From positions 62,001 to 126,000 of the forward strand of contig JAFTUG010000009.1 in the NCBI GenBank assembly GCA_017466365.1: a stretch of DNA of 64,000 bases, given 5' to 3'. The notes below the pieces were generated by a model. That model saw only the letters and a program-made list of their open reading frames with translations, was not told the DNA's origin and searched no databases. This DNA comes from Clostridia bacterium. Its GTDB lineage: Bacteria > Bacillota > Clostridia > Oscillospirales > Acutalibacteraceae. The translations under genes and the position numbers were made by a program. This document shows positions 1 through 64,000 of this stretch, piece by piece (the first letter of the stretch is position 1; every line of letters begins with the position of its first letter).

Positions 1-1656
1 TGCATCAAGAATTTCTTCGTTATCGGTTTCCGCAAAGCCTGTTGCTTCCGAGATAAGCTCTTCGGAATAGCCCATTCTGCGAAGCTCCGATTTTGCAAGA
101 TATTCGGAGTTACCGCCAAGCTTGATATCCGTGCCTCGGCCTGCCATGTTGGTTGCGATTGTTACGGCATTTAATTTACCTGCCTGTGCAACTATTTCGG
201 CTTCCTTTTCGTGATACTTTGCGTTGAGAACCTCGTGCTTGATGCCCTTCCTTTTAAGAAGCGCACTCAAAAGCTCTGATTTTTCAATTGAAACAGTACC
301 TACAAGCACGGGCTGACCCTTTGCGTGGCATTCCTCGATTGTCTGAATAACGGCAAGATATTTTGCCTGCTCTGTTTTATAAACAACATCCGCCATGTCA
401 TTTCTTATCATGGGCTTGTTGGTGGGGATTTCGATAACGTCAAGGTTATAAATCTGATTGAATTCGGTTTCCTCCGTCATCGCAGTACCCGTCATTCCCG
501 AAAGCTTTTTATAAAGGCGGAAATAGTTCTGGAATGTAATGGTTGCAAGAGTTTTGCTCTCGTGTTCAACGTTAACGTTTTCCTTTGCTTCAATCGCCTG
601 ATGCAGACCTTCATTGTAGCGTCTGCCCATCATAATTCTGCCGGTAAATTCGTCAACGATAAGAACCTGATTATCCTTAACAACATAGTCAACGTCACGC
701 TTCATAACACCGATAGCCTTGATAGCCTGATTGATATGATGCTGAATTGTCATGTTTTCGGGGTCCATGAGGTTTTCAAGATTGAAGAAAGCCTCTGCCT
801 TAGCAACGCCGCTCTTTGTGAGGGTTGCGGTCTTTGCCTTTTCGTCAACTACAAAATCGCAGCTTTCGTCAACAAGATCGTCAACCTCTTCCTTGGACTG
901 AACTTCCTTGATTCTTGTGCATTTAAGAGAAAGAGCAAAGCGGTTCGCCATTTTATAAAGGTCAGTGGACTTTTCGCCTCTGCCCGAAATAATAAGCGGA
1001 GTTCTCGCTTCGTCGATAAGAATGGAGTCAACCTCGTCAACAATTGCAAAGTTGTGACCTCTCTGCACCTTGTGTTCCTTATAAACAACCATGTTATCAC
1101 GAAGATAGTCGAAGCCCATTTCATTGTTTGTGCCGTAAGTAATATCAGCCGCATAAGCTTCTTTTCTCTCTGCGTTTTCTTTTTCATGGATGATAAGACC
1201 GACAGTCAGACCCATGAAACGGTAAACCTTACCCATCCATTCACTGTCGCGGCGTGCAAGATAGTCGTTAACGGTAACGATATGAACGCCGTTGCCTGAA
1301 AGACCGTTGAGGTATGCGGGAAGGGTTGCAACGAGGGTTTTACCTTCACCTGTTTTCATTTCGGCAATTCTGCCCTGATGGAGAATAATGCCGCCGATAA
1401 TCTGCACGGGGAAATGCTTAAGACCGAGCACACGCCATGATGCCTCGCGGCAGGCGGCAAATGCTTCGGGGAGAATATCGTCAAGGGTTTCGCCGTTTGC
1501 AAGGCGCTGCTTGAATTCGGGAGTTTTCGCCTGAAGCTGTTCATCGGTAAGCTTTGAGTATTCCTCTTCAAGGTCAAGAACCTTGTTGCAAAGCGGACGG
1601 ATTCGCTTGACTTCTTTCTGGGAATAGTCGCCGAAGATTTTTTTCAAAAGACCCAT
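1..1656 (-). CDS. secA: Protein translocase ATPase SecA, N-terminal part (runs off window)
   Basis: SecA is the ATPase motor that pushes preproteins through the SecYEG channel. The 552 visible residues start [15 protein letters not shown] and hold the Walker A motif (MKTGEGKT, about residues 100-107), the DEAD-type motif [15 protein letters not shown] (about 210), the preprotein cross-linking region, and the start of the second nucleotide-binding fold (NMAGRGTD). The start ATG at 1656 follows an AGAGGTG ribosome binding site. Full SecA proteins are about 800-900 residues, so the C-terminal third is outside the window. It is transcribed away from the dCMP deaminase gene. Confidence 0.97.
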
Positions 1657-1754
1657 AATACACCTCTGATTATTTCGGAATAAATTTTTCTATTGTAATA
1701 ATTTGTTGTTTGTGTTAATATTTTTTCAGATTAAACAAAAAGGAGAGTTTCGAC

Positions 1755-2252
1755 ATGCCTAAAAGAGAAGATTATATTTCGTGGGACGAATATTTCATGG
1801 GTATTGCTATGCTTTCTTCCTACAGAAGCAAAGACCCCAACACACAGGTCGGCGCCTGCATTGTCAATGACCGCAACAAAATTATGTCCGTCGGTTATAA
1901 CGGATTCCCTCTCGGCTGCAGCGATGACGAATTCCCCTGGGAAAGAACGGGCGAAACATATGACACAAAATATCCTTATGTCTGCCATGCCGAGCTGAAC
2001 GCTATTCTCAACAGCAGAGGCTCAAACCTCGAAGGCTGCAAGATTTATGTTGCTCTTTTTCCCTGCAACGAATGCGCAAAAGCTATCATTCAGTGCGGAA
2101 TAAAAGAGGTTGTTTATATTTCGGATAAATATGCCGACACTCCCGGCACAAGAGCATCAAAAAGAATGTTTGACGCCGCGGGAATAAAATATACTCAGCT
2201 CAAGCCCAAAAGACAGGAGCTGACTGTTGATTTCAGAGAAGAAAATATATAA
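1755..2252 (+). CDS. comEB: dCMP deaminase (ComEB family)
   Basis: 165 residues. A cytosolic zinc enzyme that deaminates dCMP to dUMP for thymidylate synthesis. The zinc and catalytic motif CHAELNAI (His78, Glu80) and the second zinc motif PCNECAK (Cys104, Cys107) are both intact, and length is normal for the family. The ATG follows AAAGGAGAG. It is transcribed alone, divergently from secA, and ends in TAA. Confidence 0.93.
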
Positions 2253-2289
2253 TCGGATTTGTATGGCGGGAGCTTTCTCTCGCCGTTTT

Positions 2290-2484
2290 TTATTGAACGG
2301 TTTTGTAATCTTTTATTCCTTTGATTCCGATTATAACAAAGCATACAGTCAAAGCAAATGTAATTGTCCACTTTGACAAAAGCTCAATCTCACCATCTGC
2401 CACCAAAACAGCAAAAGATAATATACCTGCTATACCGACTATCGATTGAAATACAGATGCAATCAAACAAAATTTGTTTTTCAT
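2290..2484 (-). CDS. Small two-helix membrane protein, unknown
   Basis: 64 residues with two hydrophobic segments (about residues 5-28 and 39-57) and a short basic tail. I do not recognise the family. The ribosome binding site is weak, and the gene lies convergent to the dCMP deaminase gene beside a dispersed repeat. It may be a real small membrane protein, but evidence is limited to composition. Confidence 0.45.
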   Translation of the reverse strand: MKNKFCLIASVFQSIVGIAGILSFAVLVADGEIELLSKWTITFALTVCFVIIGIKGIKDYKTVQ

Positions 2485-2549
2485 AATTCACAACTTTTTT
2501 AAATTTTTTACTGCAATTTTTTGTCTTTAAACTACTAAAATCAAATTCT

Positions 2550-2790
2550 GCCATTCTCCCTCAGGGTCCATGACCCAGCCGCTGACGGCGGCGGTCCCCT
2601 CTGTCTGCTTTCGCAGACATCTCCCCACACTGTGGGGAGTCACCCTCGTCAGAGGGAGCCTGTACAGAAAGTTTCTTTGCTGAAAAACTTTTCTGCATAC
2701 ATCTTGCTTACTCCTTGGGCTTCCTCTGACGAGGAAGCTGTCCGTAGGACTGAAGGAGAGATACAGCTTTTGCGGAGCAATATACAAATA
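2550..2790. repeat. Dispersed hairpin-rich intergenic element, copy 1
   Basis: The stretch is built from nested inverted repeats: CTTCCTCTGACGAGGAAG, CTCCCCACACTGTGGGGAG and TCCCTCTGACGAGGG-like arms. Positions 2716-2761 (46 bp) are identical to 62930-62975 at the other end of the window. Such elements without a coding frame fit a MITE-like or REP-like family. No supported gene lies in it. Confidence 0.8.
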
Positions 2791-2801
2791 CGAATCAGGA
2801 A

Positions 2802-4076
2802 TTAAAACGCATAAACAACCGAACCGACTTTTGCGCCCGTTCCGTCAAGTGCACGGACACTCATAACGCCGCCGTTAACCCATACAAATCCTGCGCTTTC
2901 ATCAAAGAGCATGGGTTCGCTGAAAATAACGGGCTCGGTGGAATTATCGGTTGTGCAATAAATAACGGTCTGAATCGGTGCGCCGTTTTCGTTCGTTTTG
3001 CCGTATGAAGCAAAAACAGCCTTTGTGCCGTCGGGGCTGACGGAGAAAACATCAGCCGATGCAATGTTGATATCCTTAAGAGTCTTGATTTCGCCTGTTA
3101 AAAGGTCGATGATTTCAAGGCTCTTTTTGTTTATAAGATACTTTCCGCTCTGCATATAATCGGTAAAATAGTCACCCTCAAACTCTGTGAGAACACGGTC
3201 GTTGCAGATGTTTGCAAAGCCGTTTTCTGTTTTGCGGAGAAAATGCATACCGTTTGCATCGTTTACAAACCACAAGCCGAGAATATCTTCAACAATAATT
3301 TTGGGTCTGTAAGCATTGGAAAGCTCCATGATATCGGCACGCTTGCCTTTTTCGCTTTCGTTATAGTATCTTGATGAGATAAAATATTTTGCGCCGCCGA
3401 GATTTCTGATGAAATCATCGGTAAGCATTGTCCAGTCCTGACGGAATGAGCCGTTTTTGTCGATTAGACGGGTGTTATTTGAAACATAGGTTGAGGTTTT
3501 GCCGCTTGCAAGGTCAAGATTATAAATTTCGGAATAAATCTTATCCGCTTTATAGAAATTATCCTTATCGAAATCGGCAAGAAGAAGATAGCCCTCACCG
3601 TAGCCCGAGGGCTTTGCGGTGAGTTTTACGAATGCATAGGAATAAACGTCAACGTCGGCGCTCATATCCGAGGTAAAAACACCGTAGCCGCATGCTTTGC
3701 CATCTTTTTCAATATAATTTACGGTTACGGGAATTTTTTCGTATGTTGCGGCAAGGTTTGCTTTAACCTGCTTTACCGCAAGAGTGCTTGCAATCATCTG
3801 ACCGCCCGAATATTCAAAGAATTTAACGGAGCCTTTGAGGTCAGCGGTGTAGTAAATATTATCAAAATCCGTGGGCAGATAGATTTCACCGTTTGCACCT
3901 TTTACGGAAAGATTTGTGCTCATTGTGTATTCGCTCTGCTCATAGGAATATGCAACAGGCTCTTTTTCAATTATTTCAGGCGCTTTTTCTCCGCTTGTGA
4001 CGAAGAAAACAACTCCCGAGATTATCGCAACAACCGCTAAAACGGCGGTGAGTATTTTTAATGATTTTGAATTCAT
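2802..4076 (-). CDS. Membrane-anchored extracellular protein of unknown function
   Basis: 424 residues with one N-terminal transmembrane anchor (about residues 8-27) and a long extracellular part rich in short beta-strand-like segments. These resemble a propeller (for example FSVSPDGTKAVFASYGKTNE near 350). There is no lipobox cysteine. The start has a clear AAGGAG site, and the stop is TAA. I do not recognise a named family; a WD40/TolB-like propeller is an inference from the repeated pattern only. Confidence 0.8.
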   Translation of the reverse strand: MNSKSLKILTAVLAVVAIISGVVFFVTSGEKAPEIIEKEPVAYSYEQSEYTMSTNLSVKGANGEIYLPTDFDNIYYTADLKGSVKFFEYSGGQMIASTLAVKQVKANLAATYEKIPVTVNYIEKDGKACGYGVFTSDMSADVDVYSYAFVKLTAKPSGYGEGYLLLADFDKDNFYKADKIYSEIYNLDLASGKTSTYVSNNTRLIDKNGSFRQDWTMLTDDFIRNLGGAKYFISSRYYNESEKGKRADIMELSNAYRPKIIVEDILGLWFVNDANGMHFLRKTENGFANICNDRVLTEFEGDYFTDYMQSGKYLINKKSLEIIDLLTGEIKTLKDINIASADVFSVSPDGTKAVFASYGKTNENGAPIQTVIYCTTDNSTEPVIFSEPMLFDESAGFVWVNGGVMSVRALDGTGAKVGSVVYAF

Positions 4077-4092
4077 CTTATTTTCTCCTTAC

Positions 4093-4258
4093 ATTGAATG
4101 ATTTGCTTTCGCATGATTTGGCTTCGCCATGATTTCTCGCTTCGCTCCATGATTTGAATTGCCCGGTTTAACAATGCACGAAGTGCAATTCATGACGAAG
4201 TCAATTCATGCAATAAAAAATTGCAAATCATGCCGAAGGCAATTCATTGTGTTTGCTG
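4093..4258. repeat. Short tandem/inverted repeat cluster with CATGATTT and AATTCATG units
   Basis: A 165-bp intergenic stretch is made of short direct and inverted units of about 18-20 bp. Each holds a CATGATTT or AATTCATG core joined by small palindromic linkers such as GGCTTCGCC and GCACGAAGTGC. It separates the membrane-anchored protein from the exonuclease III gene. It contains no gene. Such clusters are typical of dispersed non-coding repeats in this group. Confidence 0.7.
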
Positions 4259-4267
4259 CAGCAAACA

Positions 4268-5032
4268 TCACAGCTCAATTTCAACTTCTACAGGGCAATG
4301 GTCGGAGCCGAAGATTTCGTTGTGAATCTTTGCATCCTTAAGATTTTCCTTAAGTCTTTCCGAAACGATGAAATAGTCAATTCTCCATCCGGCATTCTTT
4401 GCCCTTGCCGAAAAACGGTATGACCACCAGCTGTAAACTCCCTCAAGGTCGGGATAAAAATATCTGAAGGTATCAACAAATCCGCTTTCAAGCATCTCGG
4501 AGAATTTGCCTCTTTCCTCATCAGTGAAGCCGGGATTTTTGCGGTTGGTTTTTGGGTTTTTGAGGTCAATTTCTTTATGGGCAACGTTCAAATCGCCGCA
4601 GAAAATAACGGGTTTTTTCTTATCAAGCTCAACTATATAATTTCTGAAAGCATCCTCCCACTCCATGCGGTAATCAAGCCTTACAAGTCCGTCACGGGCG
4701 TTAGGAACATAAACGGTTATAAAATAATAATCATCAAATTCAAGGGTGATAACTCTGCCTTCAGTGTCATGCTCGGGAATTCCGAGACCGTAAGAAACGG
4801 AAATCGGCTCTTCACGGCTGAAAACCGCTGTGCCGGAGTAGCCCTTTTTTTCAGCGTAGTTCCAATACTGGTGATAGCCGTCAAGATTAAGCTCTGCCTG
4901 ACCCTCCTGCATTTTTGTTTCCTGCAGGCAGAAAATGTCGGCATCGAGAGATGCAAAGCTTTCGTAAAAATCCTTGCCGAGGCACGCTCTTATTCCGTTA
5001 ACGTTCCATGAAACAAATCTTTTTACTGCCAT
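4268..5032 (-). CDS. xth: Exodeoxyribonuclease III (AP endonuclease family)
   Basis: 254 residues from the ATG at 5032, chosen because GGAGG lies 9 bases upstream and homology starts at [16 protein letters not shown]. An in-frame extension upstream lacks a site. The fold is exonuclease-endonuclease-phosphatase: LQETKMQEG supplies the metal-binding Glu, CGDLNVAH the catalytic Asp/Asn, and [11 protein letters not shown] the C-terminal Asp-His pair. It removes abasic sites and 3' blocks in base excision repair. The stop is TGA. Confidence 0.95.
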
Positions 5033-5166
5033 ACGCACAAACCTCCAGTATATATTTAGAGTATTATAACATATTTTTTTAAATATGTCACCTATAAATA
5101 TTAATATTATGTAAATATTCATAAATTTTCGGTTTAATTTTTGTGACTGCGATTTGGCTTTTTTAC

Positions 5167-5195
5167 TTGACAAAATGATATTTATGAGGTATTTT
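5167..5195 (+). promoter_or_regulatory. Candidate sigma-A promoter for the lipoprotein gene
   Basis: A perfect TTGACA (5167-5172), 17 bases, then TATTTT (5190-5195). The -10 is a weak match. The lipoprotein ATG lies about 70 bases downstream. Confidence 0.5.
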
Positions 5196-5263
5196 TAATA
5201 TAAGTAAATGTGCGGAATTTTCCAAGCCGCACAAAATCAAAAACATTTTCAGGAGGAAGAAAC

Positions 5264-6163
5264 ATGAAAAAACTTCTCGCAATTCTCCTCGCAGCTTCAA
5301 TGCTCTTCGCATTTGCAGCATGCGGCGGAAACACAGAGGATACCACAACCACAACAGCTCCCGCAGTTGAAGACACAACAGATGCAGTTGAAGATACCAC
5401 AGCAGCTCCCGTTGCTGATGATACTACAGCAGCTCCCGTTGCCGACGATACAACAGCAGCAGTTGAAGACACAACAGCAGCAGCTGAAGAAACCACTCTT
5501 GCTGAAGGCGAAACAGCAGCTCCTGCAGCTGACATGACAAAGGCTGAATTCGTTGCATTCATCAATGCTGAAACAGCAAAGGCAGCAAAGGGTTCATACA
5601 ACTACAACAGAACCTGCGAATACACAGACCCCATCGATGTTGGTAGTGCAACAGATACTCTCAACAACCTTATCGGCAGTCTTTCAGACGGCAAAGAAGA
5701 TATCAACTCAGTAGTTGGCGGTTTCCTCGGAATCGGCACAAAGAAGGGTTCAGTTCCCAAGGATGATCTCAAGAGCAACTACAAGCTCAAGGCAACAGCT
5801 CTTACAGAAGCTGACCTTGGCAACTTCACAGCTAACAACGGCGTTTACACCTTTACTCTTGCAAACGCAACAAATCCCCAGAAGAACAACAAGACTCCTA
5901 TCGCAAGATTCACAAACGACTTCATCACACATCAGGAAGTTGTTGAAGGTGTTGACGAAGCAGCAGGCGGCGTTATCAAGGTTAACGAAACAAATGTTAA
6001 CTACACAAACATCAAGGTTACAGTTACAGTTGCTAACGGCAAGATCACAAATATCAAATATTCATATGCTTTTGATGCAGCTCTTGTTCTCAAGGCAATC
6101 ATTACAATCAATGGTTCAGGCGCAGCAGTTACAAAGGCTGAATTCTCCAACATCAAGTATTAA
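5264..6163 (+). CDS. Lipoprotein with Thr/Ala/Asp-rich linker, unknown function
   Basis: 299 residues. The lipoprotein signal peptide ends LLFAFAACGG, so Cys20 is the likely lipidated residue. A low-complexity linker follows (about 25-105) with repeated DDTTAAPV-like units that probably span the cell wall. A C-terminal domain of about 190 residues is rich in beta strands and Asn/Thr. The ATG at 5264 follows AGGAGGAAGAA; an upstream in-frame ATG has no such site. Function is unknown; a cell-surface sensor or binding protein is only a guess. Confidence 0.85.
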   Translation: MKKLLAILLAASMLFAFAACGGNTEDTTTTTAPAVEDTTDAVEDTTAAPVADDTTAAPVADDTTAAVEDTTAAAEETTLAEGETAAPAADMTKAEFVAFINAETAKAAKGSYNYNRTCEYTDPIDVGSATDTLNNLIGSLSDGKEDINSVVGGFLGIGTKKGSVPKDDLKSNYKLKATALTEADLGNFTANNGVYTFTLANATNPQKNNKTPIARFTNDFITHQEVVEGVDEAAGGVIKVNETNVNYTNIKVTVTVANGKITNIKYSYAFDAALVLKAIITINGSGAAVTKAEFSNIKY

Positions 6164-6184
6164 TTTTAAATTAATATAAGATTT

Positions 6185-6213
6185 GCCTCCGCACTTCGGT
6201 GCGGAGGCTTTTT
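6185..6213 (+). terminator. Rho-independent terminator of the lipoprotein gene
   Basis: GCCTCCGCAC / GTGCGGAGGC stem with a TTCG-type loop, followed by TTTTTA. Confidence 0.9.
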
Positions 6214-6240
6214 ATGCGAAAAATTTTAATAGATAAAACA

Positions 6241-6271
6241 AAAAACCTTTGTCAATCGACAAAGGTTTTTT
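6241..6271 (-). terminator. Terminator of the tRNA-Gly gene
   Basis: AAAAACCTTTGTC and GACAAAGGTTTTTT pair around a 4-base loop directly behind the 3' end of the tRNA. T-runs occur on both strands. Confidence 0.85.
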
Positions 6272-6272
6272 C

Positions 6273-6348
6273 TGGAGCGGATGACGAGGCTCGAACTCGC
6301 TACCTCCACCTTGGCAAGGTGGCGCTCTACCAGATGAGCTACATCCGC
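6273..6348 (-). tRNA. tRNA-Gly (anticodon GCC)
   Basis: 76 nt including an encoded CCA. The acceptor stem is GCGGATG/CATCCGC, the D arm GCTC...GAGC, the anticodon stem CCACC/GGTGG with loop TTGCCAA, and the T arm contains GAGTTCGAGCCTC. All cloverleaf pairs are present. Confidence 0.97.
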
Positions 6349-6503
6349 AACTGCAAGAGAGATTATAGCAAAGAGTTTCGATGTTGTCAAGAGGATTTTT
6401 TAAACTTTTTTTGAACTTCTGTTAAAAATATTTTGAAAACCTATTTATTTGTTGAAAAATAACTGATATAATATATTAAATATTGCTTATTAAGGCGAAT
6501 GCT

Positions 6504-6752
6504 ATGGAAAAGAAAATCTGTTTAAGATGTCTGCTGCGTGACTGCGGCAGAGGCGATACCTTCAAAAGTATTTCCGAGCGGATAAAAAAACTGTCCGACA
6601 GAGATAAAGCGAGCGACGCAGAATACAAAAAGAGGGTTTCTTTATGCTCGGAATGCGAATACCTTTCGGAAGGCACCTGCCTCAAATGCGGATGTTACCC
6701 CGAATTCAGGGCGGCATTCAAAAAGCAGAAATGTCCGGATAAAAAATGGTGA
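6504..6752 (+). CDS. Small cysteine-rich protein (DUF6171-like)
   Basis: 82 residues with two cysteine clusters, CLRC near residue 6 and CSECEYLSEGTCLKCGCYP near 50-68, which suggests a zinc-binding knuckle. It resembles the small family annotated as DUF6171, whose function is unknown. It sits 21 bases before the response regulator and could be co-transcribed with it. The ribosome binding site (AAGGCG) is modest. Confidence 0.7.
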   Translation: MEKKICLRCLLRDCGRGDTFKSISERIKKLSDRDKASDAEYKKRVSLCSECEYLSEGTCLKCGCYPEFRAAFKKQKCPDKKW

Positions 6753-6773
6753 TTAAAGAAAGAGGAGAAAACA

Positions 6774-7514
6774 ATGTATAATATTCTTATTTGTGATGAC
6801 GAGGCTGATATCCGTTCTGCGCTGAAGGTTTATCTTTCGGGGGAGGATTATCACATTTTCGAGGCGGAAAACGGCAGAGAGGCTCTTGAAATGATTGATA
6901 AAGAGGATATCCATTTGCTTCTTATGGATATAATGATGCCCGTGCTTGACGGCATAACCGCTCTTGCAAAGCTCCGGGAGAATAACAATAACATACCGGT
7001 TATTCTTCTGACTGCAAAAAGCCAGGATATGGATAAAATTCTCGGGCTTAATGCAGGTGCCGATGATTACATAACAAAGCCCTTTAACCCCGTTGAGGTT
7101 ATTGCAAGAGTTAAGTCGCAGCTTCGCAGATATATGCGCTTCGGCGGAAACAGTGAATCGCAGGAAAAAACCAATTCCTCCGTTCTCCGCAACGGCGGTC
7201 TCGAGCTTGACGATAACGCAAAATCAGTTACCCGTGACGGTGAGCCTGTAAGCCTTACTCCTACGGAAATGATGCTGCTCAAGTTTTTTATGGAAAATCT
7301 CGATAAGGTATTTTCACCTAAAGAAATATATCGCAATGTATGGAACGATGATCCGTTCGGTGCCGAAAACGTTGTTACGGTTCACATAAGACATCTCCGC
7401 GAAAAAATTGAAATTGACCCTGCAAAGCCCGATTATCTTAAGGTTGTATGGGGCCACGGCTATAAAATGGAAAAGAAAAAGCCTCTCGAGAAAATCACAA
7501 GGAGTGATTCATAA
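6774..7514 (+). CDS. OmpR-family response regulator
   Basis: 246 residues. The receiver domain (1-115) has the acidic pair DD at 8-9, phospho-acceptor Asp52 in LLLMDIMMP, the conserved Thr in LLTAKS and Lys in ITKPF. The C-terminal winged-helix DNA-binding domain (about 145-235) has the typical LTPTEMMLLKFF and VWGHGYKME motifs. AGAGGAGAA precedes the ATG. Its TAA overlaps the ATG of the kinase gene by one base, so the two are translationally coupled and form one signalling pair. Confidence 0.95.
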   Translation: MYNILICDDEADIRSALKVYLSGEDYHIFEAENGREALEMIDKEDIHLLLMDIMMPVLDGITALAKLRENNNNIPVILLTAKSQDMDKILGLNAGADDYITKPFNPVEVIARVKSQLRRYMRFGGNSESQEKTNSSVLRNGGLELDDNAKSVTRDGEPVSLTPTEMMLLKFFMENLDKVFSPKEIYRNVWNDDPFGAENVVTVHIRHLREKIEIDPAKPDYLKVVWGHGYKMEKKKPLEKITRSDS

Positions 7515-9499
7515 TGAAAAACGGTCAGCTGCGCTCCGAAAGTGACCGTATCGTATCGCTTATAGTGCTTGTGTGTATGACGATTGTTGCGGTAGGCTGT
7601 ATTATGGGCATAGTCTATCTTCAGCAGTATAATTTCTACGCAGAAGGCAATAAGGGGCAGACGGCAAAGAGTGTTGCCGTTCGTCTTTATTCAATTGACG
7701 ATGCGGAGCTTGCCAAGGACTATTATCTTTGCCGTATCGGAGAAGAAAGTGAATACAGGCTTGACTATTACGAAACAAAGTTTACAAGGGAAAATTCCAA
7801 CTTTGTGTTTACGGTAAAAAATGTTCTCGGCGAGGTTTTGTTTGACAGCCTCAGTCCTGACGGAATCAATTCAACGGGTCTTACCTTTGAGAATGCAAAG
7901 CTCGCTGCAGAGTATACGGGCAAATCCGATTTTTATTTTTTTGATGAGGACGGCGACTTTGTTCCGCTTCAGATTGACTATGTTATTCTTACTCCCGAGC
8001 TTCAGATTACCAACGACAGATACACGAGCGCATTTCAATGGATAGACATTGCGTATACCCTGCGTTATTTCGTCTTTGTTGTTCTTTTTTTATCAATCGC
8101 TATTATCGTTATTCTTCTTTCCGTGATTACAATTAACGCAGGCACGGTTGACGAGGAAACCGGCGATATCATTCCCGGATTTATCGATAAGCTGCCGCTT
8201 GATTTCGTCACCTTGTTTACGATTTTACTGTTCACGGTTGCAGGAATGGTTCTGGGTCTTACCTCGGCGGCTGATACGGGTATGGTTCTTAACAACGTTA
8301 TCTATATGATAATCGGTGTTGCGGCAGTTCTTGTCATTATGTCTTACCTCACAACGCTTTCAATAAGAGTGAAGATGGGTAAGTTCTACAGAAACACCGT
8401 TATTTATTCGATTTTTCATAAGTTCAAGAGAAAAACTCCACGAAAAGTCAGACGAGCCATCGGAGAAATGACTCTTTTCAGAAAAATAGTTCTCGGCGTT
8501 ATCATATATATTCTTTTTGAAGGTGCGCTGCTTGCCGTTATGGCATATTTCGGAATGTTAAGCAATGACTATGCAGACCCGAAGCTTGTTCTCGGTCTGT
8601 TCCTTGTTGCCTGGGCAGTAACCAGACTCATAATGATTCCGATTATTGTTATGATAGCAATTAACCTCAACTATGTTAAAGAAGAGGGCAGACGCCTTGC
8701 AGAGGGCGTTATGGGCGATGAAATTGCAGATAAGCTTTCCGTTGCCGCCATACGCACGCACGGTCAGAATCTTGACCGCATAAAGAAAGAAATCAACAAG
8801 GCTATGGAGCAGGAGCTTAAGAGCGAAAAGCTCAAGAGCGAGCTTATCACCAATGTTTCTCACGATATCAAAACTCCTCTTACCTCTATAAAGAATTATG
8901 TTGACTTTTTGAGCGACGATAATCTTACCGATGAGGAGCGCAAAAAATATATAGAAATTATCTCAAAGCATACAGATAAGCTTTCCATGCTTCTTAATGA
9001 CCTGATTGAAGCCTCGCGGATTCAGTCGGGAAATATCGAAATAAATCTTGAAAAAACAAGCCTTAATATCATAATTGAGCAGACTGTTGAGGAATTTGCG
9101 GTAAAGCTTGAAAAGAGCCTGCTTATTCCGAGAGTTTCCATGCCCGAAAACGATATTTATATTATGGGCGACGGCAAGTGGCTTTGGCGCATTTTTTCAA
9201 ACCTTTTCAATAATGCATGCAAATATGCAGCCCCTGATACCGACCTTGAAATATGCCTTGACTGCGTTGACGACAGGGCGAGAATAAAAATTTCCAATAT
9301 TTCCAACAGCGAATTCAGCGTTGAAGGCAGTGAGCTGTTTGAACGCTTTGTAAGAGGCGACAGCTCAAGACATACCGAGGGTCACGGACTCGGGCTTTCA
9401 ATTGCAAGAAGCCTTGCCGAGATGCAGGGCGGAACAATGGATATTTCCGTTGAGGGCAACCGATTTGCTGCAATTCTTGAATTTGATATTACTGAATAA
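7514..9499 (+). CDS. Membrane sensor histidine kinase
   Basis: 661 residues. One N-terminal transmembrane helix, an extracellular segment (about 45-170), then several further membrane helices (about 180-390), which is more than in classical two-helix sensors. The HisKA domain carries NVSHDIKTPLTS (His about 450), the N box NLFNNACKYA (about 566) and the G box GHGLGLSIARSL (about 622). It autophosphorylates and passes the phosphate to the regulator just upstream. The signal is unknown. A CAP-domain lipoprotein follows after 14 bases and may belong to the same unit. Confidence 0.93.
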   Translation: MKNGQLRSESDRIVSLIVLVCMTIVAVGCIMGIVYLQQYNFYAEGNKGQTAKSVAVRLYSIDDAELAKDYYLCRIGEESEYRLDYYETKFTRENSNFVFTVKNVLGEVLFDSLSPDGINSTGLTFENAKLAAEYTGKSDFYFFDEDGDFVPLQIDYVILTPELQITNDRYTSAFQWIDIAYTLRYFVFVVLFLSIAIIVILLSVITINAGTVDEETGDIIPGFIDKLPLDFVTLFTILLFTVAGMVLGLTSAADTGMVLNNVIYMIIGVAAVLVIMSYLTTLSIRVKMGKFYRNTVIYSIFHKFKRKTPRKVRRAIGEMTLFRKIVLGVIIYILFEGALLAVMAYFGMLSNDYADPKLVLGLFLVAWAVTRLIMIPIIVMIAINLNYVKEEGRRLAEGVMGDEIADKLSVAAIRTHGQNLDRIKKEINKAMEQELKSEKLKSELITNVSHDIKTPLTSIKNYVDFLSDDNLTDEERKKYIEIISKHTDKLSMLLNDLIEASRIQSGNIEINLEKTSLNIIIEQTVEEFAVKLEKSLLIPRVSMPENDIYIMGDGKWLWRIFSNLFNNACKYAAPDTDLEICLDCVDDRARIKISNISNSEFSVEGSELFERFVRGDSSRHTEGHGLGLSIARSLAEMQGGTMDISVEGNRFAAILEFDITE

Positions 9500-9513
9500 A
9501 CCACGGAGGATAT

Positions 9514-10416
9514 ATGCACAGAAAAATTATTTCCGCCCTGCTTGCAGCTCTTCTCATTTCGGGGCTTTCATCGTGCGGAAAAGATGATACACCGCCTGAA
9601 ATAACAACCTCAACCGAGGCTGTCACTACGCAGGCTCCGACCACAGAAGCAACCACGGCTGCAACCACCGCTGCACCGACCACGGCTAAACCTACGGAAA
9701 CGACGAAGAAGCCGACCACCACGAAGAAAAAGGTAACAACAACTGTGAAAAAGGTTGTAACAACCATTGCAGAAACGGCAAGCGAAGAAACAACAAGAAG
9801 AAATTATTTTGCCGACTACCGCACCGAGGAGCATACGGATAATATCGAGCTTAAGTACGGAGTTTACTGCGCAAGAGCCGTAACCACCACTTATATCAAG
9901 CTTGAAGACGGCTCCGAGGAGGTCTATGATGAAGAGGTAACGGAGGTTTATACCCGCATAGGCTACAGTGCCTCATATGAGGATTTGCTTCCTGCCGCAG
10001 AGGAAAACAAAGAGAAATATTCCTCCGAAATCAGCGAGGTGCTTGAAATCATTAATTCATACCGAGCAGAAGGCGGGCTTGAGCCTCTTATTCTTGATGA
10101 TAAGCTGACCACCATAGCCTGTGCAAGAGCAGAGGAAATTGCATGGTCAGGCAAACATTCGCATTACCGACCCAACAATAAATTTTTCTCCTCCATTCTT
10201 AAGGATGCGGGAATCACAAAGGGCAATGCAGGCGAAAACATAGGCTGGGGCTATCCTGCTGCAGCCGCCGTGTGTGAGGCATGGAAAAACTCCGAAACCC
10301 ACTATGAAAACATAATGAATCCCGAGTTTACCAGAATAGGAATCGGCGTTGCAGCCGACCCTGACCCCGACGGAAAGCTTTGCTGGTCACAGCTTTTCAT
10401 TGATAATATTGAATAA
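9514..10416 (+). CDS. CAP (SCP/PR1) domain lipoprotein
   Basis: 300 residues: a lipoprotein signal with lipobox GLSSC (Cys21), a Thr/Lys-rich wall-spanning linker (about 30-95), a short middle region, and a C-terminal CAP domain (about 170-300) with NSYRAEGGLEPL, the GKHSHY region, GENIGWG and HYENIMNPEFTRIG. These match the YkwD-like bacterial CAP family, whose exact activity is mostly unknown. CGGAGG precedes the ATG. It may be regulated by the adjacent two-component system. Confidence 0.9.
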   Translation: MHRKIISALLAALLISGLSSCGKDDTPPEITTSTEAVTTQAPTTEATTAATTAAPTTAKPTETTKKPTTTKKKVTTTVKKVVTTIAETASEETTRRNYFADYRTEEHTDNIELKYGVYCARAVTTTYIKLEDGSEEVYDEEVTEVYTRIGYSASYEDLLPAAEENKEKYSSEISEVLEIINSYRAEGGLEPLILDDKLTTIACARAEEIAWSGKHSHYRPNNKFFSSILKDAGITKGNAGENIGWGYPAAAAVCEAWKNSETHYENIMNPEFTRIGIGVAADPDPDGKLCWSQLFIDNIE

Positions 10417-10431
10417 GTAGTTAAAACAGAA

Positions 10432-10470
10432 AGACGACTTACACTCGGTGTAAGTCGTCTGATTTTTATT
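10432..10470 (+). terminator. Rho-independent terminator
   Basis: AGACGACTTACAC and GTGTAAGTCGTCT form a 13-bp stem followed by GATTTTTATT. It lies between two convergent genes and could serve both. Confidence 0.9.
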
Positions 10471-10481
10471 AGGTTGTTTAC

Positions 10482-11864
10482 TTATGCTGTTGCGCCGCCG
10501 GTAAGACCGCCGAGGTCAACACCTTCAAGAGCCTTGAAAAGATCGTTGAGACCTTCAAGAGTTCCTGCCAAATCAAAGTCTTTGATAAGATCGTTGATTG
10601 CGCCGGGAAGTGCGTTGAAGAGGAAATCAAATATCTGAAGGAAGAAGTTTCTGACGTCTGTGAACATTGTGTAGTTTTCGCCGACATTTACATAATATGT
10701 CTTGCTTTCGATTTCGCCTGCAACTACCCATTTTGCATCGCCGTTTTCATCTTCGCCGATGCACTTCATCTTGTTAAAGTAAACGTTGATTGCAAGCTTG
10801 GTGTTTGCGTTGCTTTCGCCGGGAACAAAGCTTGCCTTGAAAACCTTACCGTCAGAGGATGTGAAATTGTTCTCTACAGTGGAGCTGCCAACGGTGAAAT
10901 ATGCGGGAACATATTTTGTATCGCCGTACTGTGTATCATAATAGTTTGCGGCAACATCGGCTGTTACCGAAATAGCGATTGACTGGTTTGCATAGTTTTC
11001 GCCTTCGGAAGCGGTGAACTTGCAGTTCTTAAGCTCTGCGGGATAGCTTGCTCTTGTGTTTGTTCTGATTTCAACGGGTGCGCAAGCGGGGTTGGGTTCC
11101 TGAACTGTTTCGTCAAATGTATATCTTGCGATGATGGGATATGTTGTGTCACTCTTAAGGCCTGTGAATTCGCCTGATTCCTGCCATGTCTTGCCGTTGT
11201 CGATTGAGAATTCAACGCCTTCAATTTCCATAACGGTGATTGTTTTGTTGGTCTTATCAACAAATACGGGCTGCTCGGGGATACCCTTGGTTGCAAGAGA
11301 AAGAGTCTTTACGGTAACAGATGAAGCAGGGCTTGCATATGTTGTCGAAGTTTCCTTTGTTCTCATTTCGATTGTATGTGCAGAGCCGGGAGCAAGGTTT
11401 TCAAAAACAGTCTTGCTGCCCCATGCGCCGCCGTCGATTCTGTATTCACAGCCCGAAACGTTGCCGATTTCGATTGTGGTTGATGTAACCTTCTTGGGAA
11501 CGGGTGCTGCGGGAGCATTAGCCTGCTTAAGAAGCTTAATGTTGAGAGTCTGGATTGATGATGCGCCGTCAATAACTGCAACAACCGTTGCGGTATAGGT
11601 TGTACCGTAAACAAGGTTGCAATAGAAGAAGGCTTCTTCCGTTTCAGTGAGAAGTGTGGGTGCAGCGACTGTTTCGGGGCTTGTTGTGAAGCTGATGTTC
11701 CAATCGGTTGCGTTATCAACAAGCTTTTCGATTTCGAGAGTTTTAGCTTCGATGTTGAGTTCGTAATCAACGAGCTCGTTTGCGGCAAATGCGGTTACCG
11801 CCATGCCCGAGCAAAGCATAAGCACTGCCATGAGTAATGAAAGGATTCTTTTTGTGAGTTTCAT
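10482..11864 (-). CDS. Secreted protein with fibronectin-III-like modules
   Basis: 460 residues. The Sec signal peptide ends VTAFAA (about 28). Three or more beta-sandwich-like modules of about 80-90 residues follow, with recurring TTYTATV / GVEFSIDNGKTW patterns as in Fn3-like repeats. A hydrophobic, glycine-rich tail (about 400-460) ends GGLTGGATA. There is no LPXTG. The stop is TAA. A surface-exposed protein, role unknown. The Gly-rich C-terminus resembles that of the large secreted protein at 22459. Confidence 0.8.
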   Translation of the reverse strand: MKLTKRILSLLMAVLMLCSGMAVTAFAANELVDYELNIEAKTLEIEKLVDNATDWNISFTTSPETVAAPTLLTETEEAFFYCNLVYGTTYTATVVAVIDGASSIQTLNIKLLKQANAPAAPVPKKVTSTTIEIGNVSGCEYRIDGGAWGSKTVFENLAPGSAHTIEMRTKETSTTYASPASSVTVKTLSLATKGIPEQPVFVDKTNKTITVMEIEGVEFSIDNGKTWQESGEFTGLKSDTTYPIIARYTFDETVQEPNPACAPVEIRTNTRASYPAELKNCKFTASEGENYANQSIAISVTADVAANYYDTQYGDTKYVPAYFTVGSSTVENNFTSSDGKVFKASFVPGESNANTKLAINVYFNKMKCIGEDENGDAKWVVAGEIESKTYYVNVGENYTMFTDVRNFFLQIFDFLFNALPGAINDLIKDFDLAGTLEGLNDLFKALEGVDLGGLTGGATA

Positions 11865-12020
11865 TATATTTTCCTCCGTTTTATTTTTCTCTTTTTGAGA
11901 GTGTTGTTTGAATTATAACACATGATTTCATAAAATGGAATAGTATTTTTTTAATAAATTATTAAATTTCGGGAAATAAATCTTTATTATTCAATTAAAA
12001 CCTATTTAAAATGCTGTGTA

Positions 12021-12049
12021 TTGACTTTTCAGATTGTTTCATTTATATT
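12021..12049 (+). promoter_or_regulatory. Candidate sigma-A promoter
   Basis: TTGACT (12021-12026), 17 bases, TATATT (12044-12049), 29 bases before the start of the C_GCAxxG_C_C gene. Confidence 0.6.
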
Positions 12050-12077
12050 AAAATTTATACTGAACGGAGGTGCTGTT

Positions 12078-12524
12078 ATGAGCAGAGCGGATAAGGCAAA
12101 GGAGCTTTTTGAAGGCGGATGCAACTGCTGTCAGGCAGTTTTCTGCGCTTTTCTTGATGAAACAAATCTTACACAGGAGGAAGCGTTAAAGCTTTCGGCA
12201 GGCTTCGGCGGCGGCTTCGGCAGGCTTCGAGAGGTTTGCGGTGCCGTTAGCGGAATGACAATGGTGCTTTCAAATAAATTTGCATCAACAGACCCCAACG
12301 ACCACGAAAAAAAGAAAGAGCTTTATGCTCTCATTCAGAAGGCGGCGGGGGATTTCAAAGCGGAAAACGGCTCTATAATATGCCGTGAGCTTCTCGGACT
12401 TCCCGACGGCAAATCATCACCCGTGCCGGAGGAAAGAACAAAGGAATATTATAAGAAACGTCCTTGTGCCGATTTGGTGCACTGTGCAGCCGAAATAGCG
12501 GAGAAGTATCTGAAAGAAGAATAA
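12078..12524 (+). CDS. C_GCAxxG_C_C family (putative redox-active) protein
   Basis: 148 residues from the ATG after CGGAGG. The cysteine pattern that names the family is visible: GGCNCCQAVFCAF near 14-26, GGGFGRLREVCGAVSG near 50-65, a Cys near 115, and PCADLVHCA near the C-terminus. The family is usually called a C-GCAxxG-C-C protein, possibly redox active or metal binding, without a proven reaction. It appears to be a single-gene unit with its own promoter. Confidence 0.88.
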   Translation: MSRADKAKELFEGGCNCCQAVFCAFLDETNLTQEEALKLSAGFGGGFGRLREVCGAVSGMTMVLSNKFASTDPNDHEKKKELYALIQKAAGDFKAENGSIICRELLGLPDGKSSPVPEERTKEYYKKRPCADLVHCAAEIAEKYLKEE

Positions 12525-12532
12525 AATAACAC

Positions 12533-12561
12533 TTGTAACATTGAAAAATATATGCTACTAT
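12533..12561 (+). promoter_or_regulatory. Candidate promoter of the isomerase-dehydrogenase pair
   Basis: TTGTAA (12533-12538), 17 bases, TACTAT (12556-12561), 37 bases before the ATG at 12599. Confidence 0.5.
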
Positions 12562-12598
12562 ATATAGTGCAACTATAAATATTAGGAGTGATTTTAAT

Positions 12599-13426
12599 AT
12601 GAAGCTGCCCGTAGCGGTTCAGCTCTATTCTGTCAGAGATGACATGGAAAAGGATTTTTACGGCACTATCCGTAAAATGAAGGAATTCGGTTATGACGGC
12701 GTTGAGTTTGCAGGACTTTTCGGACAGAATCCCGAGGAAATCAAGGCTTTCTGCGAGGAAATCGGAATAGTTCCCATTTCCGCTCATGTTCCTTATTATG
12801 ACATGCTCGAAAATCCCGAGGCTGTTCTTGCAGACTATAAGACAATCGGCTGCAAGTATGTTGTTGTTCCTTATCTTACCGAAGAATGCAGACCCGGAAC
12901 AGACGGCTTTTCCGCAACTGTTGAGGGAATCCGCAAAATCGGCGAGGCTGCAAAGGCTCTCGGACTTCAGCTTCTCTATCATAACCACGATTTTGAATTT
13001 GTTAAAATCGGTGAAGAATATGCTCTTGATGTTCTTTATTCGAGTGTTCCCGCAGATCTTCTCCAAACCGAAATTGACACCTGCTGGGTAAATGTTGCAG
13101 GCGTCAATCCTTCCGAATACATAGAGAAATACAGCGGACGTTCACCCGTTGTTCATCTTAAGGATTTCAAGAGAAGCGGCGAAAAGCTCGGAAAGCTTTA
13201 TGACCTTATCGGTATTGACGATGAAGGCGCAGAGCAGGAGGAAGAGGATTCATTCTCCTTCATGCCCGTAGGCTACGGCGTTCAGGATATGCCCGCGATT
13301 CTTGCCGCTTGCGAAGAAGCAGGCGCAGAATGGGTTGTTGTTGAGCAGGATAACCCCGCAAAGGGCGAAACTCCCGAAAATTCGGTGAGACTCAGCAGAG
13401 AATATCTTAAAACTTTGAATTGGTAA
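12599..13426 (+). CDS. Sugar phosphate isomerase/epimerase, TIM-barrel (AP endonuclease 2 family)
   Basis: 275 residues. The start MKLPVAVQLYSVRDDM, the metal-ligand positions in SAHVPYYDML, LLYHNHDFEF and VHLKDFK, and the C-terminal VVVEQDNP (metal Glu) are typical of IolE/xylose-isomerase-like barrels. The substrate cannot be read from sequence. It is followed 28 bases later by a Gfo/Idh/MocA dehydrogenase, a common pairing in the catabolism of inositol-like or keto sugars. Confidence 0.88.
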   Translation: MKLPVAVQLYSVRDDMEKDFYGTIRKMKEFGYDGVEFAGLFGQNPEEIKAFCEEIGIVPISAHVPYYDMLENPEAVLADYKTIGCKYVVVPYLTEECRPGTDGFSATVEGIRKIGEAAKALGLQLLYHNHDFEFVKIGEEYALDVLYSSVPADLLQTEIDTCWVNVAGVNPSEYIEKYSGRSPVVHLKDFKRSGEKLGKLYDLIGIDDEGAEQEEEDSFSFMPVGYGVQDMPAILAACEEAGAEWVVVEQDNPAKGETPENSVRLSREYLKTLNW

Positions 13427-13454
13427 TCAATTACATATAAAGTGAGGTAATATT

Positions 13455-14594
13455 ATGTCAAATATTCTTGATAAGTTCAAAGAAGCTCCTGCAGAAGAAA
13501 AAGTAAGAGACATGAGCAAAAAAATCAAAGTCGGTATCATCGGTACAGGCTGGATTGCAGAGGCTCACGTTAAGGCATATCAGAAATGCCCCGATGTTGA
13601 AATCGTTGCAGCTGCAGACCTTGTTCCCGGCAAGGCAGAAGCTTTCTGCGAAAGATACGGCGTTGAGGGTGATGTTAAATTCTTCCCCAGCCATAAGGAG
13701 CTTATCGATGCAGGTATCTGCGATGCAGTAAGCGTTTGCACATACAATGCAACTCACGCAGAATGCACAATCTATGCTCTTGAACACGGTGTAAGCGTTC
13801 TTCTTGAAAAGCCCATGTGCGTAACTCTTGAAGAAGCTGTTGCAATCTGCAAGGCAGAAAAGGCAAGCGATGCAGTTCTTTCAATCGGCTTCCAGCCCAG
13901 ATTTGATGAGAACATGAAGATGCTCAAGAAGGTTGTTCAGTCGGGCGAGCTTGGCAAGATTTATTATATCCAGACAGGCGGCGGCAGAAGAAGAGGTATC
14001 CCCACTCCCTTCGGCACATCCTTCATTGAAAAGGAAACCGCAGGTATCGGTGCACTCGGCGATATCGGCTGCTACTCACTTGATATGGTTCTCAATTCAA
14101 TCGGATATCCCAAGCCCCTCACTGTTTCGGGCTACAAGTCAGACTTCTTCGGCAAGAGCCCCGATTACGAGCATCACGATGTTTTCGGCGTTGATGACTT
14201 TGCTGCAGGCTTTATCCGTCTTGAAGGCGGCATAATCCTCGACTTCAGAATTGCATGGGCAATGAACCTCGACACTCCGGGTGACACAATCATCATGGGT
14301 ACAAAGGGCTCCGTAAGAATCCCCTCAACAGAGTGCTGGAACGGCAGCATCGGCGGTCCTCTTGTAATTTATCACGAAATCGCAGGCGAGCAGATTGAAA
14401 CATATATTCCCATGAAGAAGAATGATGTTGACTGCTTCGATATCAAAATCCGTTCCTTCGTTGATGCTGTCAAGGAAGGCGGCGAAGCACCCGTTCCCTG
14501 CAGCCAGATTCTCTATAATCAGGCTATCATCGACGGTATTTCACGTTCTGCAGAGCTTGGCAGAGAAATCGAGCTTGATATTCCTGAAATCTAA
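13455..14594 (+). CDS. Gfo/Idh/MocA family NAD(P)-dependent oxidoreductase
   Basis: 379 residues. The Rossmann motif GIIGTGWIAEAH (about 27-38) binds the dinucleotide. The family lysine motif LLEKPMCV sits near 117-124, and the C-terminal alpha/beta domain carries the DIGCYSLDM catalytic region. About 20 extra N-terminal residues precede the Rossmann fold; a second ATG (MSKKIKVGII) is possible, but the first has the GTGAGG site. It likely oxidises a sugar or cyclitol together with the upstream isomerase. Confidence 0.9.
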   Translation: MSNILDKFKEAPAEEKVRDMSKKIKVGIIGTGWIAEAHVKAYQKCPDVEIVAAADLVPGKAEAFCERYGVEGDVKFFPSHKELIDAGICDAVSVCTYNATHAECTIYALEHGVSVLLEKPMCVTLEEAVAICKAEKASDAVLSIGFQPRFDENMKMLKKVVQSGELGKIYYIQTGGGRRRGIPTPFGTSFIEKETAGIGALGDIGCYSLDMVLNSIGYPKPLTVSGYKSDFFGKSPDYEHHDVFGVDDFAAGFIRLEGGIILDFRIAWAMNLDTPGDTIIMGTKGSVRIPSTECWNGSIGGPLVIYHEIAGEQIETYIPMKKNDVDCFDIKIRSFVDAVKEGGEAPVPCSQILYNQAIIDGISRSAELGREIELDIPEI

Positions 14595-14606
14595 AATAAT
14601 GTTTTT

Positions 14607-14645
14607 CAGGCTGTTTCATTCTTTGAAACAGCCTGATTTTTTTAT
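14607..14645 (+). terminator. Rho-independent terminator
   Basis: CAGGCTGTTTCA and TGAAACAGCCTG pair around TTCTT and are followed by ATTTTTTTATT. Confidence 0.92.
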
Positions 14646-14704
14646 TGAAAAAGAGATATCTATATGGTATCATATAATATAAACCAAATTTCAGAGGCTT
14701 TATT

Positions 14705-16039
14705 ATGAAACGAAAATTTTCACAGACAAGATTAATCGCTCTCGGATATATGAGCATAATTTTAATCGGAACTCTTTTGCTTATGCTTCCGATATCATCG
14801 AGGAGCGGCGAAAGCACGGATTTTGTTTCCGCATTGTTCACGGCGGTTTCCTCTTCGTGCGTTACGGGTCTTATTGTTCTCGATACCGCAACAAGCTGGT
14901 CGCTTTTCGGTCAGGTTGTTATCATATCTCTCATACAAATCGGCGGTCTCGGATTTATGACGATTGCAACGATGTTTTCCATGCTTTTAAAGCGAAAAAT
15001 GGGCTTGCGTGAGCGTGAAATCATGGTTGAAAGCATCAATACCGAGCATATCGGCGGCATAACAAAGCTTACGAAGAAAATTATTATCGGAACGGCAATT
15101 TTCGAGGGCACGGGTGCTGTTTTGCTTGCAACAAGATTTATTCCCGAATTCGGATTTGCAAAAGGAATATGGTATTCCGTTTTTCATTCGATTTCGGCAT
15201 TCTGCAATGCGGGCTTTGACCTCATGGGCATAAAAGAGCCTTATTCCTCGCTTGTGAGCTTTTCCGATGATGCGGTGGTTATTCTGACGATATCAATGCT
15301 GATAATTGTCGGAGGTATCGGTTTTCTTGTATGGGATGATATCAGCAAAAAGAAGCTGAAATTCAGGCGTTATCAGCTCCACACAAAAATAGTTCTCACG
15401 GTAACGGCAATATTGCTTGTTGTTCCGTGCATACTTTTCCTTGTGTTTGAGCGCAATTTTACAAATGAAGGTCTCGGTTTTGGCGAAAGTCTGCTCAATG
15501 CAATTTTTGATTCGGTAACGGCAAGAACGGCAGGCATGAATTCAACGGATACGGCATCACTCGCCCCTGCAAGCAAAATTCTTACCGTTTTCCTCATGTT
15601 TATCGGCGGTTCACCCGGTTCAACGGCAGGCGGTATCAAAACAACAACCCTTGCCGTTATAGCTGTTTCAACCTTCAACGGTATAACACGCCGTCAGTCG
15701 AAGGGTATCTTCGGCAGAAGGCTCGAAAAGGACGCAATTCATAAGGCAAGCTCCGTTGTTTTCACAAATATGAGCCTTGCGATTTTCGGAATTATAGCAA
15801 TTCTTGCAATTCAGCCCGATTTAAATATATCGGATGTTATTTTTGAGTGTGTTTCGGCTATAGGAACAGTCGGCATGACAACGGGCATAACCCGTGACCT
15901 TGCAACTGCGTCAAGGCTGATTATAGTATTTCTTATGTTCTGCGGCAGGGTAGGAAGTGTATCGTTTGCACTTGCGCTTATGGAGAAAAAAGCCGCACCT
16001 CCCGTTAAAAATCCGAGAGAAAAAATCACGATAGGATAA
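14705..16039 (+). CDS. ktrB: Potassium uptake membrane subunit KtrB/TrkH
   Basis: 444 residues, polytopic. The four pore-loop repeats with selectivity glycines are visible (SSCVTGLIVLDT, SAFCNAGFDLMG, TARTAGMNST, SAIGTVGMTTG). IGGSPGSTAGGIKTTT marks the Ktr/Trk gating region. It forms the K+-conducting pore and needs the cytosolic KtrA ring encoded directly downstream. Confidence 0.95.
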   Translation: MKRKFSQTRLIALGYMSIILIGTLLLMLPISSRSGESTDFVSALFTAVSSSCVTGLIVLDTATSWSLFGQVVIISLIQIGGLGFMTIATMFSMLLKRKMGLREREIMVESINTEHIGGITKLTKKIIIGTAIFEGTGAVLLATRFIPEFGFAKGIWYSVFHSISAFCNAGFDLMGIKEPYSSLVSFSDDAVVILTISMLIIVGGIGFLVWDDISKKKLKFRRYQLHTKIVLTVTAILLVVPCILFLVFERNFTNEGLGFGESLLNAIFDSVTARTAGMNSTDTASLAPASKILTVFLMFIGGSPGSTAGGIKTTTLAVIAVSTFNGITRRQSKGIFGRRLEKDAIHKASSVVFTNMSLAIFGIIAILAIQPDLNISDVIFECVSAIGTVGMTTGITRDLATASRLIIVFLMFCGRVGSVSFALALMEKKAAPPVKNPREKITIG

Positions 16040-16049
16040 GGTGAAATAT

Positions 16050-16694
16050 ATGAAATCATTTTTAATTATCGGCATGGGTCACTTCGGACATCATCTTTGT
16101 CAGAGCCTTGCCAAATATGACTGCGAAATTATGATAGTTGACCGTGACGAAGCGGCAATCGAGGATATGCTTCCCTATGTTGTCAGTGCCAAAATCGGCG
16201 ACTGCACAAACATAGAAGTGCTGAAAACCTTTGACATTCCGTCGTTTGACACCTGCTTTGTCTGCATAGGCGAGAATTTCCAGAACAGCCTCGAAATAAC
16301 AAGTTTGCTTAAAGAGTGCGGCGCAAAGAAAGTTATCAGCAAGGCGGACAGAGATATTCAGGAGAAATTTTTGCTTCGCAACGGCGCTGATGCGGTAATT
16401 TATCCCGAAAAAAATATGGCGGAAAGATATGCTGTGCGTGAAAGCAGCGAGCATATTTTTGATTATATCAATCTCGGCAGTGAATATTCGATTTTTGAAA
16501 TTGACGTTCTTGACCGCTGGGTCGGTAAAACCGTAAAAGACCTCAATTTCAGAGTGAAATATAACCTTGTTGTTCTTGCAACCAAAAAGGGCGGCGAGGT
16601 AAAGCCTGTTATCACGGGCGAAAGACATTTTGAAAAAGACGAGCATCTTCTTGTTCTCGGCAAAGAGGATGATGTCCGTCGACTGACAAAATAA
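16050..16694 (+). CDS. ktrA: Potassium uptake regulatory subunit KtrA/TrkA
   Basis: 214 residues. The RCK_N domain has the Rossmann motif IIGMGHFGHHL followed by MIVDRDE, and an RCK_C domain fills the last 80 residues (MAERYAVRESSEHIFDYINL onward). The ATG at 16050 is preferred over a GTG at 16041 because AAGGTG lies 8-9 bases before it. It binds nucleotide and gates KtrB; the genes are 10 bases apart. Confidence 0.94.
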   Translation: MKSFLIIGMGHFGHHLCQSLAKYDCEIMIVDRDEAAIEDMLPYVVSAKIGDCTNIEVLKTFDIPSFDTCFVCIGENFQNSLEITSLLKECGAKKVISKADRDIQEKFLLRNGADAVIYPEKNMAERYAVRESSEHIFDYINLGSEYSIFEIDVLDRWVGKTVKDLNFRVKYNLVVLATKKGGEVKPVITGERHFEKDEHLLVLGKEDDVRRLTK

Positions 16695-16715
16695 AGGAAA
16701 AAAGAAGGAATCGCT

Positions 16716-18164
16716 ATGGAAAACATCAAATCTGAACGCAACCTGACAATGCTTACCGATTTCTATGAAATCACCATGGCAAACGGTTATCTGAAAAACG
16801 GCTTCAAGAACACAATTGCATATTTTGATATGTTTTACAGAAAAGTTCCGAGTGGCGGCGGTTATGTTATCATGGCAGGTGTTGAACAGCTTGTTGATTA
16901 TCTTTCAAACCTTAATTTTACTGCAGAGGATATTGAATACCTTCGTAAAAAAGGCTTCGGCAAGGAGTTTCTCGATTATCTTGCAAACTTCGAGTTTGCC
17001 TGCGATGTGTGGGCGATTCCCGAGGGAACTCCGATTTTTCCCGGTGAACCTATAGTGAAGGTAAAAGGTCCCGTTATTCAGGCGCAGTTTATCGAAACTA
17101 TGGTGCTTCTTTGCATCAATCATCAGAGCCTTATCGCAACAAAAGCAAACCGTATTTCTATGGCGGCAAACGGCAGAGCGGTTATGGAATTCGGTTCAAG
17201 ACGTGCGCAGGGTGCGGACGGCGCAATTTACGGCGCAAGAGCTGCTTATATCGGCGGCTGCACGGGCACTGCATGCACAATCAGCGATGAGATGTTCGGT
17301 GTTCCCGCACTCGGAACAATGGCTCACAGCTGGGTTCAGCTTTTTGATTCGGAGCTTGAAGCATTCACTGCTTATGCAAAGGAATATCCCGACAGCTGCA
17401 CCCTTCTTGTTGATACCTATAATGTTCTTAAATCGGGTGTTCCCAATGCGATAAAGGTTTTTGACGCGGTTCTCAAACCCCTCGGCAAACGTCCCAAGGG
17501 TATCAGAATTGACAGCGGTGACATCACATATCTTTCAAGAAAAGCAAGAAAAATGCTTGATGAGGCGGGTTATCCCGACTGCGGAATAGTTGCCTCAAAC
17601 TCGCTCGATGAATATATTATCCGTGACATGCTTATTCAGGGCGCAAAGGTTGATTCCTTCGGTGTAGGTGAAAGACTTATCACCTCATTGGCAAGCCCCG
17701 TGCTCGGCGGTGTTTATAAGCTTGTCGGTGTTAAAAAAGACGGCGAGGTTGTTCCGAAAATCAAATTGAGCGAGAATGTTCAGAAGATTACAACGCCCGG
17801 CAACAAGAGAGTTTACAGACTTTTTGATAAAGAGGACGGCAAGGCTATAGCCGACCTTATTACTCTTGCCGATGAAACGGTTGATGAGTCACAGCCCTAT
17901 GAGCTTTTTGACCCTGACTATACTTGGAAACGCAAAACCGTAACAAATTATGTTGCAAGAGAGCTTCTTGAACCGATTTTTGCAGGCGGCAAGTGTGTTT
18001 ATCAGAAAAAGAATATAGAAGAAATCAAAAACTATTGCAAGCAGCAGGTTGATACCCTTTGGGACGAGGTTACGAGATTTGAAAACCCGCATAACTATTA
18101 TGTTGACCTTTCGCAGCCCCTTTGGGATATGAAGCAGGAGCTTCTTCGCAAAAACGGCAAATAA
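16716..18164 (+). CDS. pncB: Nicotinate phosphoribosyltransferase
   Basis: 482 residues. It converts nicotinate and PRPP to nicotinate mononucleotide in NAD salvage. LTDFYEITMANGYL, EFGSRRAQG, the active-site His in GTMAHSWVQLF, IRIDSGDI and FGVGERLITS are the conserved blocks. AAAGAAGG precedes the ATG. It is 21 bases behind ktrA and 15 before uxaC in a continuous rightward run. Confidence 0.95.
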   Translation: MENIKSERNLTMLTDFYEITMANGYLKNGFKNTIAYFDMFYRKVPSGGGYVIMAGVEQLVDYLSNLNFTAEDIEYLRKKGFGKEFLDYLANFEFACDVWAIPEGTPIFPGEPIVKVKGPVIQAQFIETMVLLCINHQSLIATKANRISMAANGRAVMEFGSRRAQGADGAIYGARAAYIGGCTGTACTISDEMFGVPALGTMAHSWVQLFDSELEAFTAYAKEYPDSCTLLVDTYNVLKSGVPNAIKVFDAVLKPLGKRPKGIRIDSGDITYLSRKARKMLDEAGYPDCGIVASNSLDEYIIRDMLIQGAKVDSFGVGERLITSLASPVLGGVYKLVGVKKDGEVVPKIKLSENVQKITTPGNKRVYRLFDKEDGKAIADLITLADETVDESQPYELFDPDYTWKRKTVTNYVARELLEPIFAGGKCVYQKKNIEEIKNYCKQQVDTLWDEVTRFENPHNYYVDLSQPLWDMKQELLRKNGK

Positions 18165-18179
18165 TTGGAGGTAATATTA

Positions 18180-19577
18180 ATGATAAAAGAATTCATGGAT
18201 AAAGATTTTCTGCTCTTTAATGAGCCTTCGGTAAAGATGTTTGAGGCGGCGGATAAAATGCCGATTTTTGACTGGCATTGCCACCTTTCACCAAAGGAAA
18301 TCTACGAAAACAAGCAGCCCGAGGATATAGCATGGCTTTGGCTTGCAGGCGACCATTATAAATGGCGTGCAATGCGTTCCTGCGGTGTTGAGGAAAAATA
18401 TATAACGGGCGATGCAAGCGGCTATGAAAAATTCAAGGCTTTTGCGTCGATTATGCCTTATCTTATCGGCAACCCCATGTATCATTGGTGCCATCTCGAA
18501 TTGAGAAGATATTTCGGCATTTACGATATTCTTAATGCCGATACCGCCGACGATATCTGGAACAGAGCAAACGCCGCAATAAAAGCGGGCGGTTTTACTC
18601 CGAGGGAGCTTATCGAAAAATCGAATGTTTCCCATCTCTGCACAACCGATGACCCCGCAGACAGCCTTGAATATCACAAGCTTATCGCTGAAACAGATTT
18701 CAAGTGCAAGGTTCTCCCCGCATTCCGACCTGACAAAGCTCTCGGTATCGACCTTCCCGCATGGAAGCCCTGGCTTTCCGATATGGAAAAAACCGCAGGC
18801 AGAGAAATCGGCAGCTATGCGGTTCTTTGCGATGTTCTCAAAGAGAGAATTGAGTTTTTTGCATCCATGGGATGCCGTGCGAGCGACCATGCATTTTCAT
18901 ATGTACCTTATGAAGAAGCAACCGTTCAGGAGCTTGAAGAAATCTTTGCAAAGGCAAAGAACGGCGAAAAGGTTTCCGTTCTTGAGGCTGATAAATTCAA
19001 AACTGCACTCCTCTCTGTTCTTGCGGCTGAATATGCCGAAAGAGGCTGGGGAATGGAGCTTCATATAGGACCTATCAGAAATAACAACACTCTCATGTTC
19101 AATAAAATCGGACCCGATGCAGGCTTTGATTCAATTGACGACAGAGAAATTGCAGGCAAGCTTTCACGTTTTCTTGACAGCCTTGCGGTTAAAGAAAAGC
19201 TCCCCAGAACCGTGCTTTTCACCCTCAATCCCAAGGATAATTACGTTCTCGGAACAATGCTCGGAAACTTCCAGACAGCCGAAGCGGAAAGCAAGATTCA
19301 GTTCGGCTCGGCATGGTGGTTCAATGATAATATCGACGGCATGAGAGAGCAGATGAAGGCTCTCGCAAACCTCGGTGCGCTTGGTAAATTCGTTGGTATG
19401 GTTACGGATTCACGTTCATTCCTCTCATATCCGAGACACGAATATTTCCGCAGAATCATGTGCGGACTCATGGGTGATATGGTTGCACAGGGTCTTTACC
19501 CCTATGACGAAAAAATGCTCTGTAAAATTGCAGAGGATATTTCCTATAACAATGCGATAAAATATTTCGGCGTATAA
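18180..19577 (+). CDS. uxaC: Uronate isomerase
   Basis: 465 residues from the ATG after TTGGAGG; a TTG at 18165 would include the site itself and is rejected. [16 protein letters not shown] carries the metal-binding HxH, and family blocks such as [10 protein letters not shown] and [19 protein letters not shown] (with the final active-site Asp) are present. It interconverts glucuronate/fructuronate and galacturonate/tagaturonate, opening pectin or glucuronide breakdown. Confidence 0.95.
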
Positions 19578-19599
19578 CAAAACAGAAAGGATGAAATCC

Positions 19600-21102
19600 A
19601 TGGCAAAATATGTTCTTGCCCTCGATCAGGGTACAACAAGCTCCAGAGCGATAGTTTTTGATAAAAAAGGCAACATCGTAAGCAAGGCACAGAACGAATT
19701 TGAACAGATTTATCCTCGTGCAGGCTGGGTTGAGCATGACCCTCTTGCAATTCTCTACAGTCAGTTTCAGGCGGTATCTTCATGCATAATGCAGGGCGGA
19801 ATCAGCCCCGAGGATATCGCAGGCATAGGCATCACAAATCAGCGTGAAACAACAATTCTTTGGGACAGACAGACGGGTAAGCCTGTTTATAACGCAATCG
19901 TATGGCAATGCCGCAGAACGGCGGAAATCTGCGAAGAGCTTAAGGCGCAGGGTCTTGAAGAATACATAAAAGAAAAAACCGGTCTTGTTGTTGACGCATA
20001 TTTTTCCGCAACAAAAATAAAGTGGATTCTCGATAATGTTCCCGCCGCAAAAGAGCTTGCCGAGCAGGGCAGACTACTTTTCGGAACGGTTGAAACATGG
20101 CTTATCTGGAATCTTACGGGCGGAAGCGTTCATGTTACCGACTATTCAAATGCATCAAGAACAATGCTCTTTGATGTTGATAACCTTTGCTGGGATAAAT
20201 TCCTTTGCGAAAAGCTCGGAATTCCCATGTCAATTCTTCCCGAGCCCGTTCCCTCAAGCAAGGTTTACGGCAGAGTTTCAAAGGGCATTCTCGGCCTTGA
20301 ATTCCTTGAAGGTATCCCCATCTGCGGTGCGATCGGCGACCAGCCCGCCGCACTTTTCGGTCAGGGCTGCTTTGAAGCGGGTCAGGCTAAAAATACATAC
20401 GGCACAGGCTGCTTCCTGCTTATGAATACAGGCAAAACCCGTGTAAAATCAAAGAATAATCTTGTAACGGGCGTTGCATGGGGCATCGAAAATGAGGTTG
20501 AATATGCAATCGAAGGCTCGGCTTTCAATGCAGGCTCGGTTATCAAATGGCTGCGTGACGAGCTTCATATGATTGACACCGCAAAGCGCTGCGACGAGCT
20601 TGCGGAAAGTGTTCCCGATGCAAACGGAATTTATTTTGTTCCTGCATTTACGGGACTCGGTGCACCTTATTGGGATATGTATGCAAGAGGAACTCTTGTC
20701 GGTCTTACAAGAGGCGTAAACAGAGCGCATATCGCAAGAAGTGTGCTTGAAGCAATCGCATATCAGGTAACAGACCTTCTTGAAGCGATGAAATCCGATT
20801 CGGGTATCGACTTCACGGAGCTTCGTGTTGACGGCGGCGCAAGTGTCAGCAACATTATGATGAAGATTCAGGCGGATATGATAAGATGCAGCGTGAACCG
20901 CCCCAAAAACGTTGAAACAACGGCTCTCGGTGCGGCTTACCTTGCAGGTCTTGCCGTCGGTCTTTGGGAAAGCAAAGAAGAAATTCAGAATAACCGCAAG
21001 GTTGAAAGAGTTTTTGAGCCTGAAATGGAGCTTGACCAAAGAAATGAACTTTATGCAGGCTGGAAAAAGGCTGTTGAATGCTCAATGGGCTGGGCAAAAT
21101 AA
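19600..21102 (+). CDS. glpK: Glycerol kinase
   Basis: 500 residues, normal length. FGGY kinase: [14 protein letters not shown] at the N-terminus, [48 protein letters not shown] and [14 protein letters not shown] are family signatures. The ATG at 19600 has AAAGG 9 bases upstream; the ATG at 19591 is too close to it. It phosphorylates glycerol to sn-glycerol 3-phosphate. Confidence 0.96.
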
Positions 21103-21117
21103 ATTGGAGATGTTAAA

Positions 21118-22287
21118 ATGGATTATTTAAAGGAGTCTTTGCGGCTTCATTACGAATGGAAGGGCAAGCTTGAAACAAAAGCGAGAGCAGATGCCGCTTG
21201 CAAGCAGGATTTGTCGCTTGCATATACCCCCGGCGTTGCCGCACCCTGCCTTGAAATTCAAAAGGATATTAATAAAAGCTATGAGCTTACAAGAAGATGG
21301 AATACCGTTGCTGTCATAACCGACGGCACGGCTGTTCTCGGTCTGGGCGACATCGGACCCGAAGCAGGTATGCCTGTTATGGAGGGTAAGTGCCTTCTTT
21401 TCAAGGCTTTTGCCGATATTGATGCAATTCCTCTCTGCATCCGCTCAAAGGATACGGATGAAATCGTTAAATCCGTTTCGCTTTTTGCAGGAAGCTTCGG
21501 CGGCATAAATCTTGAGGATATTGCGGCTCCCAGATGCTTTGAAATTGAAAGAAAATTAAAGGAAATCTGCGATATTCCCGTATTCCATGATGATCAGCAC
21601 GGCACTGCGGTTGTTGTGCTTGCGGCTGTGCTTAACGCGCTTCGCTGTGTCGGTAAAAAGCTTGAAAATTGCACAGTTGCAATGAGCGGTGCAGGCTCTG
21701 CGGGCTCGGCTATCGCAAAGCTCCTCAATGCCTGCGGTGCGGGGAATATTATTATGAGCGACAGAGAGGGGATTATCTGCAAGGGTCAGCCTCTTTCACC
21801 TGCTTTTGATGAACTTGCCGATTTTACGAATAAAAACCGTATTACCGGCACTCTTGCCGATGCAATGAGGGGCGCGGATGTGTTTGTCGGCGTTTCCGCA
21901 GGCGGAATAGTCAGCAAGGAAATGGTTGCATCCATGGCTGAAAACGCTGTTGTTATGGCAATGGCAAATCCTTCGCCCGAAATTATGCCCGATGAGGCGC
22001 TTGCCGCAGGTGCTGCCGTAGTCGGTACGGGCAGAAGCGATTTTCCCAATCAGATCAACAATGTTCTTGCCTTCCCGGGAATTTTCAGAGGTGCGCTTGA
22101 CGTGAGGGCATCGGATATCAATGAGGAAATGAAGCTTGCCGCCGCTCATGCGATAGCAGACCTTGTTTCGGAAGATAAACTCTGCCCCGAATATATCCTT
22201 CCCGAGGCGTTTGATGAGAGGGTGGGACCTGCCGTTGCAAAGGCTGTCGCAGCTGCAGCCGGAGACAGTAAAGTTGCACGAATTTAA
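21118..22287 (+). CDS. NAD(P)-dependent malic enzyme
   Basis: 389 residues. It decarboxylates malate to pyruvate. Conserved parts are YTPGVAAPCLEI, ITDGTAVLGLGDIGPEAGMPVMEGK, FHDDQHGTAVVVLAA and the Rossmann motif SGAGSAGSAIAKLL, with NPSPEI further on. The short bacterial form without a phosphotransacetylase domain. Last gene of the rightward run that starts at ktrB. The ATG follows TTGGAGA. Confidence 0.95.
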   Translation: MDYLKESLRLHYEWKGKLETKARADAACKQDLSLAYTPGVAAPCLEIQKDINKSYELTRRWNTVAVITDGTAVLGLGDIGPEAGMPVMEGKCLLFKAFADIDAIPLCIRSKDTDEIVKSVSLFAGSFGGINLEDIAAPRCFEIERKLKEICDIPVFHDDQHGTAVVVLAAVLNALRCVGKKLENCTVAMSGAGSAGSAIAKLLNACGAGNIIMSDREGIICKGQPLSPAFDELADFTNKNRITGTLADAMRGADVFVGVSAGGIVSKEMVASMAENAVVMAMANPSPEIMPDEALAAGAAVVGTGRSDFPNQINNVLAFPGIFRGALDVRASDINEEMKLAAAHAIADLVSEDKLCPEYILPEAFDERVGPAVAKAVAAAAGDSKVARI

Positions 22288-22458
22288 CGGATAAAGTTTA
22301 GCAAAAATAAACAAAAAATGTTGCAGTAATATTTATTTGTTTTTTTGCTATTGCTTTATTTTATAAAATATGCAATAATTATTCAGTAAAAATGGACTGA
22401 AGTGTTAAAACTTCTTCGGATTTACATCTGAAATTCAAAATTTTAAGGAGGAAAACTT

Positions 22459-25400
22459 ATGTCCAAAATGAAAAAGGTCATCAGCCTTGTGCTTTGTTTC
22501 GCACTTTTTGCAGGAACATTTGCATTCCTTGGTGATCTCATCGCACCTTCCGCAAGTGCAGCAGAAGGTACAACAAACGTAAAAACATTTGCAGAAGTAG
22601 ATGCAGCATACGACAAGTACGTCTATGTCGGACTTGATGTTATCGAAGTTGCAAACGGCAAACTCACCGACGGTTATGTTAACGCTGGTGACTGGCTTGA
22701 ATACCGTTGTACAATCCTTTCCGATATGTATGTCGGTAACTCCGCTCCTCATATCGTATATGAAAGAGATTTCTTCGATGTTCGTGTTGTTACAAGTACA
22801 ACACCCAGCACATCCACAACATTTGAGAAGGCAGACTATGAAGGCAACAAGAAGTTCCCTGACGGTTCCTTTATGAACCCCGATCATCCCTATGCAGCAC
22901 CCAATGTTCCTTCATACAACACACTTACAGCACTTCCCTATACAAACGTTGTAACCCAGATGGGCTTCTGTGAAATCGACGAAGCAACATATTCAAACTG
23001 GGACTTTGTTAAGGCAAACCTTGGTGTTACCACAACAGCATGGAACTCAAACTTCCCCATGACAGAAGACACATGGATTCTTTCATGGTACGTAAGAGTT
23101 AAGGAAGGCCTTAAAGATGGCGAAACAGGTGAATCCTTCTCACCCGAAGCAATCTATAAGCACAACATCAACCCCTCAACAGGTAAGGGTGACTCCAGAA
23201 GACTTGCTGATATCTTCACAGCAGATAAACAGGGCACATACGCATCTTCAACATCACTCGCACTCAGATATAATGTTGTTAAGCACGTTCTTCTTGACGA
23301 CTGCTCACACACATTCACTATCGGCGTAAATCCCGCTGATAACCCCGAAGTTATCGAAAAAGAGCCTGTTACCTTCAACTATGTTGACGGCACAGTAATC
23401 GAAACAACCGAATATGCCGAAGGCGAAACAATCGTTATCCCCGAGGTTGCAAACCTTATCGGTTGGGCTGATTCAACAGGTAAGCTTGTTGAAATCAATA
23501 CAACAATGGGTCAGAGAGCTCTCACATACACAGCAGTTCTCTCAACAGATAAGTTTGATGTTAAGATTAATCTTGACGGCGGCGCATTTGCAGAAGACGC
23601 AGCTCTTCCCGAAGGCGCAGTTAAGAATGCTGACGGCTCCGTAACCGTTAAGGCAGCATTCGGTGAGGAATATGACCTCACAGCTCTTCCTGTTCCCGAA
23701 AAGGCAGGCTATAAGGCAACATGGGATCCCGCAACCGTAAAGGTTGAAAGCACAAAGGGTGCAACAGCAAAGGTTAAGTGGACTGCAGACACATTCACTG
23801 CAAAGTTCTATCTTGATAAGGCTGCATATGAAGCAGACGCAGAAGCACTCAAATCAATTGATGTTGATTACAAGGCAACTCTTACATACGGCAGCGCAGC
23901 AGAGCTCGCAGCAATGAAGGTTGACAGCAAGTTTGCAGGTTGGATTAATGCTGCAACAGGCGAAAAGGTAAGCTCACAGGTTGCTATCGGTGCTTACAAT
24001 TTCACAGAAGATACAGAATTCTACGGCGACTGGACTCCCTATAACAGCACAGTAACTGTTTGGGGCCGTGACTATGCAAACGGCGGCTGGAAGGTTCTCG
24101 GAACCAAGTACGCAGATGCAGGCACAACTCTTAAGATTAACGACCTCAAGGCTTATGTTAACGAAGAAACCACAGGCACAGCTGCTGCACAGTATGTTGT
24201 TGCAGGTTCAGAAAGCACATACAGCTCCGATACCGCAATCAGAAATGATTTCGTAATGGCAGAAGGCAACAAGGATGTTTATATTTACACAAGCATTAAG
24301 TTTGACGTAACATTCAAGGTTCCCGTATTCGATGAAAACGGCTACATTACAGAAGAATACAAAGATGAAGTAAAGAGCGTTACATCATCAGCAACAGACG
24401 ATAAATACTTGACCGCTACCATACTTGCATCCGCTCCCGCAAAGATGACAGGTTATAAGTTCACAGGCTGGACTGATGCAGAAGGCAATGTTTACCCCGA
24501 AGGCAACATCGCATTTGATTATGCAAACGGCACAGCTTATGAATTCACCGCAGTGTATGAAGAGGTTGAATATACAATCGAATTCATCGTTAATAACGCA
24601 TCGGCACTTAAGGAAACCATCAAGGCTGAAGGCACATACACTGTAGGCGATACATTCAAGCTTTCCGAAATGACACTCGTTAAGGAAGACGGCACAGAAG
24701 GCATTCTTCCCGAAATCGGTATTGAAAACAGTGAACAGGCAGGCGGTCCCTACAGAAACGTTAACGGCTATAAGTTCACCGGCTGGAAGGTTGGTACACA
24801 GACTGCAAACCTTACAGATTTCGATATCACAACAGAAGTTGAAATCACTCCCGCAGTTATCAGTGCAGTAACACTCAACGAAACAATCAGCATTAAGGGC
24901 TTCTGGGAAGCACTTTACTACGATTTCGTAGCTCACTACAGCACAGGCGAAGTTGATGCAGAAGGCAACCTTGTTTATAAGGCAATGCCCGCTGTTCAGG
25001 TTCAGACCGGCAAGAGCCTTGATGCAGCTTATGCAGCAGCTCTTGAAACAGTTAACGCAAACCTTCCCGAAGGCAAGAAATTCTCACTCTGGAAGCTTGA
25101 GGACGGTTCAAAGCAGCCCAACAACATGCCTGCATACGGCGTTGAGGTTTATGCAACATATCGCGGCAGATCACTTTCAATTTACCTTGATTACAACTAC
25201 GGCACAGAAGAAGCTCCCGTTGAACTTAAGGATTCAATGATCAAGAGCGCACAGTACAGCAAGTATCTCTTCGACGGCGTTGACGTTGAAAATGATATTC
25301 CCGAAGGCGAGCTTAATTCAATCGCTAACATGATCAGAATGTCAGTTGTTACTTCAGCAAACAGACCCGGAGAAGACTATGAAGTTGTAAACTGGAAGAT

Positions 25401-25869
25401 TTATTATGTTGAAAGCGACAACGTAGAAGATATTTATAACAAGGAAAATTGGCGCGAAGGTATCAGCGATATCGAAGGCTCCACAATTGCTAAATATAAC
25501 CTTATCTTCCAGGTAGAGTGGAAGGCACATAAGGACTTCCTCTTCAGAGTTTATAATACAGACGGTGCTCTTCGCAGCGCTATCGATAAGAAGTTCCAGA
25601 GACATTTCTGGTACATGAATAAGCCTGTTGATGAAGAAAACGCAGAGCCTCTCAACGCTCTTCCCGAAAGACTTATCATTCTTGGCTTCCTTCCCAAGCT
25701 TGACGGCTTCTCATTCGACAGATTCTTTGAAGCTGACATGTGGGCAAATATCAGCATCAGAGTTGATCCTATCAGCCTTTCAAAGGCATGGCTCAATCCC
25801 GCAAACTGGGGCGCACTTCTTGAAGCTCTCTTCAATGGTCTTTCATCAGGCTTCGGCGGTGCTATCTGA
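22459..25869 (+). CDS. Large secreted protein with InlB/Listeria-Bacteroides-type repeats
   Basis: 1136 residues. A signal peptide ends near SASAAEG (about 35). The N-terminal third may be a cohesin- or adhesin-like beta domain. From about 290 onward several 60-80 residue repeats carry the F-x-Y-x-x-G ... GY-K-F-T-G-W pattern (for example GYKFTGWTDAEGN and GYKFTGWKVGTQ) of InlB B-repeats. The C-terminus is hydrophobic and Gly-rich (GLSSGFGGAI) without LPXTG. AAGGAGGAAAACTT precedes the ATG. The stop is TGA. Likely a surface or matrix protein; the ligand is unknown. Confidence 0.85.
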   Translation: MSKMKKVISLVLCFALFAGTFAFLGDLIAPSASAAEGTTNVKTFAEVDAAYDKYVYVGLDVIEVANGKLTDGYVNAGDWLEYRCTILSDMYVGNSAPHIVYERDFFDVRVVTSTTPSTSTTFEKADYEGNKKFPDGSFMNPDHPYAAPNVPSYNTLTALPYTNVVTQMGFCEIDEATYSNWDFVKANLGVTTTAWNSNFPMTEDTWILSWYVRVKEGLKDGETGESFSPEAIYKHNINPSTGKGDSRRLADIFTADKQGTYASSTSLALRYNVVKHVLLDDCSHTFTIGVNPADNPEVIEKEPVTFNYVDGTVIETTEYAEGETIVIPEVANLIGWADSTGKLVEINTTMGQRALTYTAVLSTDKFDVKINLDGGAFAEDAALPEGAVKNADGSVTVKAAFGEEYDLTALPVPEKAGYKATWDPATVKVESTKGATAKVKWTADTFTAKFYLDKAAYEADAEALKSIDVDYKATLTYGSAAELAAMKVDSKFAGWINAATGEKVSSQVAIGAYNFTEDTEFYGDWTPYNSTVTVWGRDYANGGWKVLGTKYADAGTTLKINDLKAYVNEETTGTAAAQYVVAGSESTYSSDTAIRNDFVMAEGNKDVYIYTSIKFDVTFKVPVFDENGYITEEYKDEVKSVTSSATDDKYLTATILASAPAKMTGYKFTGWTDAEGNVYPEGNIAFDYANGTAYEFTAVYEEVEYTIEFIVNNASALKETIKAEGTYTVGDTFKLSEMTLVKEDGTEGILPEIGIENSEQAGGPYRNVNGYKFTGWKVGTQTANLTDFDITTEVEITPAVISAVTLNETISIKGFWEALYYDFVAHYSTGEVDAEGNLVYKAMPAVQVQTGKSLDAAYAAALETVNANLPEGKKFSLWKLEDGSKQPNNMPAYGVEVYATYRGRSLSIYLDYNYGTEEAPVELKDSMIKSAQYSKYLFDGVDVENDIPEGELNSIANMIRMSVVTSANRPGEDYEVVNWKIYYVESDNVEDIYNKENWREGISDIEGSTIAKYNLIFQVEWKAHKDFLFRVYNTDGALRSAIDKKFQRHFWYMNKPVDEENAEPLNALPERLIILGFLPKLDGFSFDRFFEADMWANISIRVDPISLSKAWLNPANWGALLEALFNGLSSGFGGAI

Positions 25870-25903
25870 TTAACGGATTAATCCGAACACAATAAGCTAA
25901 ACA

Positions 25904-25940
25904 AAACTCCTCTGCGTGAAAACGCAGGGGAGTTTTAATA
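25904..25940 (+). terminator. Rho-independent terminator
   Basis: AACTCCTCTGCGT / ACGCAGGGGAGTT stem with a GAAA loop and a short T-run. Confidence 0.85.
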
Positions 25941-25984
25941 TGCTTGCAATTAATCGTACTGCAGAGGCGGATATTATTTGTCGC

Positions 25985-26020
25985 AAAAAAACAAGGGGCT
26001 GTTTTCACAGTCCCTTGTTT
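25985..26020 (-). terminator. Terminator of the small lipoprotein gene
   Basis: Read leftward, AAACAAGGGACTGT pairs with ACAGCCCCTTGTTT and is followed by a T-run (AAAAAAA at 25985-25991 on the plus strand). Confidence 0.75.
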
Positions 26021-26027
26021 AATGTGC

Positions 26028-26249
26028 TTACATTGTTGTATTGCTGTTGTCGGTTATATTGCCCGTCATATCAGGCATAACGTCCGTCATATCATCCGCA
26101 AGGGATGAAAGCTCGGTTTCAAGCTCGGTGAGAACGGGAGAATCCTCGCTCTTATCGGTAACTTTGCCGCCCTCTGCTCCGTTGCAGCCTGCAAATGCAA
26201 GAGCAATAAGAATAACCGCAACTGAAAGAATAAATGTTGTTTTTTTCAT
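26028..26249 (-). CDS. Small lipoprotein, unknown
   Basis: 73 residues. Lipobox ALAFAGC (Cys about 22) after a hydrophobic signal segment, then an acidic Asp/Glu/Thr-rich tail. The ATG at 26249 has AAGGAG 7 bases upstream. No recognised domain. Confidence 0.7.
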   Translation of the reverse strand: MKKTTFILSVAVILIALAFAGCNGAEGGKVTDKSEDSPVLTELETELSSLADDMTDVMPDMTGNITDNSNTTM

Positions 26250-26329
26250 ATCATTACTCCTTTCCGACCAAGTCACAACTTTCGTTTGCGATTATTTTAA
26301 CCGTACGGGAGCATAATATTCATATGTTT

Positions 26330-26974
26330 TTATTTTTTTGCTTTCTTAAGCTTTTTGGGAGCTTTTTCTTCTTTGGGTTCGCCGATTTCGACGATGTAGA
26401 ATGCGGCTGTCCATACAAGAAGAGCAACGAAAACAATTATCATTCCATTGTGGAATCCGCCGAAGGCAAGAGTATCAACAAGAACTATTTCGCCGAGAAG
26501 CGAAACGAGCCAGCCTGAGGAGAAAATTTTGACAACATTGATTGTTCCGTCCAAAATCGGAGCTGCAGCAGCGTTAAAGCAGGCTGTCATTGTGATAACC
26601 GCCGCAATGCCTGCAACGGAGGCGATAATAACAGGAATTCTCTTGTCACTGCAAATTGACCATATAATAATAAAAATTGCCGCAATAATTGCAATTGCAA
26701 AAGCGATAACCGTTGCAATAAGCTCTCCCTTTATGGGGTCAAGAATTGCAGGGAATTCAACGGGTCCGGAGGATTTAATGTCTTCATATGTGAAGCCGAC
26801 TATTGTGTCGGTTCCGAGGAAAAATCCGATAATCTGCTTAAGGGTGAATGTTTCTTCAATACCCGCATCAACAAGTGTTGTTGAAAGTCTTACAAGAACA
26901 AATTCAAGCAGAAGTGCTACGGGGAAGATTATTGCCGCAAGGAGCGCATTCACGATGCGATAAACATATTTCAT
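26330..26974 (-). CDS. Multi-pass membrane protein, unknown
   Basis: 214 residues with about five hydrophobic segments (residues 8-30, 45-56, 88-112, 118-140, 170-195) and a Lys/Glu-rich C-terminal tail (KEEKAPKKLKKAKK). I do not recognise the family. It lies 21 bases downstream of glnS on the same strand and could be read from the gltX-glnS transcript. Confidence 0.75.
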   Translation of the reverse strand: MKYVYRIVNALLAAIIFPVALLLEFVLVRLSTTLVDAGIEETFTLKQIIGFFLGTDTIVGFTYEDIKSSGPVEFPAILDPIKGELIATVIAFAIAIIAAIFIIIWSICSDKRIPVIIASVAGIAAVITMTACFNAAAAPILDGTINVVKIFSSGWLVSLLGEIVLVDTLAFGGFHNGMIIVFVALLVWTAAFYIVEIGEPKEEKAPKKLKKAKK

Positions 26975-26995
26975 GGCAAAAATCCTTTCTTTTAA

Positions 26996-28651
26996 TTATT
27001 TCCAAGAGGTGTTGAGTGCAACGGTGCGGTTGAAAATGAGCTTTTCATCGGTTGAGTTTTTGTCAACGCAGAAATAACCCTGACGCATAAACTGGAAGGT
27101 GTCACCGCATTTGGAGTTGCCTATACCGCCCTCAACAAGGCAGCCTTCAAGAATCTCAAGAGAATTGGGGTTGAGATGGGTGAGATAATTCTCTTTGCCG
27201 TCTGCCATGGGGTCTTCAACGTTGAAAAGGCGGTCATAAAGGCGGATTTCGCATTTTTTGCAGTCCGAAGCGCTGACCCAGTGAATTGTGCCCTTAACCT
27301 TTCTGCCGTCGGGTGCATTGCCGCCCTTTGATTCGGGGTCATAGGTGCAGTGAAGGCAGGTAACTTCGCCGTTTTCGTCGGTTTCCCAGCTGTTGCAGGT
27401 TACGAGATATGCGCTCTTGAGACGTACTTCATTACCGGGATAAAGTCTGAAATACTTCTTGGGAGGCTCAACCATAAAGTCATCACGTTCAACGAAAAGC
27501 TCTCTTGAGAAATGAACGGTTCTTGTGCCGAGTTCGGGCTTAAGAGGATTGATTTCAACCTCGATTGCCTCGCTCTGTCCCTCGGGGTAGTTGTCGATAA
27601 TAACCTTAAGAGGACGGAGAACAGCCATTGCACGGGGTGCGTTTTCGTTGAGATTATCTCTTACGCAGGCTTCAAGCAGACCGTAGTCAACAACGCTGTC
27701 TGCCTTTGAAACGCCGATGCGGTTTATGAAATCACGAACCGCTGCTGCAGGGTAGCCTCTTCTTCTCATACCGCAAAGAGTAATCATTCTGGGGTCGTCC
27801 CAACCGTCAACTGTTCCGTTCTGCACCATTGCAAGGTTATATCTCTTGCTTGTTACGCAGTAGTTGAGGTTGAGGCGGGCAAACTCAATCTGTCTGGGAG
27901 GCTCTTCAAAACCGATTTCTTGGATGAACCAGTCATAAAGAGGTCTGTGATTTTCAAATTCAAGCGAGCAGAGTGAATAGGTAACGTTTTCCCTTGCATC
28001 CGAAAGGGGATGAGCGAAGTCATACATGGGATATACGCACCATTTATCGCCTGTCTGATGGTGAGTAACATGAGCTATTCTGTAAATAACGGGGTCACGC
28101 ATGTTGATGTTGGGCGATGCCATATCAATCTTTGCACGGAGAGTTTTTTCACCGTTTGCGAATTCGCCTGCGGTCATGCGTGCGAAAAGATCAAGGTTTT
28201 CTTCAACCGAGCGGTCACGGTAGGGGCTGTTTTTGCCGGGCTCGGTGAGAGTTCCTCTGTATTCTCTGATTTCGTCGGCAGTAAGGTCGCAAACATATGC
28301 CTTGCCTTTCTTGATGAGCTTGATTGCACACTCATAGATGAAATCGAAATAGCTTGAAGCATAGAAAACATTGTTCCACTTGAAGCCGAGCCATTCGATA
28401 TCAGCTTTGATTGCATCAACGTATTCAACATCTTCCTTTGAGGGATTGGTGTCGTCAAGACGGAGATTGCAAATGCCGCCGTATTTTTCGGCTGTTGCAA
28501 AGTCGATTGTGATAGCCTTTGCGTGACCGATATGGAGATATCCGTTGGGCTCGGGCGGGAAACGGGTCTGAACACGGGAATTTACACCGTTTGCAAGGTC
28601 TTCGTCTATAAAATCATAAATAAAATTTGAAGAGGTATTGATTTCGTCCAT
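26996..28651 (-). CDS. glnS: Glutaminyl-tRNA synthetase
   Basis: 551 residues. Class I synthetase that charges tRNA-Gln. The HIGH motif is in [12 protein letters not shown], the KMSKS-equivalent in CVTSKRYNL, and the C-terminal anticodon-binding beta barrels are present. The ATG at 28651 has GAAAGGA 10 bases upstream; an upstream TTG is rejected. It follows gltX by 18 bases. If the nearby prophage reads TAG as Gln, a suppressor tRNA would have to be charged by this enzyme or a mischarging route; this link is inference. Confidence 0.96.
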
Positions 28652-28669
28652 TGTTATGTGTCCTTTCAA

Positions 28670-30328
28670 TTATAAATTGCTCAATGCATCATTAAGTCTT
28701 GCCTTTATTTCATCCTCGCCGAGAAGCTGCATGATTGAGTAAAGGTCGGGCGTGTTTTTGCGTGAGGTAAGGGCAATACGGATAACCGTTGAAATATCGC
28801 CAACGTGACCCTTGAATGCCTCGGGATTTTTCTTGTATTCCTTAACATTGGGAGTGAAGCCGAGAGGCTCGCACATCTCCTTGATTTTTGCAAACCACAT
28901 ATCCTTGTCGTCCGCAAGAGAGAAGGTCTCGGCGTATTTTGAGATAATTGCCGCCGCATCTTCTTTTGCTATATTTTCGGGCATGGTGTAATCGGGCTGA
29001 TAGAGTGATTTATAGAAATATGAAACATAATCCTTAACCTCGTTCCATTTTGCAATGTCCTTACGGGGCTTGGGATTTTCTCTGTCAATGTTGACAATTG
29101 CGGTTGAGAATTCGGGGTCTGCGGTGAAAATATCATAGAACTCTGGGTCATATGTCTTTGCCCATTCTGCAACATTATCATAAACCTGTTGAGCGGTCAT
29201 AACCGAAATAACGTTTTTGGAAACGTCGTTGAGCTTAACAAGGTCGAAAAGGCAGCCGCTTGAGCTCATTTTCTTAAGGTTGAAGGGGAATTTATCAATG
29301 CTTTCCTTCGGATTTGCTCTGCGCCAATCTTCAAAGTTGGAGTTAAGAAGGGTGAGAAGATATTCAAGCACGCTCTCCTTCGGGAAGCCCTGCTCAAAGA
29401 AATAGCTTACGGCAGCTTCGGGGTCCTTTCTCTTTGAAAGCTTGCGCTTATCGCCTGTTTCTTCGTCGATTTTCATAACCTGCGGAGTATGGGCGAATTT
29501 AGGTGCTTTATATCCGCAAACACGGAAAAGCTCAATGTGCTTGGGAACGGAGGAAATCCATTCCTCGCCTCTGATAACATGAGTTGTTCTCATAAAATGG
29601 TCATCGCAGGCATGTGCAAAATGATAGGTAGGAATGCCGTCAGACTTAAGAAGAACCTCATCGATTATGTTTTCGGGCATTTCAATCTTGCCTCTGATAA
29701 CATCCTCAAAAACAATTTTCTTGTCTTCGCTTCCGCTTGAACGCAGACGGAGCACCCAGGGCTTGCCTTCTGCAATATTCTTTTCAATTTCCTCATAAGT
29801 GAGGTCACGGCACTTTGCCCATTTTCCGAAGTAGCCCCAGATAAGTGCGTCGCCCTGCTCCTGCTCCTTGCGAAGCTCGGAAAGCTCGTCCGCCGTGCAG
29901 AAACACGGATAAGCAGCACCTTTTTCAACAAGGCTCTTTGCAACTGTCTGATAAATTTCAGCTCTCTTGCTTTGCGTATAGGGACCGTAAGCACCCTTTT
30001 CAGTGCCGTAGCCCGTAACGCCTTCGGTAAATTCAACGCCGAAATAGTTGAAGCCCTCGATGATTGCGGAAACGCCGTCGTCAATCTCACGCTTCTTATC
30101 GGTATCTTCAATTCTTAAGAATGAAACGCCGTTTGTTGTCTGTGCGGTAAGCACGTCAACAAGTGCGCTGAAAAGTCCGCCGATGTGGAGATATCCCGTG
30201 GGTGAGGGAGCGAATCTTGCTACTCTTGCACCTTCGGGAAGATTTCTTGCAGGATAGAGATTCTCATAATAATCTGGCGTTTTATCAATATGCGGAAAAA
30301 GAAGCTCCGCCAATTTTTTGTTATCCAA
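28670..30328 (-). CDS. gltX: Glutamyl-tRNA synthetase (GltX family)
   Basis: 552 residues. APSPTGYLHIGGLFSAL holds the HIGH-type motif and DKRKLSKRKDPEA the KMSKS motif. It charges tRNA-Glu. The start is a TTG at 30328 with AGGAGTG upstream; no ATG fits. It forms an operon with glnS, and a tRNA-Glu gene lies 2.3 kb away. Confidence 0.94.
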   Translation of the reverse strand: MDNKKLAELLFPHIDKTPDYYENLYPARNLPEGARVARFAPSPTGYLHIGGLFSALVDVLTAQTTNGVSFLRIEDTDKKREIDDGVSAIIEGFNYFGVEFTEGVTGYGTEKGAYGPYTQSKRAEIYQTVAKSLVEKGAAYPCFCTADELSELRKEQEQGDALIWGYFGKWAKCRDLTYEEIEKNIAEGKPWVLRLRSSGSEDKKIVFEDVIRGKIEMPENIIDEVLLKSDGIPTYHFAHACDDHFMRTTHVIRGEEWISSVPKHIELFRVCGYKAPKFAHTPQVMKIDEETGDKRKLSKRKDPEAAVSYFFEQGFPKESVLEYLLTLLNSNFEDWRRANPKESIDKFPFNLKKMSSSGCLFDLVKLNDVSKNVISVMTAQQVYDNVAEWAKTYDPEFYDIFTADPEFSTAIVNIDRENPKPRKDIAKWNEVKDYVSYFYKSLYQPDYTMPENIAKEDAAAIISKYAETFSLADDKDMWFAKIKEMCEPLGFTPNVKEYKKNPEAFKGHVGDISTVIRIALTSRKNTPDLYSIMQLLGEDEIKARLNDALSNL

Positions 30329-30533
30329 AATTATGCACTCCTATTTATACAATATAATTATAATTTTACTTATACCCTATTATTATTGCAGAAAACAGCG
30401 CAAGTATCAAGAGGAATTTTCAAATTTTTGCCTTTGTTTTCCTCTTTTTTTCTGTTTTTATCCTCAAGCGGAATAATGGCAGACTCAATTGCCAAAAATA
30501 CGGGTGAAATATATAAGTGAGAAGAGGTTAATT

Positions 30534-31226
30534 ATGAAAAGAAGAATTAAAAAATCACCCAATATTTACCTTGCGCTTTTTGCCTGCCTTATTGCTGTAG
30601 GTGCAGGTGCGGCGGCAACACTCCGCGATAATTCATCCGGCACGGTTGAAAGCGACGGTTTTACAAGAATGACGATTGAATGGAAAATCGAGGAAACAAG
30701 TGTACCGCTGACCTATGATGTAAACATCGGAGTCAGCGGCATTGCGGATGAGCGTGAATTCATACCCGAAACAACTGCAGAAATTGAAGGAAACAAGCCG
30801 TTTTCGGGAAATTTCGCCATGCCTATGGGTACGGATATCATCAAGGATTACAGCAATGGCGAAATGGTGCTTTCAAAAACCATGGGCGATTGGAGAGTGC
30901 ATAACGGCATTGATTTTTCGGGAAGCGCAGGCAACGAGGTTGTTGCGGTTGCCGACGGAAAAATCACAAAGGTTTATGATGACAGCTTCTGGGGTACGGT
31001 TGTGGAAATTGACCACGGCAACGGAATGACGGCAAGATACTGCGGAATGAAAAGCGGAAGCTGTCTGCCTGAAGGGAGCGAGGTTAAGATGTATGATAAA
31101 ATCGGCTCGCTCGGTCATATTCCCGTGGAAATAGGCGAGGAGGACCATCTTCACTTTGAAATACTCATAGACGGCGAAAATGTTGACCCGCTCAAAGCCC
31201 TTAATAAGGTCAAGGACAATCTATAA
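30534..31226 (+). CDS. M23 metallopeptidase-fold protein, SpoIIQ-like
   Basis: 230 residues. One N-terminal membrane anchor (about 10-28), a linker, then an LytM/M23 domain (about 125-225) with WRVHNGIDFSGSAGNEV, VEIDHGNGMTARYCG and EEDHLHFEI. The HxxxD motif and the HxH motif are both present, so zinc binding is plausible. Architecture and length resemble clostridial SpoIIQ, which acts in forespore engulfment; this is supported by similarity, not by neighbours. AGAAGAGG precedes the ATG. Confidence 0.82.
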   Translation: MKRRIKKSPNIYLALFACLIAVGAGAAATLRDNSSGTVESDGFTRMTIEWKIEETSVPLTYDVNIGVSGIADEREFIPETTAEIEGNKPFSGNFAMPMGTDIIKDYSNGEMVLSKTMGDWRVHNGIDFSGSAGNEVVAVADGKITKVYDDSFWGTVVEIDHGNGMTARYCGMKSGSCLPEGSEVKMYDKIGSLGHIPVEIGEEDHLHFEILIDGENVDPLKALNKVKDNL

Positions 31227-31230
31227 TTAT

Positions 31231-31294
31231 GGCGGATGCAATGTCTGCCCGGCTCCCCATGGGCAAAATGCCACCGTCTGACGCATCCGCCTTA
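31231..31294. other. Structured element or extended terminator after the M23 gene
   Basis: GGCGGATGC and GCATCCGCC form a 9-bp closing stem around about 45 bases that themselves contain GCCC/GGGC pairing (CGGCTCCCCATGGGC). TTATTTT follows. It may be a long-loop terminator or a small structured RNA. Confidence 0.45.
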
Positions 31295-31349
31295 TTTTCG
31301 GAAGTAAACACTTCCAATCCATACTATGCTGAAAAATTGTAAATGGCTT

Positions 31350-31380
31350 AAAAAAATCGGGCAGGATTTTTCCTGCCCGA
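31350..31380 (-). terminator. Terminator of the alpha/beta hydrolase gene
   Basis: TCGGGCAGGA and TCCTGCCCGA pair around a short loop; on the minus strand the stem is followed by TTTTTTT. Confidence 0.9.
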
Positions 31381-31393
31381 CAGCTGTATGTAA

Positions 31394-32332
31394 TTATAAA
31401 TATTTTTCTATAAAAGCTTTTACTCTGCGGTCATATTCATCCTTTGCATCGTAGTAGCTGTATGCATGCACTGCACCGGGTACGGTGAAAATTTCCTTAT
31501 CAACAGGGCAGGCATCGTAGAGCTTTTGGCACATGGGGAAGGGAACAAGCTTATCCTCTTCGCCGTGAATGAACATAACGGGGTTTACGGCATTAGGCAT
31601 GGTGCCGAGCGGGTCTGCATCCTTCTTAAGGTCGTATTTGGAAATCTTGCGGCAGTATATGTTGGTTATTTCCGTAAAGAAATTTGCCGTGTGAGCAAGC
31701 CCCATGCCCTTCATTGTTTCGACAACCTGCTCAAATGCGTTTGTATAACCGCAGTCCTCAATAACAGCCTTGACCTGCCTTTGCGGATTTGTGTTGTTGA
31801 CGAGCATAACCGTTGCCGCACCCATTGAAATACCGTGAAGCACGATTTGGATATCCTCGCCGAAGCGCTCAATGAGATAATCAATCCAGAGCTTTATATC
31901 CTTGTAATCAAGTGCGCCGAAGCCGATAAGATTGCCGTCGCTTCGTCCGTGACCTCTCAAATCGGGCAAAAGATAGTTAAAGCCCATTGTGTTTCGGTAA
32001 AACGGGAGCAGATGGCTGCATTCATCGGGGCCGTTGCAGTTATGACCGTGAACGCATATCGCAAAACGCTTTGTTTCTTTTTCGGCAGGCACATACCATG
32101 CCTTAAGGCGAAGGTTATCTTTAGAGATTATTTCAAGGTCCTCCGGATTGAGGGAATAGAGATAGCTGTTGTTTTTCTTCCTTATTTCCGCACGGAGCAT
32201 TCTTTTCGGGTCTTTATCAATTTTTGGCTTTGGGCGTTTTATGCAAGCTTGTCTGTAGCCCTCCGCACCGACCAATGCGGCGGTAACGGCTGAAATTGCG
32301 CCGGCTCCGAGCAAAATCTTTCTTTTTTTCAT
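31394..32332 (-). CDS. Alpha/beta hydrolase, membrane-anchored
   Basis: 312 residues. An N-terminal hydrophobic signal-anchor (about 5-24), then an alpha/beta-hydrolase fold: oxyanion region VHGHNCNG, nucleophile elbow HGISMGAATVM (Ser), acid in IHGEEDKLVPF (Asp) and catalytic His in PGAVHAYSY. It matches the group of extracellular lysophospholipase- or FrsA-like hydrolases. AAGGAGG precedes the ATG. Substrate unknown. Confidence 0.88.
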   Translation of the reverse strand: MKKRKILLGAGAISAVTAALVGAEGYRQACIKRPKPKIDKDPKRMLRAEIRKKNNSYLYSLNPEDLEIISKDNLRLKAWYVPAEKETKRFAICVHGHNCNGPDECSHLLPFYRNTMGFNYLLPDLRGHGRSDGNLIGFGALDYKDIKLWIDYLIERFGEDIQIVLHGISMGAATVMLVNNTNPQRQVKAVIEDCGYTNAFEQVVETMKGMGLAHTANFFTEITNIYCRKISKYDLKKDADPLGTMPNAVNPVMFIHGEEDKLVPFPMCQKLYDACPVDKEIFTVPGAVHAYSYYDAKDEYDRRVKAFIEKYL

Positions 32333-32407
32333 GGGATAACCTCCTTACACAGGAATTATTTTATCACAAGCAAGAAAATAATTCAATTAAACAGGTAAAA
32401 TATAATG

Positions 32408-32485
32408 TTTAAAAAATTTTTTTGAAAATTTTTTTGAAAATTTTTTGAAAAAACTGTTGACAAAACGGGAATGATATAATATAAT
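32408..32485 (+). promoter_or_regulatory. Promoter with A/T-tract UP-like element for the tRNA pair
   Basis: TTGACA (32457-32462), 17 bases, TATAAT (32480-32485) is a full sigma-A consensus. Directly upstream, three TTTTTTTGAAAA-like units repeat with about a 12-base period (32408-32453), which fits a curved UP element boosting stable RNA transcription. Confidence 0.85.
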
Positions 32486-32515
32486 AAACAAGCTCTTTGG
32501 TGAGGGCAGTTAAAT

Positions 32516-32591
32516 GGCGGCATAGCTCAGAGGCTAGAGCAACCGGTTCATACCCGGTAGGTCGTGGGTTCAAATCCAACTGCCGCTACCA
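32516..32591 (+). tRNA. tRNA-Met (anticodon CAT)
   Basis: 76 nt with encoded CCA. Acceptor GGCGGCA/TGCCGCT, D arm GCTCAGAGGCTAGAGC, anticodon loop TTCATAC in an ACCGG/CCGGT stem, T arm GTGGGTTCAAATCCAAC. It looks like elongator tRNA-Met; a lysidine-modified tRNA-Ile cannot be fully excluded from sequence. Confidence 0.93.
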
Positions 32592-32599
32592 TATTGTTT

Positions 32600-32674
32600 G
32601 GCCCGGTGGTCAAGCGGTTAAGACACCGCCCTTTCACGGCGGTAACACGGGTTCGAGTCCCGTCCGGGTCACCA
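32600..32674 (+). tRNA. tRNA-Glu (anticodon TTC)
   Basis: 75 nt with encoded CCA. Acceptor GGCCCGG/CCGGGTC, anticodon stem CCGCC/GGCGG with loop CTTTCAC, T arm CGGGTTCGAGTCCCG. Eight bases downstream of tRNA-Met and probably co-transcribed. Confidence 0.97.
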
Positions 32675-32707
32675 CACTCCTCGTTGCAACAGCGACGGGG
32701 AGTTTTT
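32675..32707 (+). terminator. Terminator of the tRNA pair
   Basis: ACTCCTCGTTGC / GCGACGGGGAGT stem with an AACA loop, followed by TTTTTT. Confidence 0.85.
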
Positions 32708-32828
32708 TCTTGTTTATTACAAATTATTAAATTTTGATTACAATTCAGTCATAATTCCCTAACAGAAAAATAATACAATAAATTGGGAATATAATGTCGA
32801 AACAGAGAGATAAAACGGAGGAGAAAAA

Positions 32829-33860
32829 ATGAAAAGGAGAATTTTTTGTGTTTTAACGGCATTGCTTGTTATGCTTACCGTTTTCAGCGGCTGCAACAAA
32901 AATCCGCATGCCGATGAAACAACAACCTTGGCAGGAGAAGGCGGCTCGGATATCGTTGAAGAAAACCTTACAACAACCCGTAAGCCTGTTTCAAACGAAA
33001 AGCTCATAGCACTGACCTTTGATGACGGACCGCACAAGACTTATACGAACAGGGTTCTGGATATTCTTGAAAAAAACGGTGCAACGGCAACCTTCTTTCT
33101 TGTAGGCTATAACATTGAAAAGAATGTAGAAACCATTAAGCGCGCGGCAAATTTAGGCTGCGAAATCGCAAACCACTCAAAGGACCACAAAAATTTGATG
33201 AAACTTACTCCCGAAGAAATTTCGGAGCAGGTAGGCGGTCCGAATGAGCTTGTAAAATCCCTTGCAGGTGTTGATATCAAGCTTTTCAGGGCACCGGGCG
33301 GAAATTATAACGGTGTTACGGATAAAATCGGCATGCCGCTTATCCAATGGTCGATTGATACGGAGGACTGGAAATATAAGGATGCGGCGCATAAGGGCAG
33401 AAGCGAAGAACAGCGCAATGCAGACCTTAAGAAGATAGCCGACAGGGTTATCGAAAAGGCAGATAAGGGCGATATCATTCTTATGCACGATATCTACGGT
33501 TTTACGGCAGATTTATGCGAGCTTGTCATTCCCGGTCTTGTTGAGAAGGGCTTCAAGCTTGTTACGGTAAGCGAAATGTATAAGGCATACGGCAAGGAGC
33601 TTAAGGCGGGCGAGGTTTACTACAGTGTGGATTTTGCTTCGGGCAACACCCTTGTTGTTGAACCCGGTCAGTACAGAGTTAAAACCAAGGGCAGTGTTCT
33701 GAATATCCGCACAGAACCGAAAGCAGGCGCAGAATCGCTCGCAAAGGTTCCCAACGGCACACCGCTGACGGTTATCGAATGCAATCCCGGCTGGGCAAAG
33801 GTTCAGTATAATTCCGTAACGGGCTGGGTAAATACCGCATATCTTGAAGCAGCTGAATAA
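32829..33860 (+). CDS. Polysaccharide deacetylase lipoprotein with C-terminal SH3b domain
   Basis: 343 residues. Lipobox TVFSGC (Cys22), a short linker, then a NodB deacetylase domain (about 60-245) with motifs TFDDGPHKTY, HSKDHKN, RAPGGNYN, DTEDWKY and ILMHDIY. A bacterial SH3 domain (about 285-340: LNIRTEPKAGAESLAKV ... GWVNTAYL) follows and likely binds the cell wall. Acts outside the membrane, probably removing acetyl groups from peptidoglycan or another polysaccharide. ACGGAGGAG precedes the ATG. Confidence 0.93.
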   Translation: MKRRIFCVLTALLVMLTVFSGCNKNPHADETTTLAGEGGSDIVEENLTTTRKPVSNEKLIALTFDDGPHKTYTNRVLDILEKNGATATFFLVGYNIEKNVETIKRAANLGCEIANHSKDHKNLMKLTPEEISEQVGGPNELVKSLAGVDIKLFRAPGGNYNGVTDKIGMPLIQWSIDTEDWKYKDAAHKGRSEEQRNADLKKIADRVIEKADKGDIILMHDIYGFTADLCELVIPGLVEKGFKLVTVSEMYKAYGKELKAGEVYYSVDFASGNTLVVEPGQYRVKTKGSVLNIRTEPKAGAESLAKVPNGTPLTVIECNPGWAKVQYNSVTGWVNTAYLEAAE

Positions 33861-33865
33861 AAAAT

Positions 33866-33905
33866 TACTGCATACCAACCAAACGGAAGGTATGCAGTAT
33901 TTTTA
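33866..33905 (+). terminator. Rho-independent terminator
   Basis: TACTGCATACC / GGTATGCAGTA stem around a 12-base loop, then TTTTT. Confidence 0.85.
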
Positions 33906-33919
33906 TTGTCAGGTCGGAA

Positions 33920-35152
33920 TTATATAAAAAACTTTATATAATCGATAATTTCACTTGCCATATCTCCGAGTTCCGTAAAGTTTTGCAGAAACATTTCAAA
34001 ATAGGTAAACCACCTGTCAATATATTCAATATCAAGCATTTTGCCCACATAGGACTCCATATCCGAAACAAAGCGGTTCCATCTCCAATCAAGGTTCTCC
34101 ATAAGGTAACTGCGGTTTGAAACAACGTCTGCTTTTATGGGGCTGCACTTATATTCAGCATACGTCTTTCCTGCAATATAGACTTTCAGAATAAGGTTAG
34201 TTTCGGAATGCGAGATTCCGAGAAAATATTTTTTACCGTTAATTGTGATATATCTTGTCTGACCTTCGTCTTCGTAGCGACCGTAAACAAAGGTGTCGGA
34301 TGTGCCGTCGGTATAGTTAACGGTTATTTCTTCGCCGTTATAATCGGTAAAGCCGTATCTTCCGTTATAGAATTCGTAAGCATTGAGATAGTATTCAACG
34401 TTTGAAAGTTCAACGCTTTCAACGAAATAATCAATGTAGTATATGGTTGCTTCGGTTGGTTTTTCATAACCCGCAAAAGTTGCATATACGGTGTTGGTTC
34501 CGTTTACGGGCTCGTTTTTCATTGTGAAATAAAGGGATTTGGATTCAACTTCAATTTCATATCCGTTTGAGAAAACAACGATATAATCCTGATCATATAT
34601 TTCAAAGAGATCACCGAAAAATGTTATATCGGCGTTGATAATAAGATTTTCAACGATTTTTTCATCGAAAATGATATCGGTAATTTCATCGTCTATATAT
34701 CCGATTTCAACGTCAAGCTCATTGTAATACCGTTCACAGTCTTTAAAGCTTGCTCCCATGATTACGGTGCCCTCTTCAAAATAAACGATGTCATAACATC
34801 CGTCGTCGGTTTCCACGCTGCATTCTATAGGTAAATCCGCATAGTATAAAATACCGTCGTCACCGAATTCGCCGTAACAGACGCCGCCGTCAACATAATA
34901 ATATCCGCTCTTTGCTGCAGTGAATTCATAGTAATAATAGTATGAGTCTTCTTCGGCAAGGAAAGGAGTAAGGTGATTTTTGCCTTCTGTGAGTTTTCCG
35001 CCGTAACGGTATTCGTCATAAAATCCGGGTTCGTCATAGCCTTCATCCCATAAAACCTTGTTGCCGATTTCTGTTGCAAAAGCAGGGATTGCTGCGAATG
35101 CCATGATAAATGCGAGTGCTGTGCAGAGTAATTTTTTAACTGTGTTTTTCAT
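33920..35152 (-). CDS. Secreted Tyr/Asp-rich protein, unknown
   Basis: 410 residues. Signal peptide ending AIPAFA (about 26), then a very acidic, tyrosine-rich beta-type region (EPGFYDEYRYGG, DSYYYYYEFTAAKSGYYYVDGG). The segment FTAAKSGYYYVDG resembles bacterial pre-peptidase or Ig-like surface modules. No anchoring motif. AGGAGGAACAA precedes the ATG. Function unknown; probably cell-surface or secreted. Confidence 0.75.
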   Translation of the reverse strand: MKNTVKKLLCTALAFIMAFAAIPAFATEIGNKVLWDEGYDEPGFYDEYRYGGKLTEGKNHLTPFLAEEDSYYYYYEFTAAKSGYYYVDGGVCYGEFGDDGILYYADLPIECSVETDDGCYDIVYFEEGTVIMGASFKDCERYYNELDVEIGYIDDEITDIIFDEKIVENLIINADITFFGDLFEIYDQDYIVVFSNGYEIEVESKSLYFTMKNEPVNGTNTVYATFAGYEKPTEATIYYIDYFVESVELSNVEYYLNAYEFYNGRYGFTDYNGEEITVNYTDGTSDTFVYGRYEDEGQTRYITINGKKYFLGISHSETNLILKVYIAGKTYAEYKCSPIKADVVSNRSYLMENLDWRWNRFVSDMESYVGKMLDIEYIDRWFTYFEMFLQNFTELGDMASEIIDYIKFFI

Positions 35153-35369
35153 TGTTTGTTCCTCCTGTTTTATCCTCGTTTTTACGGATTCAACCGTTCA
35201 ATTAACAGCGTGTGAAAAACTGAATTTGCTGCATAAATATTCAGAAAATTTATGTGCTTTTCACTGTGGCTTTATTATAGCACCGTAATTTCTAATTTTA
35301 AATGCTGCAAATCATTAAAGAATTATTAAGAAAAATGAAATTTTATTAACAGATAAACGTTGTGGAATC

Positions 35370-35397
35370 TTGACTTAATATATTAATGTATGATAAT
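35370..35397 (+). promoter_or_regulatory. Candidate promoter of the DUF5058 gene
   Basis: TTGACT (35370-35375), 16 bases, GATAAT (35392-35397), 33 bases before the TTG start. The remainder of 35153-35430 shows no gene. Confidence 0.5.
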
Positions 35398-35430
35398 ATT
35401 ATTCTATTATGAATTTAGGAGTGAGAAACC

Positions 35431-36195
35431 TTGGATTTCAAAGAAAGCACCTTTATGTATGTGATCGCCCTCGGCGTAGTCGCATTCGTAACTCTTCAGT
35501 CCGTTTTCTTTATCGTGAAGTCATGGAAGCACGCAAAAGAGCTCGGCATTGACAAAGAAAAGCTTAAAAACACGGTCGTTTCAAGCATACTTTTTACCGT
35601 TGCGCCCGCTATTTCAATTCTTGCAACAGTTATCGTTCTTGCAAACGCACTTGGTATTGTTCTTCCGTGGATAAGACTTACCGTTATCGGCAACCTTGCT
35701 TACGAAACAACAGCCGCACAGACAGCCGTTGAAGCAATGGGAGGCACACTTACAAGCTCGATCGCAGATCCGCAGCAGTTTTCAACCGTTGCATGGGCTA
35801 TGACAATCGGCAGTATCGCACCGCTTATTCTTCTTCCCTTTGTTTGCAAGAAGCTCCAGAATAAAATCGGCAATGCGGTTAATAAAAACGAAAATGCTGC
35901 AAAGCTCGGCGATGCCATTTCCGCAGCGGCATTCATCGGTATCATTTCTGCTTTCATTGCAAGAGCCATCGCAGGCACAACCTCTGACGGCGCAGGCAAC
36001 GCAGGCTTTATGTCAATATCCGTTCTTATCGTTGCAATGGTTGCAATGGTTGTTCTTGAATTAATCTGCAAAAAGTGGAATCTTGAAAAGCTTCGCCCCT
36101 TCACAATGCCTATCGCAATGTTCATCGGTATGGGTGCGGCAATGCTTTTTGAAGCCGTTCTTCCCGCAGATATCGTTAACTTTGTTTGGAGATAA
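35431..36195 (+). CDS. DUF5058-like integral membrane protein
   Basis: 254 residues, about six transmembrane helices, with a basic cytosolic stretch KSWKHAKELGIDKEKLKNT near 29-47. It matches my memory of the DUF5058 family of putative transporters. The start is a TTG 7 bases after AGGAGTG. A second polytopic protein follows after 20 bases. Two adjacent small transporters of unlike sequence suggest a heteromeric carrier. Substrate unknown. Confidence 0.75.
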   Translation: MDFKESTFMYVIALGVVAFVTLQSVFFIVKSWKHAKELGIDKEKLKNTVVSSILFTVAPAISILATVIVLANALGIVLPWIRLTVIGNLAYETTAAQTAVEAMGGTLTSSIADPQQFSTVAWAMTIGSIAPLILLPFVCKKLQNKIGNAVNKNENAAKLGDAISAAAFIGIISAFIARAIAGTTSDGAGNAGFMSISVLIVAMVAMVVLELICKKWNLEKLRPFTMPIAMFIGMGAAMLFEAVLPADIVNFVWR

Positions 36196-36215
36196 GAGAA
36201 AGGAGAGAATGAATT

Positions 36216-36872
36216 ATGCAGAAAAATTATTTTGACAGAGTTCACAGATGGGGCATCCTCTGGAACATCGGCGCATTGCTCATGCTCCTTTCAATCCCCG
36301 TTGCCATTTCAATGTATCTCGGCGTATGGCCCGAATTAAGCGTTCTCGGCTCGGTTTTAAGCAAGCTTATGCTTCTCTACTGGGTTACAGCCGTTATTGA
36401 GGTTATAACATATGTTCCCATGCTCGGCGCAGGCGGTACATATTTGAGCTTTGTAACAGGTAACATCACAAATCTCAAGCTTCCCGTCGGTCTCGCAGCT
36501 ATGGAAAACGCAAACGTAAGAGCAAACACCGAAGAAGGCGAAGTTATTTCAACAATCGCTATCGGTGTTTCCTCAATAACAACAACGGTTATCATCGCTG
36601 TGGGTGTCCTTGCCTTCTCACCTGTTCTTCCCCTCATCACAGCGGAAGGCTCGGCTTTCAAGCCTGCTTTTGAGTGGGTTCTTCCCGCACTTTTCGGTGC
36701 ACTCGGTGCAAGCTATTTTGCAAAGCATTGGAAACTCGTTCCTCTTCCGGTTATCGTTGGTGTTATCGTTCTTATCTTCTCCCCCACAATGGGCGTAGGA
36801 ACTCTTATGTTCATCACAATCGTTGCAGCTGTTGCAGGTGCATTCGGTCTTTACAAGGCAAAGAAATTATAA
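36216..36872 (+). CDS. Integral membrane protein paired with the DUF5058 protein
   Basis: 218 residues, about six hydrophobic helices (for example 15-35, 45-65, 75-92, 115-135, 150-170, 178-212). AAAGGAGAG precedes the ATG. It probably forms a two-component membrane complex with the product of the preceding gene. No catalytic motif is visible. Confidence 0.75.
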   Translation: MQKNYFDRVHRWGILWNIGALLMLLSIPVAISMYLGVWPELSVLGSVLSKLMLLYWVTAVIEVITYVPMLGAGGTYLSFVTGNITNLKLPVGLAAMENANVRANTEEGEVISTIAIGVSSITTTVIIAVGVLAFSPVLPLITAEGSAFKPAFEWVLPALFGALGASYFAKHWKLVPLPVIVGVIVLIFSPTMGVGTLMFITIVAAVAGAFGLYKAKKL

Positions 36873-36942
36873 TCGGAAAATGCTTTTTATATGATGTTTA
36901 TAAAAAAACGGGTATTTTGCAATTTGTTGTGCAAAATTACAC

Positions 36943-36969
36943 TTGATATCGGACAAGTTTTGGTATAAT
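36943..36969 (+). promoter_or_regulatory. Candidate promoter of the Fe-S scaffold/GGGtGRT pair
   Basis: TTGATA (36943-36948), 15 bases, TATAAT (36964-36969), 47 bases before the ATG at 37017. Short spacer, otherwise near consensus. Confidence 0.6.
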
Positions 36970-37016
36970 ATATTACAGGTATAAATTATCATCTCTTCTG
37001 AAAGGAGAAATTCAAA

Positions 37017-37712
37017 ATGATTAACTATTCACGCGAAGTACAGGAAATGTGCTGCGTAGCCAAGGGCCCCAACCACGGTCCTGCACCCATCCCCGAAGAA
37101 GGCAAGTGGGTTAAGGCTTACGAAATCAAGGATATTTCCGCTTTCACACACGGTGTTGGTTGGTGTGCTCCCCAGCAGGGTGCTTGCAAGCTTTCACTCA
37201 ACGTTAAAAACGGTATCATCGAAGAAGCTCTTGTTGAAACAATCGGTTGCTCCGGTATGACTCATTCAGCTGCTATGGCTGCTGAAATTCTCCCCGGCAA
37301 AACAATCCTCGAAGCTCTCAACACAGACCTCGTTTGCGATGCTATCAACACAGCAATGAGAGAGCTCTTCCTCCAGATTGTTTACGGCCGTTCACAGTCC
37401 GCTTTCTCGGATGACGGTCTTTCAGTCGGTGCAGGCCTTGAAGACCTCGGTAAGGGCCTTCGTTCACAGGTTGATACAATGTACGGCACAAAGGTTAAGG
37501 GCGTTCGTTATCTTGAAATGGCAGAAGGCTATGTTACAAGACTTGCTCTTGACGAAGACAGCCAGGTTATCGGCTATGAATTTGTTTCACTCGGCAAGAT
37601 GACTGACTTCATCAAGAAGGGCGACACACCCAACGACGCATACAACAAGGCAATCGGTACTTACGGCAGATTTGCAGACGCCGCAAAGTACATTGACCCC
37701 AGAAAAGAATAA
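37017..37712 (+). CDS. Iron-sulfur cluster assembly scaffold-like (IscU/NifU N-terminal-type) protein
   Basis: 231 residues. GWCAPQQGACKLSLNVKNGIIEEALVETIGCSGMTHSA matches the arrangement in NifU-like scaffolds, where conserved cysteines hold a nascent Fe-S cluster (Cys at about 52, 59 and 80). It is longer than classical IscU. It sits 22 bases before the GGGtGRT gene, the usual partner in Clostridia. Exact role unproven. Codons are those of a highly expressed gene, and the ribosome binding site AAAGGAGA is strong. Confidence 0.8.
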   Translation: MINYSREVQEMCCVAKGPNHGPAPIPEEGKWVKAYEIKDISAFTHGVGWCAPQQGACKLSLNVKNGIIEEALVETIGCSGMTHSAAMAAEILPGKTILEALNTDLVCDAINTAMRELFLQIVYGRSQSAFSDDGLSVGAGLEDLGKGLRSQVDTMYGTKVKGVRYLEMAEGYVTRLALDEDSQVIGYEFVSLGKMTDFIKKGDTPNDAYNKAIGTYGRFADAAKYIDPRKE

Positions 37713-37734
37713 TTGCAGGAGGAGGAAAAATATA

Positions 37735-38736
37735 ATGGCATTATTTGAAAGCTACGAAAGACGTATTGACCAGATCAATGCATGTCTTAAGGAATACGGC
37801 ATTTCTTCAATCGAAGAATGCAAGGAAATCACTCTTGCAAAGGGTGTCGATTGCGACAAAATCGTTAGAGAAACTCAGCCCATCTGCTTTGAAAACGCTG
37901 TTTGGGCTTACACAGTAGGCTGCGCTATCGCTATCAAGACAGGCTGCACAAAGGCTGCTGACGCTGCTGCAGCTATCGGTATCGGTCTCCAGTCATTCTG
38001 CATCCCCGGTTCAGTTGCTGATAACAGAAAGGTTGGTATCGGTCACGGTAACCTCGGCAAAATGCTCCTCTCCGAAGAAACAGAATGCTTCTGCTTCCTC
38101 GCAGGTCACGAATCATTCGCTGCTGCTGAAGGCGCTATCAAAATCGCTCTTAACGCTAATAAGGTTAGAGTTAAGCCTCTCCGCGTTATCCTTAACGGTC
38201 TCGGCAAGGATGCAGCTATGATTATTTCAAGAATCAACGGCTTCACTTACTGCAAGACAGAGTTCGATCCCTATGCTGAAACTGTTACAGTTGTTGAAGA
38301 AAAAGCATATTCAACAGGCGACAGAGCAAAGGTAATATGCTACGGCGCAGACAACGTTCCCGAAGGCGTTGCTATTATGAAGCTTGAAAACGTTGGCGTT
38401 TCCATCACAGGTAACTCAACCAACCCCACAAGATTCCAGCATCCCGTTGCAGGCACATATAAGAAGTGGTGCAACGAAAACGGTGTTAACTATTTCTCGG
38501 TTGCATCAGGCGGCGGCACAGGCCGTACACTTCATCCTGACAACATGGCAGCAGGCCCTGCTTCCTACGGTATGACAGACACAATGGGCAGAATGCATTC
38601 AGATGCACAGTTCGCAGGTTCTTCATCAGTTCCCGCTCATGTTGAAATGATGGGCTTGATAGGAATGGGCAACAATCCTATGGTTGGTGCTACCGTTGCT
38701 TGCGCTGTTGCAGTTGAAGAAAGCGCTAAAAAATAA
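37735..38736 (+). CDS. GGGtGRT family protein; 3' end replaced by the prophage
   Basis: 333 residues. The naming motif is present as ASGGGTGRTLHPDN near 260. A family of unknown function that accompanies Fe-S scaffold proteins. AGGAGGAGG precedes the ATG at 37735. The prophage attachment core (38638-38663) lies inside the gene, so the last 24 codons (38664-38736) come from the phage. They restore a near-identical C-terminus (GNNPMVGATVACAVAVEE followed by a short new end). The original host end survives at the right boundary (61168-61237). Stop TAA. Confidence 0.88.
   Translation: MALFESYERRIDQINACLKEYGISSIEECKEITLAKGVDCDKIVRETQPICFENAVWAYTVGCAIAIKTGCTKAADAAAAIGIGLQSFCIPGSVADNRKVGIGHGNLGKMLLSEETECFCFLAGHESFAAAEGAIKIALNANKVRVKPLRVILNGLGKDAAMIISRINGFTYCKTEFDPYAETVTVVEEKAYSTGDRAKVICYGADNVPEGVAIMKLENVGVSITGNSTNPTRFQHPVAGTYKKWCNENGVNYFSVASGGGTGRTLHPDNMAAGPASYGMTDTMGRMHSDAQFAGSSSVPAHVEMMGLIGMGNNPMVGATVACAVAVEESAKK
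38638..38663 (+). repeat. attL core (26 bp)
   Basis: Identical to 61142-61167. It lies in the GGGtGRT coding frame (HVEMMGLIG). Homology without full identity continues on both sides, mostly with synonymous third-position differences. Confidence 0.92.
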
Positions 38737-38808
38737 GGGTTTTCAAGGCTTTTAAGATTTTTAAATAGAATTAACAGAGCCAAAAGTAAAACCAACACAA
38801 AAAAATAG

Positions 38809-38851
38809 ATGCACACATCATTTTTAGTAAAAAACCTAATGATGTGTGCAT
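38809..38851. promoter_or_regulatory. 14-bp hairpin with integrase arm-like sites, upstream of int
   Basis: ATGCACACATCATT (38809-38822) and AATGATGTGTGCAT (38838-38851) pair perfectly around a 15-base loop, and ATTTTTTT follows. It can act as a terminator for the GGGtGRT transcript and as two inverted arm-type binding sites for the integrase (the motif TGATGKGTGCA recurs at 61011-61063). Confidence 0.7.
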
Positions 38852-38871
38852 ATTTTTTTGGAGGTTTTACA

Positions 38872-39807
38872 ATGAAAAAAATCAAAATGACAACAAAAGA
38901 AACACTTACTTTTAAAGAGGGTTGCAATTTATATTTAGATAATTGCCGCCAGCGCAATTTGCGACAAGGAACGATTAATCACTACAAACAAAGCTATACA
39001 CAATTCTATAAATATTTCAATCCAGAAATGCCAATAGAAGAAATGACAAAAACAAAGTATAATGATTATGTAGTGTATTTAACAGAAACTTTAAATAATG
39101 ATGTTAGTGTTAATGCTTATTTACGAGATTTAATAACAACCTTGCATTTTCTAATGGATGAGGGCTATTTAGAAAGATTTAAAATGCAAGCAATTAAGGT
39201 TGACAAAACCGCAGTTGAAACATACACAGAAGAAGAATTAGCAAAGCTATTAAAAAAGCCAGATATTAAAAAGTGTAGTTTTGCAGAGTATCAAAGCTGG
39301 GTAATGACTTGTTTTCTTTTCTCTACTGGAGTGCGACAAAGAAGTTTAAATAATATTAAAATTTCCGATATAGATTTTGATAATAAATTCATTACTTTAA
39401 GAGTTACTAAAAATAGAAAAATTCTTGTAATACCTATGGAAAACGGGTTAAAAAATATCCTAACTGAATACTTGAAATACAGACAACATAAAAATACAGA
39501 CGAGTATTTGTTTACTAATATCTATGGGCAACAACTAACCAAAAGCACAGGTTATCATAGGCTTTATGAGTATAACAAAGCAAGAGGAGTAGAAACAACT
39601 GGGTTGCACCGATATAGACATACTTTTGCTAAACAATGGATATTAAACGGTGGCAATGTGGTTACATTATCTACACTTCTGGGGCATAGCAGTTTACAGA
39701 TTACCCAGAATTATATTAATTTGTTAGTTACAGATGTTAGTAAACAAGTTGAGGATATTTGTTTACTAGATAAATTTAGCGGAAAACAAAGAATAAAAAT
39801 GAGATAA
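38872..39807 (+). CDS. int: Tyrosine recombinase / phage integrase
   Basis: 311 residues. SAM-like N-terminal core-binding domain (about 12-105) and C-terminal catalytic domain with the Arg in STGVRQRSLNNI, the His-x-x-Arg in LHRYRHTFAKQW, and the nucleophile Tyr in LGHSSLQITQNYINLL. It catalyses integration and excision at the 26-bp core. The ATG at 38872 has TTGGAGG upstream; an earlier in-frame ATG lies in the hairpin. No in-frame TAG: all Gln codons are CAA or CAG, so it can be made with the host code. Confidence 0.95.
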   Translation: MKKIKMTTKETLTFKEGCNLYLDNCRQRNLRQGTINHYKQSYTQFYKYFNPEMPIEEMTKTKYNDYVVYLTETLNNDVSVNAYLRDLITTLHFLMDEGYLERFKMQAIKVDKTAVETYTEEELAKLLKKPDIKKCSFAEYQSWVMTCFLFSTGVRQRSLNNIKISDIDFDNKFITLRVTKNRKILVIPMENGLKNILTEYLKYRQHKNTDEYLFTNIYGQQLTKSTGYHRLYEYNKARGVETTGLHRYRHTFAKQWILNGGNVVTLSTLLGHSSLQITQNYINLLVTDVSKQVEDICLLDKFSGKQRIKMR

Positions 39808-39836
39808 AAAAATATAAAATTTTCTGCAAAAAAGTA

Positions 39837-39893
39837 TTGACATATCACTCAATGAGTGATATAATATAATCACAGTAAGGGAGATACTTACTG
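39837..39893 (+). promoter_or_regulatory. Consensus promoter with palindromic operator between -35 and -10
   Basis: TTGACA (39837-39842), 17 bases, TATAAT (39860-39865). The spacer is filled by TATCACTCA-A-TGAGTGATA (39843-39861), a perfect 9-bp inverted repeat, the classic position for a repressor operator. A leader hairpin CAGTAAG/CTTACTG follows at 39873-39893. Half-sites recur at 41173-41181 and 41197-41202. Confidence 0.88.
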
Positions 39894-39924
39894 AATATGC
39901 GGCAAGTGCAGAAAGGAGATTAAA

Positions 39925-40065
39925 ATGAGCGAAGAAATGAATGCTTGTGAATTACTTAAAGAAATTGCAGAAGAAAATCAAACAAGAAAAATTCTTGAAA
40001 TTCTTAACAACTGCAAAGACTTGGAAGAAGCAAAGGAAAAAATAAAAGCCTTACTTAATAAATAA
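39925..40065 (+). CDS. Small acidic helical phage protein
   Basis: 46 residues, mostly charged and helical (ELLKEIAEENQTRKILEIL, then an EEAKEKIKALL helix). GAAAGGAG precedes the ATG. It is the first gene after the operator-controlled promoter and has no in-frame TAG. Family not recognised; possibly a regulator or anti-repressor. Confidence 0.6.
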   Translation: MSEEMNACELLKEIAEENQTRKILEILNNCKDLEEAKEKIKALLNK

Positions 40066-40179
40066 GCAAGGCAAAGCAAAACACCAAAAGGGAGCGATAC
40101 TTGCCATCGCTTCCTACGGTAGTTATAGCATACCATAAAATAAATAAAAAGGCAAGAGAAAAAATAAGGTGTCAAAAAT

Positions 40180-40353
40180 ATGAATACTATTTTAGAATTA
40201 CGCCGTGCCGCAGGAATGACACAAAAAGCATTTGCAGAATATTTTGGTATTCCTAAAAGAACTATTGAACAATGGGAAGGTAACCAAAGAGAATGTAAAG
40301 AGTACATCATTGAATTGATGAAGTACAAACTTGAAAATGAAAACTTAATCTGA
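40180..40353 (+). CDS. Small helix-turn-helix (XRE/Cro-like) protein
   Basis: 57 residues. LELRRAAGMTQKAFAEYFGIPKRTIEQWE is a clear HTH; the rest is a short helix. It is transcribed from the operator promoter at 39837 and is the best candidate to bind the TATCACTCA palindrome, giving autoregulation or lysis/lysogeny control. No TAG codon; the stop is TGA. No larger CI-type repressor is visible. Confidence 0.72.
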   Translation: MNTILELRRAAGMTQKAFAEYFGIPKRTIEQWEGNQRECKEYIIELMKYKLENENLI

Positions 40354-40395
40354 AAAAAAGGGAAGTTGCAAAAGTGCAAACTTCCCTTTTTTCAT
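40352..40395. terminator. Bidirectional terminator between convergent phage genes
   Basis: AAAAAAGGGAAGTT and AACTTCCCTTTTTT arms around GCAAAAGTGCAA; T-runs on both strands. It stops both the HTH gene and the minus-strand pair. Confidence 0.9.
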
Positions 40396-40568
40396 CTTAA
40401 AATTTGAGCTACTTTTACTGCCGTTTCATATTCAAGCACATATTTAGCTACTGTATCACGGCTTCTGCGAAGCCTTTTAGCAACCTTGGTATAACTCCCT
40501 AATTGCTGATACAATTCCCACATTTTGCGCTTTTCTTTATTAGTAACTCTTGTGCCTTTTGCCGCCAT
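40392..40568 (-). CDS. Small HTH DNA-binding protein (recombinase-like HTH)
   Basis: 58 residues, very basic. LYQQLGSYTKVAKRLRRSRD is a helix-turn-helix of the resolvase/Hin type. Its ATG overlaps the TAA of the preceding gene (TAATGG), so it is translationally coupled. No in-frame TAG; the stop is TGA. Possible excisionase or regulator. Confidence 0.65.
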   Translation of the reverse strand: MAAKGTRVTNKEKRKMWELYQQLGSYTKVAKRLRRSRDTVAKYVLEYETAVKVAQILR

Positions 40569-40756
40569 TATTTCTTGGTGTGGAGATACTTGTCTGTATC
40601 AGACATTGCAGTTTCAAAAGCCTTTTTAATTCTTTCTACGGGCTTTACTGCTGTGCCGCCGTGCTTTGTAATAAGCTCGTTTTCTTTGTCGATTTTCTCA
40701 AAGAAATTCTTGGGAACTACGATTTCGTTTGTTTCCAAATCAAGTGTGATTTTCAT
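40568..40756 (-). CDS. Small phage protein with N-terminal beta hairpin
   Basis: 62 residues (MKITLDLETNEIVVPKNFFE ...). The start is similar to small proteins common in Firmicutes prophages that accompany excisionase-like genes; function unknown. AAGGAAGG precedes the ATG. It is the first gene of a two-gene minus-strand operon that runs against the other phage genes. Confidence 0.65.
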   Translation of the reverse strand: MKITLDLETNEIVVPKNFFEKIDKENELITKHGGTAVKPVERIKKAFETAMSDTDKYLHTKK

Positions 40757-40888
40757 TTTTTTACCTTCCTTTTTTTTGAAAAATTAGCATTATATCTGTA
40801 ATGCGGTAACAGTGTAGCATAAAATTTGAGTGTTTTTTTTTTTTAGAAAAAAGAGCGCAAAATTTAATGTTTTTTGTATAAAACAAGC

Positions 40889-40983
40889 GGAAACTGCATA
40901 GAAAATTAGCGAAAATGAATATTCCTAACGAAAACTGCATATCAACTAACAAAAACTGCATAAAACCAAAAGAAAACTGCATA
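40889..40983. repeat. Iteron-like direct repeats (GAAAACTGCATA)
   Basis: GAAAACTGCATA or one-base variants start at 40889, 40930, 40951 and 40972, with a degenerate unit near 40911, giving about a 21-base period (two helical turns). This is the typical layout of an initiator- or repressor-binding array. An open frame of 94 codons (40915-41199) overlaps, but it has no ribosome binding site and its 7-residue repeat simply follows the DNA period. Confidence 0.7.
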
Positions 40984-41490
40984 AATATAGTGAAAATCAG
41001 CGCAAAAGTGCAAAAAAATCTTGATTACCGAAAGAAATACTATATTAATTCAGTAAATTTTAAAATTTTGCTGAAAAAATTAGAGGAATTATTTAAAAAA
41101 GTTACTTGTATATGTAGCCAAAAGAATAGAAGGAATGAAGGTATAGAAAACCGCCTTAAAGGGTTAATAGGGTATCACTCAGCCGATATAGATAAATGAG
41201 TGCGAGAGAAGCAGACTTGTTTTAAACTTCCCTTCTGCGCTCGTCAGAACAGTATCTAAAACTGTTAGTGTGGGATAACACTATAAAAGTTGGGGAGGAA
41301 ATACGCAGAGATAACAAGGGCTAAATGAGTTATCTATTCCAGAAGGAAAAAGAACTGCTTTAGCAGTTATAACTGGTAGTAGTGTAAATAAAATGTGTGC
41401 GGCTCTCCGATGCTTTGGGCAAAAAAGGAAAATCGTATAGAAGCTACTTTGATATATAATGAGGAACTCTGGGGGGGCTATGCGGGCTTT

Positions 41491-41516
41491 AAAAATCCCC
41501 TTCGGGGCTTTTTAAA
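41491..41516 (+). terminator. Internal terminator in the leader
   Basis: AAAAATCCCC-TTC-GGGGCTTTTT; the stem contains one mismatch and ends in a T-run. Confidence 0.75.
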
Positions 41517-41858
41517 TCCCTTTGGAGTTGCGCAAGCGCAACTCAAAAATTCAAAAGTGAAGTAATAGCCAAAAGCAAAAGAGAAGTAGAAGCAAGTGCG
41601 CAAGCCGCAATTAACCGATACTTTAACGGCTTTTGGGCAGAAATTTTTAGAGATATATATAACAAACTTTACTTACTATTGGAGAGGTAAAAAACACTCT
41701 CAATATCTAGTAATGGATATAATCAATTAATCAATGGTGCGGCGCTCAACCGTTCCTTAACCAAAAATTGGGCAACGCAGGAAAACTAATCAAAAAGAGT
41801 TTTCATAATACTATGCAAGGAATACTAAATTTTCCTAATGCTATATTTTTCTCCTTTG

Positions 41859-41897
41859 GTGGGGTGGCTAGATGCCAGCCGCCCCACATATATTTTT
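41859..41897 (+). terminator. Terminator/attenuator just before the first recoded gene
   Basis: GTGGGGTGGCT (41859-41869) pairs without gaps to AGCCGCCCCAC (41877-41887) around a 7-base loop, followed by ATATATTTTTA. Reading past it would be needed to express the recoded operon from an upstream promoter. Confidence 0.75.
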
Positions 41898-41940
41898 ATG
41901 GAGAAGGTTAACAACATTAACAAAATAGGAGTGATTATAA

Positions 41941-42087
41941 ATGGCAACTAAAACAGAGAGTGTAGCAATTAAGGTTACGCCAGAAGAAAAAGAATTAATT
42001 AAGAAATTAGCAGAAAATGCTGATATGACAGTATCAAAGTATTTATACAAAGTTATATAGGGGGTATTAAACAATGAGAGATATTAA
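41941..42087 (+). CDS. Small ribbon-helix-helix-type protein (one TAG codon)
   Basis: 48 residues with TAG read as Gln: VAIKVTPEEKELIKKLAE and MTVSKYLYKVI match RHH proteins such as plasmid mobilisation or Arc-like regulators. TAG at 42058-42060 would end it at codon 39; read through, it continues QGVLNNERY to TAA. AGGAGTG precedes the ATG. It is the first gene of the recoded block. Confidence 0.7.
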
Positions 42088-42538
42088 AGGATATGAGGGC
42101 TTATATGCCGTTACTAGTTGCGGAAAAGTATGGAGTTACCGCAGTTAGAAATTTTTGAAACCAGCAGATAATGGACACGGTTACTTATCTTTAGTGCTTA
42201 TTAAAGACGGAATAAAGAAACATTACAGAGTGCATAGGTTAGTAGCAGAAGCTTATTTAGGTGAAGCACAAGGAAGAGATGTTAACCACAAAGATAGTTG
42301 CAGGAGTAATAATAATATTAACAACTTGGAATATGTAACTAGAAAAGAAAACTGCAAACTAGCTAATATGAGTGGTAGAACTGGCAAAGTAAAAGTTATT
42401 TGTGTTGAAACTGGCGCAATATATGAAAGTTAGGCAGAAGCCACAAGAGAAACGGGAATAGGAAGATACAATATTAGTAATTGTATAACTGGAAAACAGA
42501 AAACCGCAGGCGGTTATCATTGGGAGTGTGTAGAATGA
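42074..42538 (+). CDS. HNH homing endonuclease (NUMOD4-HNH-NUMOD1), two TAG codons
   Basis: 154 residues with TAG as Gln. NUMOD4 (1-55: IKGYEGLYAVTSCGKVWSYR), HNH core (YRVHRLVAEAYLG, VNHKDSCRSNNNINNLEYVT) and NUMOD1 (about 100-150, ending KQKTAGGYHWE). TAG at 42146-42148 lies within NUMOD4, and TAG at 42431-42433 falls in the NUMOD1 start (YES-Q-AEATRETGIG), where family members have similar polar residues. Its start overlaps the preceding gene. Such nucleases nick DNA near their own insertion site. Confidence 0.88.
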
Positions 42539-42972
42539 ATAGCGGTGCAATAGGTAGGGTTGGTGAATTACTCTTTTAGGAGATAATGGAAAACGGCGGC
42601 TATACTGTAGAAGATGTTAGCGGCAATAGTGAATACTGGTATAGAGATATTGATTTTTTAGTTACTTCTCCATATAGCGGTTTAACAAAATCATTTGAGG
42701 TTAAATGGGATAGCCGCATTAATAAAACTGGTAACTTATTTTTAGAGATAGCCAGCGCAAACAGTAAAGGCGGTAAAGGCTGGTTTAAGTTCTGCGAAGC
42801 TGACTATATAGCATACGGAGATGCGGCAAGCCGCAAGTTTTATGTTATTCCACTTCTGGAACTTAAAGAGAGAGTAGCGCAGTTGCCGCAGAGATAGGCA
42901 AGATGCGGCTAGGAAAGTATAGGTTTATTAGTATCATTAAATGATATTAAAGATATTATAAAAATTATATAA
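42535..42972 (+). CDS. PD-(D/E)XK-type nuclease, three TAG codons
   Basis: 145 residues with TAG as Gln. GRVGELLFQEIMENGGYTVEDV, YRDIDFLVTSP and SFEVKWDSRI provide the Asp ... Glu-x-Lys pattern of restriction-like or Holliday-junction-type nucleases; exact class uncertain. TAGs at 42577, 42895 and 42910. In the standard code only a fragment could be made. The start overlaps the HNH stop (GAATGA). Confidence 0.75.
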
Positions 42973-42984
42973 GGGGGAATTACA

Positions 42985-43164
42985 ATGGCAATTATTTTAA
43001 TTTTATTATGGTGGGTATTAGTTTAGTTATCTGCTCCTACTTGGTGCTTTGTGCTTCTGGCGGTGGTAGCTTTTCTAAAATGCCTAGATGCTTTTATAGA
43101 AGCAATAAAAACAGTAATAGAAGCATACGACAAAAAACTAATTGAAAAGGCAAATAAGAAATAA
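42985..43164 (+). CDS. Small membrane protein (one TAG codon)
   Basis: 59 residues. Hydrophobic stretch from residue 2 to about 36 (ILILLWWVL-Q-LSAPTWCFVLLAVVAFL) followed by a charged helix. TAG at 43024-43026 lies within the membrane segment. AAGGGGG precedes the ATG. Unknown; it could be a superinfection-exclusion or holin-like protein. Confidence 0.6.
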
Positions 43165-43179
43165 GGGGGCGGCGCAATT

Positions 43180-43332
43180 ATGCAGGATTATTTAAAGGAA
43201 TTTAGAGAAAAACTCAATTTAAAGGATAAGTTTGATTAGGCTTTACTTCTGGATACAATGTTATTCATTGCAGAAGCAGAACAGAGAAAAAAGGGCAATA
43301 ACAATAAATCAAGCAGTAACAAAAGTAACTAA
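43180..43332 (+). CDS. Small helical phage protein (one TAG codon)
   Basis: 50 residues, charged helices (YLKEFREKLNLKDKFD-Q-ALLLD ...) and an Asn/Ser/Lys-rich tail. TAG at 43237-43239. AAGGGGGCGG precedes the ATG. Family not recognised. Confidence 0.5.
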
Positions 43333-43347
43333 TAATAGAGGCTAAAT

Positions 43348-43380
43348 GGGTATAGCGGCGGCGCTATGCCCTTTTTCTTT
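43348..43380 (+). terminator. Terminator at the end of the early recoded cluster
   Basis: GGGTATAGCG and CGCTATGCCC pair (one G-T) around a short GCGG-type loop, followed by TTTTTCTTTT. It separates the small genes from the packaging genes. Confidence 0.88.
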
Positions 43381-43453
43381 TGGAACTAAAGTTATAGAGA
43401 GAATAGCAAAATACTTTACTTATATAAAGAAGAAATAATAAGGCGGTGAGAAT

Positions 43454-43798
43454 ATGGCTAGAACAATTACAACTAAACAAAGAGCGGCGCTGGAAATGCT
43501 TACTTCTGGCAAAGGTTACACTTTTAAAGAGATAGCCGAAACAGTAGGAGTTAATGTAAAGACACTTTATGACTGGCGCAATAACCCCGATTATACCCTG
43601 TTTCAAGACGAGCTAAAGCGCATAAATGATGCACGCTGGCAAGCGGCAGAAGATGCGGCTAGAGAGGGCGCAATAAACCTATGTAGGGAAGGTAATTAGA
43701 AAATGATAGAATTTGTATTAAAGAACTGCGGCTACAACCCTACAAGCAAAGTAGAGGCAGATGTAACACTTGATACAGTAATTGAAATTACGGAATAA
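43454..43798 (+). CDS. terS: Terminase small subunit (phBC6A51-type HTH), one TAG codon
   Basis: 114 residues with TAG as Gln. An N-terminal HTH (TFKEIAETVGVNVKTLYDWRNN), a central helical segment, then CREGN-Q-KMIEFVLKNCGYNP. TAG at 43697-43699 falls at a position in the GNxKMIEFVLK block that normally carries Gln, and the coding frame resumes with the conserved end of the family. It recognises the packaging site. AGGCGGTGAG precedes the ATG. Confidence 0.88.
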
Positions 43799-43813
43799 AA
43801 GGAGTAGATAGAA

Positions 43814-44503
43814 ATGGCTAAAACAAATACAGGATTAGTAGCATACGCAAAAGCGCAATTAGGTTTACCTTATTGGTACGGCACTTTTGGATAGACGGCA
43901 ACAGAAGCGCTTTATAAAGCAAAGGCTAAACAATATCCCAGTAGATACAAGCGCTCTAATTATAATCAAGGCTGGGCGCACTAGTACGGCGCAAGAGTAC
44001 ACGATTGTGTAGGACTTATTAAGGGGTATTTATGGAGTGATACTCCTACAAGCGCTCCTAAATACAAGGCGGCGCAGGATTTAAGCGCTGACGGAATGAT
44101 TAAGGCTTGCAAGAGAAAAGGCGCTATAAAAACAATGCCAGAAGTTGTAGGGCTTTTGGTACATTACAAAGGACATATAGGGGTATATATCGGTAACGGC
44201 TATGTAATTGAAGCAAGGGGGCATAATTACGGAGTTGTAAAGACAAAGTTAAGCGATAGAGGCTGGACTAGCTGGGGCTATTGCCCTTTTATCACTTATG
44301 CAACCGCCGCAAATTACTTTAAAAAGTGTGATGCTAAATATACTTCTATTGTTGATGCTCTTGGTAGTATCGGAGTTAATAGCTCTTTTAGTTATAGATT
44401 AAAGATAGCTGGTGCTAATGGAATTAAAGGATATGTAGGAACGGCGCAACAGAACATTAAATTATTAACCCTTCTAAAGCAAGGCAAGTTAATTAAGCCT
44501 TAA
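43814..44503 (+). CDS. Endolysin, NlpC/P60-like cell wall hydrolase, two TAG codons
   Basis: 229 residues with TAG as Gln. YWYGTFG-Q-TATEALYKAKAKQYP, then H-Q-YGARVHDCVGLIKGYLW with the catalytic Cys, and HIGVYIGNGYVIEARGH with the catalytic His. The C-terminal part (about 165-229) is probably a wall-binding or peptidoglycan-binding module. TAGs at 43892 and 43982. It is placed between the two terminase genes rather than beside the holin, which is unusual. AAGGAG precedes the ATG. Confidence 0.87.
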
Positions 44504-44519
44504 CAGGAGTTAATAAACA

Positions 44520-45758
44520 ATGGCAGTTACACTAAAACTTGATAAATCTATATTTGTTCCTAAATACTATCCTTTATTGTTTAACTATTCGCATAGGTGG
44601 GAAATTTATATGGGTAGCGCTGGCTCTGCTAAATCCTACTTTATAACACAAAAGATAATTGCTAGATGCTGGAACGAGCCTATAAAAGTTTTAGTTTGCC
44701 GCAGAACTGCTACAACTATTAGAAACACTTGTTTTAGCTTGTTTAAGGATATACTAACCAAATGGCGGCTATATCCGCAGTATGTGAAGATAAGGGAAAC
44801 AGATTTTAATATTAAATTCCCTAATGGCTCTGAAATTATCTTTAGTGGGCTTGATGAAGAAACAAAACTATTAAGCCTTAATAATATAGGTTGCATTTTT
44901 ATAGAGGAAGCATTTGAAGTGCCAAAGCCAATAGTAGAGTAGTTAAACCTACGATTAAGAGGCACTACCCAGAATAAGCAAATTATAATGGCTTTTAACC
45001 CTATTAGCAAAAACCATTGGCTTTATGATTTCTGCGAGAAAGAGCCGCCGCAGAGTTTTATATACATACATAGCACATATAAAGATAACCCTTTTCTAGA
45101 TGAAGAAAATAGAAAAGCATTAGAGGAAATGCGCACCAGAAACCCCAGTAAATATAGGGTTTATGGCTTGGGTGAATGGGGAGTAGATGTAGAGGGGCTA
45201 GTAATTACCAACTGGCGCACAGAAGAATTTAACCCTATGGAGTTAGCGGCTCTTGGATATGAACATAGAGCAGGAATGGATTTAGGCTGGGTAGATAAAA
45301 GCGCAATTATTAATACTCTTTATGACAGAGCAAATAAAACTATATATGTATTTGATGAATTTTATAAAAGCGGTTGCCAGTTATCGGAACTTGCTACGGC
45401 TCTAAAAGATATGTAGCTAACAAAAACAAAAGTATATGTAGATGCCGCAGAAGCACGAAGTATAGCCTACTTCAAGCAAGAAGGGTTAAGGGCAGAAGCC
45501 TGTAAAAAGGGTGCAGGAAGTGTTAAAGCTGGTTTAATGTTCCTGCAAGATTGCCTAATAATAGTACACCCTAATTGTAAAAACTTTATTATGGAATTAG
45601 AAAACTTTAGCTATATAAAGAGCAAGCAAACAGGAGAATTTACAGAAGATACTACACACGAATATTCGCACGCAATAGATGCTTGCAGATATGGATATAG
45701 TGATATTTACACACAACAGAAATTAAAAACTATAAATAAATCTACACTAAATTTATAA
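44520..45758 (+). CDS. terL: Terminase large subunit, two TAG codons
   Basis: 412 residues with TAG as Gln. ATPase Walker A GSAGSAKSY (32-40), Walker B IGCIFIEEAFE (about 124-134), motif AFNPISKNHWLY, and RNase-H-like nuclease residues in AGMDLGWVDKSA and VYVDAAEARS, with the last acid in HEYSHAIDACRYG. TAG at 44940-44942 sits in IVE-Q-LNLRLRG, where Terminase_3 proteins nearly always have Gln. The other TAG is at 45414. It packages DNA into the prohead. CAGGAG precedes the ATG. Confidence 0.95.
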
Positions 45759-45772
45759 ATGGGGGTAGAAAG

Positions 45773-46069
45773 ATGATTGAATATTTATATAACGCAATAG
45801 TTGCCAGCGCTGAAACAGATATAGAGATAGTAGCAAAGGTAACAAGCGCAGAGGGCGCACCGATTAATAGTAATTGCAACCTAGTATTATACGATAATGA
45901 CGGCGCAGAAAAATATATTGTTAATGGTGAAACAGTAGATACTAATGGCTACTGGCGCTTTGTCATTCCAGCCGATGAAACAAGGGGTAAAAAGAACAGT
46001 AGATTATTTTACTGCATTAGAGAAGGTAATAAACCACTTTGTTTTAAAGAGCCTGTTTATTTGATGTGA
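45773..46069 (+). CDS. Phage beta-domain protein, likely tail/baseplate accessory
   Basis: 98 residues, all beta-type, with an Ig-like or BppU-N-like look (TDIEIVAKVTSAEGAPIN ... YWRFVIPADETRGKKNSRLFY). No TAG. The stop is TGA. It sits before the tail-fibre-like gene between terminase and portal. Function inferred from context only. Confidence 0.6.
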   Translation: MIEYLYNAIVASAETDIEIVAKVTSAEGAPINSNCNLVLYDNDGAEKYIVNGETVDTNGYWRFVIPADETRGKKNSRLFYCIREGNKPLCFKEPVYLM

Positions 46070-46079
46070 GGTGTTATAA

Positions 46080-47714
46080 GTGGCTATTGAATTAATAAAA
46101 CAAAAAGCAAATATAAACCTAGAATCAGAGCAAGACGAACTAAATTTTAAACAGGCTCTAAAGGGTGAAAAGGGAGATAGCGGCTTTTCTCCTATTGTAG
46201 AAGTGATTGAGGCAGAAGAAGGACACAATGTTGTTATTACAGACAATGAAGGGGTAAAAACCTTTTTTGTTAAAGACGGTGAAAGCGGCACAACTCTAAC
46301 AAGTGGAGATAATACAGTAGTAGAAGATAATGCTATTAATGTTTATACAAATACTGGCTATATAATTAGTGATAATGATATTAGATTATAGCCAATATAT
46401 GATAATGGAACTTCTGGAACTAATAAATTAGTTTATACAGATAATGAAGTAATGGTTATATATAATGGCGGTATATATATCAAAAGAAGTGAAAACGGCA
46501 TTGATTTTGAAAATATTAGATTGCCATTTAGTTGTAAATCTATGTTTTATAATCCAATTAGCAAAAAGATTTATGGATTATGTGTTAATAGTTACTTTAT
46601 ATATAGCGAAGATGACGGATTAACTTGGCAATTAAAACAACATAACATTGCTGGCGGTGCTGACTATATATGCAGAGCGCAAGCACATATCGGGGGCTTT
46701 GCATTAATAAATAAAACCTCTAAAAAGTTATATGGGTTAACTGAAAACTTTGTTTAGAGTGGTGGGGCAATAACAAGCACTATTGTTCCAGAGTTTTTAA
46801 CACAGTTTGCTCAACACCAGTTTATTTGGTGCAATACCGCAGGCACTTTTAAATATGGCGCAGGAAGTCAAGAGGGTAATTTTGCTTCTCTTACTCTTAC
46901 TGGATTTGAAAGGGTTAGTTGTTTAGTGAATATTGAAGGTTATCCAATAGTAGGTTTAAGTAATAGCCAAAGGATTTTTAGATTAAAGAATTTTAGCGGT
47001 GTTACTGATAATGAATGGGTTGAATATACCTTACCGCAAACTTGCTCTGTTTATGACATTACTTTTAATCCATACGATAAAACATATTACATACTTACTA
47101 ATGTTAATACTTATTTTAAAACTAAAGATTTTATTGAATATGAAAGTATAGATGCAGACGGATTAAGAGGTAAAGATGCAGAATTTACTTTAATGGGTAT
47201 TCAAGCAACAGTAGAGAATGAGCCAAACAAGCTGCTTTTAGCGCCAACTAGAACAAAGTTAGAAAATAAAGCGCAAGAATGGGATAGAGCGCTAGATAAA
47301 AGTAGATGGGTTGGCAATGGATTAGAACTGGTTGGAGAATAGATTAATGTAAAACCAGCAAGCGAAACTATAAAAGTTACTGCAAGTGGAATTTAGCTAG
47401 GAATAGTAGATGAATACCATATAACCGAAAATATGCTAAAAGCTATTTATTTATCGCTTGCTGACTTGTGGGTTAGCTTTAATCCAACGGATATGGAAAC
47501 TTGGTTTTGGGAAAGCGGATTCCCAGTAGATGATAGTTTTATAGCACATAAATTTATATTTAGTGAAGCAGGAACTTTTTATGAATAGTTAAATTGGGAA
47601 ATTGAATATACGGTAGAGCAATACGAATATGGTTATATGTTTGTTGATGCTACTAACAATATTACTGAATATGTGAAATTAGGAAACCTATCTAGTCTTT
47701 TAAATAAGGGGTGA
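46080..47714 (+). CDS. Tail fibre / receptor-binding-like protein, five TAG codons
   Basis: 544 residues with TAG as Gln. The N-terminus has LKGEKGDSGFSP and VKTFFVKDGES, typical of phage tail fibres. The middle contains beta-propeller/BNR-like segments (YSEDDGLTWQL, SRIFRLKNFSG-type) and the C-terminal 120 residues form a separate domain. TAGs at 46389, 46755, 47340, 47394 and 47586. The start is GTG at 46080 behind GAGGTG. It likely recognises a host surface glycan; this is inferred. Standard decoding would yield five fragments. Confidence 0.75.
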
Positions 47715-47719
47715 TTATA

Positions 47720-47893
47720 TTGTTAAATCCAGATAATATTTACAGAATGAAAGATAATAGCTTGATAGCTATATACAACATTATTAAGGACAGATTAGAA
47801 ACAGAAGAATTAAAGCCTAGTGTAGAAGCAATATTTATTGTTAATCTTGATATTCTAAAGTTAGAAATAGATAGAAGGGGGCTAAATGTGTGA
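47720..47893 (+). CDS. Small phage protein before the portal gene
   Basis: 57 residues from a TTG at 47720 with AAGGGG 9 bases upstream. Two helices, charged, no TAG. Its TGA overlaps the GTG start of the portal gene. Unknown. Confidence 0.5.
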   Translation: MLNPDNIYRMKDNSLIAIYNIIKDRLETEELKPSVEAIFIVNLDILKLEIDRRGLNV

Positions 47894-49212
47894 TTTATTT
47901 ATCTAAAGAAACAGAATTAACAACAGAACTGTTACAAAAACTAATTAACAAGTTTACTGTTGAGAACTTACCCAGATTAAAGAAGTGGGAAAACTACTAT
48001 AAAGGCAGACACGCAATATTAAATAAGAGTTATAAAGACAGTAGCAAGGAATGTAACCATATTGTAACAAACTACTGCAAGATTATTACTGATACCTATA
48101 GCGGCTATATTTGCGGCAAGCCTGTTACATATACCAGCAACAATGATATTGAAGATGTGCAAGAAGTAATTAACTATAACGATAGCAATGCAGAGGATAT
48201 GTAGTTTTTAACTAATGCTCTTGTTTATGGTGTTAGCTATGAGTTGAAATGGCTAGATAGATATGCGCAAGTGCGTTATTCACAAGTTAACCCTACTTCT
48301 GGCTTTGCTATTTATGATAACACATTAGATTGTGAATTGCTTTATTTTGTGCGCTGGTATAAGGAAAACACACTAGATGAAAGCAACGATTATATTATTG
48401 AAGTATATAGCGCTTTTGAAAAGATTAGATACAGAAGCGCAGGACTAGGCGGCGCACTTACACACATTGATAATGAACAACACTATTTTAAAGATGTTCC
48501 AGTTAGTGTGTTTTATCTTAATGAGAATGAGGAAAATATTTTTAACTCTATTATCACTCTTAACGATGCTTACAATGAATTACAAAGTAGTGAAATTGAT
48601 GATTTTAATGCTTGGGTTGATGCCTATTTAGTGTTAAAAGGGGTTGATGCGGAAACAGACGATATAGCCGCAATGAAAGAGAATAGAGTGTTAGTATTGC
48701 CTAGTGATGCAAGCGCAGAATGGTTAACCAAAAATGCTAATGATACACAGATTGTTAATATGCTTGACAATATTAAAAAGAATATTTTTAAAGTTACCGC
48801 TTGCCCAGATATGGCAGACGAGAATTTTTTAGCGCAGAGTGGAACGGCGCTAGCCTATAAATTAGTAGGATTTGAAAATGTAGCTAGCGGCATTGTAGCA
48901 AGATTTACAAAGGCTTTACAAAGAAGAATTGAACTAATTTGCAATGTGCTAAACCTTAAAGCAAGTGAGGCAGTATGGAGAGATATTAATATTAATTTTG
49001 TTAGAAACCTACCAGTTAATATTACTGAAACTATCCAGTTAGTTAATAACCTTAAAGGCTCTGTTTCAGATGCTACATTAATTAGCCAGTTACCATTTAT
49101 TGATGATGTTAACGCAGAATTAGAAGCACTCCAGAAGCAGAAACAAGATAACATTGCGCTTTACTCCTTCGGCTCTCCTGCTTCTGGCGCAGAAGATGAA
49201 GAAGAAGCCTAA
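47890..49212 (+). CDS. Portal protein (SPP1 gp6-like), one TAG codon
   Basis: 440 residues with TAG as Gln. RLKKWENYYKGRHAIL, NHIVTNYCKIITDTYSGYICGKPV, the stem-region helices and FGSPASGAEDEEEA at the acidic C-terminus are typical of SPP1-type portals. TAG at 48202-48204 (AEDM-Q-FLTNALVYG) interrupts residue 105. The start is GTG at 47890 after AAGGGGG. It forms the dodecameric DNA entry ring. Confidence 0.9.
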
Positions 49213-49287
49213 AAACTGGGGCAGAAATTATTAAAGTGGTTATATACAATTTCTACTTATAATAGAACGGCGCAGGAGTGATTAAAA

Positions 49288-50070
49288 ATGAGTAATAATT
49301 ATTGGGCTGAACGAATGGCAAAAGCGCAAGATAAGATAACATAGAAACATATAGAAGATGTTGAAAAACAGTTATCTAAATACTATTCAACAGCTATGAA
49401 GCGCACTATAGCAGACTTTGAAGCAACCTACGATAAGTTACTAGCAACTGTAGCTGACGGTGTAGAGCCTACTCCAGCGGATTTATACAAGCTGGATAGA
49501 TACTGGGAACTGCAAGCACAGTTAAAAACAGAACTAGAAAAACTGGGAGAAAGACAAGTAAAGTTATTTAGTGATGCTTTTGAGGAATAGTTTTTTGATA
49601 TATATAACTCTATTTCTATTCCTTCTGCAACGGCATATAGCACTATTGATAAAGGAATAGCGCAACAGATGATTAATCAAATATGGGTTGCAGACGGAAA
49701 GAACTTTAGTTAGAGAATATGGGGCAACACAGAAAAGTTAATAGAAACTCTTAACGAGGAATTAATAAATTGTGTTGCTACTGGAAGAAATACAAACGAA
49801 TTAAAACAACTGCTACAAGAAAGATTTAATGTTAGTTACTCTAACGCAGATAGCATAGTTAGAACTGAAACGGCGCATATACAGACACAAGCGGCTAAAC
49901 AAAGATATACCGATTACGGAATACAAGAGGTTGAAGTGTGGGCTGATGAAGATGAGCGCAGATGTGAAGTGTGCGGCAAACTTCACTAGAAGCGATACCC
50001 AGTAGGCGCAAATATGCCTATACCGGCGCACCCTAGATGCCGTTGCGCTATTATTCCGGTAGTAGATTGA
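49288..50070 (+). CDS. Head morphogenesis protein (SPP1 gp7 / Mu F-like), four TAG codons
   Basis: 260 residues with TAG as Gln. Characteristic block at the C-terminus: VRTETAHIQTQAAKQRY, EVWADEDERRCEVCGKLH-Q-KRYPVG and HPRCRCAIIPV. GKNFS-Q-RIWGNTEKL is also restored. TAGs at 49342, 49588, 49711 and 49987. A minor capsid protein involved in head assembly and DNA entry. GGAGTG precedes the ATG. Confidence 0.9.
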
Positions 50071-50185
50071 TTTAATAAATAGCGAGCCTTTTTTACTTGG
50101 GGTTAGGCTCTAATAAAAGAAACAACAAAATTTTGAAGGGGCGGCTAGATGATTCTAACTGCAACTTATTTAGGAGAGTATAGAA

Positions 50186-50752
50186 ATGACAGAACAAACA
50201 ATTAACACTAGTGTTGAAACAGAAGCAGTAGAAACAACTGCAACAGAAGAAGTAAAAACCTACACACAAGATGAAGTATTAGCGCTTTTATAGAGTGAAA
50301 CAGATAAAAGAGTATCACAGGCGCTAAAGACACAACAAAAGAAATACGAAAAACAGCTATCTTTATCAAAACTTGACGGAGATGAAAGAGCAAAGGCAGA
50401 AAAGGATAACCGCATAGCAGAACTAGAGGAACAGTTAGCGGCTTTTCAGATAGAGCGCAACAGAAGCGAATTAAAAAGTGTTTTAGGCTCTAGAGGTTTG
50501 AGCGCTGAATTTGCTGATATTATCGCAATTAATGATGATATTGAGGCTTCGCAAGCAAACATTGATAAATTAGACAAGCTGTTTAAAGCGGCGGTTAAAG
50601 CAGAGGTAGAGAAAAGGCTAGCAGGAAGTGCGCCAAAAGGAAACACTACCAGCGCCGCAGAAATTACAAAAGATACTGCTAAAAAAATGAGTTTAGCAGA
50701 ACTACAAGAACTGGAAAGAACAAACCCAGAACTATTTAACAAATTATTTTAA
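50186..50752 (+). CDS. Capsid scaffolding protein (DUF4355-like), one TAG codon
   Basis: 188 residues with TAG as Gln. TYTQDEVLALL-Q-SETDKRVSQALKTQQKKYEK followed by a long coiled coil and an Ala/Lys C-terminus; matches DUF4355 scaffolds. TAG at 50291-50293 falls early (residue 36). It lies directly before the major capsid gene, as is usual. TAGGAGAG precedes the ATG. Confidence 0.88.
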
Positions 50753-50769
50753 TTAGGAGGCTTTTTATA

Positions 50770-51540
50770 ATGGCTAATACAGTTTATTCAAATAAAATTA
50801 TTGAAGCAAAAGCAAAGGATTTACTTACAACTGCGGTTAATACTCGTTCACTTATGACTATTGATAATGAGTTAGCACAGGGCGCAGGAATGACAAAAAC
50901 AGTTAATGTTTACACATATAGCGGAACTGCTGAAGAAGTAGAAGCAGGACAGGGCAACACTAACAGAGGCTCTATTAAATATGTTCCTACTGATTACACA
51001 GTAAAAATGGTACAGTAGGCTTTTGATTATCAAGATGAGGATTTTATGAAAGATAATACTATCGTTGATAATATGATTAAGGGCGCTAATCAAGTAATGG
51101 TTAATAAAATGACTGCTGATTTTATCGCAGAGTGCGCAAAGGCTACACTTTCACATACTTTTACTGCTTTTGGTTATGAGGCTATTGTTGACGGTATCGC
51201 AAAGTTAAACCTTGAAGATGAAAGCAAGTTATTTGTAGTTATTCCTAATGCTTGGAAAGCTGATTTAAGAAAAGATGAAGATTACAAGAGCGCAAGAATG
51301 GGCGAAGTTATCTATAACGGATAGGTTGGCACAATTTGCGGTATTCCTGTAATTGCTACTAATGCTCTTACCGATGCGGCTTATGTAATGAGCGCAGAAG
51401 CAGTTAAACTCTTTATGAAGAAAGATGTAGAAGTAGAACAGGATAGAGATGCAGACACAAGAACTAATAGTGTTTACCTTCGTACTGCATATCTTGTAGC
51501 ACTTGTAGATAATACAAAGATTTGCAAACTTTCACAGTAA
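50770..51540 (+). CDS. Major capsid protein, two TAG codons
   Basis: 256 residues with TAG as Gln; a small HK97-fold capsid protein (AKAKDLLTTAVNTRSLMTID, YTVKMVQ-Q-AFDYQDEDF, LFVVIPNAWKADLRKD, YNG-Q-VGTICGIPVIAT). TAGs at 51016 and 51322. Even the most abundant virion protein cannot be completed with the standard code. TTAGGAGG precedes the ATG. Confidence 0.88.
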
Positions 51541-51553
51541 TTAAACCTATAAA

Positions 51554-51578
51554 GGGAGTAGGGCTAACTCCTACTCCC
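51554..51578 (+). terminator. Hairpin after the major capsid gene
   Basis: GGGAGTAGG / CCTACTCCC, 9 bp, 7-base loop. No clear T-run follows, so it may stabilise or partly terminate the capsid mRNA. Confidence 0.55.
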
Positions 51579-51601
51579 CTATATATATAGGGGGTTAAAC
51601 A

Positions 51602-51895
51602 ATGATTGATGAACTAAAGGTATATTTAGGAGAAACCGCAGATAACTTTACAGATGCGCAAATAGGGCTAGCTTTAAAGTTTGCATTAGCAGAAATTGAA
51701 GCATACACTAAACGCACTCTAGATTATGAGTTAGAGGTTGCGGCACTCCAGATAGCAAAGATTAAGCTATTAAGACTTGACACAGAAGGGTTAGCCGCTA
51801 CTGGATTTAATGGAGTTAGTGAAACATACATAGACGGTTACCCAGACGAGATTAAGGCGCTACTAAACAGAAAGCGCAAGATTAAGGTGGTGTAA
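51602..51895 (+). CDS. Head-tail connector (gp6-like)
   Basis: 97 residues, mainly helical: MIDELKVYLGETADNFTDAQIGLALKFALAEIEAYTKRTLD and a region with YPDEIKALLNRKRKIKVV. Matches Phage_connect_1/gp6-like adaptors. No TAG. The gene is followed 2 bases later by the next head-closure gene. Confidence 0.78.
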   Translation: MIDELKVYLGETADNFTDAQIGLALKFALAEIEAYTKRTLDYELEVAALQIAKIKLLRLDTEGLAATGFNGVSETYIDGYPDEIKALLNRKRKIKVV

Positions 51896-51897
51896 TA

Positions 51898-52188
51898 ATG
51901 ATTAACGCAGATATGCGCACTTATGATTATTACACCTATAGCGGCTTTAATGAATATGCAGAGCCGCAGTTATCAGAAGAAGTGCAAGGCTCTATTAAAA
52001 TTGCAATTTATACAACTTCTCAAAATGTAACAGATAATATCAACTATAGAGATGCTAACTATATAGGATTAACCAGAGCAAGCGCAGTAGATGATAGTTA
52101 TGTTATTCAGTACGGAGAAGAAAAACTAAAAGTTCTCTATATCCAGTCAAAAGGCAGATTTAAACAGGTATTCTTTAAAAAGATATGA
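51898..52188 (+). CDS. Head closure / head-tail joining protein
   Basis: 96 residues, beta-rich (IKIAIYTTSQNVTDNINYRDANYIGLTRA ... EEKLKVLYIQSKGRFKQVFF). Position between gp6-like and gp10-like genes and the fold pattern suggest a head-tail stopper. No TAG. Its TGA overlaps the next ATG. Confidence 0.7.
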   Translation: MINADMRTYDYYTYSGFNEYAEPQLSEEVQGSIKIAIYTTSQNVTDNINYRDANYIGLTRASAVDDSYVIQYGEEKLKVLYIQSKGRFKQVFFKKI

Positions 52189-52676
52189 GTATTTAGCTAG
52201 AAGGATTAGAGGATATTTTAGCAAGTATAGAGCAAGTAGCAGACACTTCAAATTTAGATGATGCGCTAGGCAAGGCTTGTGCAATGGTAGAAAGAAGCGC
52301 AAAACAGAAAGCGCCAAAAGGTGAAGGAACATTAAGGCGCAGTATTACAAGCAAAGTAGAAGATAATCAAGGAATAGTTTTTACTCCGTTATTTTATGCG
52401 CCCTATGTTGAATACGGAACAGGCATTTATGCAGAGGACGGCAAGGGGCGGCAAAATGTGCCGTGGGTATATGTTGAAGGCTCAACTAAAGAAAGTAGCA
52501 GTAGTAAAACATACACCGAACAAGAAGCAGAGGCGGCAGTAGAATATTTACGCAGTAAAGGGCTAGAAGCATATAAAAGCTATGGTAGAAAGCCAGAGCC
52601 TTTTATGCGCCCTGCGCTATATGAAAACAGAGAAAAAATATTAGAACTTATTAAGGGGGAATTGTTAAATGATTGA
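52185..52676 (+). CDS. HK97 gp10-like tail component, TAG as fourth codon
   Basis: 163 residues with TAG as Gln. AKQKAPKGEGTLRRSITSKVED, PYVEYGTGIYA and GRKPEPFMRPALYENRE are the HK97-gp10 family blocks. TAG at 52194-52196 is the fourth codon, so standard translation gives a tripeptide. Start overlaps the previous stop (ATGA). Confidence 0.85.
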
Positions 52677-53013
52677 TTATACCCCTAATTTAGTAGCAAC
52701 ATTACAGACAATATTACCTACACACTATGAAATGGTATTAACAAGCAAGACGGCTACACCGTGTATAAGCTATATGGAGCTAAACAACAATATGACGGAA
52801 ACAGGAGATACACTAGGATATAGCCGCATTACATACTAGGTTAAAGTGTGGGGAAACGATATTAAAACAGTTACTAAATATGCTCTAGAGGTTGATAAGG
52901 CATTAAAACAACTGGGATTTAAAAGAATATCCAGCGGAGAAATGCACGATAACCAGAGTACAATTATTCAGAAAATACTAACCTATGAAGCATTGGCTTT
53001 AGAAAATTATTAA
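52669..53013 (+). CDS. Tail completion/terminator protein, one TAG codon
   Basis: 114 residues with TAG as Gln. NLVATLQTILPTHYEMVL, SRITY-Q-VKVWGNDIKTV and the helix VDKALKQLGFKRI match DUF3168-like tail terminators. TAG at 52837-52839. It overlaps the preceding gene by 8 bases. Confidence 0.75.
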
Positions 53014-53030
53014 TATAGGGGGCTTTTATA

Positions 53031-53420
53031 ATGGCAGTTATTAGTAAAGGTATTACTTTATCATACAAGGAAAGCACAGGTAGCACTTTTGTAGAACTTG
53101 AAAACCTACAGGAGATTCCAGAGTTAGGCGGAGATACAGAGGCTATTGAAATTACCACTTTAGCAGATGCCGCACATATGTATACAGACGGCATTAAAAA
53201 CTATGGTGATAGCCTAACATTTAAATTCCTTTATGAAAAAGAATAGTTTAGCACACTTAACGCACTTGCAGATAGTGTTGAATGGAAGGTAGAACTACCA
53301 GACGGCGCTACTTGCACCTTCGGCGGCACTTGCTCTGCTAAACTTGACGGAGTAGGAGTTAATGCGGCTCTTACTTATACATTAGCAGTTAAGCCTAATT
53401 CAGAGATGAAATGGGCATAA
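53031..53420 (+). CDS. Major tail tube protein, one TAG codon
   Basis: 129 residues with TAG as Gln. VISKGITLSYKESTGSTFVELENLQEIPELGGDTEAIEITTLADAAHMYTDG is typical of tail tube proteins of this phage type, ending with the beta strand LTYTLAVKPNSEM. TAG at 53244-53246 (LYEKE-Q-FSTLNAL). GGGGGC precedes the ATG. Confidence 0.85.
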
Positions 53421-53440
53421 CATAACCCATTAATGGGAGT

Positions 53441-53462
53441 AGTGGAGAGTATTCTCTCCACT
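53441..53462 (+). terminator. Hairpin after the tail tube gene
   Basis: AGTGGAGAG-TATT-CTCTCCACT, 9 bp; a small CCCATTAATGGG palindrome stands just before it. No T-run. Confidence 0.5.
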
Positions 53463-53501
53463 CTCCACTACAAATTTATATAAATCAAGGAGAGATTAAA
53501 A

Positions 53502-53837
53502 ATGATGTATGTTGACTTTTCAGCAGGTAATAAAGAATACAAATTAAGATTAAATACAAGAAACATTGTTACACTTGAAAAATAGTTAGGTTGTAATCCT
53601 TTAGCGCTTTTCGGTGACGGCTCTACAATGCCAACAGTAACAGAAATGGTTAATGTATTGTATTGTGCGCTCCAGCCACTTAATCACGGAATAACATTAA
53701 ATGATGCTTATGATATTTTTGATGCTTATTTAGCAGACGGTAACGGCGCAACAGACTTTATTACAGTAATTTTAGATATTTACAAAGTATCAGGACTTAT
53801 TAGAAATGAAGTTAAGGAAGAAACCGAAAAAAACTAA
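53502..53837 (+). CDS. Tail assembly chaperone G-type, one TAG codon
   Basis: 111 residues with TAG as Gln. YKLRLNTRNIVTLEK-Q-LGCNPLALFGDG and YCALQPLNHGITLNDAYDIFDAYL match the DUF6096-type chaperone found before the tape measure gene. TAG at 53583-53585. The end of the gene (GAA AAA AAC TAA) is a -1 slippery site that fuses it to the next frame. AAGGAGAG precedes the ATG. Confidence 0.85.
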
Positions 53838-53862
53838 TTAAAGGAGAGGCTAGCCCTTCTCC
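53828..53862 (+). promoter_or_regulatory. Programmed -1 ribosomal frameshift signal
   Basis: A AAA AAC (53828-53834) lies in the correct phase at the end of the G-type frame; after 8 bases a stem GGAGA-GG / CC-TCTCC (53843-53862, one bulge) follows. Slippage moves translation into the -1 frame, which is open from 53834 to 54238. Confidence 0.88.
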
Positions 53863-54238
53863 ATTCTTATTTAGTGATTATTTGTATAAATGGTTAGAAA
53901 ATGCTCTGGATTATGGGATTAGTGAGGCTGACTTTTGGAATATGACACTAGCGGAACTGGAGCGCCTATTAGATAGCAAGCGCCGCACCCAGAAGCGGCA
54001 AGCACAAGAAAAGGCTACATTTGATTACATATTAGCAGATTTAATAGGGCGCAGTATATCTAGGTTATATAGCGCTAGTAATGAAATGCCAGATATAGCA
54101 ACAGTATATCCTACTCTATTTGACACTAAACAAATAGAAGAACAAAAGAGCATTAAAAAGGCTGAATTATCTGCGGCAAGGTTTAGACAGTTTGCAAATT
54201 CCTTTAATGCTAAAAGGGGGCAACAACTGAATGAATGA
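53834..54238 (+). CDS. Tail assembly chaperone T-type extension, made by -1 frameshift
   Basis: 134 residues added after the frameshift: LIKGEASPSPFLFSDYLYKWLENALDYGISEADFWNMTLAEL and a basic helix (RRTQKRQAQEKATFDY). This matches the second half of Siphovirus tail chaperones (GT proteins). The fusion is about 245 residues. No ribosome binding site exists for independent translation (only a TTG at 53882). No TAG. Its end overlaps the tape measure start. Confidence 0.85.
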   Translation, partial: LIKGEASPSPFLFSDYLYKWLENALDYGISEADFWNMTLAELERLLDSKRRTQKRQAQEKATFDYILADLIGRSISRLYSASNEMPDIATVYPTLFDTKQIEEQKSIKKAELSAARFRQFANSFNAKRGQQLNE

Positions 54239-56072
54239 GCAATTAAAAATTATAATTTCGGCTGAAATAGACAAATTAAAGAAAAATGTTGATGAAGCAA
54301 AGAGCAAGGTTGGCAGTTTTAAAGATGAAGTTAACAAGGCTTCAAAGAATGTAGATAAAGATTTTAAAGCGGCTGGAGAAGCAATAAACAACGGAATGAA
54401 AGTAGGGGCGGCGGCGCTTACTGGTGTTGCTACTGCTTTACTTGCTCTTGGCGAAAGTACAAAAGAATATAGAAACGAATAGGCAAAATTACAAACAGCT
54501 TTTGAAACCGCAGGCGCTAGCGCAGAAGTAGCAAAAGGAACATATAACGATTTATACAGAGTTCTTGGAGATACAGGACAGGCTACAGAAGCGGCGGCGC
54601 ACTTGGCGCAATTAACAACTAATGAGCAAGAGTTAAGCCAATGGACTAATATTTGTCAAGGTGTTTATGCTACTTTTGGCGCTTCTCTACCTATTGAAGG
54701 TTTAACCGAAGCGGCTAACGAAACTGCAAAAGTAGGACAAGTTACAGGCGGCTTGGCTGATGCTCTTAACTGGGCTGGTATTAGTGAAGATGCTTTTAAT
54801 GAAAAACTGGCGGCTTGCAACACAGAAGCAGAAAGAGAAGAATTAATTAGAGAAACCCTAAACGGAATTTATAGCGAAGCGGCGGCAAACTATGAAAAGA
54901 ATAACGCATAGATTCTGGCGCAGAATGAAGCACAAGAAAAATTAAACTCTGCTATGGCTACTCTGGGTGAAGCAACTGCGCCTATTATGACAATGCTAAC
55001 CAGTTTAGCAGGAGATGTATTAAGTGCATTAACACCTTATGTAAAGGATTTTGCGGATAACTATTTACCAGACATTCAAGAAGCATTAAAGACAGTAGCA
55101 GAGAAACTAGAAAGCGCTTTAACATTCTTAATGGAACATAAAGCTATTTTAGGGGTTATGGCTGGTATTATCGGAACTGTTGTTACTGCTATTGGCTTAT
55201 ATAATGCGGTTGCGGCGGTTAAGGCGGCAATGGATGCGGCACAAGTTACTACTTTAGGTGGTTTAATCGCAGTTCACGCAGCACACGCAGCGGCGGTTAT
55301 GGCTTCTCTAGCGCCTTATGTTGCTATAGTTGCGGCAATAGGGGCAGTTATCGCTATTATTGTTGTTTGCGTTAAGCATTGGGACGAGATAAAAGCAAAA
55401 GTTATAGAAGTTTGGAACGCAATGAAAGAAAAGATTTCAGAGGCTAAAGAAAAAATAGTAAACAAAATTACTGAATTAAAAGAAGGAATACAAAACAAAA
55501 TTAATTCAGTAAAAGAAAATATCAGCAATACCTTCAACAACATTAAAGAAGGTATGCAACAGAAAATCCAGAGCGCAAAAGAAAATGTATTAGGGGTATT
55601 TGATAAAATCAAAGACGGAATTAAGAAAAAAATAGAAAGCGCAAGAGATACCGTTAAAAATGTTATAGAGAAAATAAAAGGCTTTTTTAACTTTGAGTTT
55701 AAGTTACCGAAGTTGAAAACTCCTAAATTTGCTATTTCTCCTGTTGGCTGGAAAGTTGGAGATTTATTATAGGGTGTTATACCTAAATTAAGTGTTCAAT
55801 GGAACGCAAGAGGCGGTGTTTTTGACAAGCCTACTATTTTTGGATATGGTAATAGCCTACAAGGTATCGGAGAAAACGGCGCAGAGGCAGTAGTACCACT
55901 AGAAAACAATTTAGAATGGTTAGATAAACTGGCTACTATGTTAAATGATAGAATGGGCGGCGGCTCTCCAGTAGTGCTACAAGTAGATGGTAAAACATTC
56001 GCTCAAATTAGCTTTGATAGCATAAATCAATTCATAAAACAAACTGGCAACTTGCCAATACAACTAGTTTAA
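54231..56072 (+). CDS. Tail tape measure protein, three TAG codons
   Basis: 613 residues with TAG as Gln. N-terminal coiled coil (EIDKLKKNVDEAKSKVGSF), Ala-rich tape region (GDTGQATEAAAHLAQLTTNEQELSQWTNICQGVYATFG), a hydrophobic transmembrane-like part (about 300-390), amphipathic repeats (NKINSVKENISNTFNNIKEG), and a C-terminal end with GENGAEAVVPLEN. TAGs at 54480, 54909 and 55770. Its length suggests a fairly short siphovirus tail. Confidence 0.9.
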
Positions 56073-56088
56073 GGGGGTAGAGATTATA

Positions 56089-56445
56089 ATGAGTTACTTT
56101 AAAATTAATGGTGTTGATTATTCAACCTATGTTAGCGGCTTGAAGGTTGCTAAAAATCATATATATAATTCACAAACTAATGCGGCTGGAGATACAGTAG
56201 CGGATTATATCAACTCTAAAAGAGTGATAGAAGTTAATATTATTCCTGTTGATGCGGCGGCGCTCTCTACTCTATTAACAACTATTGATTAGTTTAATGT
56301 TACACTATCATTCCTTAATCCGCAGACAGGCGCAATAGAGGATAATATAGCTTGTATTATTCCCAGTAATGCTATTGAGTATTACACAATACAGGCAGAT
56401 AAAGTATTAACAAAAGCATTTAATTTAAGTTTTACGGAGTTATAA
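56089..56445 (+). CDS. Tail protein (DUF6711-like), one TAG codon
   Basis: 118 residues with TAG as Gln. FKINGVDYSTYVSGLKVAKNHIYNSQTNAAGDTVADYINSKR is the family start. TAG at 56290-56292 (TTID-Q-FNVTLSFLNP). AAGGGGG follows the previous stop. It is located between tape measure and the large tail protein, like distal tail proteins. Confidence 0.75.
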
Positions 56446-56458
56446 GGGGGTATTAGTA

Positions 56459-58492
56459 ATGTTAATAAATGATATTGTGCTAGCCTCTTTAAGAACTCCT
56501 GTTAGAACAGTAGAAGGTAGAGCCGAAGTATATAATAGTGACGGCTCTACCGCATATTCTTTAAGAAGTGATAGCTATTTAAAAGAGTTTAAAGTAGAAC
56601 GCATAGGAGATAACACAAAATTCTTTGGATATGGCTTTGTTCACAAGGCTAATGTAAAAGCAAGAGATGTAAACAGAGAAATTGAATTAAGTACAAGTAA
56701 TACAGTATTACCATACTTTATTGATAGAACAAGCGGAGAGCCAGTAGAGATTAAGACATATCCAAAAATGAATATTACAGAAGTTAATAGAGATGAAAAT
56801 ACAAACGAACTTTCTATAACTTGCTATGATGCGTTATACAAGGCTACAAAACATAAAGTAGAAGAACTGGCGCTAACCGTTCCCTATACCATACAAGAGT
56901 TTGTTGTAGCTTGTGCTTCACTATTGGGAATTAGTGGTGTTACAACAGTAAATGTTACTGATGATTGCTTTAGTGTTTCATATCCAGAAGGGGCAAACTT
57001 TGAAGGAACTGAAACTATTAGAGATGCACTAAATGCGGCGGCGGAAGCAACACAAACTATTTACTATATAGATAGTAATAATATACTGGTGTTTAAAAGA
57101 TTAGATATTAGCGGAGATGCGGTATTTAATATTGAAAAGGCTGATTATATCCAGTTAGACAGTAAAACAAACAGAAGATTAGCAACTTTAGTTAGCGCAA
57201 CTGAATTAGGAGATAGTTTAGAAACCACTCATAAGGTATATAACAAGAATATGGCTGATTATCACTAGGCAGTAAACCCAGCAGGAGAAACTTTTACAGA
57301 AGTTGATAACGGTTATGTAATTGATGTTAGCGGAGAAGATTATAAAAGAATTTCTTTTATACCCTTAAATAAAGAACTTAAAGCAGGAACTTATTATGTA
57401 ATTAGTTATGATTGGGTTAATATCGGCACAGAAGAAACAAGTAGTGTAGCCTGTTATTTACCAGATATAGAGCAGTATTTAAGTAATGGTGTAGCATTTA
57501 CACCAAAAGAAGATACACAAAAAATAGGGATATACCTACAAGCCGCAGATGTAGGAAAAGATATTCAAGTAGAAATTACAAATATACAACTTGAAGAAGG
57601 AACGGCGGCTACTGACTATGTACCCTACGGCTACTATTATTTAACTGGTACAACTCAATATATTAGGGATAATCCATTTTGGGATTTAAGAGAAGATAGA
57701 ACAACATTGTTAGAAAACGCACTAGCGGCGGTTGGTGGTTTAACCATTAACTAGTTTGAGTGTAACTGGAGAGGTAATTATTTACTTGAAATTGGAGATA
57801 AGATTAGCCTAGAAACTAAAGATAATAATACGGTATATTCATATATACTAGATGATACAATACACTACAACGGCGCATTAAGTGAGGCTACACAATGGAA
57901 TTACACAGACAATGAGGAAGAAACAGAAGCAACGCCTACAACACTAGGAGATGCAATTAAACAAACCTATGCTAAAGTTGATAAGGCTAATAAACAAATT
58001 GAAATAGTAGCAAGCGAAACTAACGCTAATAGTGAAGCGATAGCCGCAATTAGATTAGATACAGATAGTATTAATGCTTCTGTATCAAAAGTTGCAGAAG
58101 ATACTACCGCCGCAATAGAAGCGGCAAATAGTAGCATAGCAACATTAACTACTAAAGTTGATGCTTCTATAACCGCAGAGAATGTATAGTTAGTAGTGTA
58201 GAAGGAATTAGAAAACGGAGTAGAAAAAGTTACTACTTCAACTGGATTTACTTTTGATGATGAAGGACTAACTGTATCAAAGACAAATAGCGAGATTAAA
58301 ACGCAAATAACCGAGGACGGAATGAGCGTTTATAAGAATGAGGAAGAAGTATTAACCGCAAATAATGAAGGAGTAAAGGCGGCTAACCTTCACGCAACAA
58401 CCTATTTAATTATAGGTAATTATAGCCGCTTTGAAGATTACACTAATGCAGACGGAGAAGCAAGAACTGGTTGCTTCTGGATTGGTGATTAA
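56459..58492 (+). CDS. Tail-associated/minor structural protein, four TAG codons
   Basis: 677 residues with TAG as Gln. The first 270 residues resemble gp27/siphovirus tail-hub proteins (ELSTSNTVLPYFIDRTSGEPVEIKTYPKMN, TIQEFVVACASLLGISG). A carbohydrate-binding-like module follows (about 270-400: GYVIDVSGEDYKRISFIP ... ITNIQLEEGTAATDYVPYG). The C-terminus is coiled, with ENV-Q-LVV-Q-KELENG. TAGs at 57266, 57752, 58187 and 58199. Confidence 0.85.
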
Positions 58493-58503
58493 GGGGGTAT
58501 TAA

Positions 58504-60591
58504 ATGGCTAGCGGAACAATAACAGGAACAACGAGCAATAAGTATATTAGTGCTAAAATTGAGTGGAGTAGCACAGCAGACACAGCTAACAATAAATCTA
58601 CTGTAACGGCGAAACTTTATTATATGAAGTCAACAGCTTCTACTACAGCTACTAGCGGTGTTATTAATGCAACTATTACTATTAATGGTAATAAATACAC
58701 ATATAATTCTGGCACTAGTAAAACATTACCAGTAGACGGCAAATGGTATTATATTACTGAACACGAGGTAGTAGTAGCGCATAATTCAGACGGAAAGAAA
58801 AGTATAACAATTAGCGCTACTGGCGGTATGACAGGAAGTAGTTTTACCTCTACAAGTTTAAGCGGAACGGCAGTATTAACGGATATTCCCAGAAAAGCAA
58901 CAATAACAAGCGCACCTAATTTTACTGATAGTGATAACCCTACTGTTTACTATTCTAATCCAGCAGGAAGTGCAGTAGATTCGCTAAAAATTTGTATTTC
59001 ATCTACTGGCGCTAGTGATGATATAGCAAGCTATAGGAGTTGTTCACAAACTGGTAGTAGTTATACTTTCTATCTAACCAGCGCTGAAATTAGCAGATTA
59101 AGAGCATTAGTTACTAGCGGCTCTAGCGCAAGTGTTAAGTTCTATCTTAAAACTACAATAGGTGGAACTGATTACTATAGCACAGTTACAAAAACATTCA
59201 CTATTAGCGATACCTCTGTTACTTTCAGTTATAACATATACGATACAAACAGTTTAACAACATCTTTAACTGGTGATAGTAGCAAGATAGTTAAAGGCTA
59301 TAGTAATGTTTATTATAGTTATTCTGCAAAATCCAATAGTGGCGCTACAATTACTAGTAATAGTATTAGTTGCGGCTCATAGTATTCAACCGCAACAAGC
59401 GGCACATTTAATAAAGTAGAAAGCGCAAGCTTTGTATTAAAGGCTACAGACAGTAGGGGCAGTAACTTTAGTACAACAGTAACAAAAACATTAATTAACT
59501 ATTTTAAACCTACACTAAATATGACAGTTTACCCACCTAATGCAAGCGGTGATATGATACTAGTATTTACTGGGGCTTTTTATAATGCTTCTTTTGGAAG
59601 TTCAACAAATACTATTACAGTTAGATATAGTATCAGCCACGAAGATAGTGGCTTTAGTTAGGGCGGCGCAGTTACACTATCCAAAAGCGGTAATAGCTTT
59701 ACTGGATAGGTTAATATTACTGGGTTAGATTATAAAAATGTTTATGTAATTAGCGCTAATGCTTATGATTTACTTGATGAAATACAACTAGAGCCAGTTA
59801 GAGCAATAGGAACACCTGTTTTTGATTGGGGAAAAGAGGATTTTTCTTTTCATTGTAAAGTGAATATGGATATGTCAGATGCTATTTATGGCACAAATAC
59901 AAGCGGAGAAAAAGTAGAGGCGCTTATGCCCTGTAATGGTTATAATAACCTTTCTTTAGGTTATGGTGGTTATAGTAATGGAGAAGGCGCAACTGATATA
60001 TGGGGTAATTATGTTACTGTATATTGTAAAAATGATATTGATTTAAGAAGTGATACCCATTGTTACAATGATTTAACAGTTGACGGTGCAACAACACTAA
60101 ATGATGATGTGGATATTAATGCTGATTTACAAGTAGAAAATGTGAAAGTTAATAGCAGTATTAATGTTAGCCTTGATGTAAATTGTGTTAATACTGTAAA
60201 TGCGGCTAGAGTATGTATAAACAGTAAAGATGTAGGAGCGCAAACAACACTAAAAAGCGGCATATATCAATATATGCACGGCACACAATCATTTACTTTA
60301 AGTGGTACAAGTGCATTAAGTAAATAGTTAACTGGATATATAATGGTGTGGAGCTATTATAGTAATGGTAATACTTATGTAAACTGTACTAATTATACTT
60401 TTGTACCAAAAAGTGTGTTAGGTTATAACGGTGGGCGCATATCAATGCCTTTAGTATTAGATGACGGAACTTGTGGCGCAAAATCTTTAATAATTACAGA
60501 AAGCGATGGAGTAACAACTATTAAGGGTGAAGAAAGAAACGATGACGCACCTAATAACAACTGGGTATTAAATAAAGTAATTGGTTATTAA
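58504..60591 (+). CDS. DUF859-like tail/baseplate protein, four TAG codons
   Basis: 695 residues with TAG as Gln. ASGTITGTTSNKYISAKIEWSS and YNSGTSKTLPVDGKWYYITEHEVVVAHNSDGKKSI are typical of siphovirus DUF859 proteins; the later part has LDYKNVYVISANAYDLLDEI, GTPVFDWGKEDFSFHCKVNMD, and a C-terminal receptor-binding-like region. TAGs at 59380, 59659, 59707 and 60325. Likely a host-recognition tail component. Confidence 0.85.
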
Positions 60592-60603
60592 GGGGGTTAA
60601 CAA

Positions 60604-60912
60604 ATGGAATTAACAACTTTTTTAGAACTTCTTGCTAATTTTGGTTTTCCTATTGCTTGTGTAGTTGCTATGGGCGCTTTTATCTATCATATATACCAAA
60701 CAACAACAAAAGAAAATGCGGCTAATATGGCGGCAGTATAGGCAAGATGCAAAGAGCGAGAAGAAATATTATATAGTGAGATAGCGCAAAATAGAGCAGT
60801 AAATGAAAAAGCAATAGAAACCATTGCGCAGTATGCGGAGAAATTAGAAACAATACAAACAGATATTAAAGAGATAAAAACAGATATTACAGTTATTATG
60901 GCTAAACAATAA
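60604..60912 (+). CDS. Holin-like protein (BhlA/UviB-type), one TAG codon
   Basis: 102 residues with TAG as Gln. One N-terminal transmembrane helix (FGFPIACVVAMGAFIYHIYQ) and a charged tail AV-Q-ARCKEREEILYSEI with QYAEKLETIQTDIKEIKTDI. It matches the BhlA/UviB bacteriocin-holin family. TAG at 60739-60741 is at the usual position of that block. It is far from the endolysin gene. AAGGGGG precedes the ATG. Confidence 0.87.
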
Positions 60913-60917
60913 AAGTA

Positions 60918-60960
60918 GGGTTAGTGCGTTTTTTTTGGCGTACTAACCCTTTATTTTTTT
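60918..60960 (+). terminator. Terminator of the late operon
   Basis: GGGTTAGTGCG and CGTACTAACCC form an 11-bp stem around a T-rich loop, followed by TTTATTTTTTT. Confidence 0.92.
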
Positions 60961-60985
60961 GCCTTTTTTGTGATGAAAAAAGGTG

Positions 60986-61014
60986 TTGACTTTCAAATGA
61001 AAATCTGCTATGAT
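60986..61014 (+). promoter_or_regulatory. Promoter at the right prophage edge, pointing outward
   Basis: TTGACT (60986-60991), 17 bases, TATGAT (61009-61014). In the integrated state it reads into attR. In the circular phage it would read across attP into the integrase gene. The -10 overlaps the first arm-like repeat. Confidence 0.6.
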
Positions 61015-61063
61015 GGGTGCAGGTTATACGAAAATGATGGGTGCATCTTATATGATGTGTCCA
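61011..61063. repeat. Arm-type integrase binding repeats near attR
   Basis: TGATGGGTGCA at 61011-61021 and 61035-61045, and the degenerate TGATGTGTCCA at 61053-61063; they match TGATGTGTGCA at 38840-38850 and its inverted copy at 38810-38820. Confidence 0.65.
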
Positions 61064-61110
61064 ATTCAAAAGCGCTGAAACCCTTGATATATAAGGGTTT
61101 TCGCTAACGC

Positions 61111-61237
61111 TCAGTTTGCAGGTTCATCATCAGTGCCCGCCCATGTTGAAATGATGGGCTTGATAGGTGCAGGTAACAACCCCATGGTTGGTATGACAGT
61201 TGCATGCGCAGTTGCTGTTGAAGAGGCAATGAAATAA
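61111..61237 (+). pseudogene. Displaced 3' fragment of the GGGtGRT gene (contains attR)
   Basis: Reads AQFAGSSSVPAHVEMMGLIGAGNN to a final EEAMK and TAA in the same frame as the host gene, but without a start. Positions 61168-61237 are most simply the original host end. The part before the core (61111-61141) differs from the host gene only at synonymous third positions, so the phage carries a homologous fragment. Confidence 0.85.
61142..61167 (+). repeat. attR core (26 bp)
   Basis: Identical to 38638-38663. Confidence 0.92.
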
Positions 61238-61240
61238 TTT

Positions 61241-61312
61241 GTAACCATTCGGTTACTTTTATAAAACAATTAAAGCCTTGTTCTCTTGATTGAGGACAAG
61301 GCTTTAATTTAT
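61241..61312. terminator. Host terminators behind the GGGtGRT end and the XRE gene
   Basis: GTAACC-ATTC-GGTTAC followed by TTTTAT (61241-61262), then AATTAAAGCCTTGT.. / ..ACAAGGCTTTAATT (61269-61309), a long stem with A/T-runs at both ends that can serve the convergent regulator gene. Supports this side as the original host 3' flank. Confidence 0.8.
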
Positions 61313-61624
61313 GGTCAATAAATCCAAAAGCTGTTCAATTGTTTTTAATGCTTCGGGCGAAAGTTGTGTTAATTTATCAGACAATTTTGATATCTTGTCA
61401 TTGGAAATGATGCCCGTCAGCAGATAATCTGTACTTATTTCAAGTGCAGAACATAATTTCACAATGTTTTCGGGTCTGATTGCTTTTTTGCCGAGTTCAA
61501 GATTTGATATCATTTGAACGGAAACGTTAATTTTTTCGGCAAGTTGCTCTTGAGTATAACCTAAAGTTTTTCTCCTTAAGCAGGCTCGTTCTCCCATATC
61601 TTTCAGAAGTTGTTTGTTTTCCAT
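61304..61624 (-). CDS. XRE-family transcriptional regulator
   Basis: 106 residues. MGERACLRRKTLGYTQEQLAEKINVSVQMISNLELGKKAIRPE is a full HTH_3 domain (about 10-65); the C-terminal helix (LSPEALKTIEQLLDLL) may dimerise. Divergent from the downstream membrane protein gene, sharing an intergenic region with repeated CCTATRGAT-like sites, so it probably represses that promoter. Outside the prophage; the stop is TAA. Confidence 0.85.
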   Translation of the reverse strand: MENKQLLKDMGERACLRRKTLGYTQEQLAEKINVSVQMISNLELGKKAIRPENIVKLCSALEISTDYLLTGIISNDKISKLSDKLTQLSPEALKTIEQLLDLLTIN

Positions 61625-61639
61625 ATATGCCTCCAGAAT

Positions 61640-61760
61640 ATCACCTATGGATATAATTATACATTTATTGCAATTTAAATATAATCGCCTATAGATTAAA
61701 TTGATGTTGACAAAATTGAGCTATAGATGTATAATTTGGATGAAATATGTGTCAATAGGT
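61640..61760. promoter_or_regulatory. Divergent promoter region with XRE-type operator repeats
   Basis: Consensus promoter TTGACA (61707-61712), 17 bases, TATAAT (61730-61735) toward the plus-strand gene. Related sites ATCACCTATGG (61640), ATCGCCTATAG (61684), GCTATAGATG (61720) and the inverted CAATAGGTGAT (61752) surround it. Confidence 0.65.
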
Positions 61761-61797
61761 GATTTTTAGTTGCAGCATTAAAATGGAGGAGTAAAAA

Positions 61798-62829
61798 ATG
61801 AGCGAAGAAAAAAATAGTCAGACAAATTCTGAATTAACAGAAAAAAGCGAAACACAAGAAAAAATTCAAGCTGATAATGAACCTTTGAAGAATGAAGATG
61901 TTGTGTCTGCAAGCATTGAGGCTCAGCCGTCAATGCCTGTTGACAACAAAGGCAGAAAGAAAAAAATTATATTCGCTTTGTCAGCTGTAGTTTTTGTGGC
62001 TGTTCTTGTTCTTCTGACAATCAATGTTTTTATACCTGCTTCAAAATATAATAAAGCAGTGAAGCTTGATGCGGCAGGTTCATATGATGAAGCCATAGCA
62101 ATTTTCAGTGAACTTGGCGACTATAAAGATTCAATCGAGCTTAAAGCTGAAACAGAAAAACATAAGGCAGAGGCTTTGCTCAAAGCGAAAATCGCAGATG
62201 CACAGAAACTTTATGATACAGGCGATAAGCTCGGAGCATATAAAATGCTTCTTCCTGAAAAGGACAAAGAAGGTGTTTCGGAAATTCTTTCGGATTACGA
62301 AAAGAAGATTATCGAAGAAGCCGGTGCCGATGTTTTTTGGGATGAAGATGAAATGTCCGACTATCATTGGGCATATTCAAAGAAACTGGACACAAATTGG
62401 GGGCTTAATGATCCGTATTTCTATATTTATCTCTCGCAGAGTAAAGAAGAACCAGCTGATTTGACGGTATTTTTGTTTTTACAATTCGCACACGGTGATC
62501 GCTACAAATTCACAACACCAGTTCATCCCAACACCATAAGATTCAGAGGCAATGATAAAACAATAGATATTCCTGTTGCCCTTTCTGAAAGAAGCTTTGA
62601 TACAAGTGATGATGGTTATTGGATAGAAAATATGCATGTTTCAATAACTCCGGAGCAGGCAAATGAGATATCTGCAATGTTTGCAGGTGATTCAGATGTA
62701 AAAATCCGTGTTATGGGTTCGTCAAAAAGTCTTGACTATACCTTGTCTTCAGCCAGACGTGCAGGTGTAGAAGGTATTGTTGAATTCATAAATGTAATGT
62801 ATTCGGTTTATGATACCGAAACAGAATAA
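61798..62829 (+). CDS. Membrane-anchored TPR-like protein, unknown
   Basis: 343 residues. An acidic cytosolic N-terminus (1-55), one membrane helix (KKIIFALSAVVFVAVLVLLT, about 57-78), then a short tetratricopeptide-like region (YNKAVKLDAAGSYDEAIAIFSELGDYKDS, about 88-160) and a C-terminal beta domain. The FSELGDYKDS pattern is common in clostridial zinc-ribbon/TPR surface proteins. AATGGAGGAG precedes the ATG. Function unknown; likely controlled by the adjacent XRE regulator. Confidence 0.8.
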   Translation: MSEEKNSQTNSELTEKSETQEKIQADNEPLKNEDVVSASIEAQPSMPVDNKGRKKKIIFALSAVVFVAVLVLLTINVFIPASKYNKAVKLDAAGSYDEAIAIFSELGDYKDSIELKAETEKHKAEALLKAKIADAQKLYDTGDKLGAYKMLLPEKDKEGVSEILSDYEKKIIEEAGADVFWDEDEMSDYHWAYSKKLDTNWGLNDPYFYIYLSQSKEEPADLTVFLFLQFAHGDRYKFTTPVHPNTIRFRGNDKTIDIPVALSERSFDTSDDGYWIENMHVSITPEQANEISAMFAGDSDVKIRVMGSSKSLDYTLSSARRAGVEGIVEFINVMYSVYDTETE

Positions 62830-62836
62830 AGCATCA

Positions 62837-62870
62837 ATCCCTGTTCTTTCGAGAGCAGGGATTTTTGTTT
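62837..62870 (+). terminator. Rho-independent terminator
   Basis: ATCCCTG...CAGGGAT stem with TTCG-type loop, followed by TTTTGTTTTT. Confidence 0.88.
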
Positions 62871-62882
62871 TTAATCTTATAC

Positions 62883-62910
62883 TTGTAACTTGTTGAAAAA
62901 ATGATATAAT
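62883..62910 (+). promoter_or_regulatory. Candidate promoter upstream of the repeat and serine hydrolase gene
   Basis: TTGTAA (62883-62888), 16 bases, TATAAT (62905-62910). Confidence 0.5.
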
Positions 62911-62929
62911 TAAAACATGGCTATCTGTT

Positions 62930-63072
62930 TGGGCTTCCTCTGACGAGGAAGCTGTCCGTAGGACTGAAGGAGAGAAGATTTTGCATGGATTTATTGAATT
63001 ATAATAGGTCGTGATGTTCTCTCCCTCCGTCTTTTGCTTCGCAAAATCCACCTCCCTCGTCAGAGGGAGGCA
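62930..63072. repeat. Dispersed hairpin-rich element, copy 2
   Basis: 62930-62975 is identical to 2716-2761; the other arm contains CCTCCCTCGTCAGAGGGAGG (63051-63070). TTTTGCTTCGCAAAA forms an inner palindrome. It sits between a promoter and the serine hydrolase reading frame. Confidence 0.85.
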
Positions 63073-63146
63073 GTGAAGATTCTGCAAGCCTGAATGAATC
63101 AGCGTTTACTTACGGTAAAGATTTTGATAACAAAGGGGAGATAGAA

Positions 63147-64000
63147 ATAAAAACATTAACAAAGCTTTCATCGAAGCGTATCTATGATTTTTATCAGGAG
63201 CTTGAAAAATACGGCATTGAAAATCATGGTCTGCTGATTGAACAAGGCGGTGAAATTCTCTTTGAGGAATATGCCTATCCTTACTGCGCCGATATGCCGC
63301 ATACTCTTTTCTCTGTAACAAAATCAATCGTTGCAACGGCGGCAGGCTTTGCGATTGAAGAAGGTCTTTTTTCCCTTGATACAAAGATTTTACCCCTTTT
63401 TCCTGAATATGAGCATTGCGAAAGCGAAGAATGGGAGAGCTTAACCGTTCGTTCCGTTCTTACCATGCAGAGCAACAAGGAATTCAGCTTTTTGCAGGAT
63501 ATGACGGGCAACTATGCAGAGATGTTTATGAAAGCTCCTTTCAGAAAAGAAAAAGGTTTTTTATACAGCAATAACGATGCTCATATGGTTGCGGCGGTTA
63601 TTCAGAAAACCTCGGGCATGAGCCTTGTTGGCTATCTGACACCCCGACTTTTTGAACCCCTCGGAATAAATCCTCCCGCATGGGAAACAAACAGTATCGG
63701 CGAATGTATAGGCGGTACGGGTGCATATCTCACTCTGCGTGACCTTGCAAAAATCTGCCGTTGCTATGCCGACGGCGGTGTGTATAACGGAAAGCAGATT
63801 ATTCCCGAATGGTGGACAAAAGAGGCAACAAAAAAGCAGGTTGACCTGCCCGGCAGAGAGAATGAGGACGGCTACGGATATCTTTTTTGGCTTGAAGGCG
63901 ATATTTTCAGCATGAACGGAATGTTCGGTCAGCAGATATCGTATATACCGAAGTATGATGCCGTTATTGCAAGCCTTAACAGCGTTGTCAACGATAATAT
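63147..64000 (+). CDS. Serine hydrolase (beta-lactamase/PBP-like), partial, no normal start codon
   Basis: About 284 visible residues, running off the window. SVTKS supplies the Ser-x-x-Lys, YSNNDAHM the Tyr-x-Asn-type motif, and GYGYLFWLE and MNGMFGQ are typical of class C-like esterases. The frame is open from 63015 but contains no ATG, GTG or TTG before conserved sequence. The best candidate start is ATA at 63147, with AAGGGGAG upstream. The repeat just before may have removed the original N-terminus. Confidence 0.75.
   Translation, partial: MKTLTKLSSKRIYDFYQELEKYGIENHGLLIEQGGEILFEEYAYPYCADMPHTLFSVTKSIVATAAGFAIEEGLFSLDTKILPLFPEYEHCESEEWESLTVRSVLTMQSNKEFSFLQDMTGNYAEMFMKAPFRKEKGFLYSNNDAHMVAAVIQKTSGMSLVGYLTPRLFEPLGINPPAWETNSIGECIGGTGAYLTLRDLAKICRCYADGGVYNGKQIIPEWWTKEATKKQVDLPGRENEDGYGYLFWLEGDIFSMNGMFGQQISYIPKYDAVIASLNSVVNDN

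Follow-up and report, generated by a model that had tools for sequence, protein, structure and literature searches.

How are the late genes of an integrated phage expressed when they are strewn with in-frame TAG codons and the bacterium around them reads the standard code? The question is raised by a prophage of ~22.6 kb (38605-61224) lying inside the host GGGtGRT gene in a stretch of 64,000 nucleotides (contig JAFTUG010000009.1, positions 62,001 to 126,000, forward strand), which we call the window. Both an integrase and flanking att repeats are present, as expected of a temperate prophage; the direct repeat is 116 nt long, with 97 of 116 positions identical (84%) and a longest identical run of 26. 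Our preferred reading, to which as a whole we give a probability of about 0.6, is that the 22.6-kb element is a temperate siphophage-like prophage with late genes written in a code where TAG specifies glutamine, that its integrase and small early genes are compatible with the standard code, and that TAG serves as a translational lock opened by a factor that we would place in the left arm. The features are collected in Table 1.

Table 1. Features of the prophage in window coordinates, with profile matches and TAG content.
Feature	Position	Strand	Remarks
Left att repeat, 3′ end of host GGGtGRT gene (37738-38736)	38605-38720		PF14057, E 4e-195
Tyrosine integrase	38809-39807	+	PF00589, E 5e-29; 15 Gln codons, 0 TAG
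Cro-like HTH protein	40180-40353	+	PF01381; 0 TAG
Two small genes	40392-40756	-	0 TAG; common to G133 prophage, 71% DNA identity over 40405-40779 to L080
Conserved structured RNA candidate	41205-41330	+	Hairpin with 7-nt loop AUCUAAA (CUA), beside hairpin with loop GGGAUA
Ribbon-helix-helix-like ORF, 39-48 aa	41941-42060	+	TAG at 42058 is real stop or read-through codon
NUMOD4/HNH endonuclease	42074-42538	+	2 TAG; PF13392, PF07463
PD-(D/E)XK-type nuclease-like gene	42535-42972	+	TAG in 3 of 5 Gln codons; E...D...ExK pattern, 16 homologues
Two small genes	42985-43332	+	1 TAG each
Terminase small subunit	43454-43798	+	1 TAG; phrog_2538, E 8e-14
NlpC/P60 endolysin-like gene	43814-44503	+	2 TAG; PF00877, 24.0 bits (cut-off 23)
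Terminase large subunit (TerL)	44520-45758	+	2 TAG; phrog_3717, E 6e-56
Two genes without assigned function	45773-47714	+	45773-46069 (0 TAG), 46080-47714 (5 TAG)
Portal protein	47890-49212	+	1 TAG; phrog_64, E 2e-116
MuF-like minor head protein	49288-50070	+	4 TAG; phrog_115, E 1e-57; PF04233
Scaffold and major capsid	50186-51540	+	1 TAG and 2 TAG; phrog_172, phrog_544
Connector, major tail and tail chaperone genes	51602-54238	+	4 TAG
Tape measure protein	54231-56072	+	3 TAG; phrog_1535, E 5e-35
Three distal late genes	56089-60591	+	9 TAG; last (58504-60591) is tail family, phrog_372, E 6e-34
Small protein, the holin of the initial annotation	60604-60912	+	1 TAG; phrog_9829 (unknown function), weak Rz-like spanin
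Right att repeat	61109-61224		Direct-repeat partner of 38605-38720

The late module (41941-60912) holds 27 genes with 43 in-frame TAG codons and no internal TAA or TGA, and our recount thus gives the same figures (43, 0 and 0) as the initial annotation. The 22 interrupted genes were there called consecutive; there are indeed 22, but they are spread over 27 consecutive genes, those at 45773, 47711, 51602, 51898 and 53882 having no TAG. Both terminase subunits, portal, major capsid, tape measure and the NlpC/P60 endolysin-like gene all carry TAG as stated. The last gene does contain one TAG, although its profile matches, to a weak Rz-like spanin and to two families whose function is unknown, do not bear out its naming as a holin. 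The 27 genes end in TAA (19) or TGA (8) and never in TAG, as had been claimed, except that the TAG at 42058 in a small ORF could be a true terminator: only a few codons lie beyond it, these overlap the following gene, and the G-run preceding the latter starts right behind the TAG. The other 42 of the 43 are secure. Translation with TAG as sense, the check that had been proposed, raises the coverage of 41901-60950 by ORFs of at least 100 aa from 0.42 to 0.89, compared with 0.47 for TGA-sense and 0.64 for TAA-sense.

Of the single-step mutational routes that create a stop, 26-28% lead to TAG; if nonsense decay were indiscriminate, the chance of 42 hits all falling on TAG would therefore be ~1e-25 to 1e-23, in agreement with the earlier argument that decay would not strike one stop only. 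A decaying relic with TAGs as nonsense mutations might be suspected from the integrated state, the att repeat of only 84% identity and the failure to recognize a replication gene, yet we regard it as scarcely credible. In 44 relative loci (81,425 aligned residues) there are 72 TAG, no TAA and no TGA, and 58 TAG persist once the near-copies L092, L046 and L096 are removed; near-identical loci left out of some counts were drawn from L092, L037, L038, L046, L049, L096, L032, L034, L088, L104 and L105. The pattern recurs in the prophage of genome G133, in locus L097, and on the shorter fragments L101 and L035. The stop spectrum thus largely refutes pseudogene decay.

What does TAG stand for? In 33 TAG columns compared with relatives, the highest mean BLOSUM62 score is that of glutamine (1.41, ahead of glutamate at 0.59), and all five columns that are at least 80% conserved in at least five relatives are glutamine, on which ground we reject pyrrolysine or another residue. 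Taken column by column, glutamine is the sole top-scoring residue in only 15 of the 33, and its frequency in relatives is 0.33 at TAG sites, lower than at the window's CAA (0.41) and CAG (0.45). The codons of relatives at these sites are CAG (114) and CAA (61), followed by AAT (24), in a tally from which only L092 was dropped. The recoding to glutamine originally suggested is supported by the codon counts, by coverage (both of coding sequence and of protein families) and by the residues that relatives have at these sites. Judged from the sequence, TAG acts within the late module as a codon for glutamine and does not end the genes there.

The surroundings use the standard code. Positions 1-38600 of the window have a standard-code ORF coverage of 0.90, TAG is a true stop in 2 of 54 long ORFs of the window host and 2 of 46 of the G133 host, and release factor RF1 is intact in both, so that host-wide recoding is rejected and the description of an integrated element beside standard-code host genes is upheld by integrase, att repeat and host stops alike. 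Within the prophage the early genes (the integrase and four small genes) have no TAG in 22 glutamine codons compared with 42 of 205 in the later genes (p = 0.009, a small test given 22 codons). The TAGs are scattered along the late genes in no obvious context, and regulated readthrough at a single site is rejected on this ground.

The host itself might decode UAG. tRNA-Gln(CUG) can read UAG as a near-cognate through a G36-U wobble, and it is present in both hosts; with glutamine as the residue and TAG a rare host stop, no phage factor would then be needed. We consider this improbable. RF1 is intact, the anticodon stem of the tRNA is an ordinary one of 5 bp in either host, TAG is absent from the compared spans of many related loci, and leaky reading would hardly pass the 14 TAGs of the G133 head protein or the 10 of one nuclease. 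The same ordinary stems exclude a tRNA-Gln with a 4-bp anticodon stem, an idea taken from the relevant passage of PMC13092985.

ARAGORN and Rfam revealed no canonical suppressor tRNA in the window prophage, nor was any tRNA found in the G133 prophage; the Rfam matches to the window prophage at E up to 5 included no ribozyme family. Both host genomes are draft assemblies, and there is no CUA tRNA among the 28 tRNAs of the window host (79.6% complete) or the 40 of the G133 host (98% complete). Draft assemblies often lack mobile elements, leaving room for an unbinned suppressor, so an ordinary tRNA might be provided in trans by another element that resides in or infects the same cell (a plasmid, another prophage or a recoded helper phage), and the prophage would then be produced only where that helper is present too. 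Such a dependence would suit a prophage in whose ORFs no replication gene was recognized by reading (profile searches covered part of the early ORFs), and which for that reason may not be autonomous. However, no helper was seen in a search limited to the two genomes, that of G133 is 98% complete, and several lineages would each need helpers independently; we therefore think supply in trans rather unlikely. Weak tRNA matches occur in six records of relatives (18.6-32.4 bits). Those in G398, G400, G423 and G426 look like the 5′ halves of tRNAs, and the ones in G433 and G434 have no normal 5′ part. A CTA anticodon was read in none of the six, and on inspection we took them for att-site fragments.

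We favour instead a factor encoded in the left arm (38.7-41.9 kb), since among the loci compared this arm is common only to the recoded G133 prophage, the late modules being mosaic. The two prophages have integrase, small genes and an RNA in common, and four of their TAG sites coincide. G133 lies in an Oscillospiraceae genome; its prophage occupies the same kind of att site, and of the 22 genes counted there 14 carry TAG (32 in total), with no TAA or TGA. With no CUA tRNA in a 98%-complete host and a 3-kb arm common to two recoded prophages, the search is narrowed to a testable stretch.

The RNA at 41205-41330 is ~70% identical over 289 nt to that of G133, with compensatory changes in both hairpins. 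A model of it (R1) has strong matches only in the window prophage and G133 (locus L092); in other genomes there are four weak matches (E 0.02-0.036) and further ones at E 0.13-5. Weak DNA matches of 21-38 nt occur in ten other genomes, and the eight of these that were read lie in unrelated contexts. No tRNA covariance model matched the RNA at E up to 10. A relaxed tRNA scan gave one non-canonical CTA candidate, lying inside this RNA, with five of seven acceptor pairs and a T-loop GATAACA without TTC; the G133 copy fell below score. As the mark of a suppressor tRNA the CTA loop is weakened by the lack of a T-loop and of CCA and by there being only two distinct copies found; the complementarity of loop UAUCU to the adjoining loop GGAUA counts against it also. 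Since L097, L101 and L035 are recoded with no match to the RNA (L101 and L035 being fragments, the latter with a match only at E 3.2), it is no proven general answer, and its role as a suppressor is speculative.

According to the translational lock that we prefer, ribosomes in the lysogen would stop at UAG, so that leaky transcription would yield no nuclease, lysis or virion proteins. After induction an amber-decoding factor, other than a canonical prophage tRNA, would insert glutamine at UAG. It might be an unrecognized RNA of the left arm; it might also be a small protein from there that impairs RF1 and so lets Gln-tRNA decode UAG. It is the position of the genes that suggests a lock. Full-length late proteins would be produced only with such a decoding factor, and none was found in the prophage or the host drafts. 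The nuclease was perhaps locked first and the late operon later.

That order is suggested by the relatives. Most of those examined have no TAG in the aligned late genes. In 20 otherwise standard-code loci the nuclease gene, which in the eight TAG-bearing loci lies before the terminase, has TAG in 26 of 94 glutamine codons, compared with 0 of 1,655 in the aligned late genes (p = 2.6e-35). In HMM envelopes of otherwise standard loci (a count in which the G133 integrase is entered twice, L080 and L087 overlapping) extra TAGs appear in TerL of L095 and L109, the portal of L102 and one early gene of L031; the spans matched to TerL in L095 and L109 have no TAG, and the L031 TAG precedes the likely start.

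The gene itself is PD-(D/E)XK nuclease-like, judging by its motif. Over 16 sequences E11, D38 and K57 are invariant and E55 nearly so. The window protein has no Pfam match; the L031 homologue matches NOV_C marginally (22.3, cut-off 22.1) and a TnsA-like family below cut-off, and the PDB endonuclease 2ost was a weak match at E 0.64, ranked behind two non-nuclease matches.

The nuclease and neighbouring TAG-containing genes could be passive hitchhikers, acquired lately by recombination with recoded phages and left untranslated. We rate this a serious contender at somewhat under even odds. Mosaicism is heavy; in L031 the nuclease has TAG in 10 of its 11 glutamine codons and the aligned late genes in 0 of 62; the neighbouring small genes of these phages hold TAG too; and the nuclease is free of TAG in 12 of the 20 loci. 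Set against this, eight of the 20 have it, the TAG-bearing nucleases contain no TAA or TGA and keep their catalytic residues, and with 22-71% identity to the window's nuclease a single recent donor is unlikely. A more doubtful idea is that the nuclease is kept TAG-interrupted in otherwise standard-code phages as a gene-specific lock, opened by an amber-decoding activity, the recoding of the late module being a later spread. The opener might be a non-canonical factor of the phage itself, possibly the RNA at 41205-41330. Alternatively, a recoded phage that superinfects the cell might bring it in as a suppressor tRNA, and the nuclease would then act as a sensor of foreign recoding. The clade as a whole suggests a path of recoding with the nuclease gene first, the late operon next, and the integrase untouched.

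A survey of stop-codon recoded gut phages with genetic code 15 was reportedly made by Borges et al. in 2022; we take this to be reference 23 of PMC10746230. In the passage concerned, PMC10746230 states, citing that reference, that alternatively coded prophages occur in standard-code hosts. The novelty implied for recoding in an integrated phage is accordingly weaker, and the core of our finding is not novel, since such prophages are already published. Ours resembles them in being integrated with an alternative code beside standard-code host genes; that passage gives no detail of clade or suppressor. The marks of code 15 found here are in-frame TAG with TAA and TGA kept as stops, the rise in coverage and TAG as glutamine; a phage-encoded CUA suppressor tRNA, which is common but not universal, is not found in the window prophage. 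The likeness to code-15 gut phages (crAss-like, Lak) lies in TAG as glutamine, concentrated in late genes, in a standard-code host. Unlike them the window prophage is small and temperate, no suppressor tRNA is seen in it or in the 98%-complete G133 host, and in eight of 20 otherwise standard relatives TAG-sense lies mainly in a nuclease cassette. The sections of PMC7886860 consulted describe reassignment as falling mostly on late genes, with code switches over short phylogenetic distances. They also describe recoded genomes in which no suppressor tRNA could be detected, and a beta crAss-like phage that gained one, with TAG appearing in TerL and accumulation ongoing. Both that phage and our clade present intermediate stages among close relatives, whereas here TAG is mainly in the nuclease gene and no suppressor is seen. 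Recoding was proposed, with a citation of its own, as a lysogenic-to-lytic switch in temperate phages in the part of PMC12386605 used here, the same function of gating late genes by stop-codon decoding; those phages often carry suppressor tRNAs, while none was found for the window prophage. UAG decoding as glutamine in gut phages also appears, in the excerpt of PMC10879173 drawn on, with suppressor tRNAs bearing theta ribozymes, unlike the window prophage, in which neither a tRNA nor an Rfam ribozyme match at E up to 5 was found. Glutamine peptides at TAG were shown by mass spectrometry for two crAss-like phages, according to the portion of PMC9523058 cited.

The five recoded TerL sequences do not form one clade (p = 1.8e-10), and those of the window and G133 are rejected as sisters, a pair chosen for the test after the first tree had been seen. 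The first tree included one row, L110, in the wrong frame (48 stops, mixed in kind), and L109 lay on a long branch; the repeat left out L110, L109, duplicates and one outgroup. These sequence comparisons show recoding to be patchy, with several origins or transfers. One TGA inside TerL hinted at TGA recoding in four family genomes; this was rejected, as coverage barely changes (standard 0.82-0.89, TGA-sense 0.83-0.94). Two of 19 gene ends in the recoded relatives were scored as TAG. That of the L080 MuF gene is internal, for the 418-aa protein aligns with the 394-aa L097 protein nearly to its end, while that of the L035 HNH gene may be a genuine stop. The recoded L097 has a tape-measure match, a tRNA-like fragment and an integrase (by reading), in that order, and this looks like the gene order of an excised or permuted genome.

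The late module of the prophage contains 43 TAG codons in frame, distributed over 22 of its 27 genes, with no TAA or TGA in frame, and none of the 27 genes ends in TAG. This recount agrees with the 43 TAG and 22 genes of the initial annotation, save that the 22 genes are not all consecutive and that the TAG at 42058 may be a real stop. Long open reading frames cover 0.42 of the module in the standard code, 0.89 if TAG is sense, 0.47 if TGA is sense and 0.64 if TAA is sense. If nonsense decay had struck the three stop codons indiscriminately, the probability that 42 hits would all be TAG is ~1e-23 or less, and recoding as such is well supported. The TAG sites are scattered along the genes, and the surrounding context has no obvious pattern. 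The integrase and four small early genes have TAG at 0 of 22 Gln codons, compared with 42 of 205 in the later genes (Fisher p = 0.009). Absence of TAG extends to the integrases of the recoded set (0/71, including the window, with that of the recoded relative in genome G133 counted twice) and of seven otherwise standard loci (0/49), i.e. loci where the aligned late genes lack TAG.

Features of the prophage and its borders, in window coordinates
Feature	Position	Strand	Description
Prophage	38605-61224		116-nt repeat of the GGGtGRT gene 3′ end on both sides, 97/116 identical
Tyrosine integrase	next after left repeat		profile match
Left-arm RNA	41205-41330		structured candidate with CUA loop
Terminator-like hairpin	41478-41582		after left-arm RNA, by reading
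Terminator-like hairpin	41864-41895		after left-arm RNA, by reading
Late genes	41941-60912	+	all one strand: regulator-like ORF, HNH, nuclease-like gene, two small genes, terminase subunits, portal, head, connector, tail, tape measure, distal genes, small last gene
Cro/CI-like HTH gene	61304-61624		immediately outside right att repeat

Comparison with relatives indicates that TAG in the late module is glutamine. The residues opposite TAG were taken from pairwise tblastn columns; across 33 such columns Gln has the top mean substitution score (1.41), and is the single best residue at 15. Five columns have at least five relatives of which at least 80% agree, and in all five the residue is Gln. 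The relatives' codons at TAG columns are CAG (114) and CAA (61), the next being AAT (24). The Gln signal is weaker than that of ordinary Gln codons, with a mean score of 1.41 compared with 2.27 at CAG and 2.09 at CAA columns, and 0.33 of relatives having Gln compared with 0.45 and 0.41 respectively. The 27 late genes use CAA 108 times, CAG 55 and TAG 43.

A search with the large terminase returned, among the matches listed, a clade of viral contigs at 50-81% identity, one genome record, G133 (Oscillospiraceae bacterium SIG575, locus L080), and L081. Of the terminase matches listed for 300 family genomes, only those of the window and G133 contain TAG. The 81,425 residues aligned over 44 loci include 72 in-frame TAG, no TAA and no TGA; the TAG count becomes 58 without the near-copies L092, L046 and L096. 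Recoding runs across the genes seen in G133 and L097 and, from fragments, in L101 and L035; L092 is the same sequence as the G133 prophage (99.97% over 15.4 kb). The terminases of four family genomes (L235-L238, in G075, G186, G283 and G260) each have one in-frame TGA, and neighbouring-gene coverage there is little altered when TGA is sense.

The recoded label changes five times on the terminase tree. A single clade of the five recoded terminases is rejected (p = 1.8e-10), as is a sister pairing of the window and G133 (p = 1e-52, the pair having been chosen after the tree). The window prophage and that of G133 nevertheless have in common their att site, an integrase (72% identical in DNA; against viral contigs its sole match is the L092 contig), a pair of reverse-strand genes and one stretch of non-coding DNA, and TAG occupies the same position in both at four sites. 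Gene by gene, L080 ranks from 1st to 24th among relatives where it matches; nine window genes have no match there, four of which lie past the end of that locus. The late genes are mosaic.

In phages without TAG in the aligned late genes, in-frame TAGs are placed before the small terminase, chiefly in the PD-(D/E)XK-like nuclease. Counts for the nuclease over 20 such loci are 26 TAG, 28 CAG and 40 CAA, and those for the aligned late genes (19 loci with late data) are 0, 739 and 916 (p = 2.6e-35). TAG is present in the nuclease of eight of the 20 and absent from 12; L031 has ten within 145 codons, while L029 has two in the HNH gene instead. A winged-helix gene in six loci resembles the nuclease (TAG at 3/35 Gln codons), with Gln and TAG swapped reciprocally at two sites between L031 and L093. 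The same comparison gives TAG at 0/169 for the small terminase, 0/150 for capsid and 0/195 for tape measure, and raw counts of 2/384 for the large terminase and 1/383 for portal. Otherwise standard loci do use TAG as a terminator, at 21 of 234 scored gene ends. The residues opposite TAG in the nuclease (Lys and Glu first) are like those opposite CAA and CAG, Gln not being conserved there, and the E...D...ExK motif is preserved. The family is present in 2/398 family genomes and in eight viral contigs in one scan (one of them new), and two queries of 50,697 phage records returned none. In L043 (7738-7814), L045 (3208-3283) and L046 (8359-8434) a tRNA-Ile(UAU) lies directly upstream of the TAG-bearing nuclease, a position comparable to that of the structured RNA in the window.

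Borges et al. reportedly described recoded late genes as awaiting a code switch. This is the usual reading (PMC9523058), and PMC12386605 proposes that recoding has a role when temperate phages pass from lysogeny to the lytic cycle. We suggest that in-frame TAG could lock expression until an amber-decoding key appears, and that this lock may begin with the nuclease and then spread to the late operon. Searches of an open-licence library showed no earlier report of nuclease-first recoding. We infer a key other than a canonical tRNA on the prophage.

Neither ARAGORN nor Rfam found a tRNA in the window prophage, nor did ARAGORN in that of G133. There is no CUA tRNA among 28 host and 40 G133 tRNA matches (E ≤ 1e-3); E ≤ 10 adds four weak matches. 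A tRNA match (E ≤ 1) occurs in 11 of the 42 records from the clade, which include many fragments; none seen has CTA. RF1 was found in both hosts. Recoded phages without a suppressor have been noted earlier (PMC7886860, PMC12386605).

A relaxed cloverleaf scan for CTA gave one candidate in the prophage, at 41224 within the left-arm RNA, with 5/5 anticodon, 5/5 T-stem and 5/7 acceptor pairs and the T-loop GATAACA; at that score none came from the G133 copy, L092, L097, L101 or L035. The stretch 41120-41392 is ~70% identical to the corresponding place in G133, with compensatory changes in both adjoining hairpins (CAGU/ACUG versus GAGU/ACUC, and UAGUGU/ACACUA versus UAACUG/CAGUUA) and CUA kept in the first loop. 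Complementarity between the loops offers another explanation of why these letters are conserved. Shuffled sequences fold about as well (z = -0.5 and -1.0), and sequence and model searches of genomes and viral contigs, including recoded L097, L101 and L035, gave no further strong match. That this RNA is the suppressor is unlikely, at about one chance in eight. A tRNA covariance model gives no match to it. The region has been rearranged, since the G133 match of the first terminator-like hairpin lies upstream of the RNA there.

MuF proteins of temperate phages can bear C-terminal effector domains. Those at L088:8765-10021 (G133) and L097:12559-13743 have a C-terminal extension without assigned function, absent from the 260-aa protein of the window. 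TAG accounts for 9/11 Gln codons in the G133 extension, compared with 5/17 in the MuF part.

The host draft genome comprises 2.06 Mb in 20 contigs (79.6% complete), and the prophage has a G+C content of 0.32-0.38 compared with 0.40-0.48 for the host part (2-kb bins). Downstream of the G133 prophage (L089, 856-9764) two more integrase-like genes and additional GGGtGRT 3′ ends lie in tandem, so that this site seems to collect several elements.
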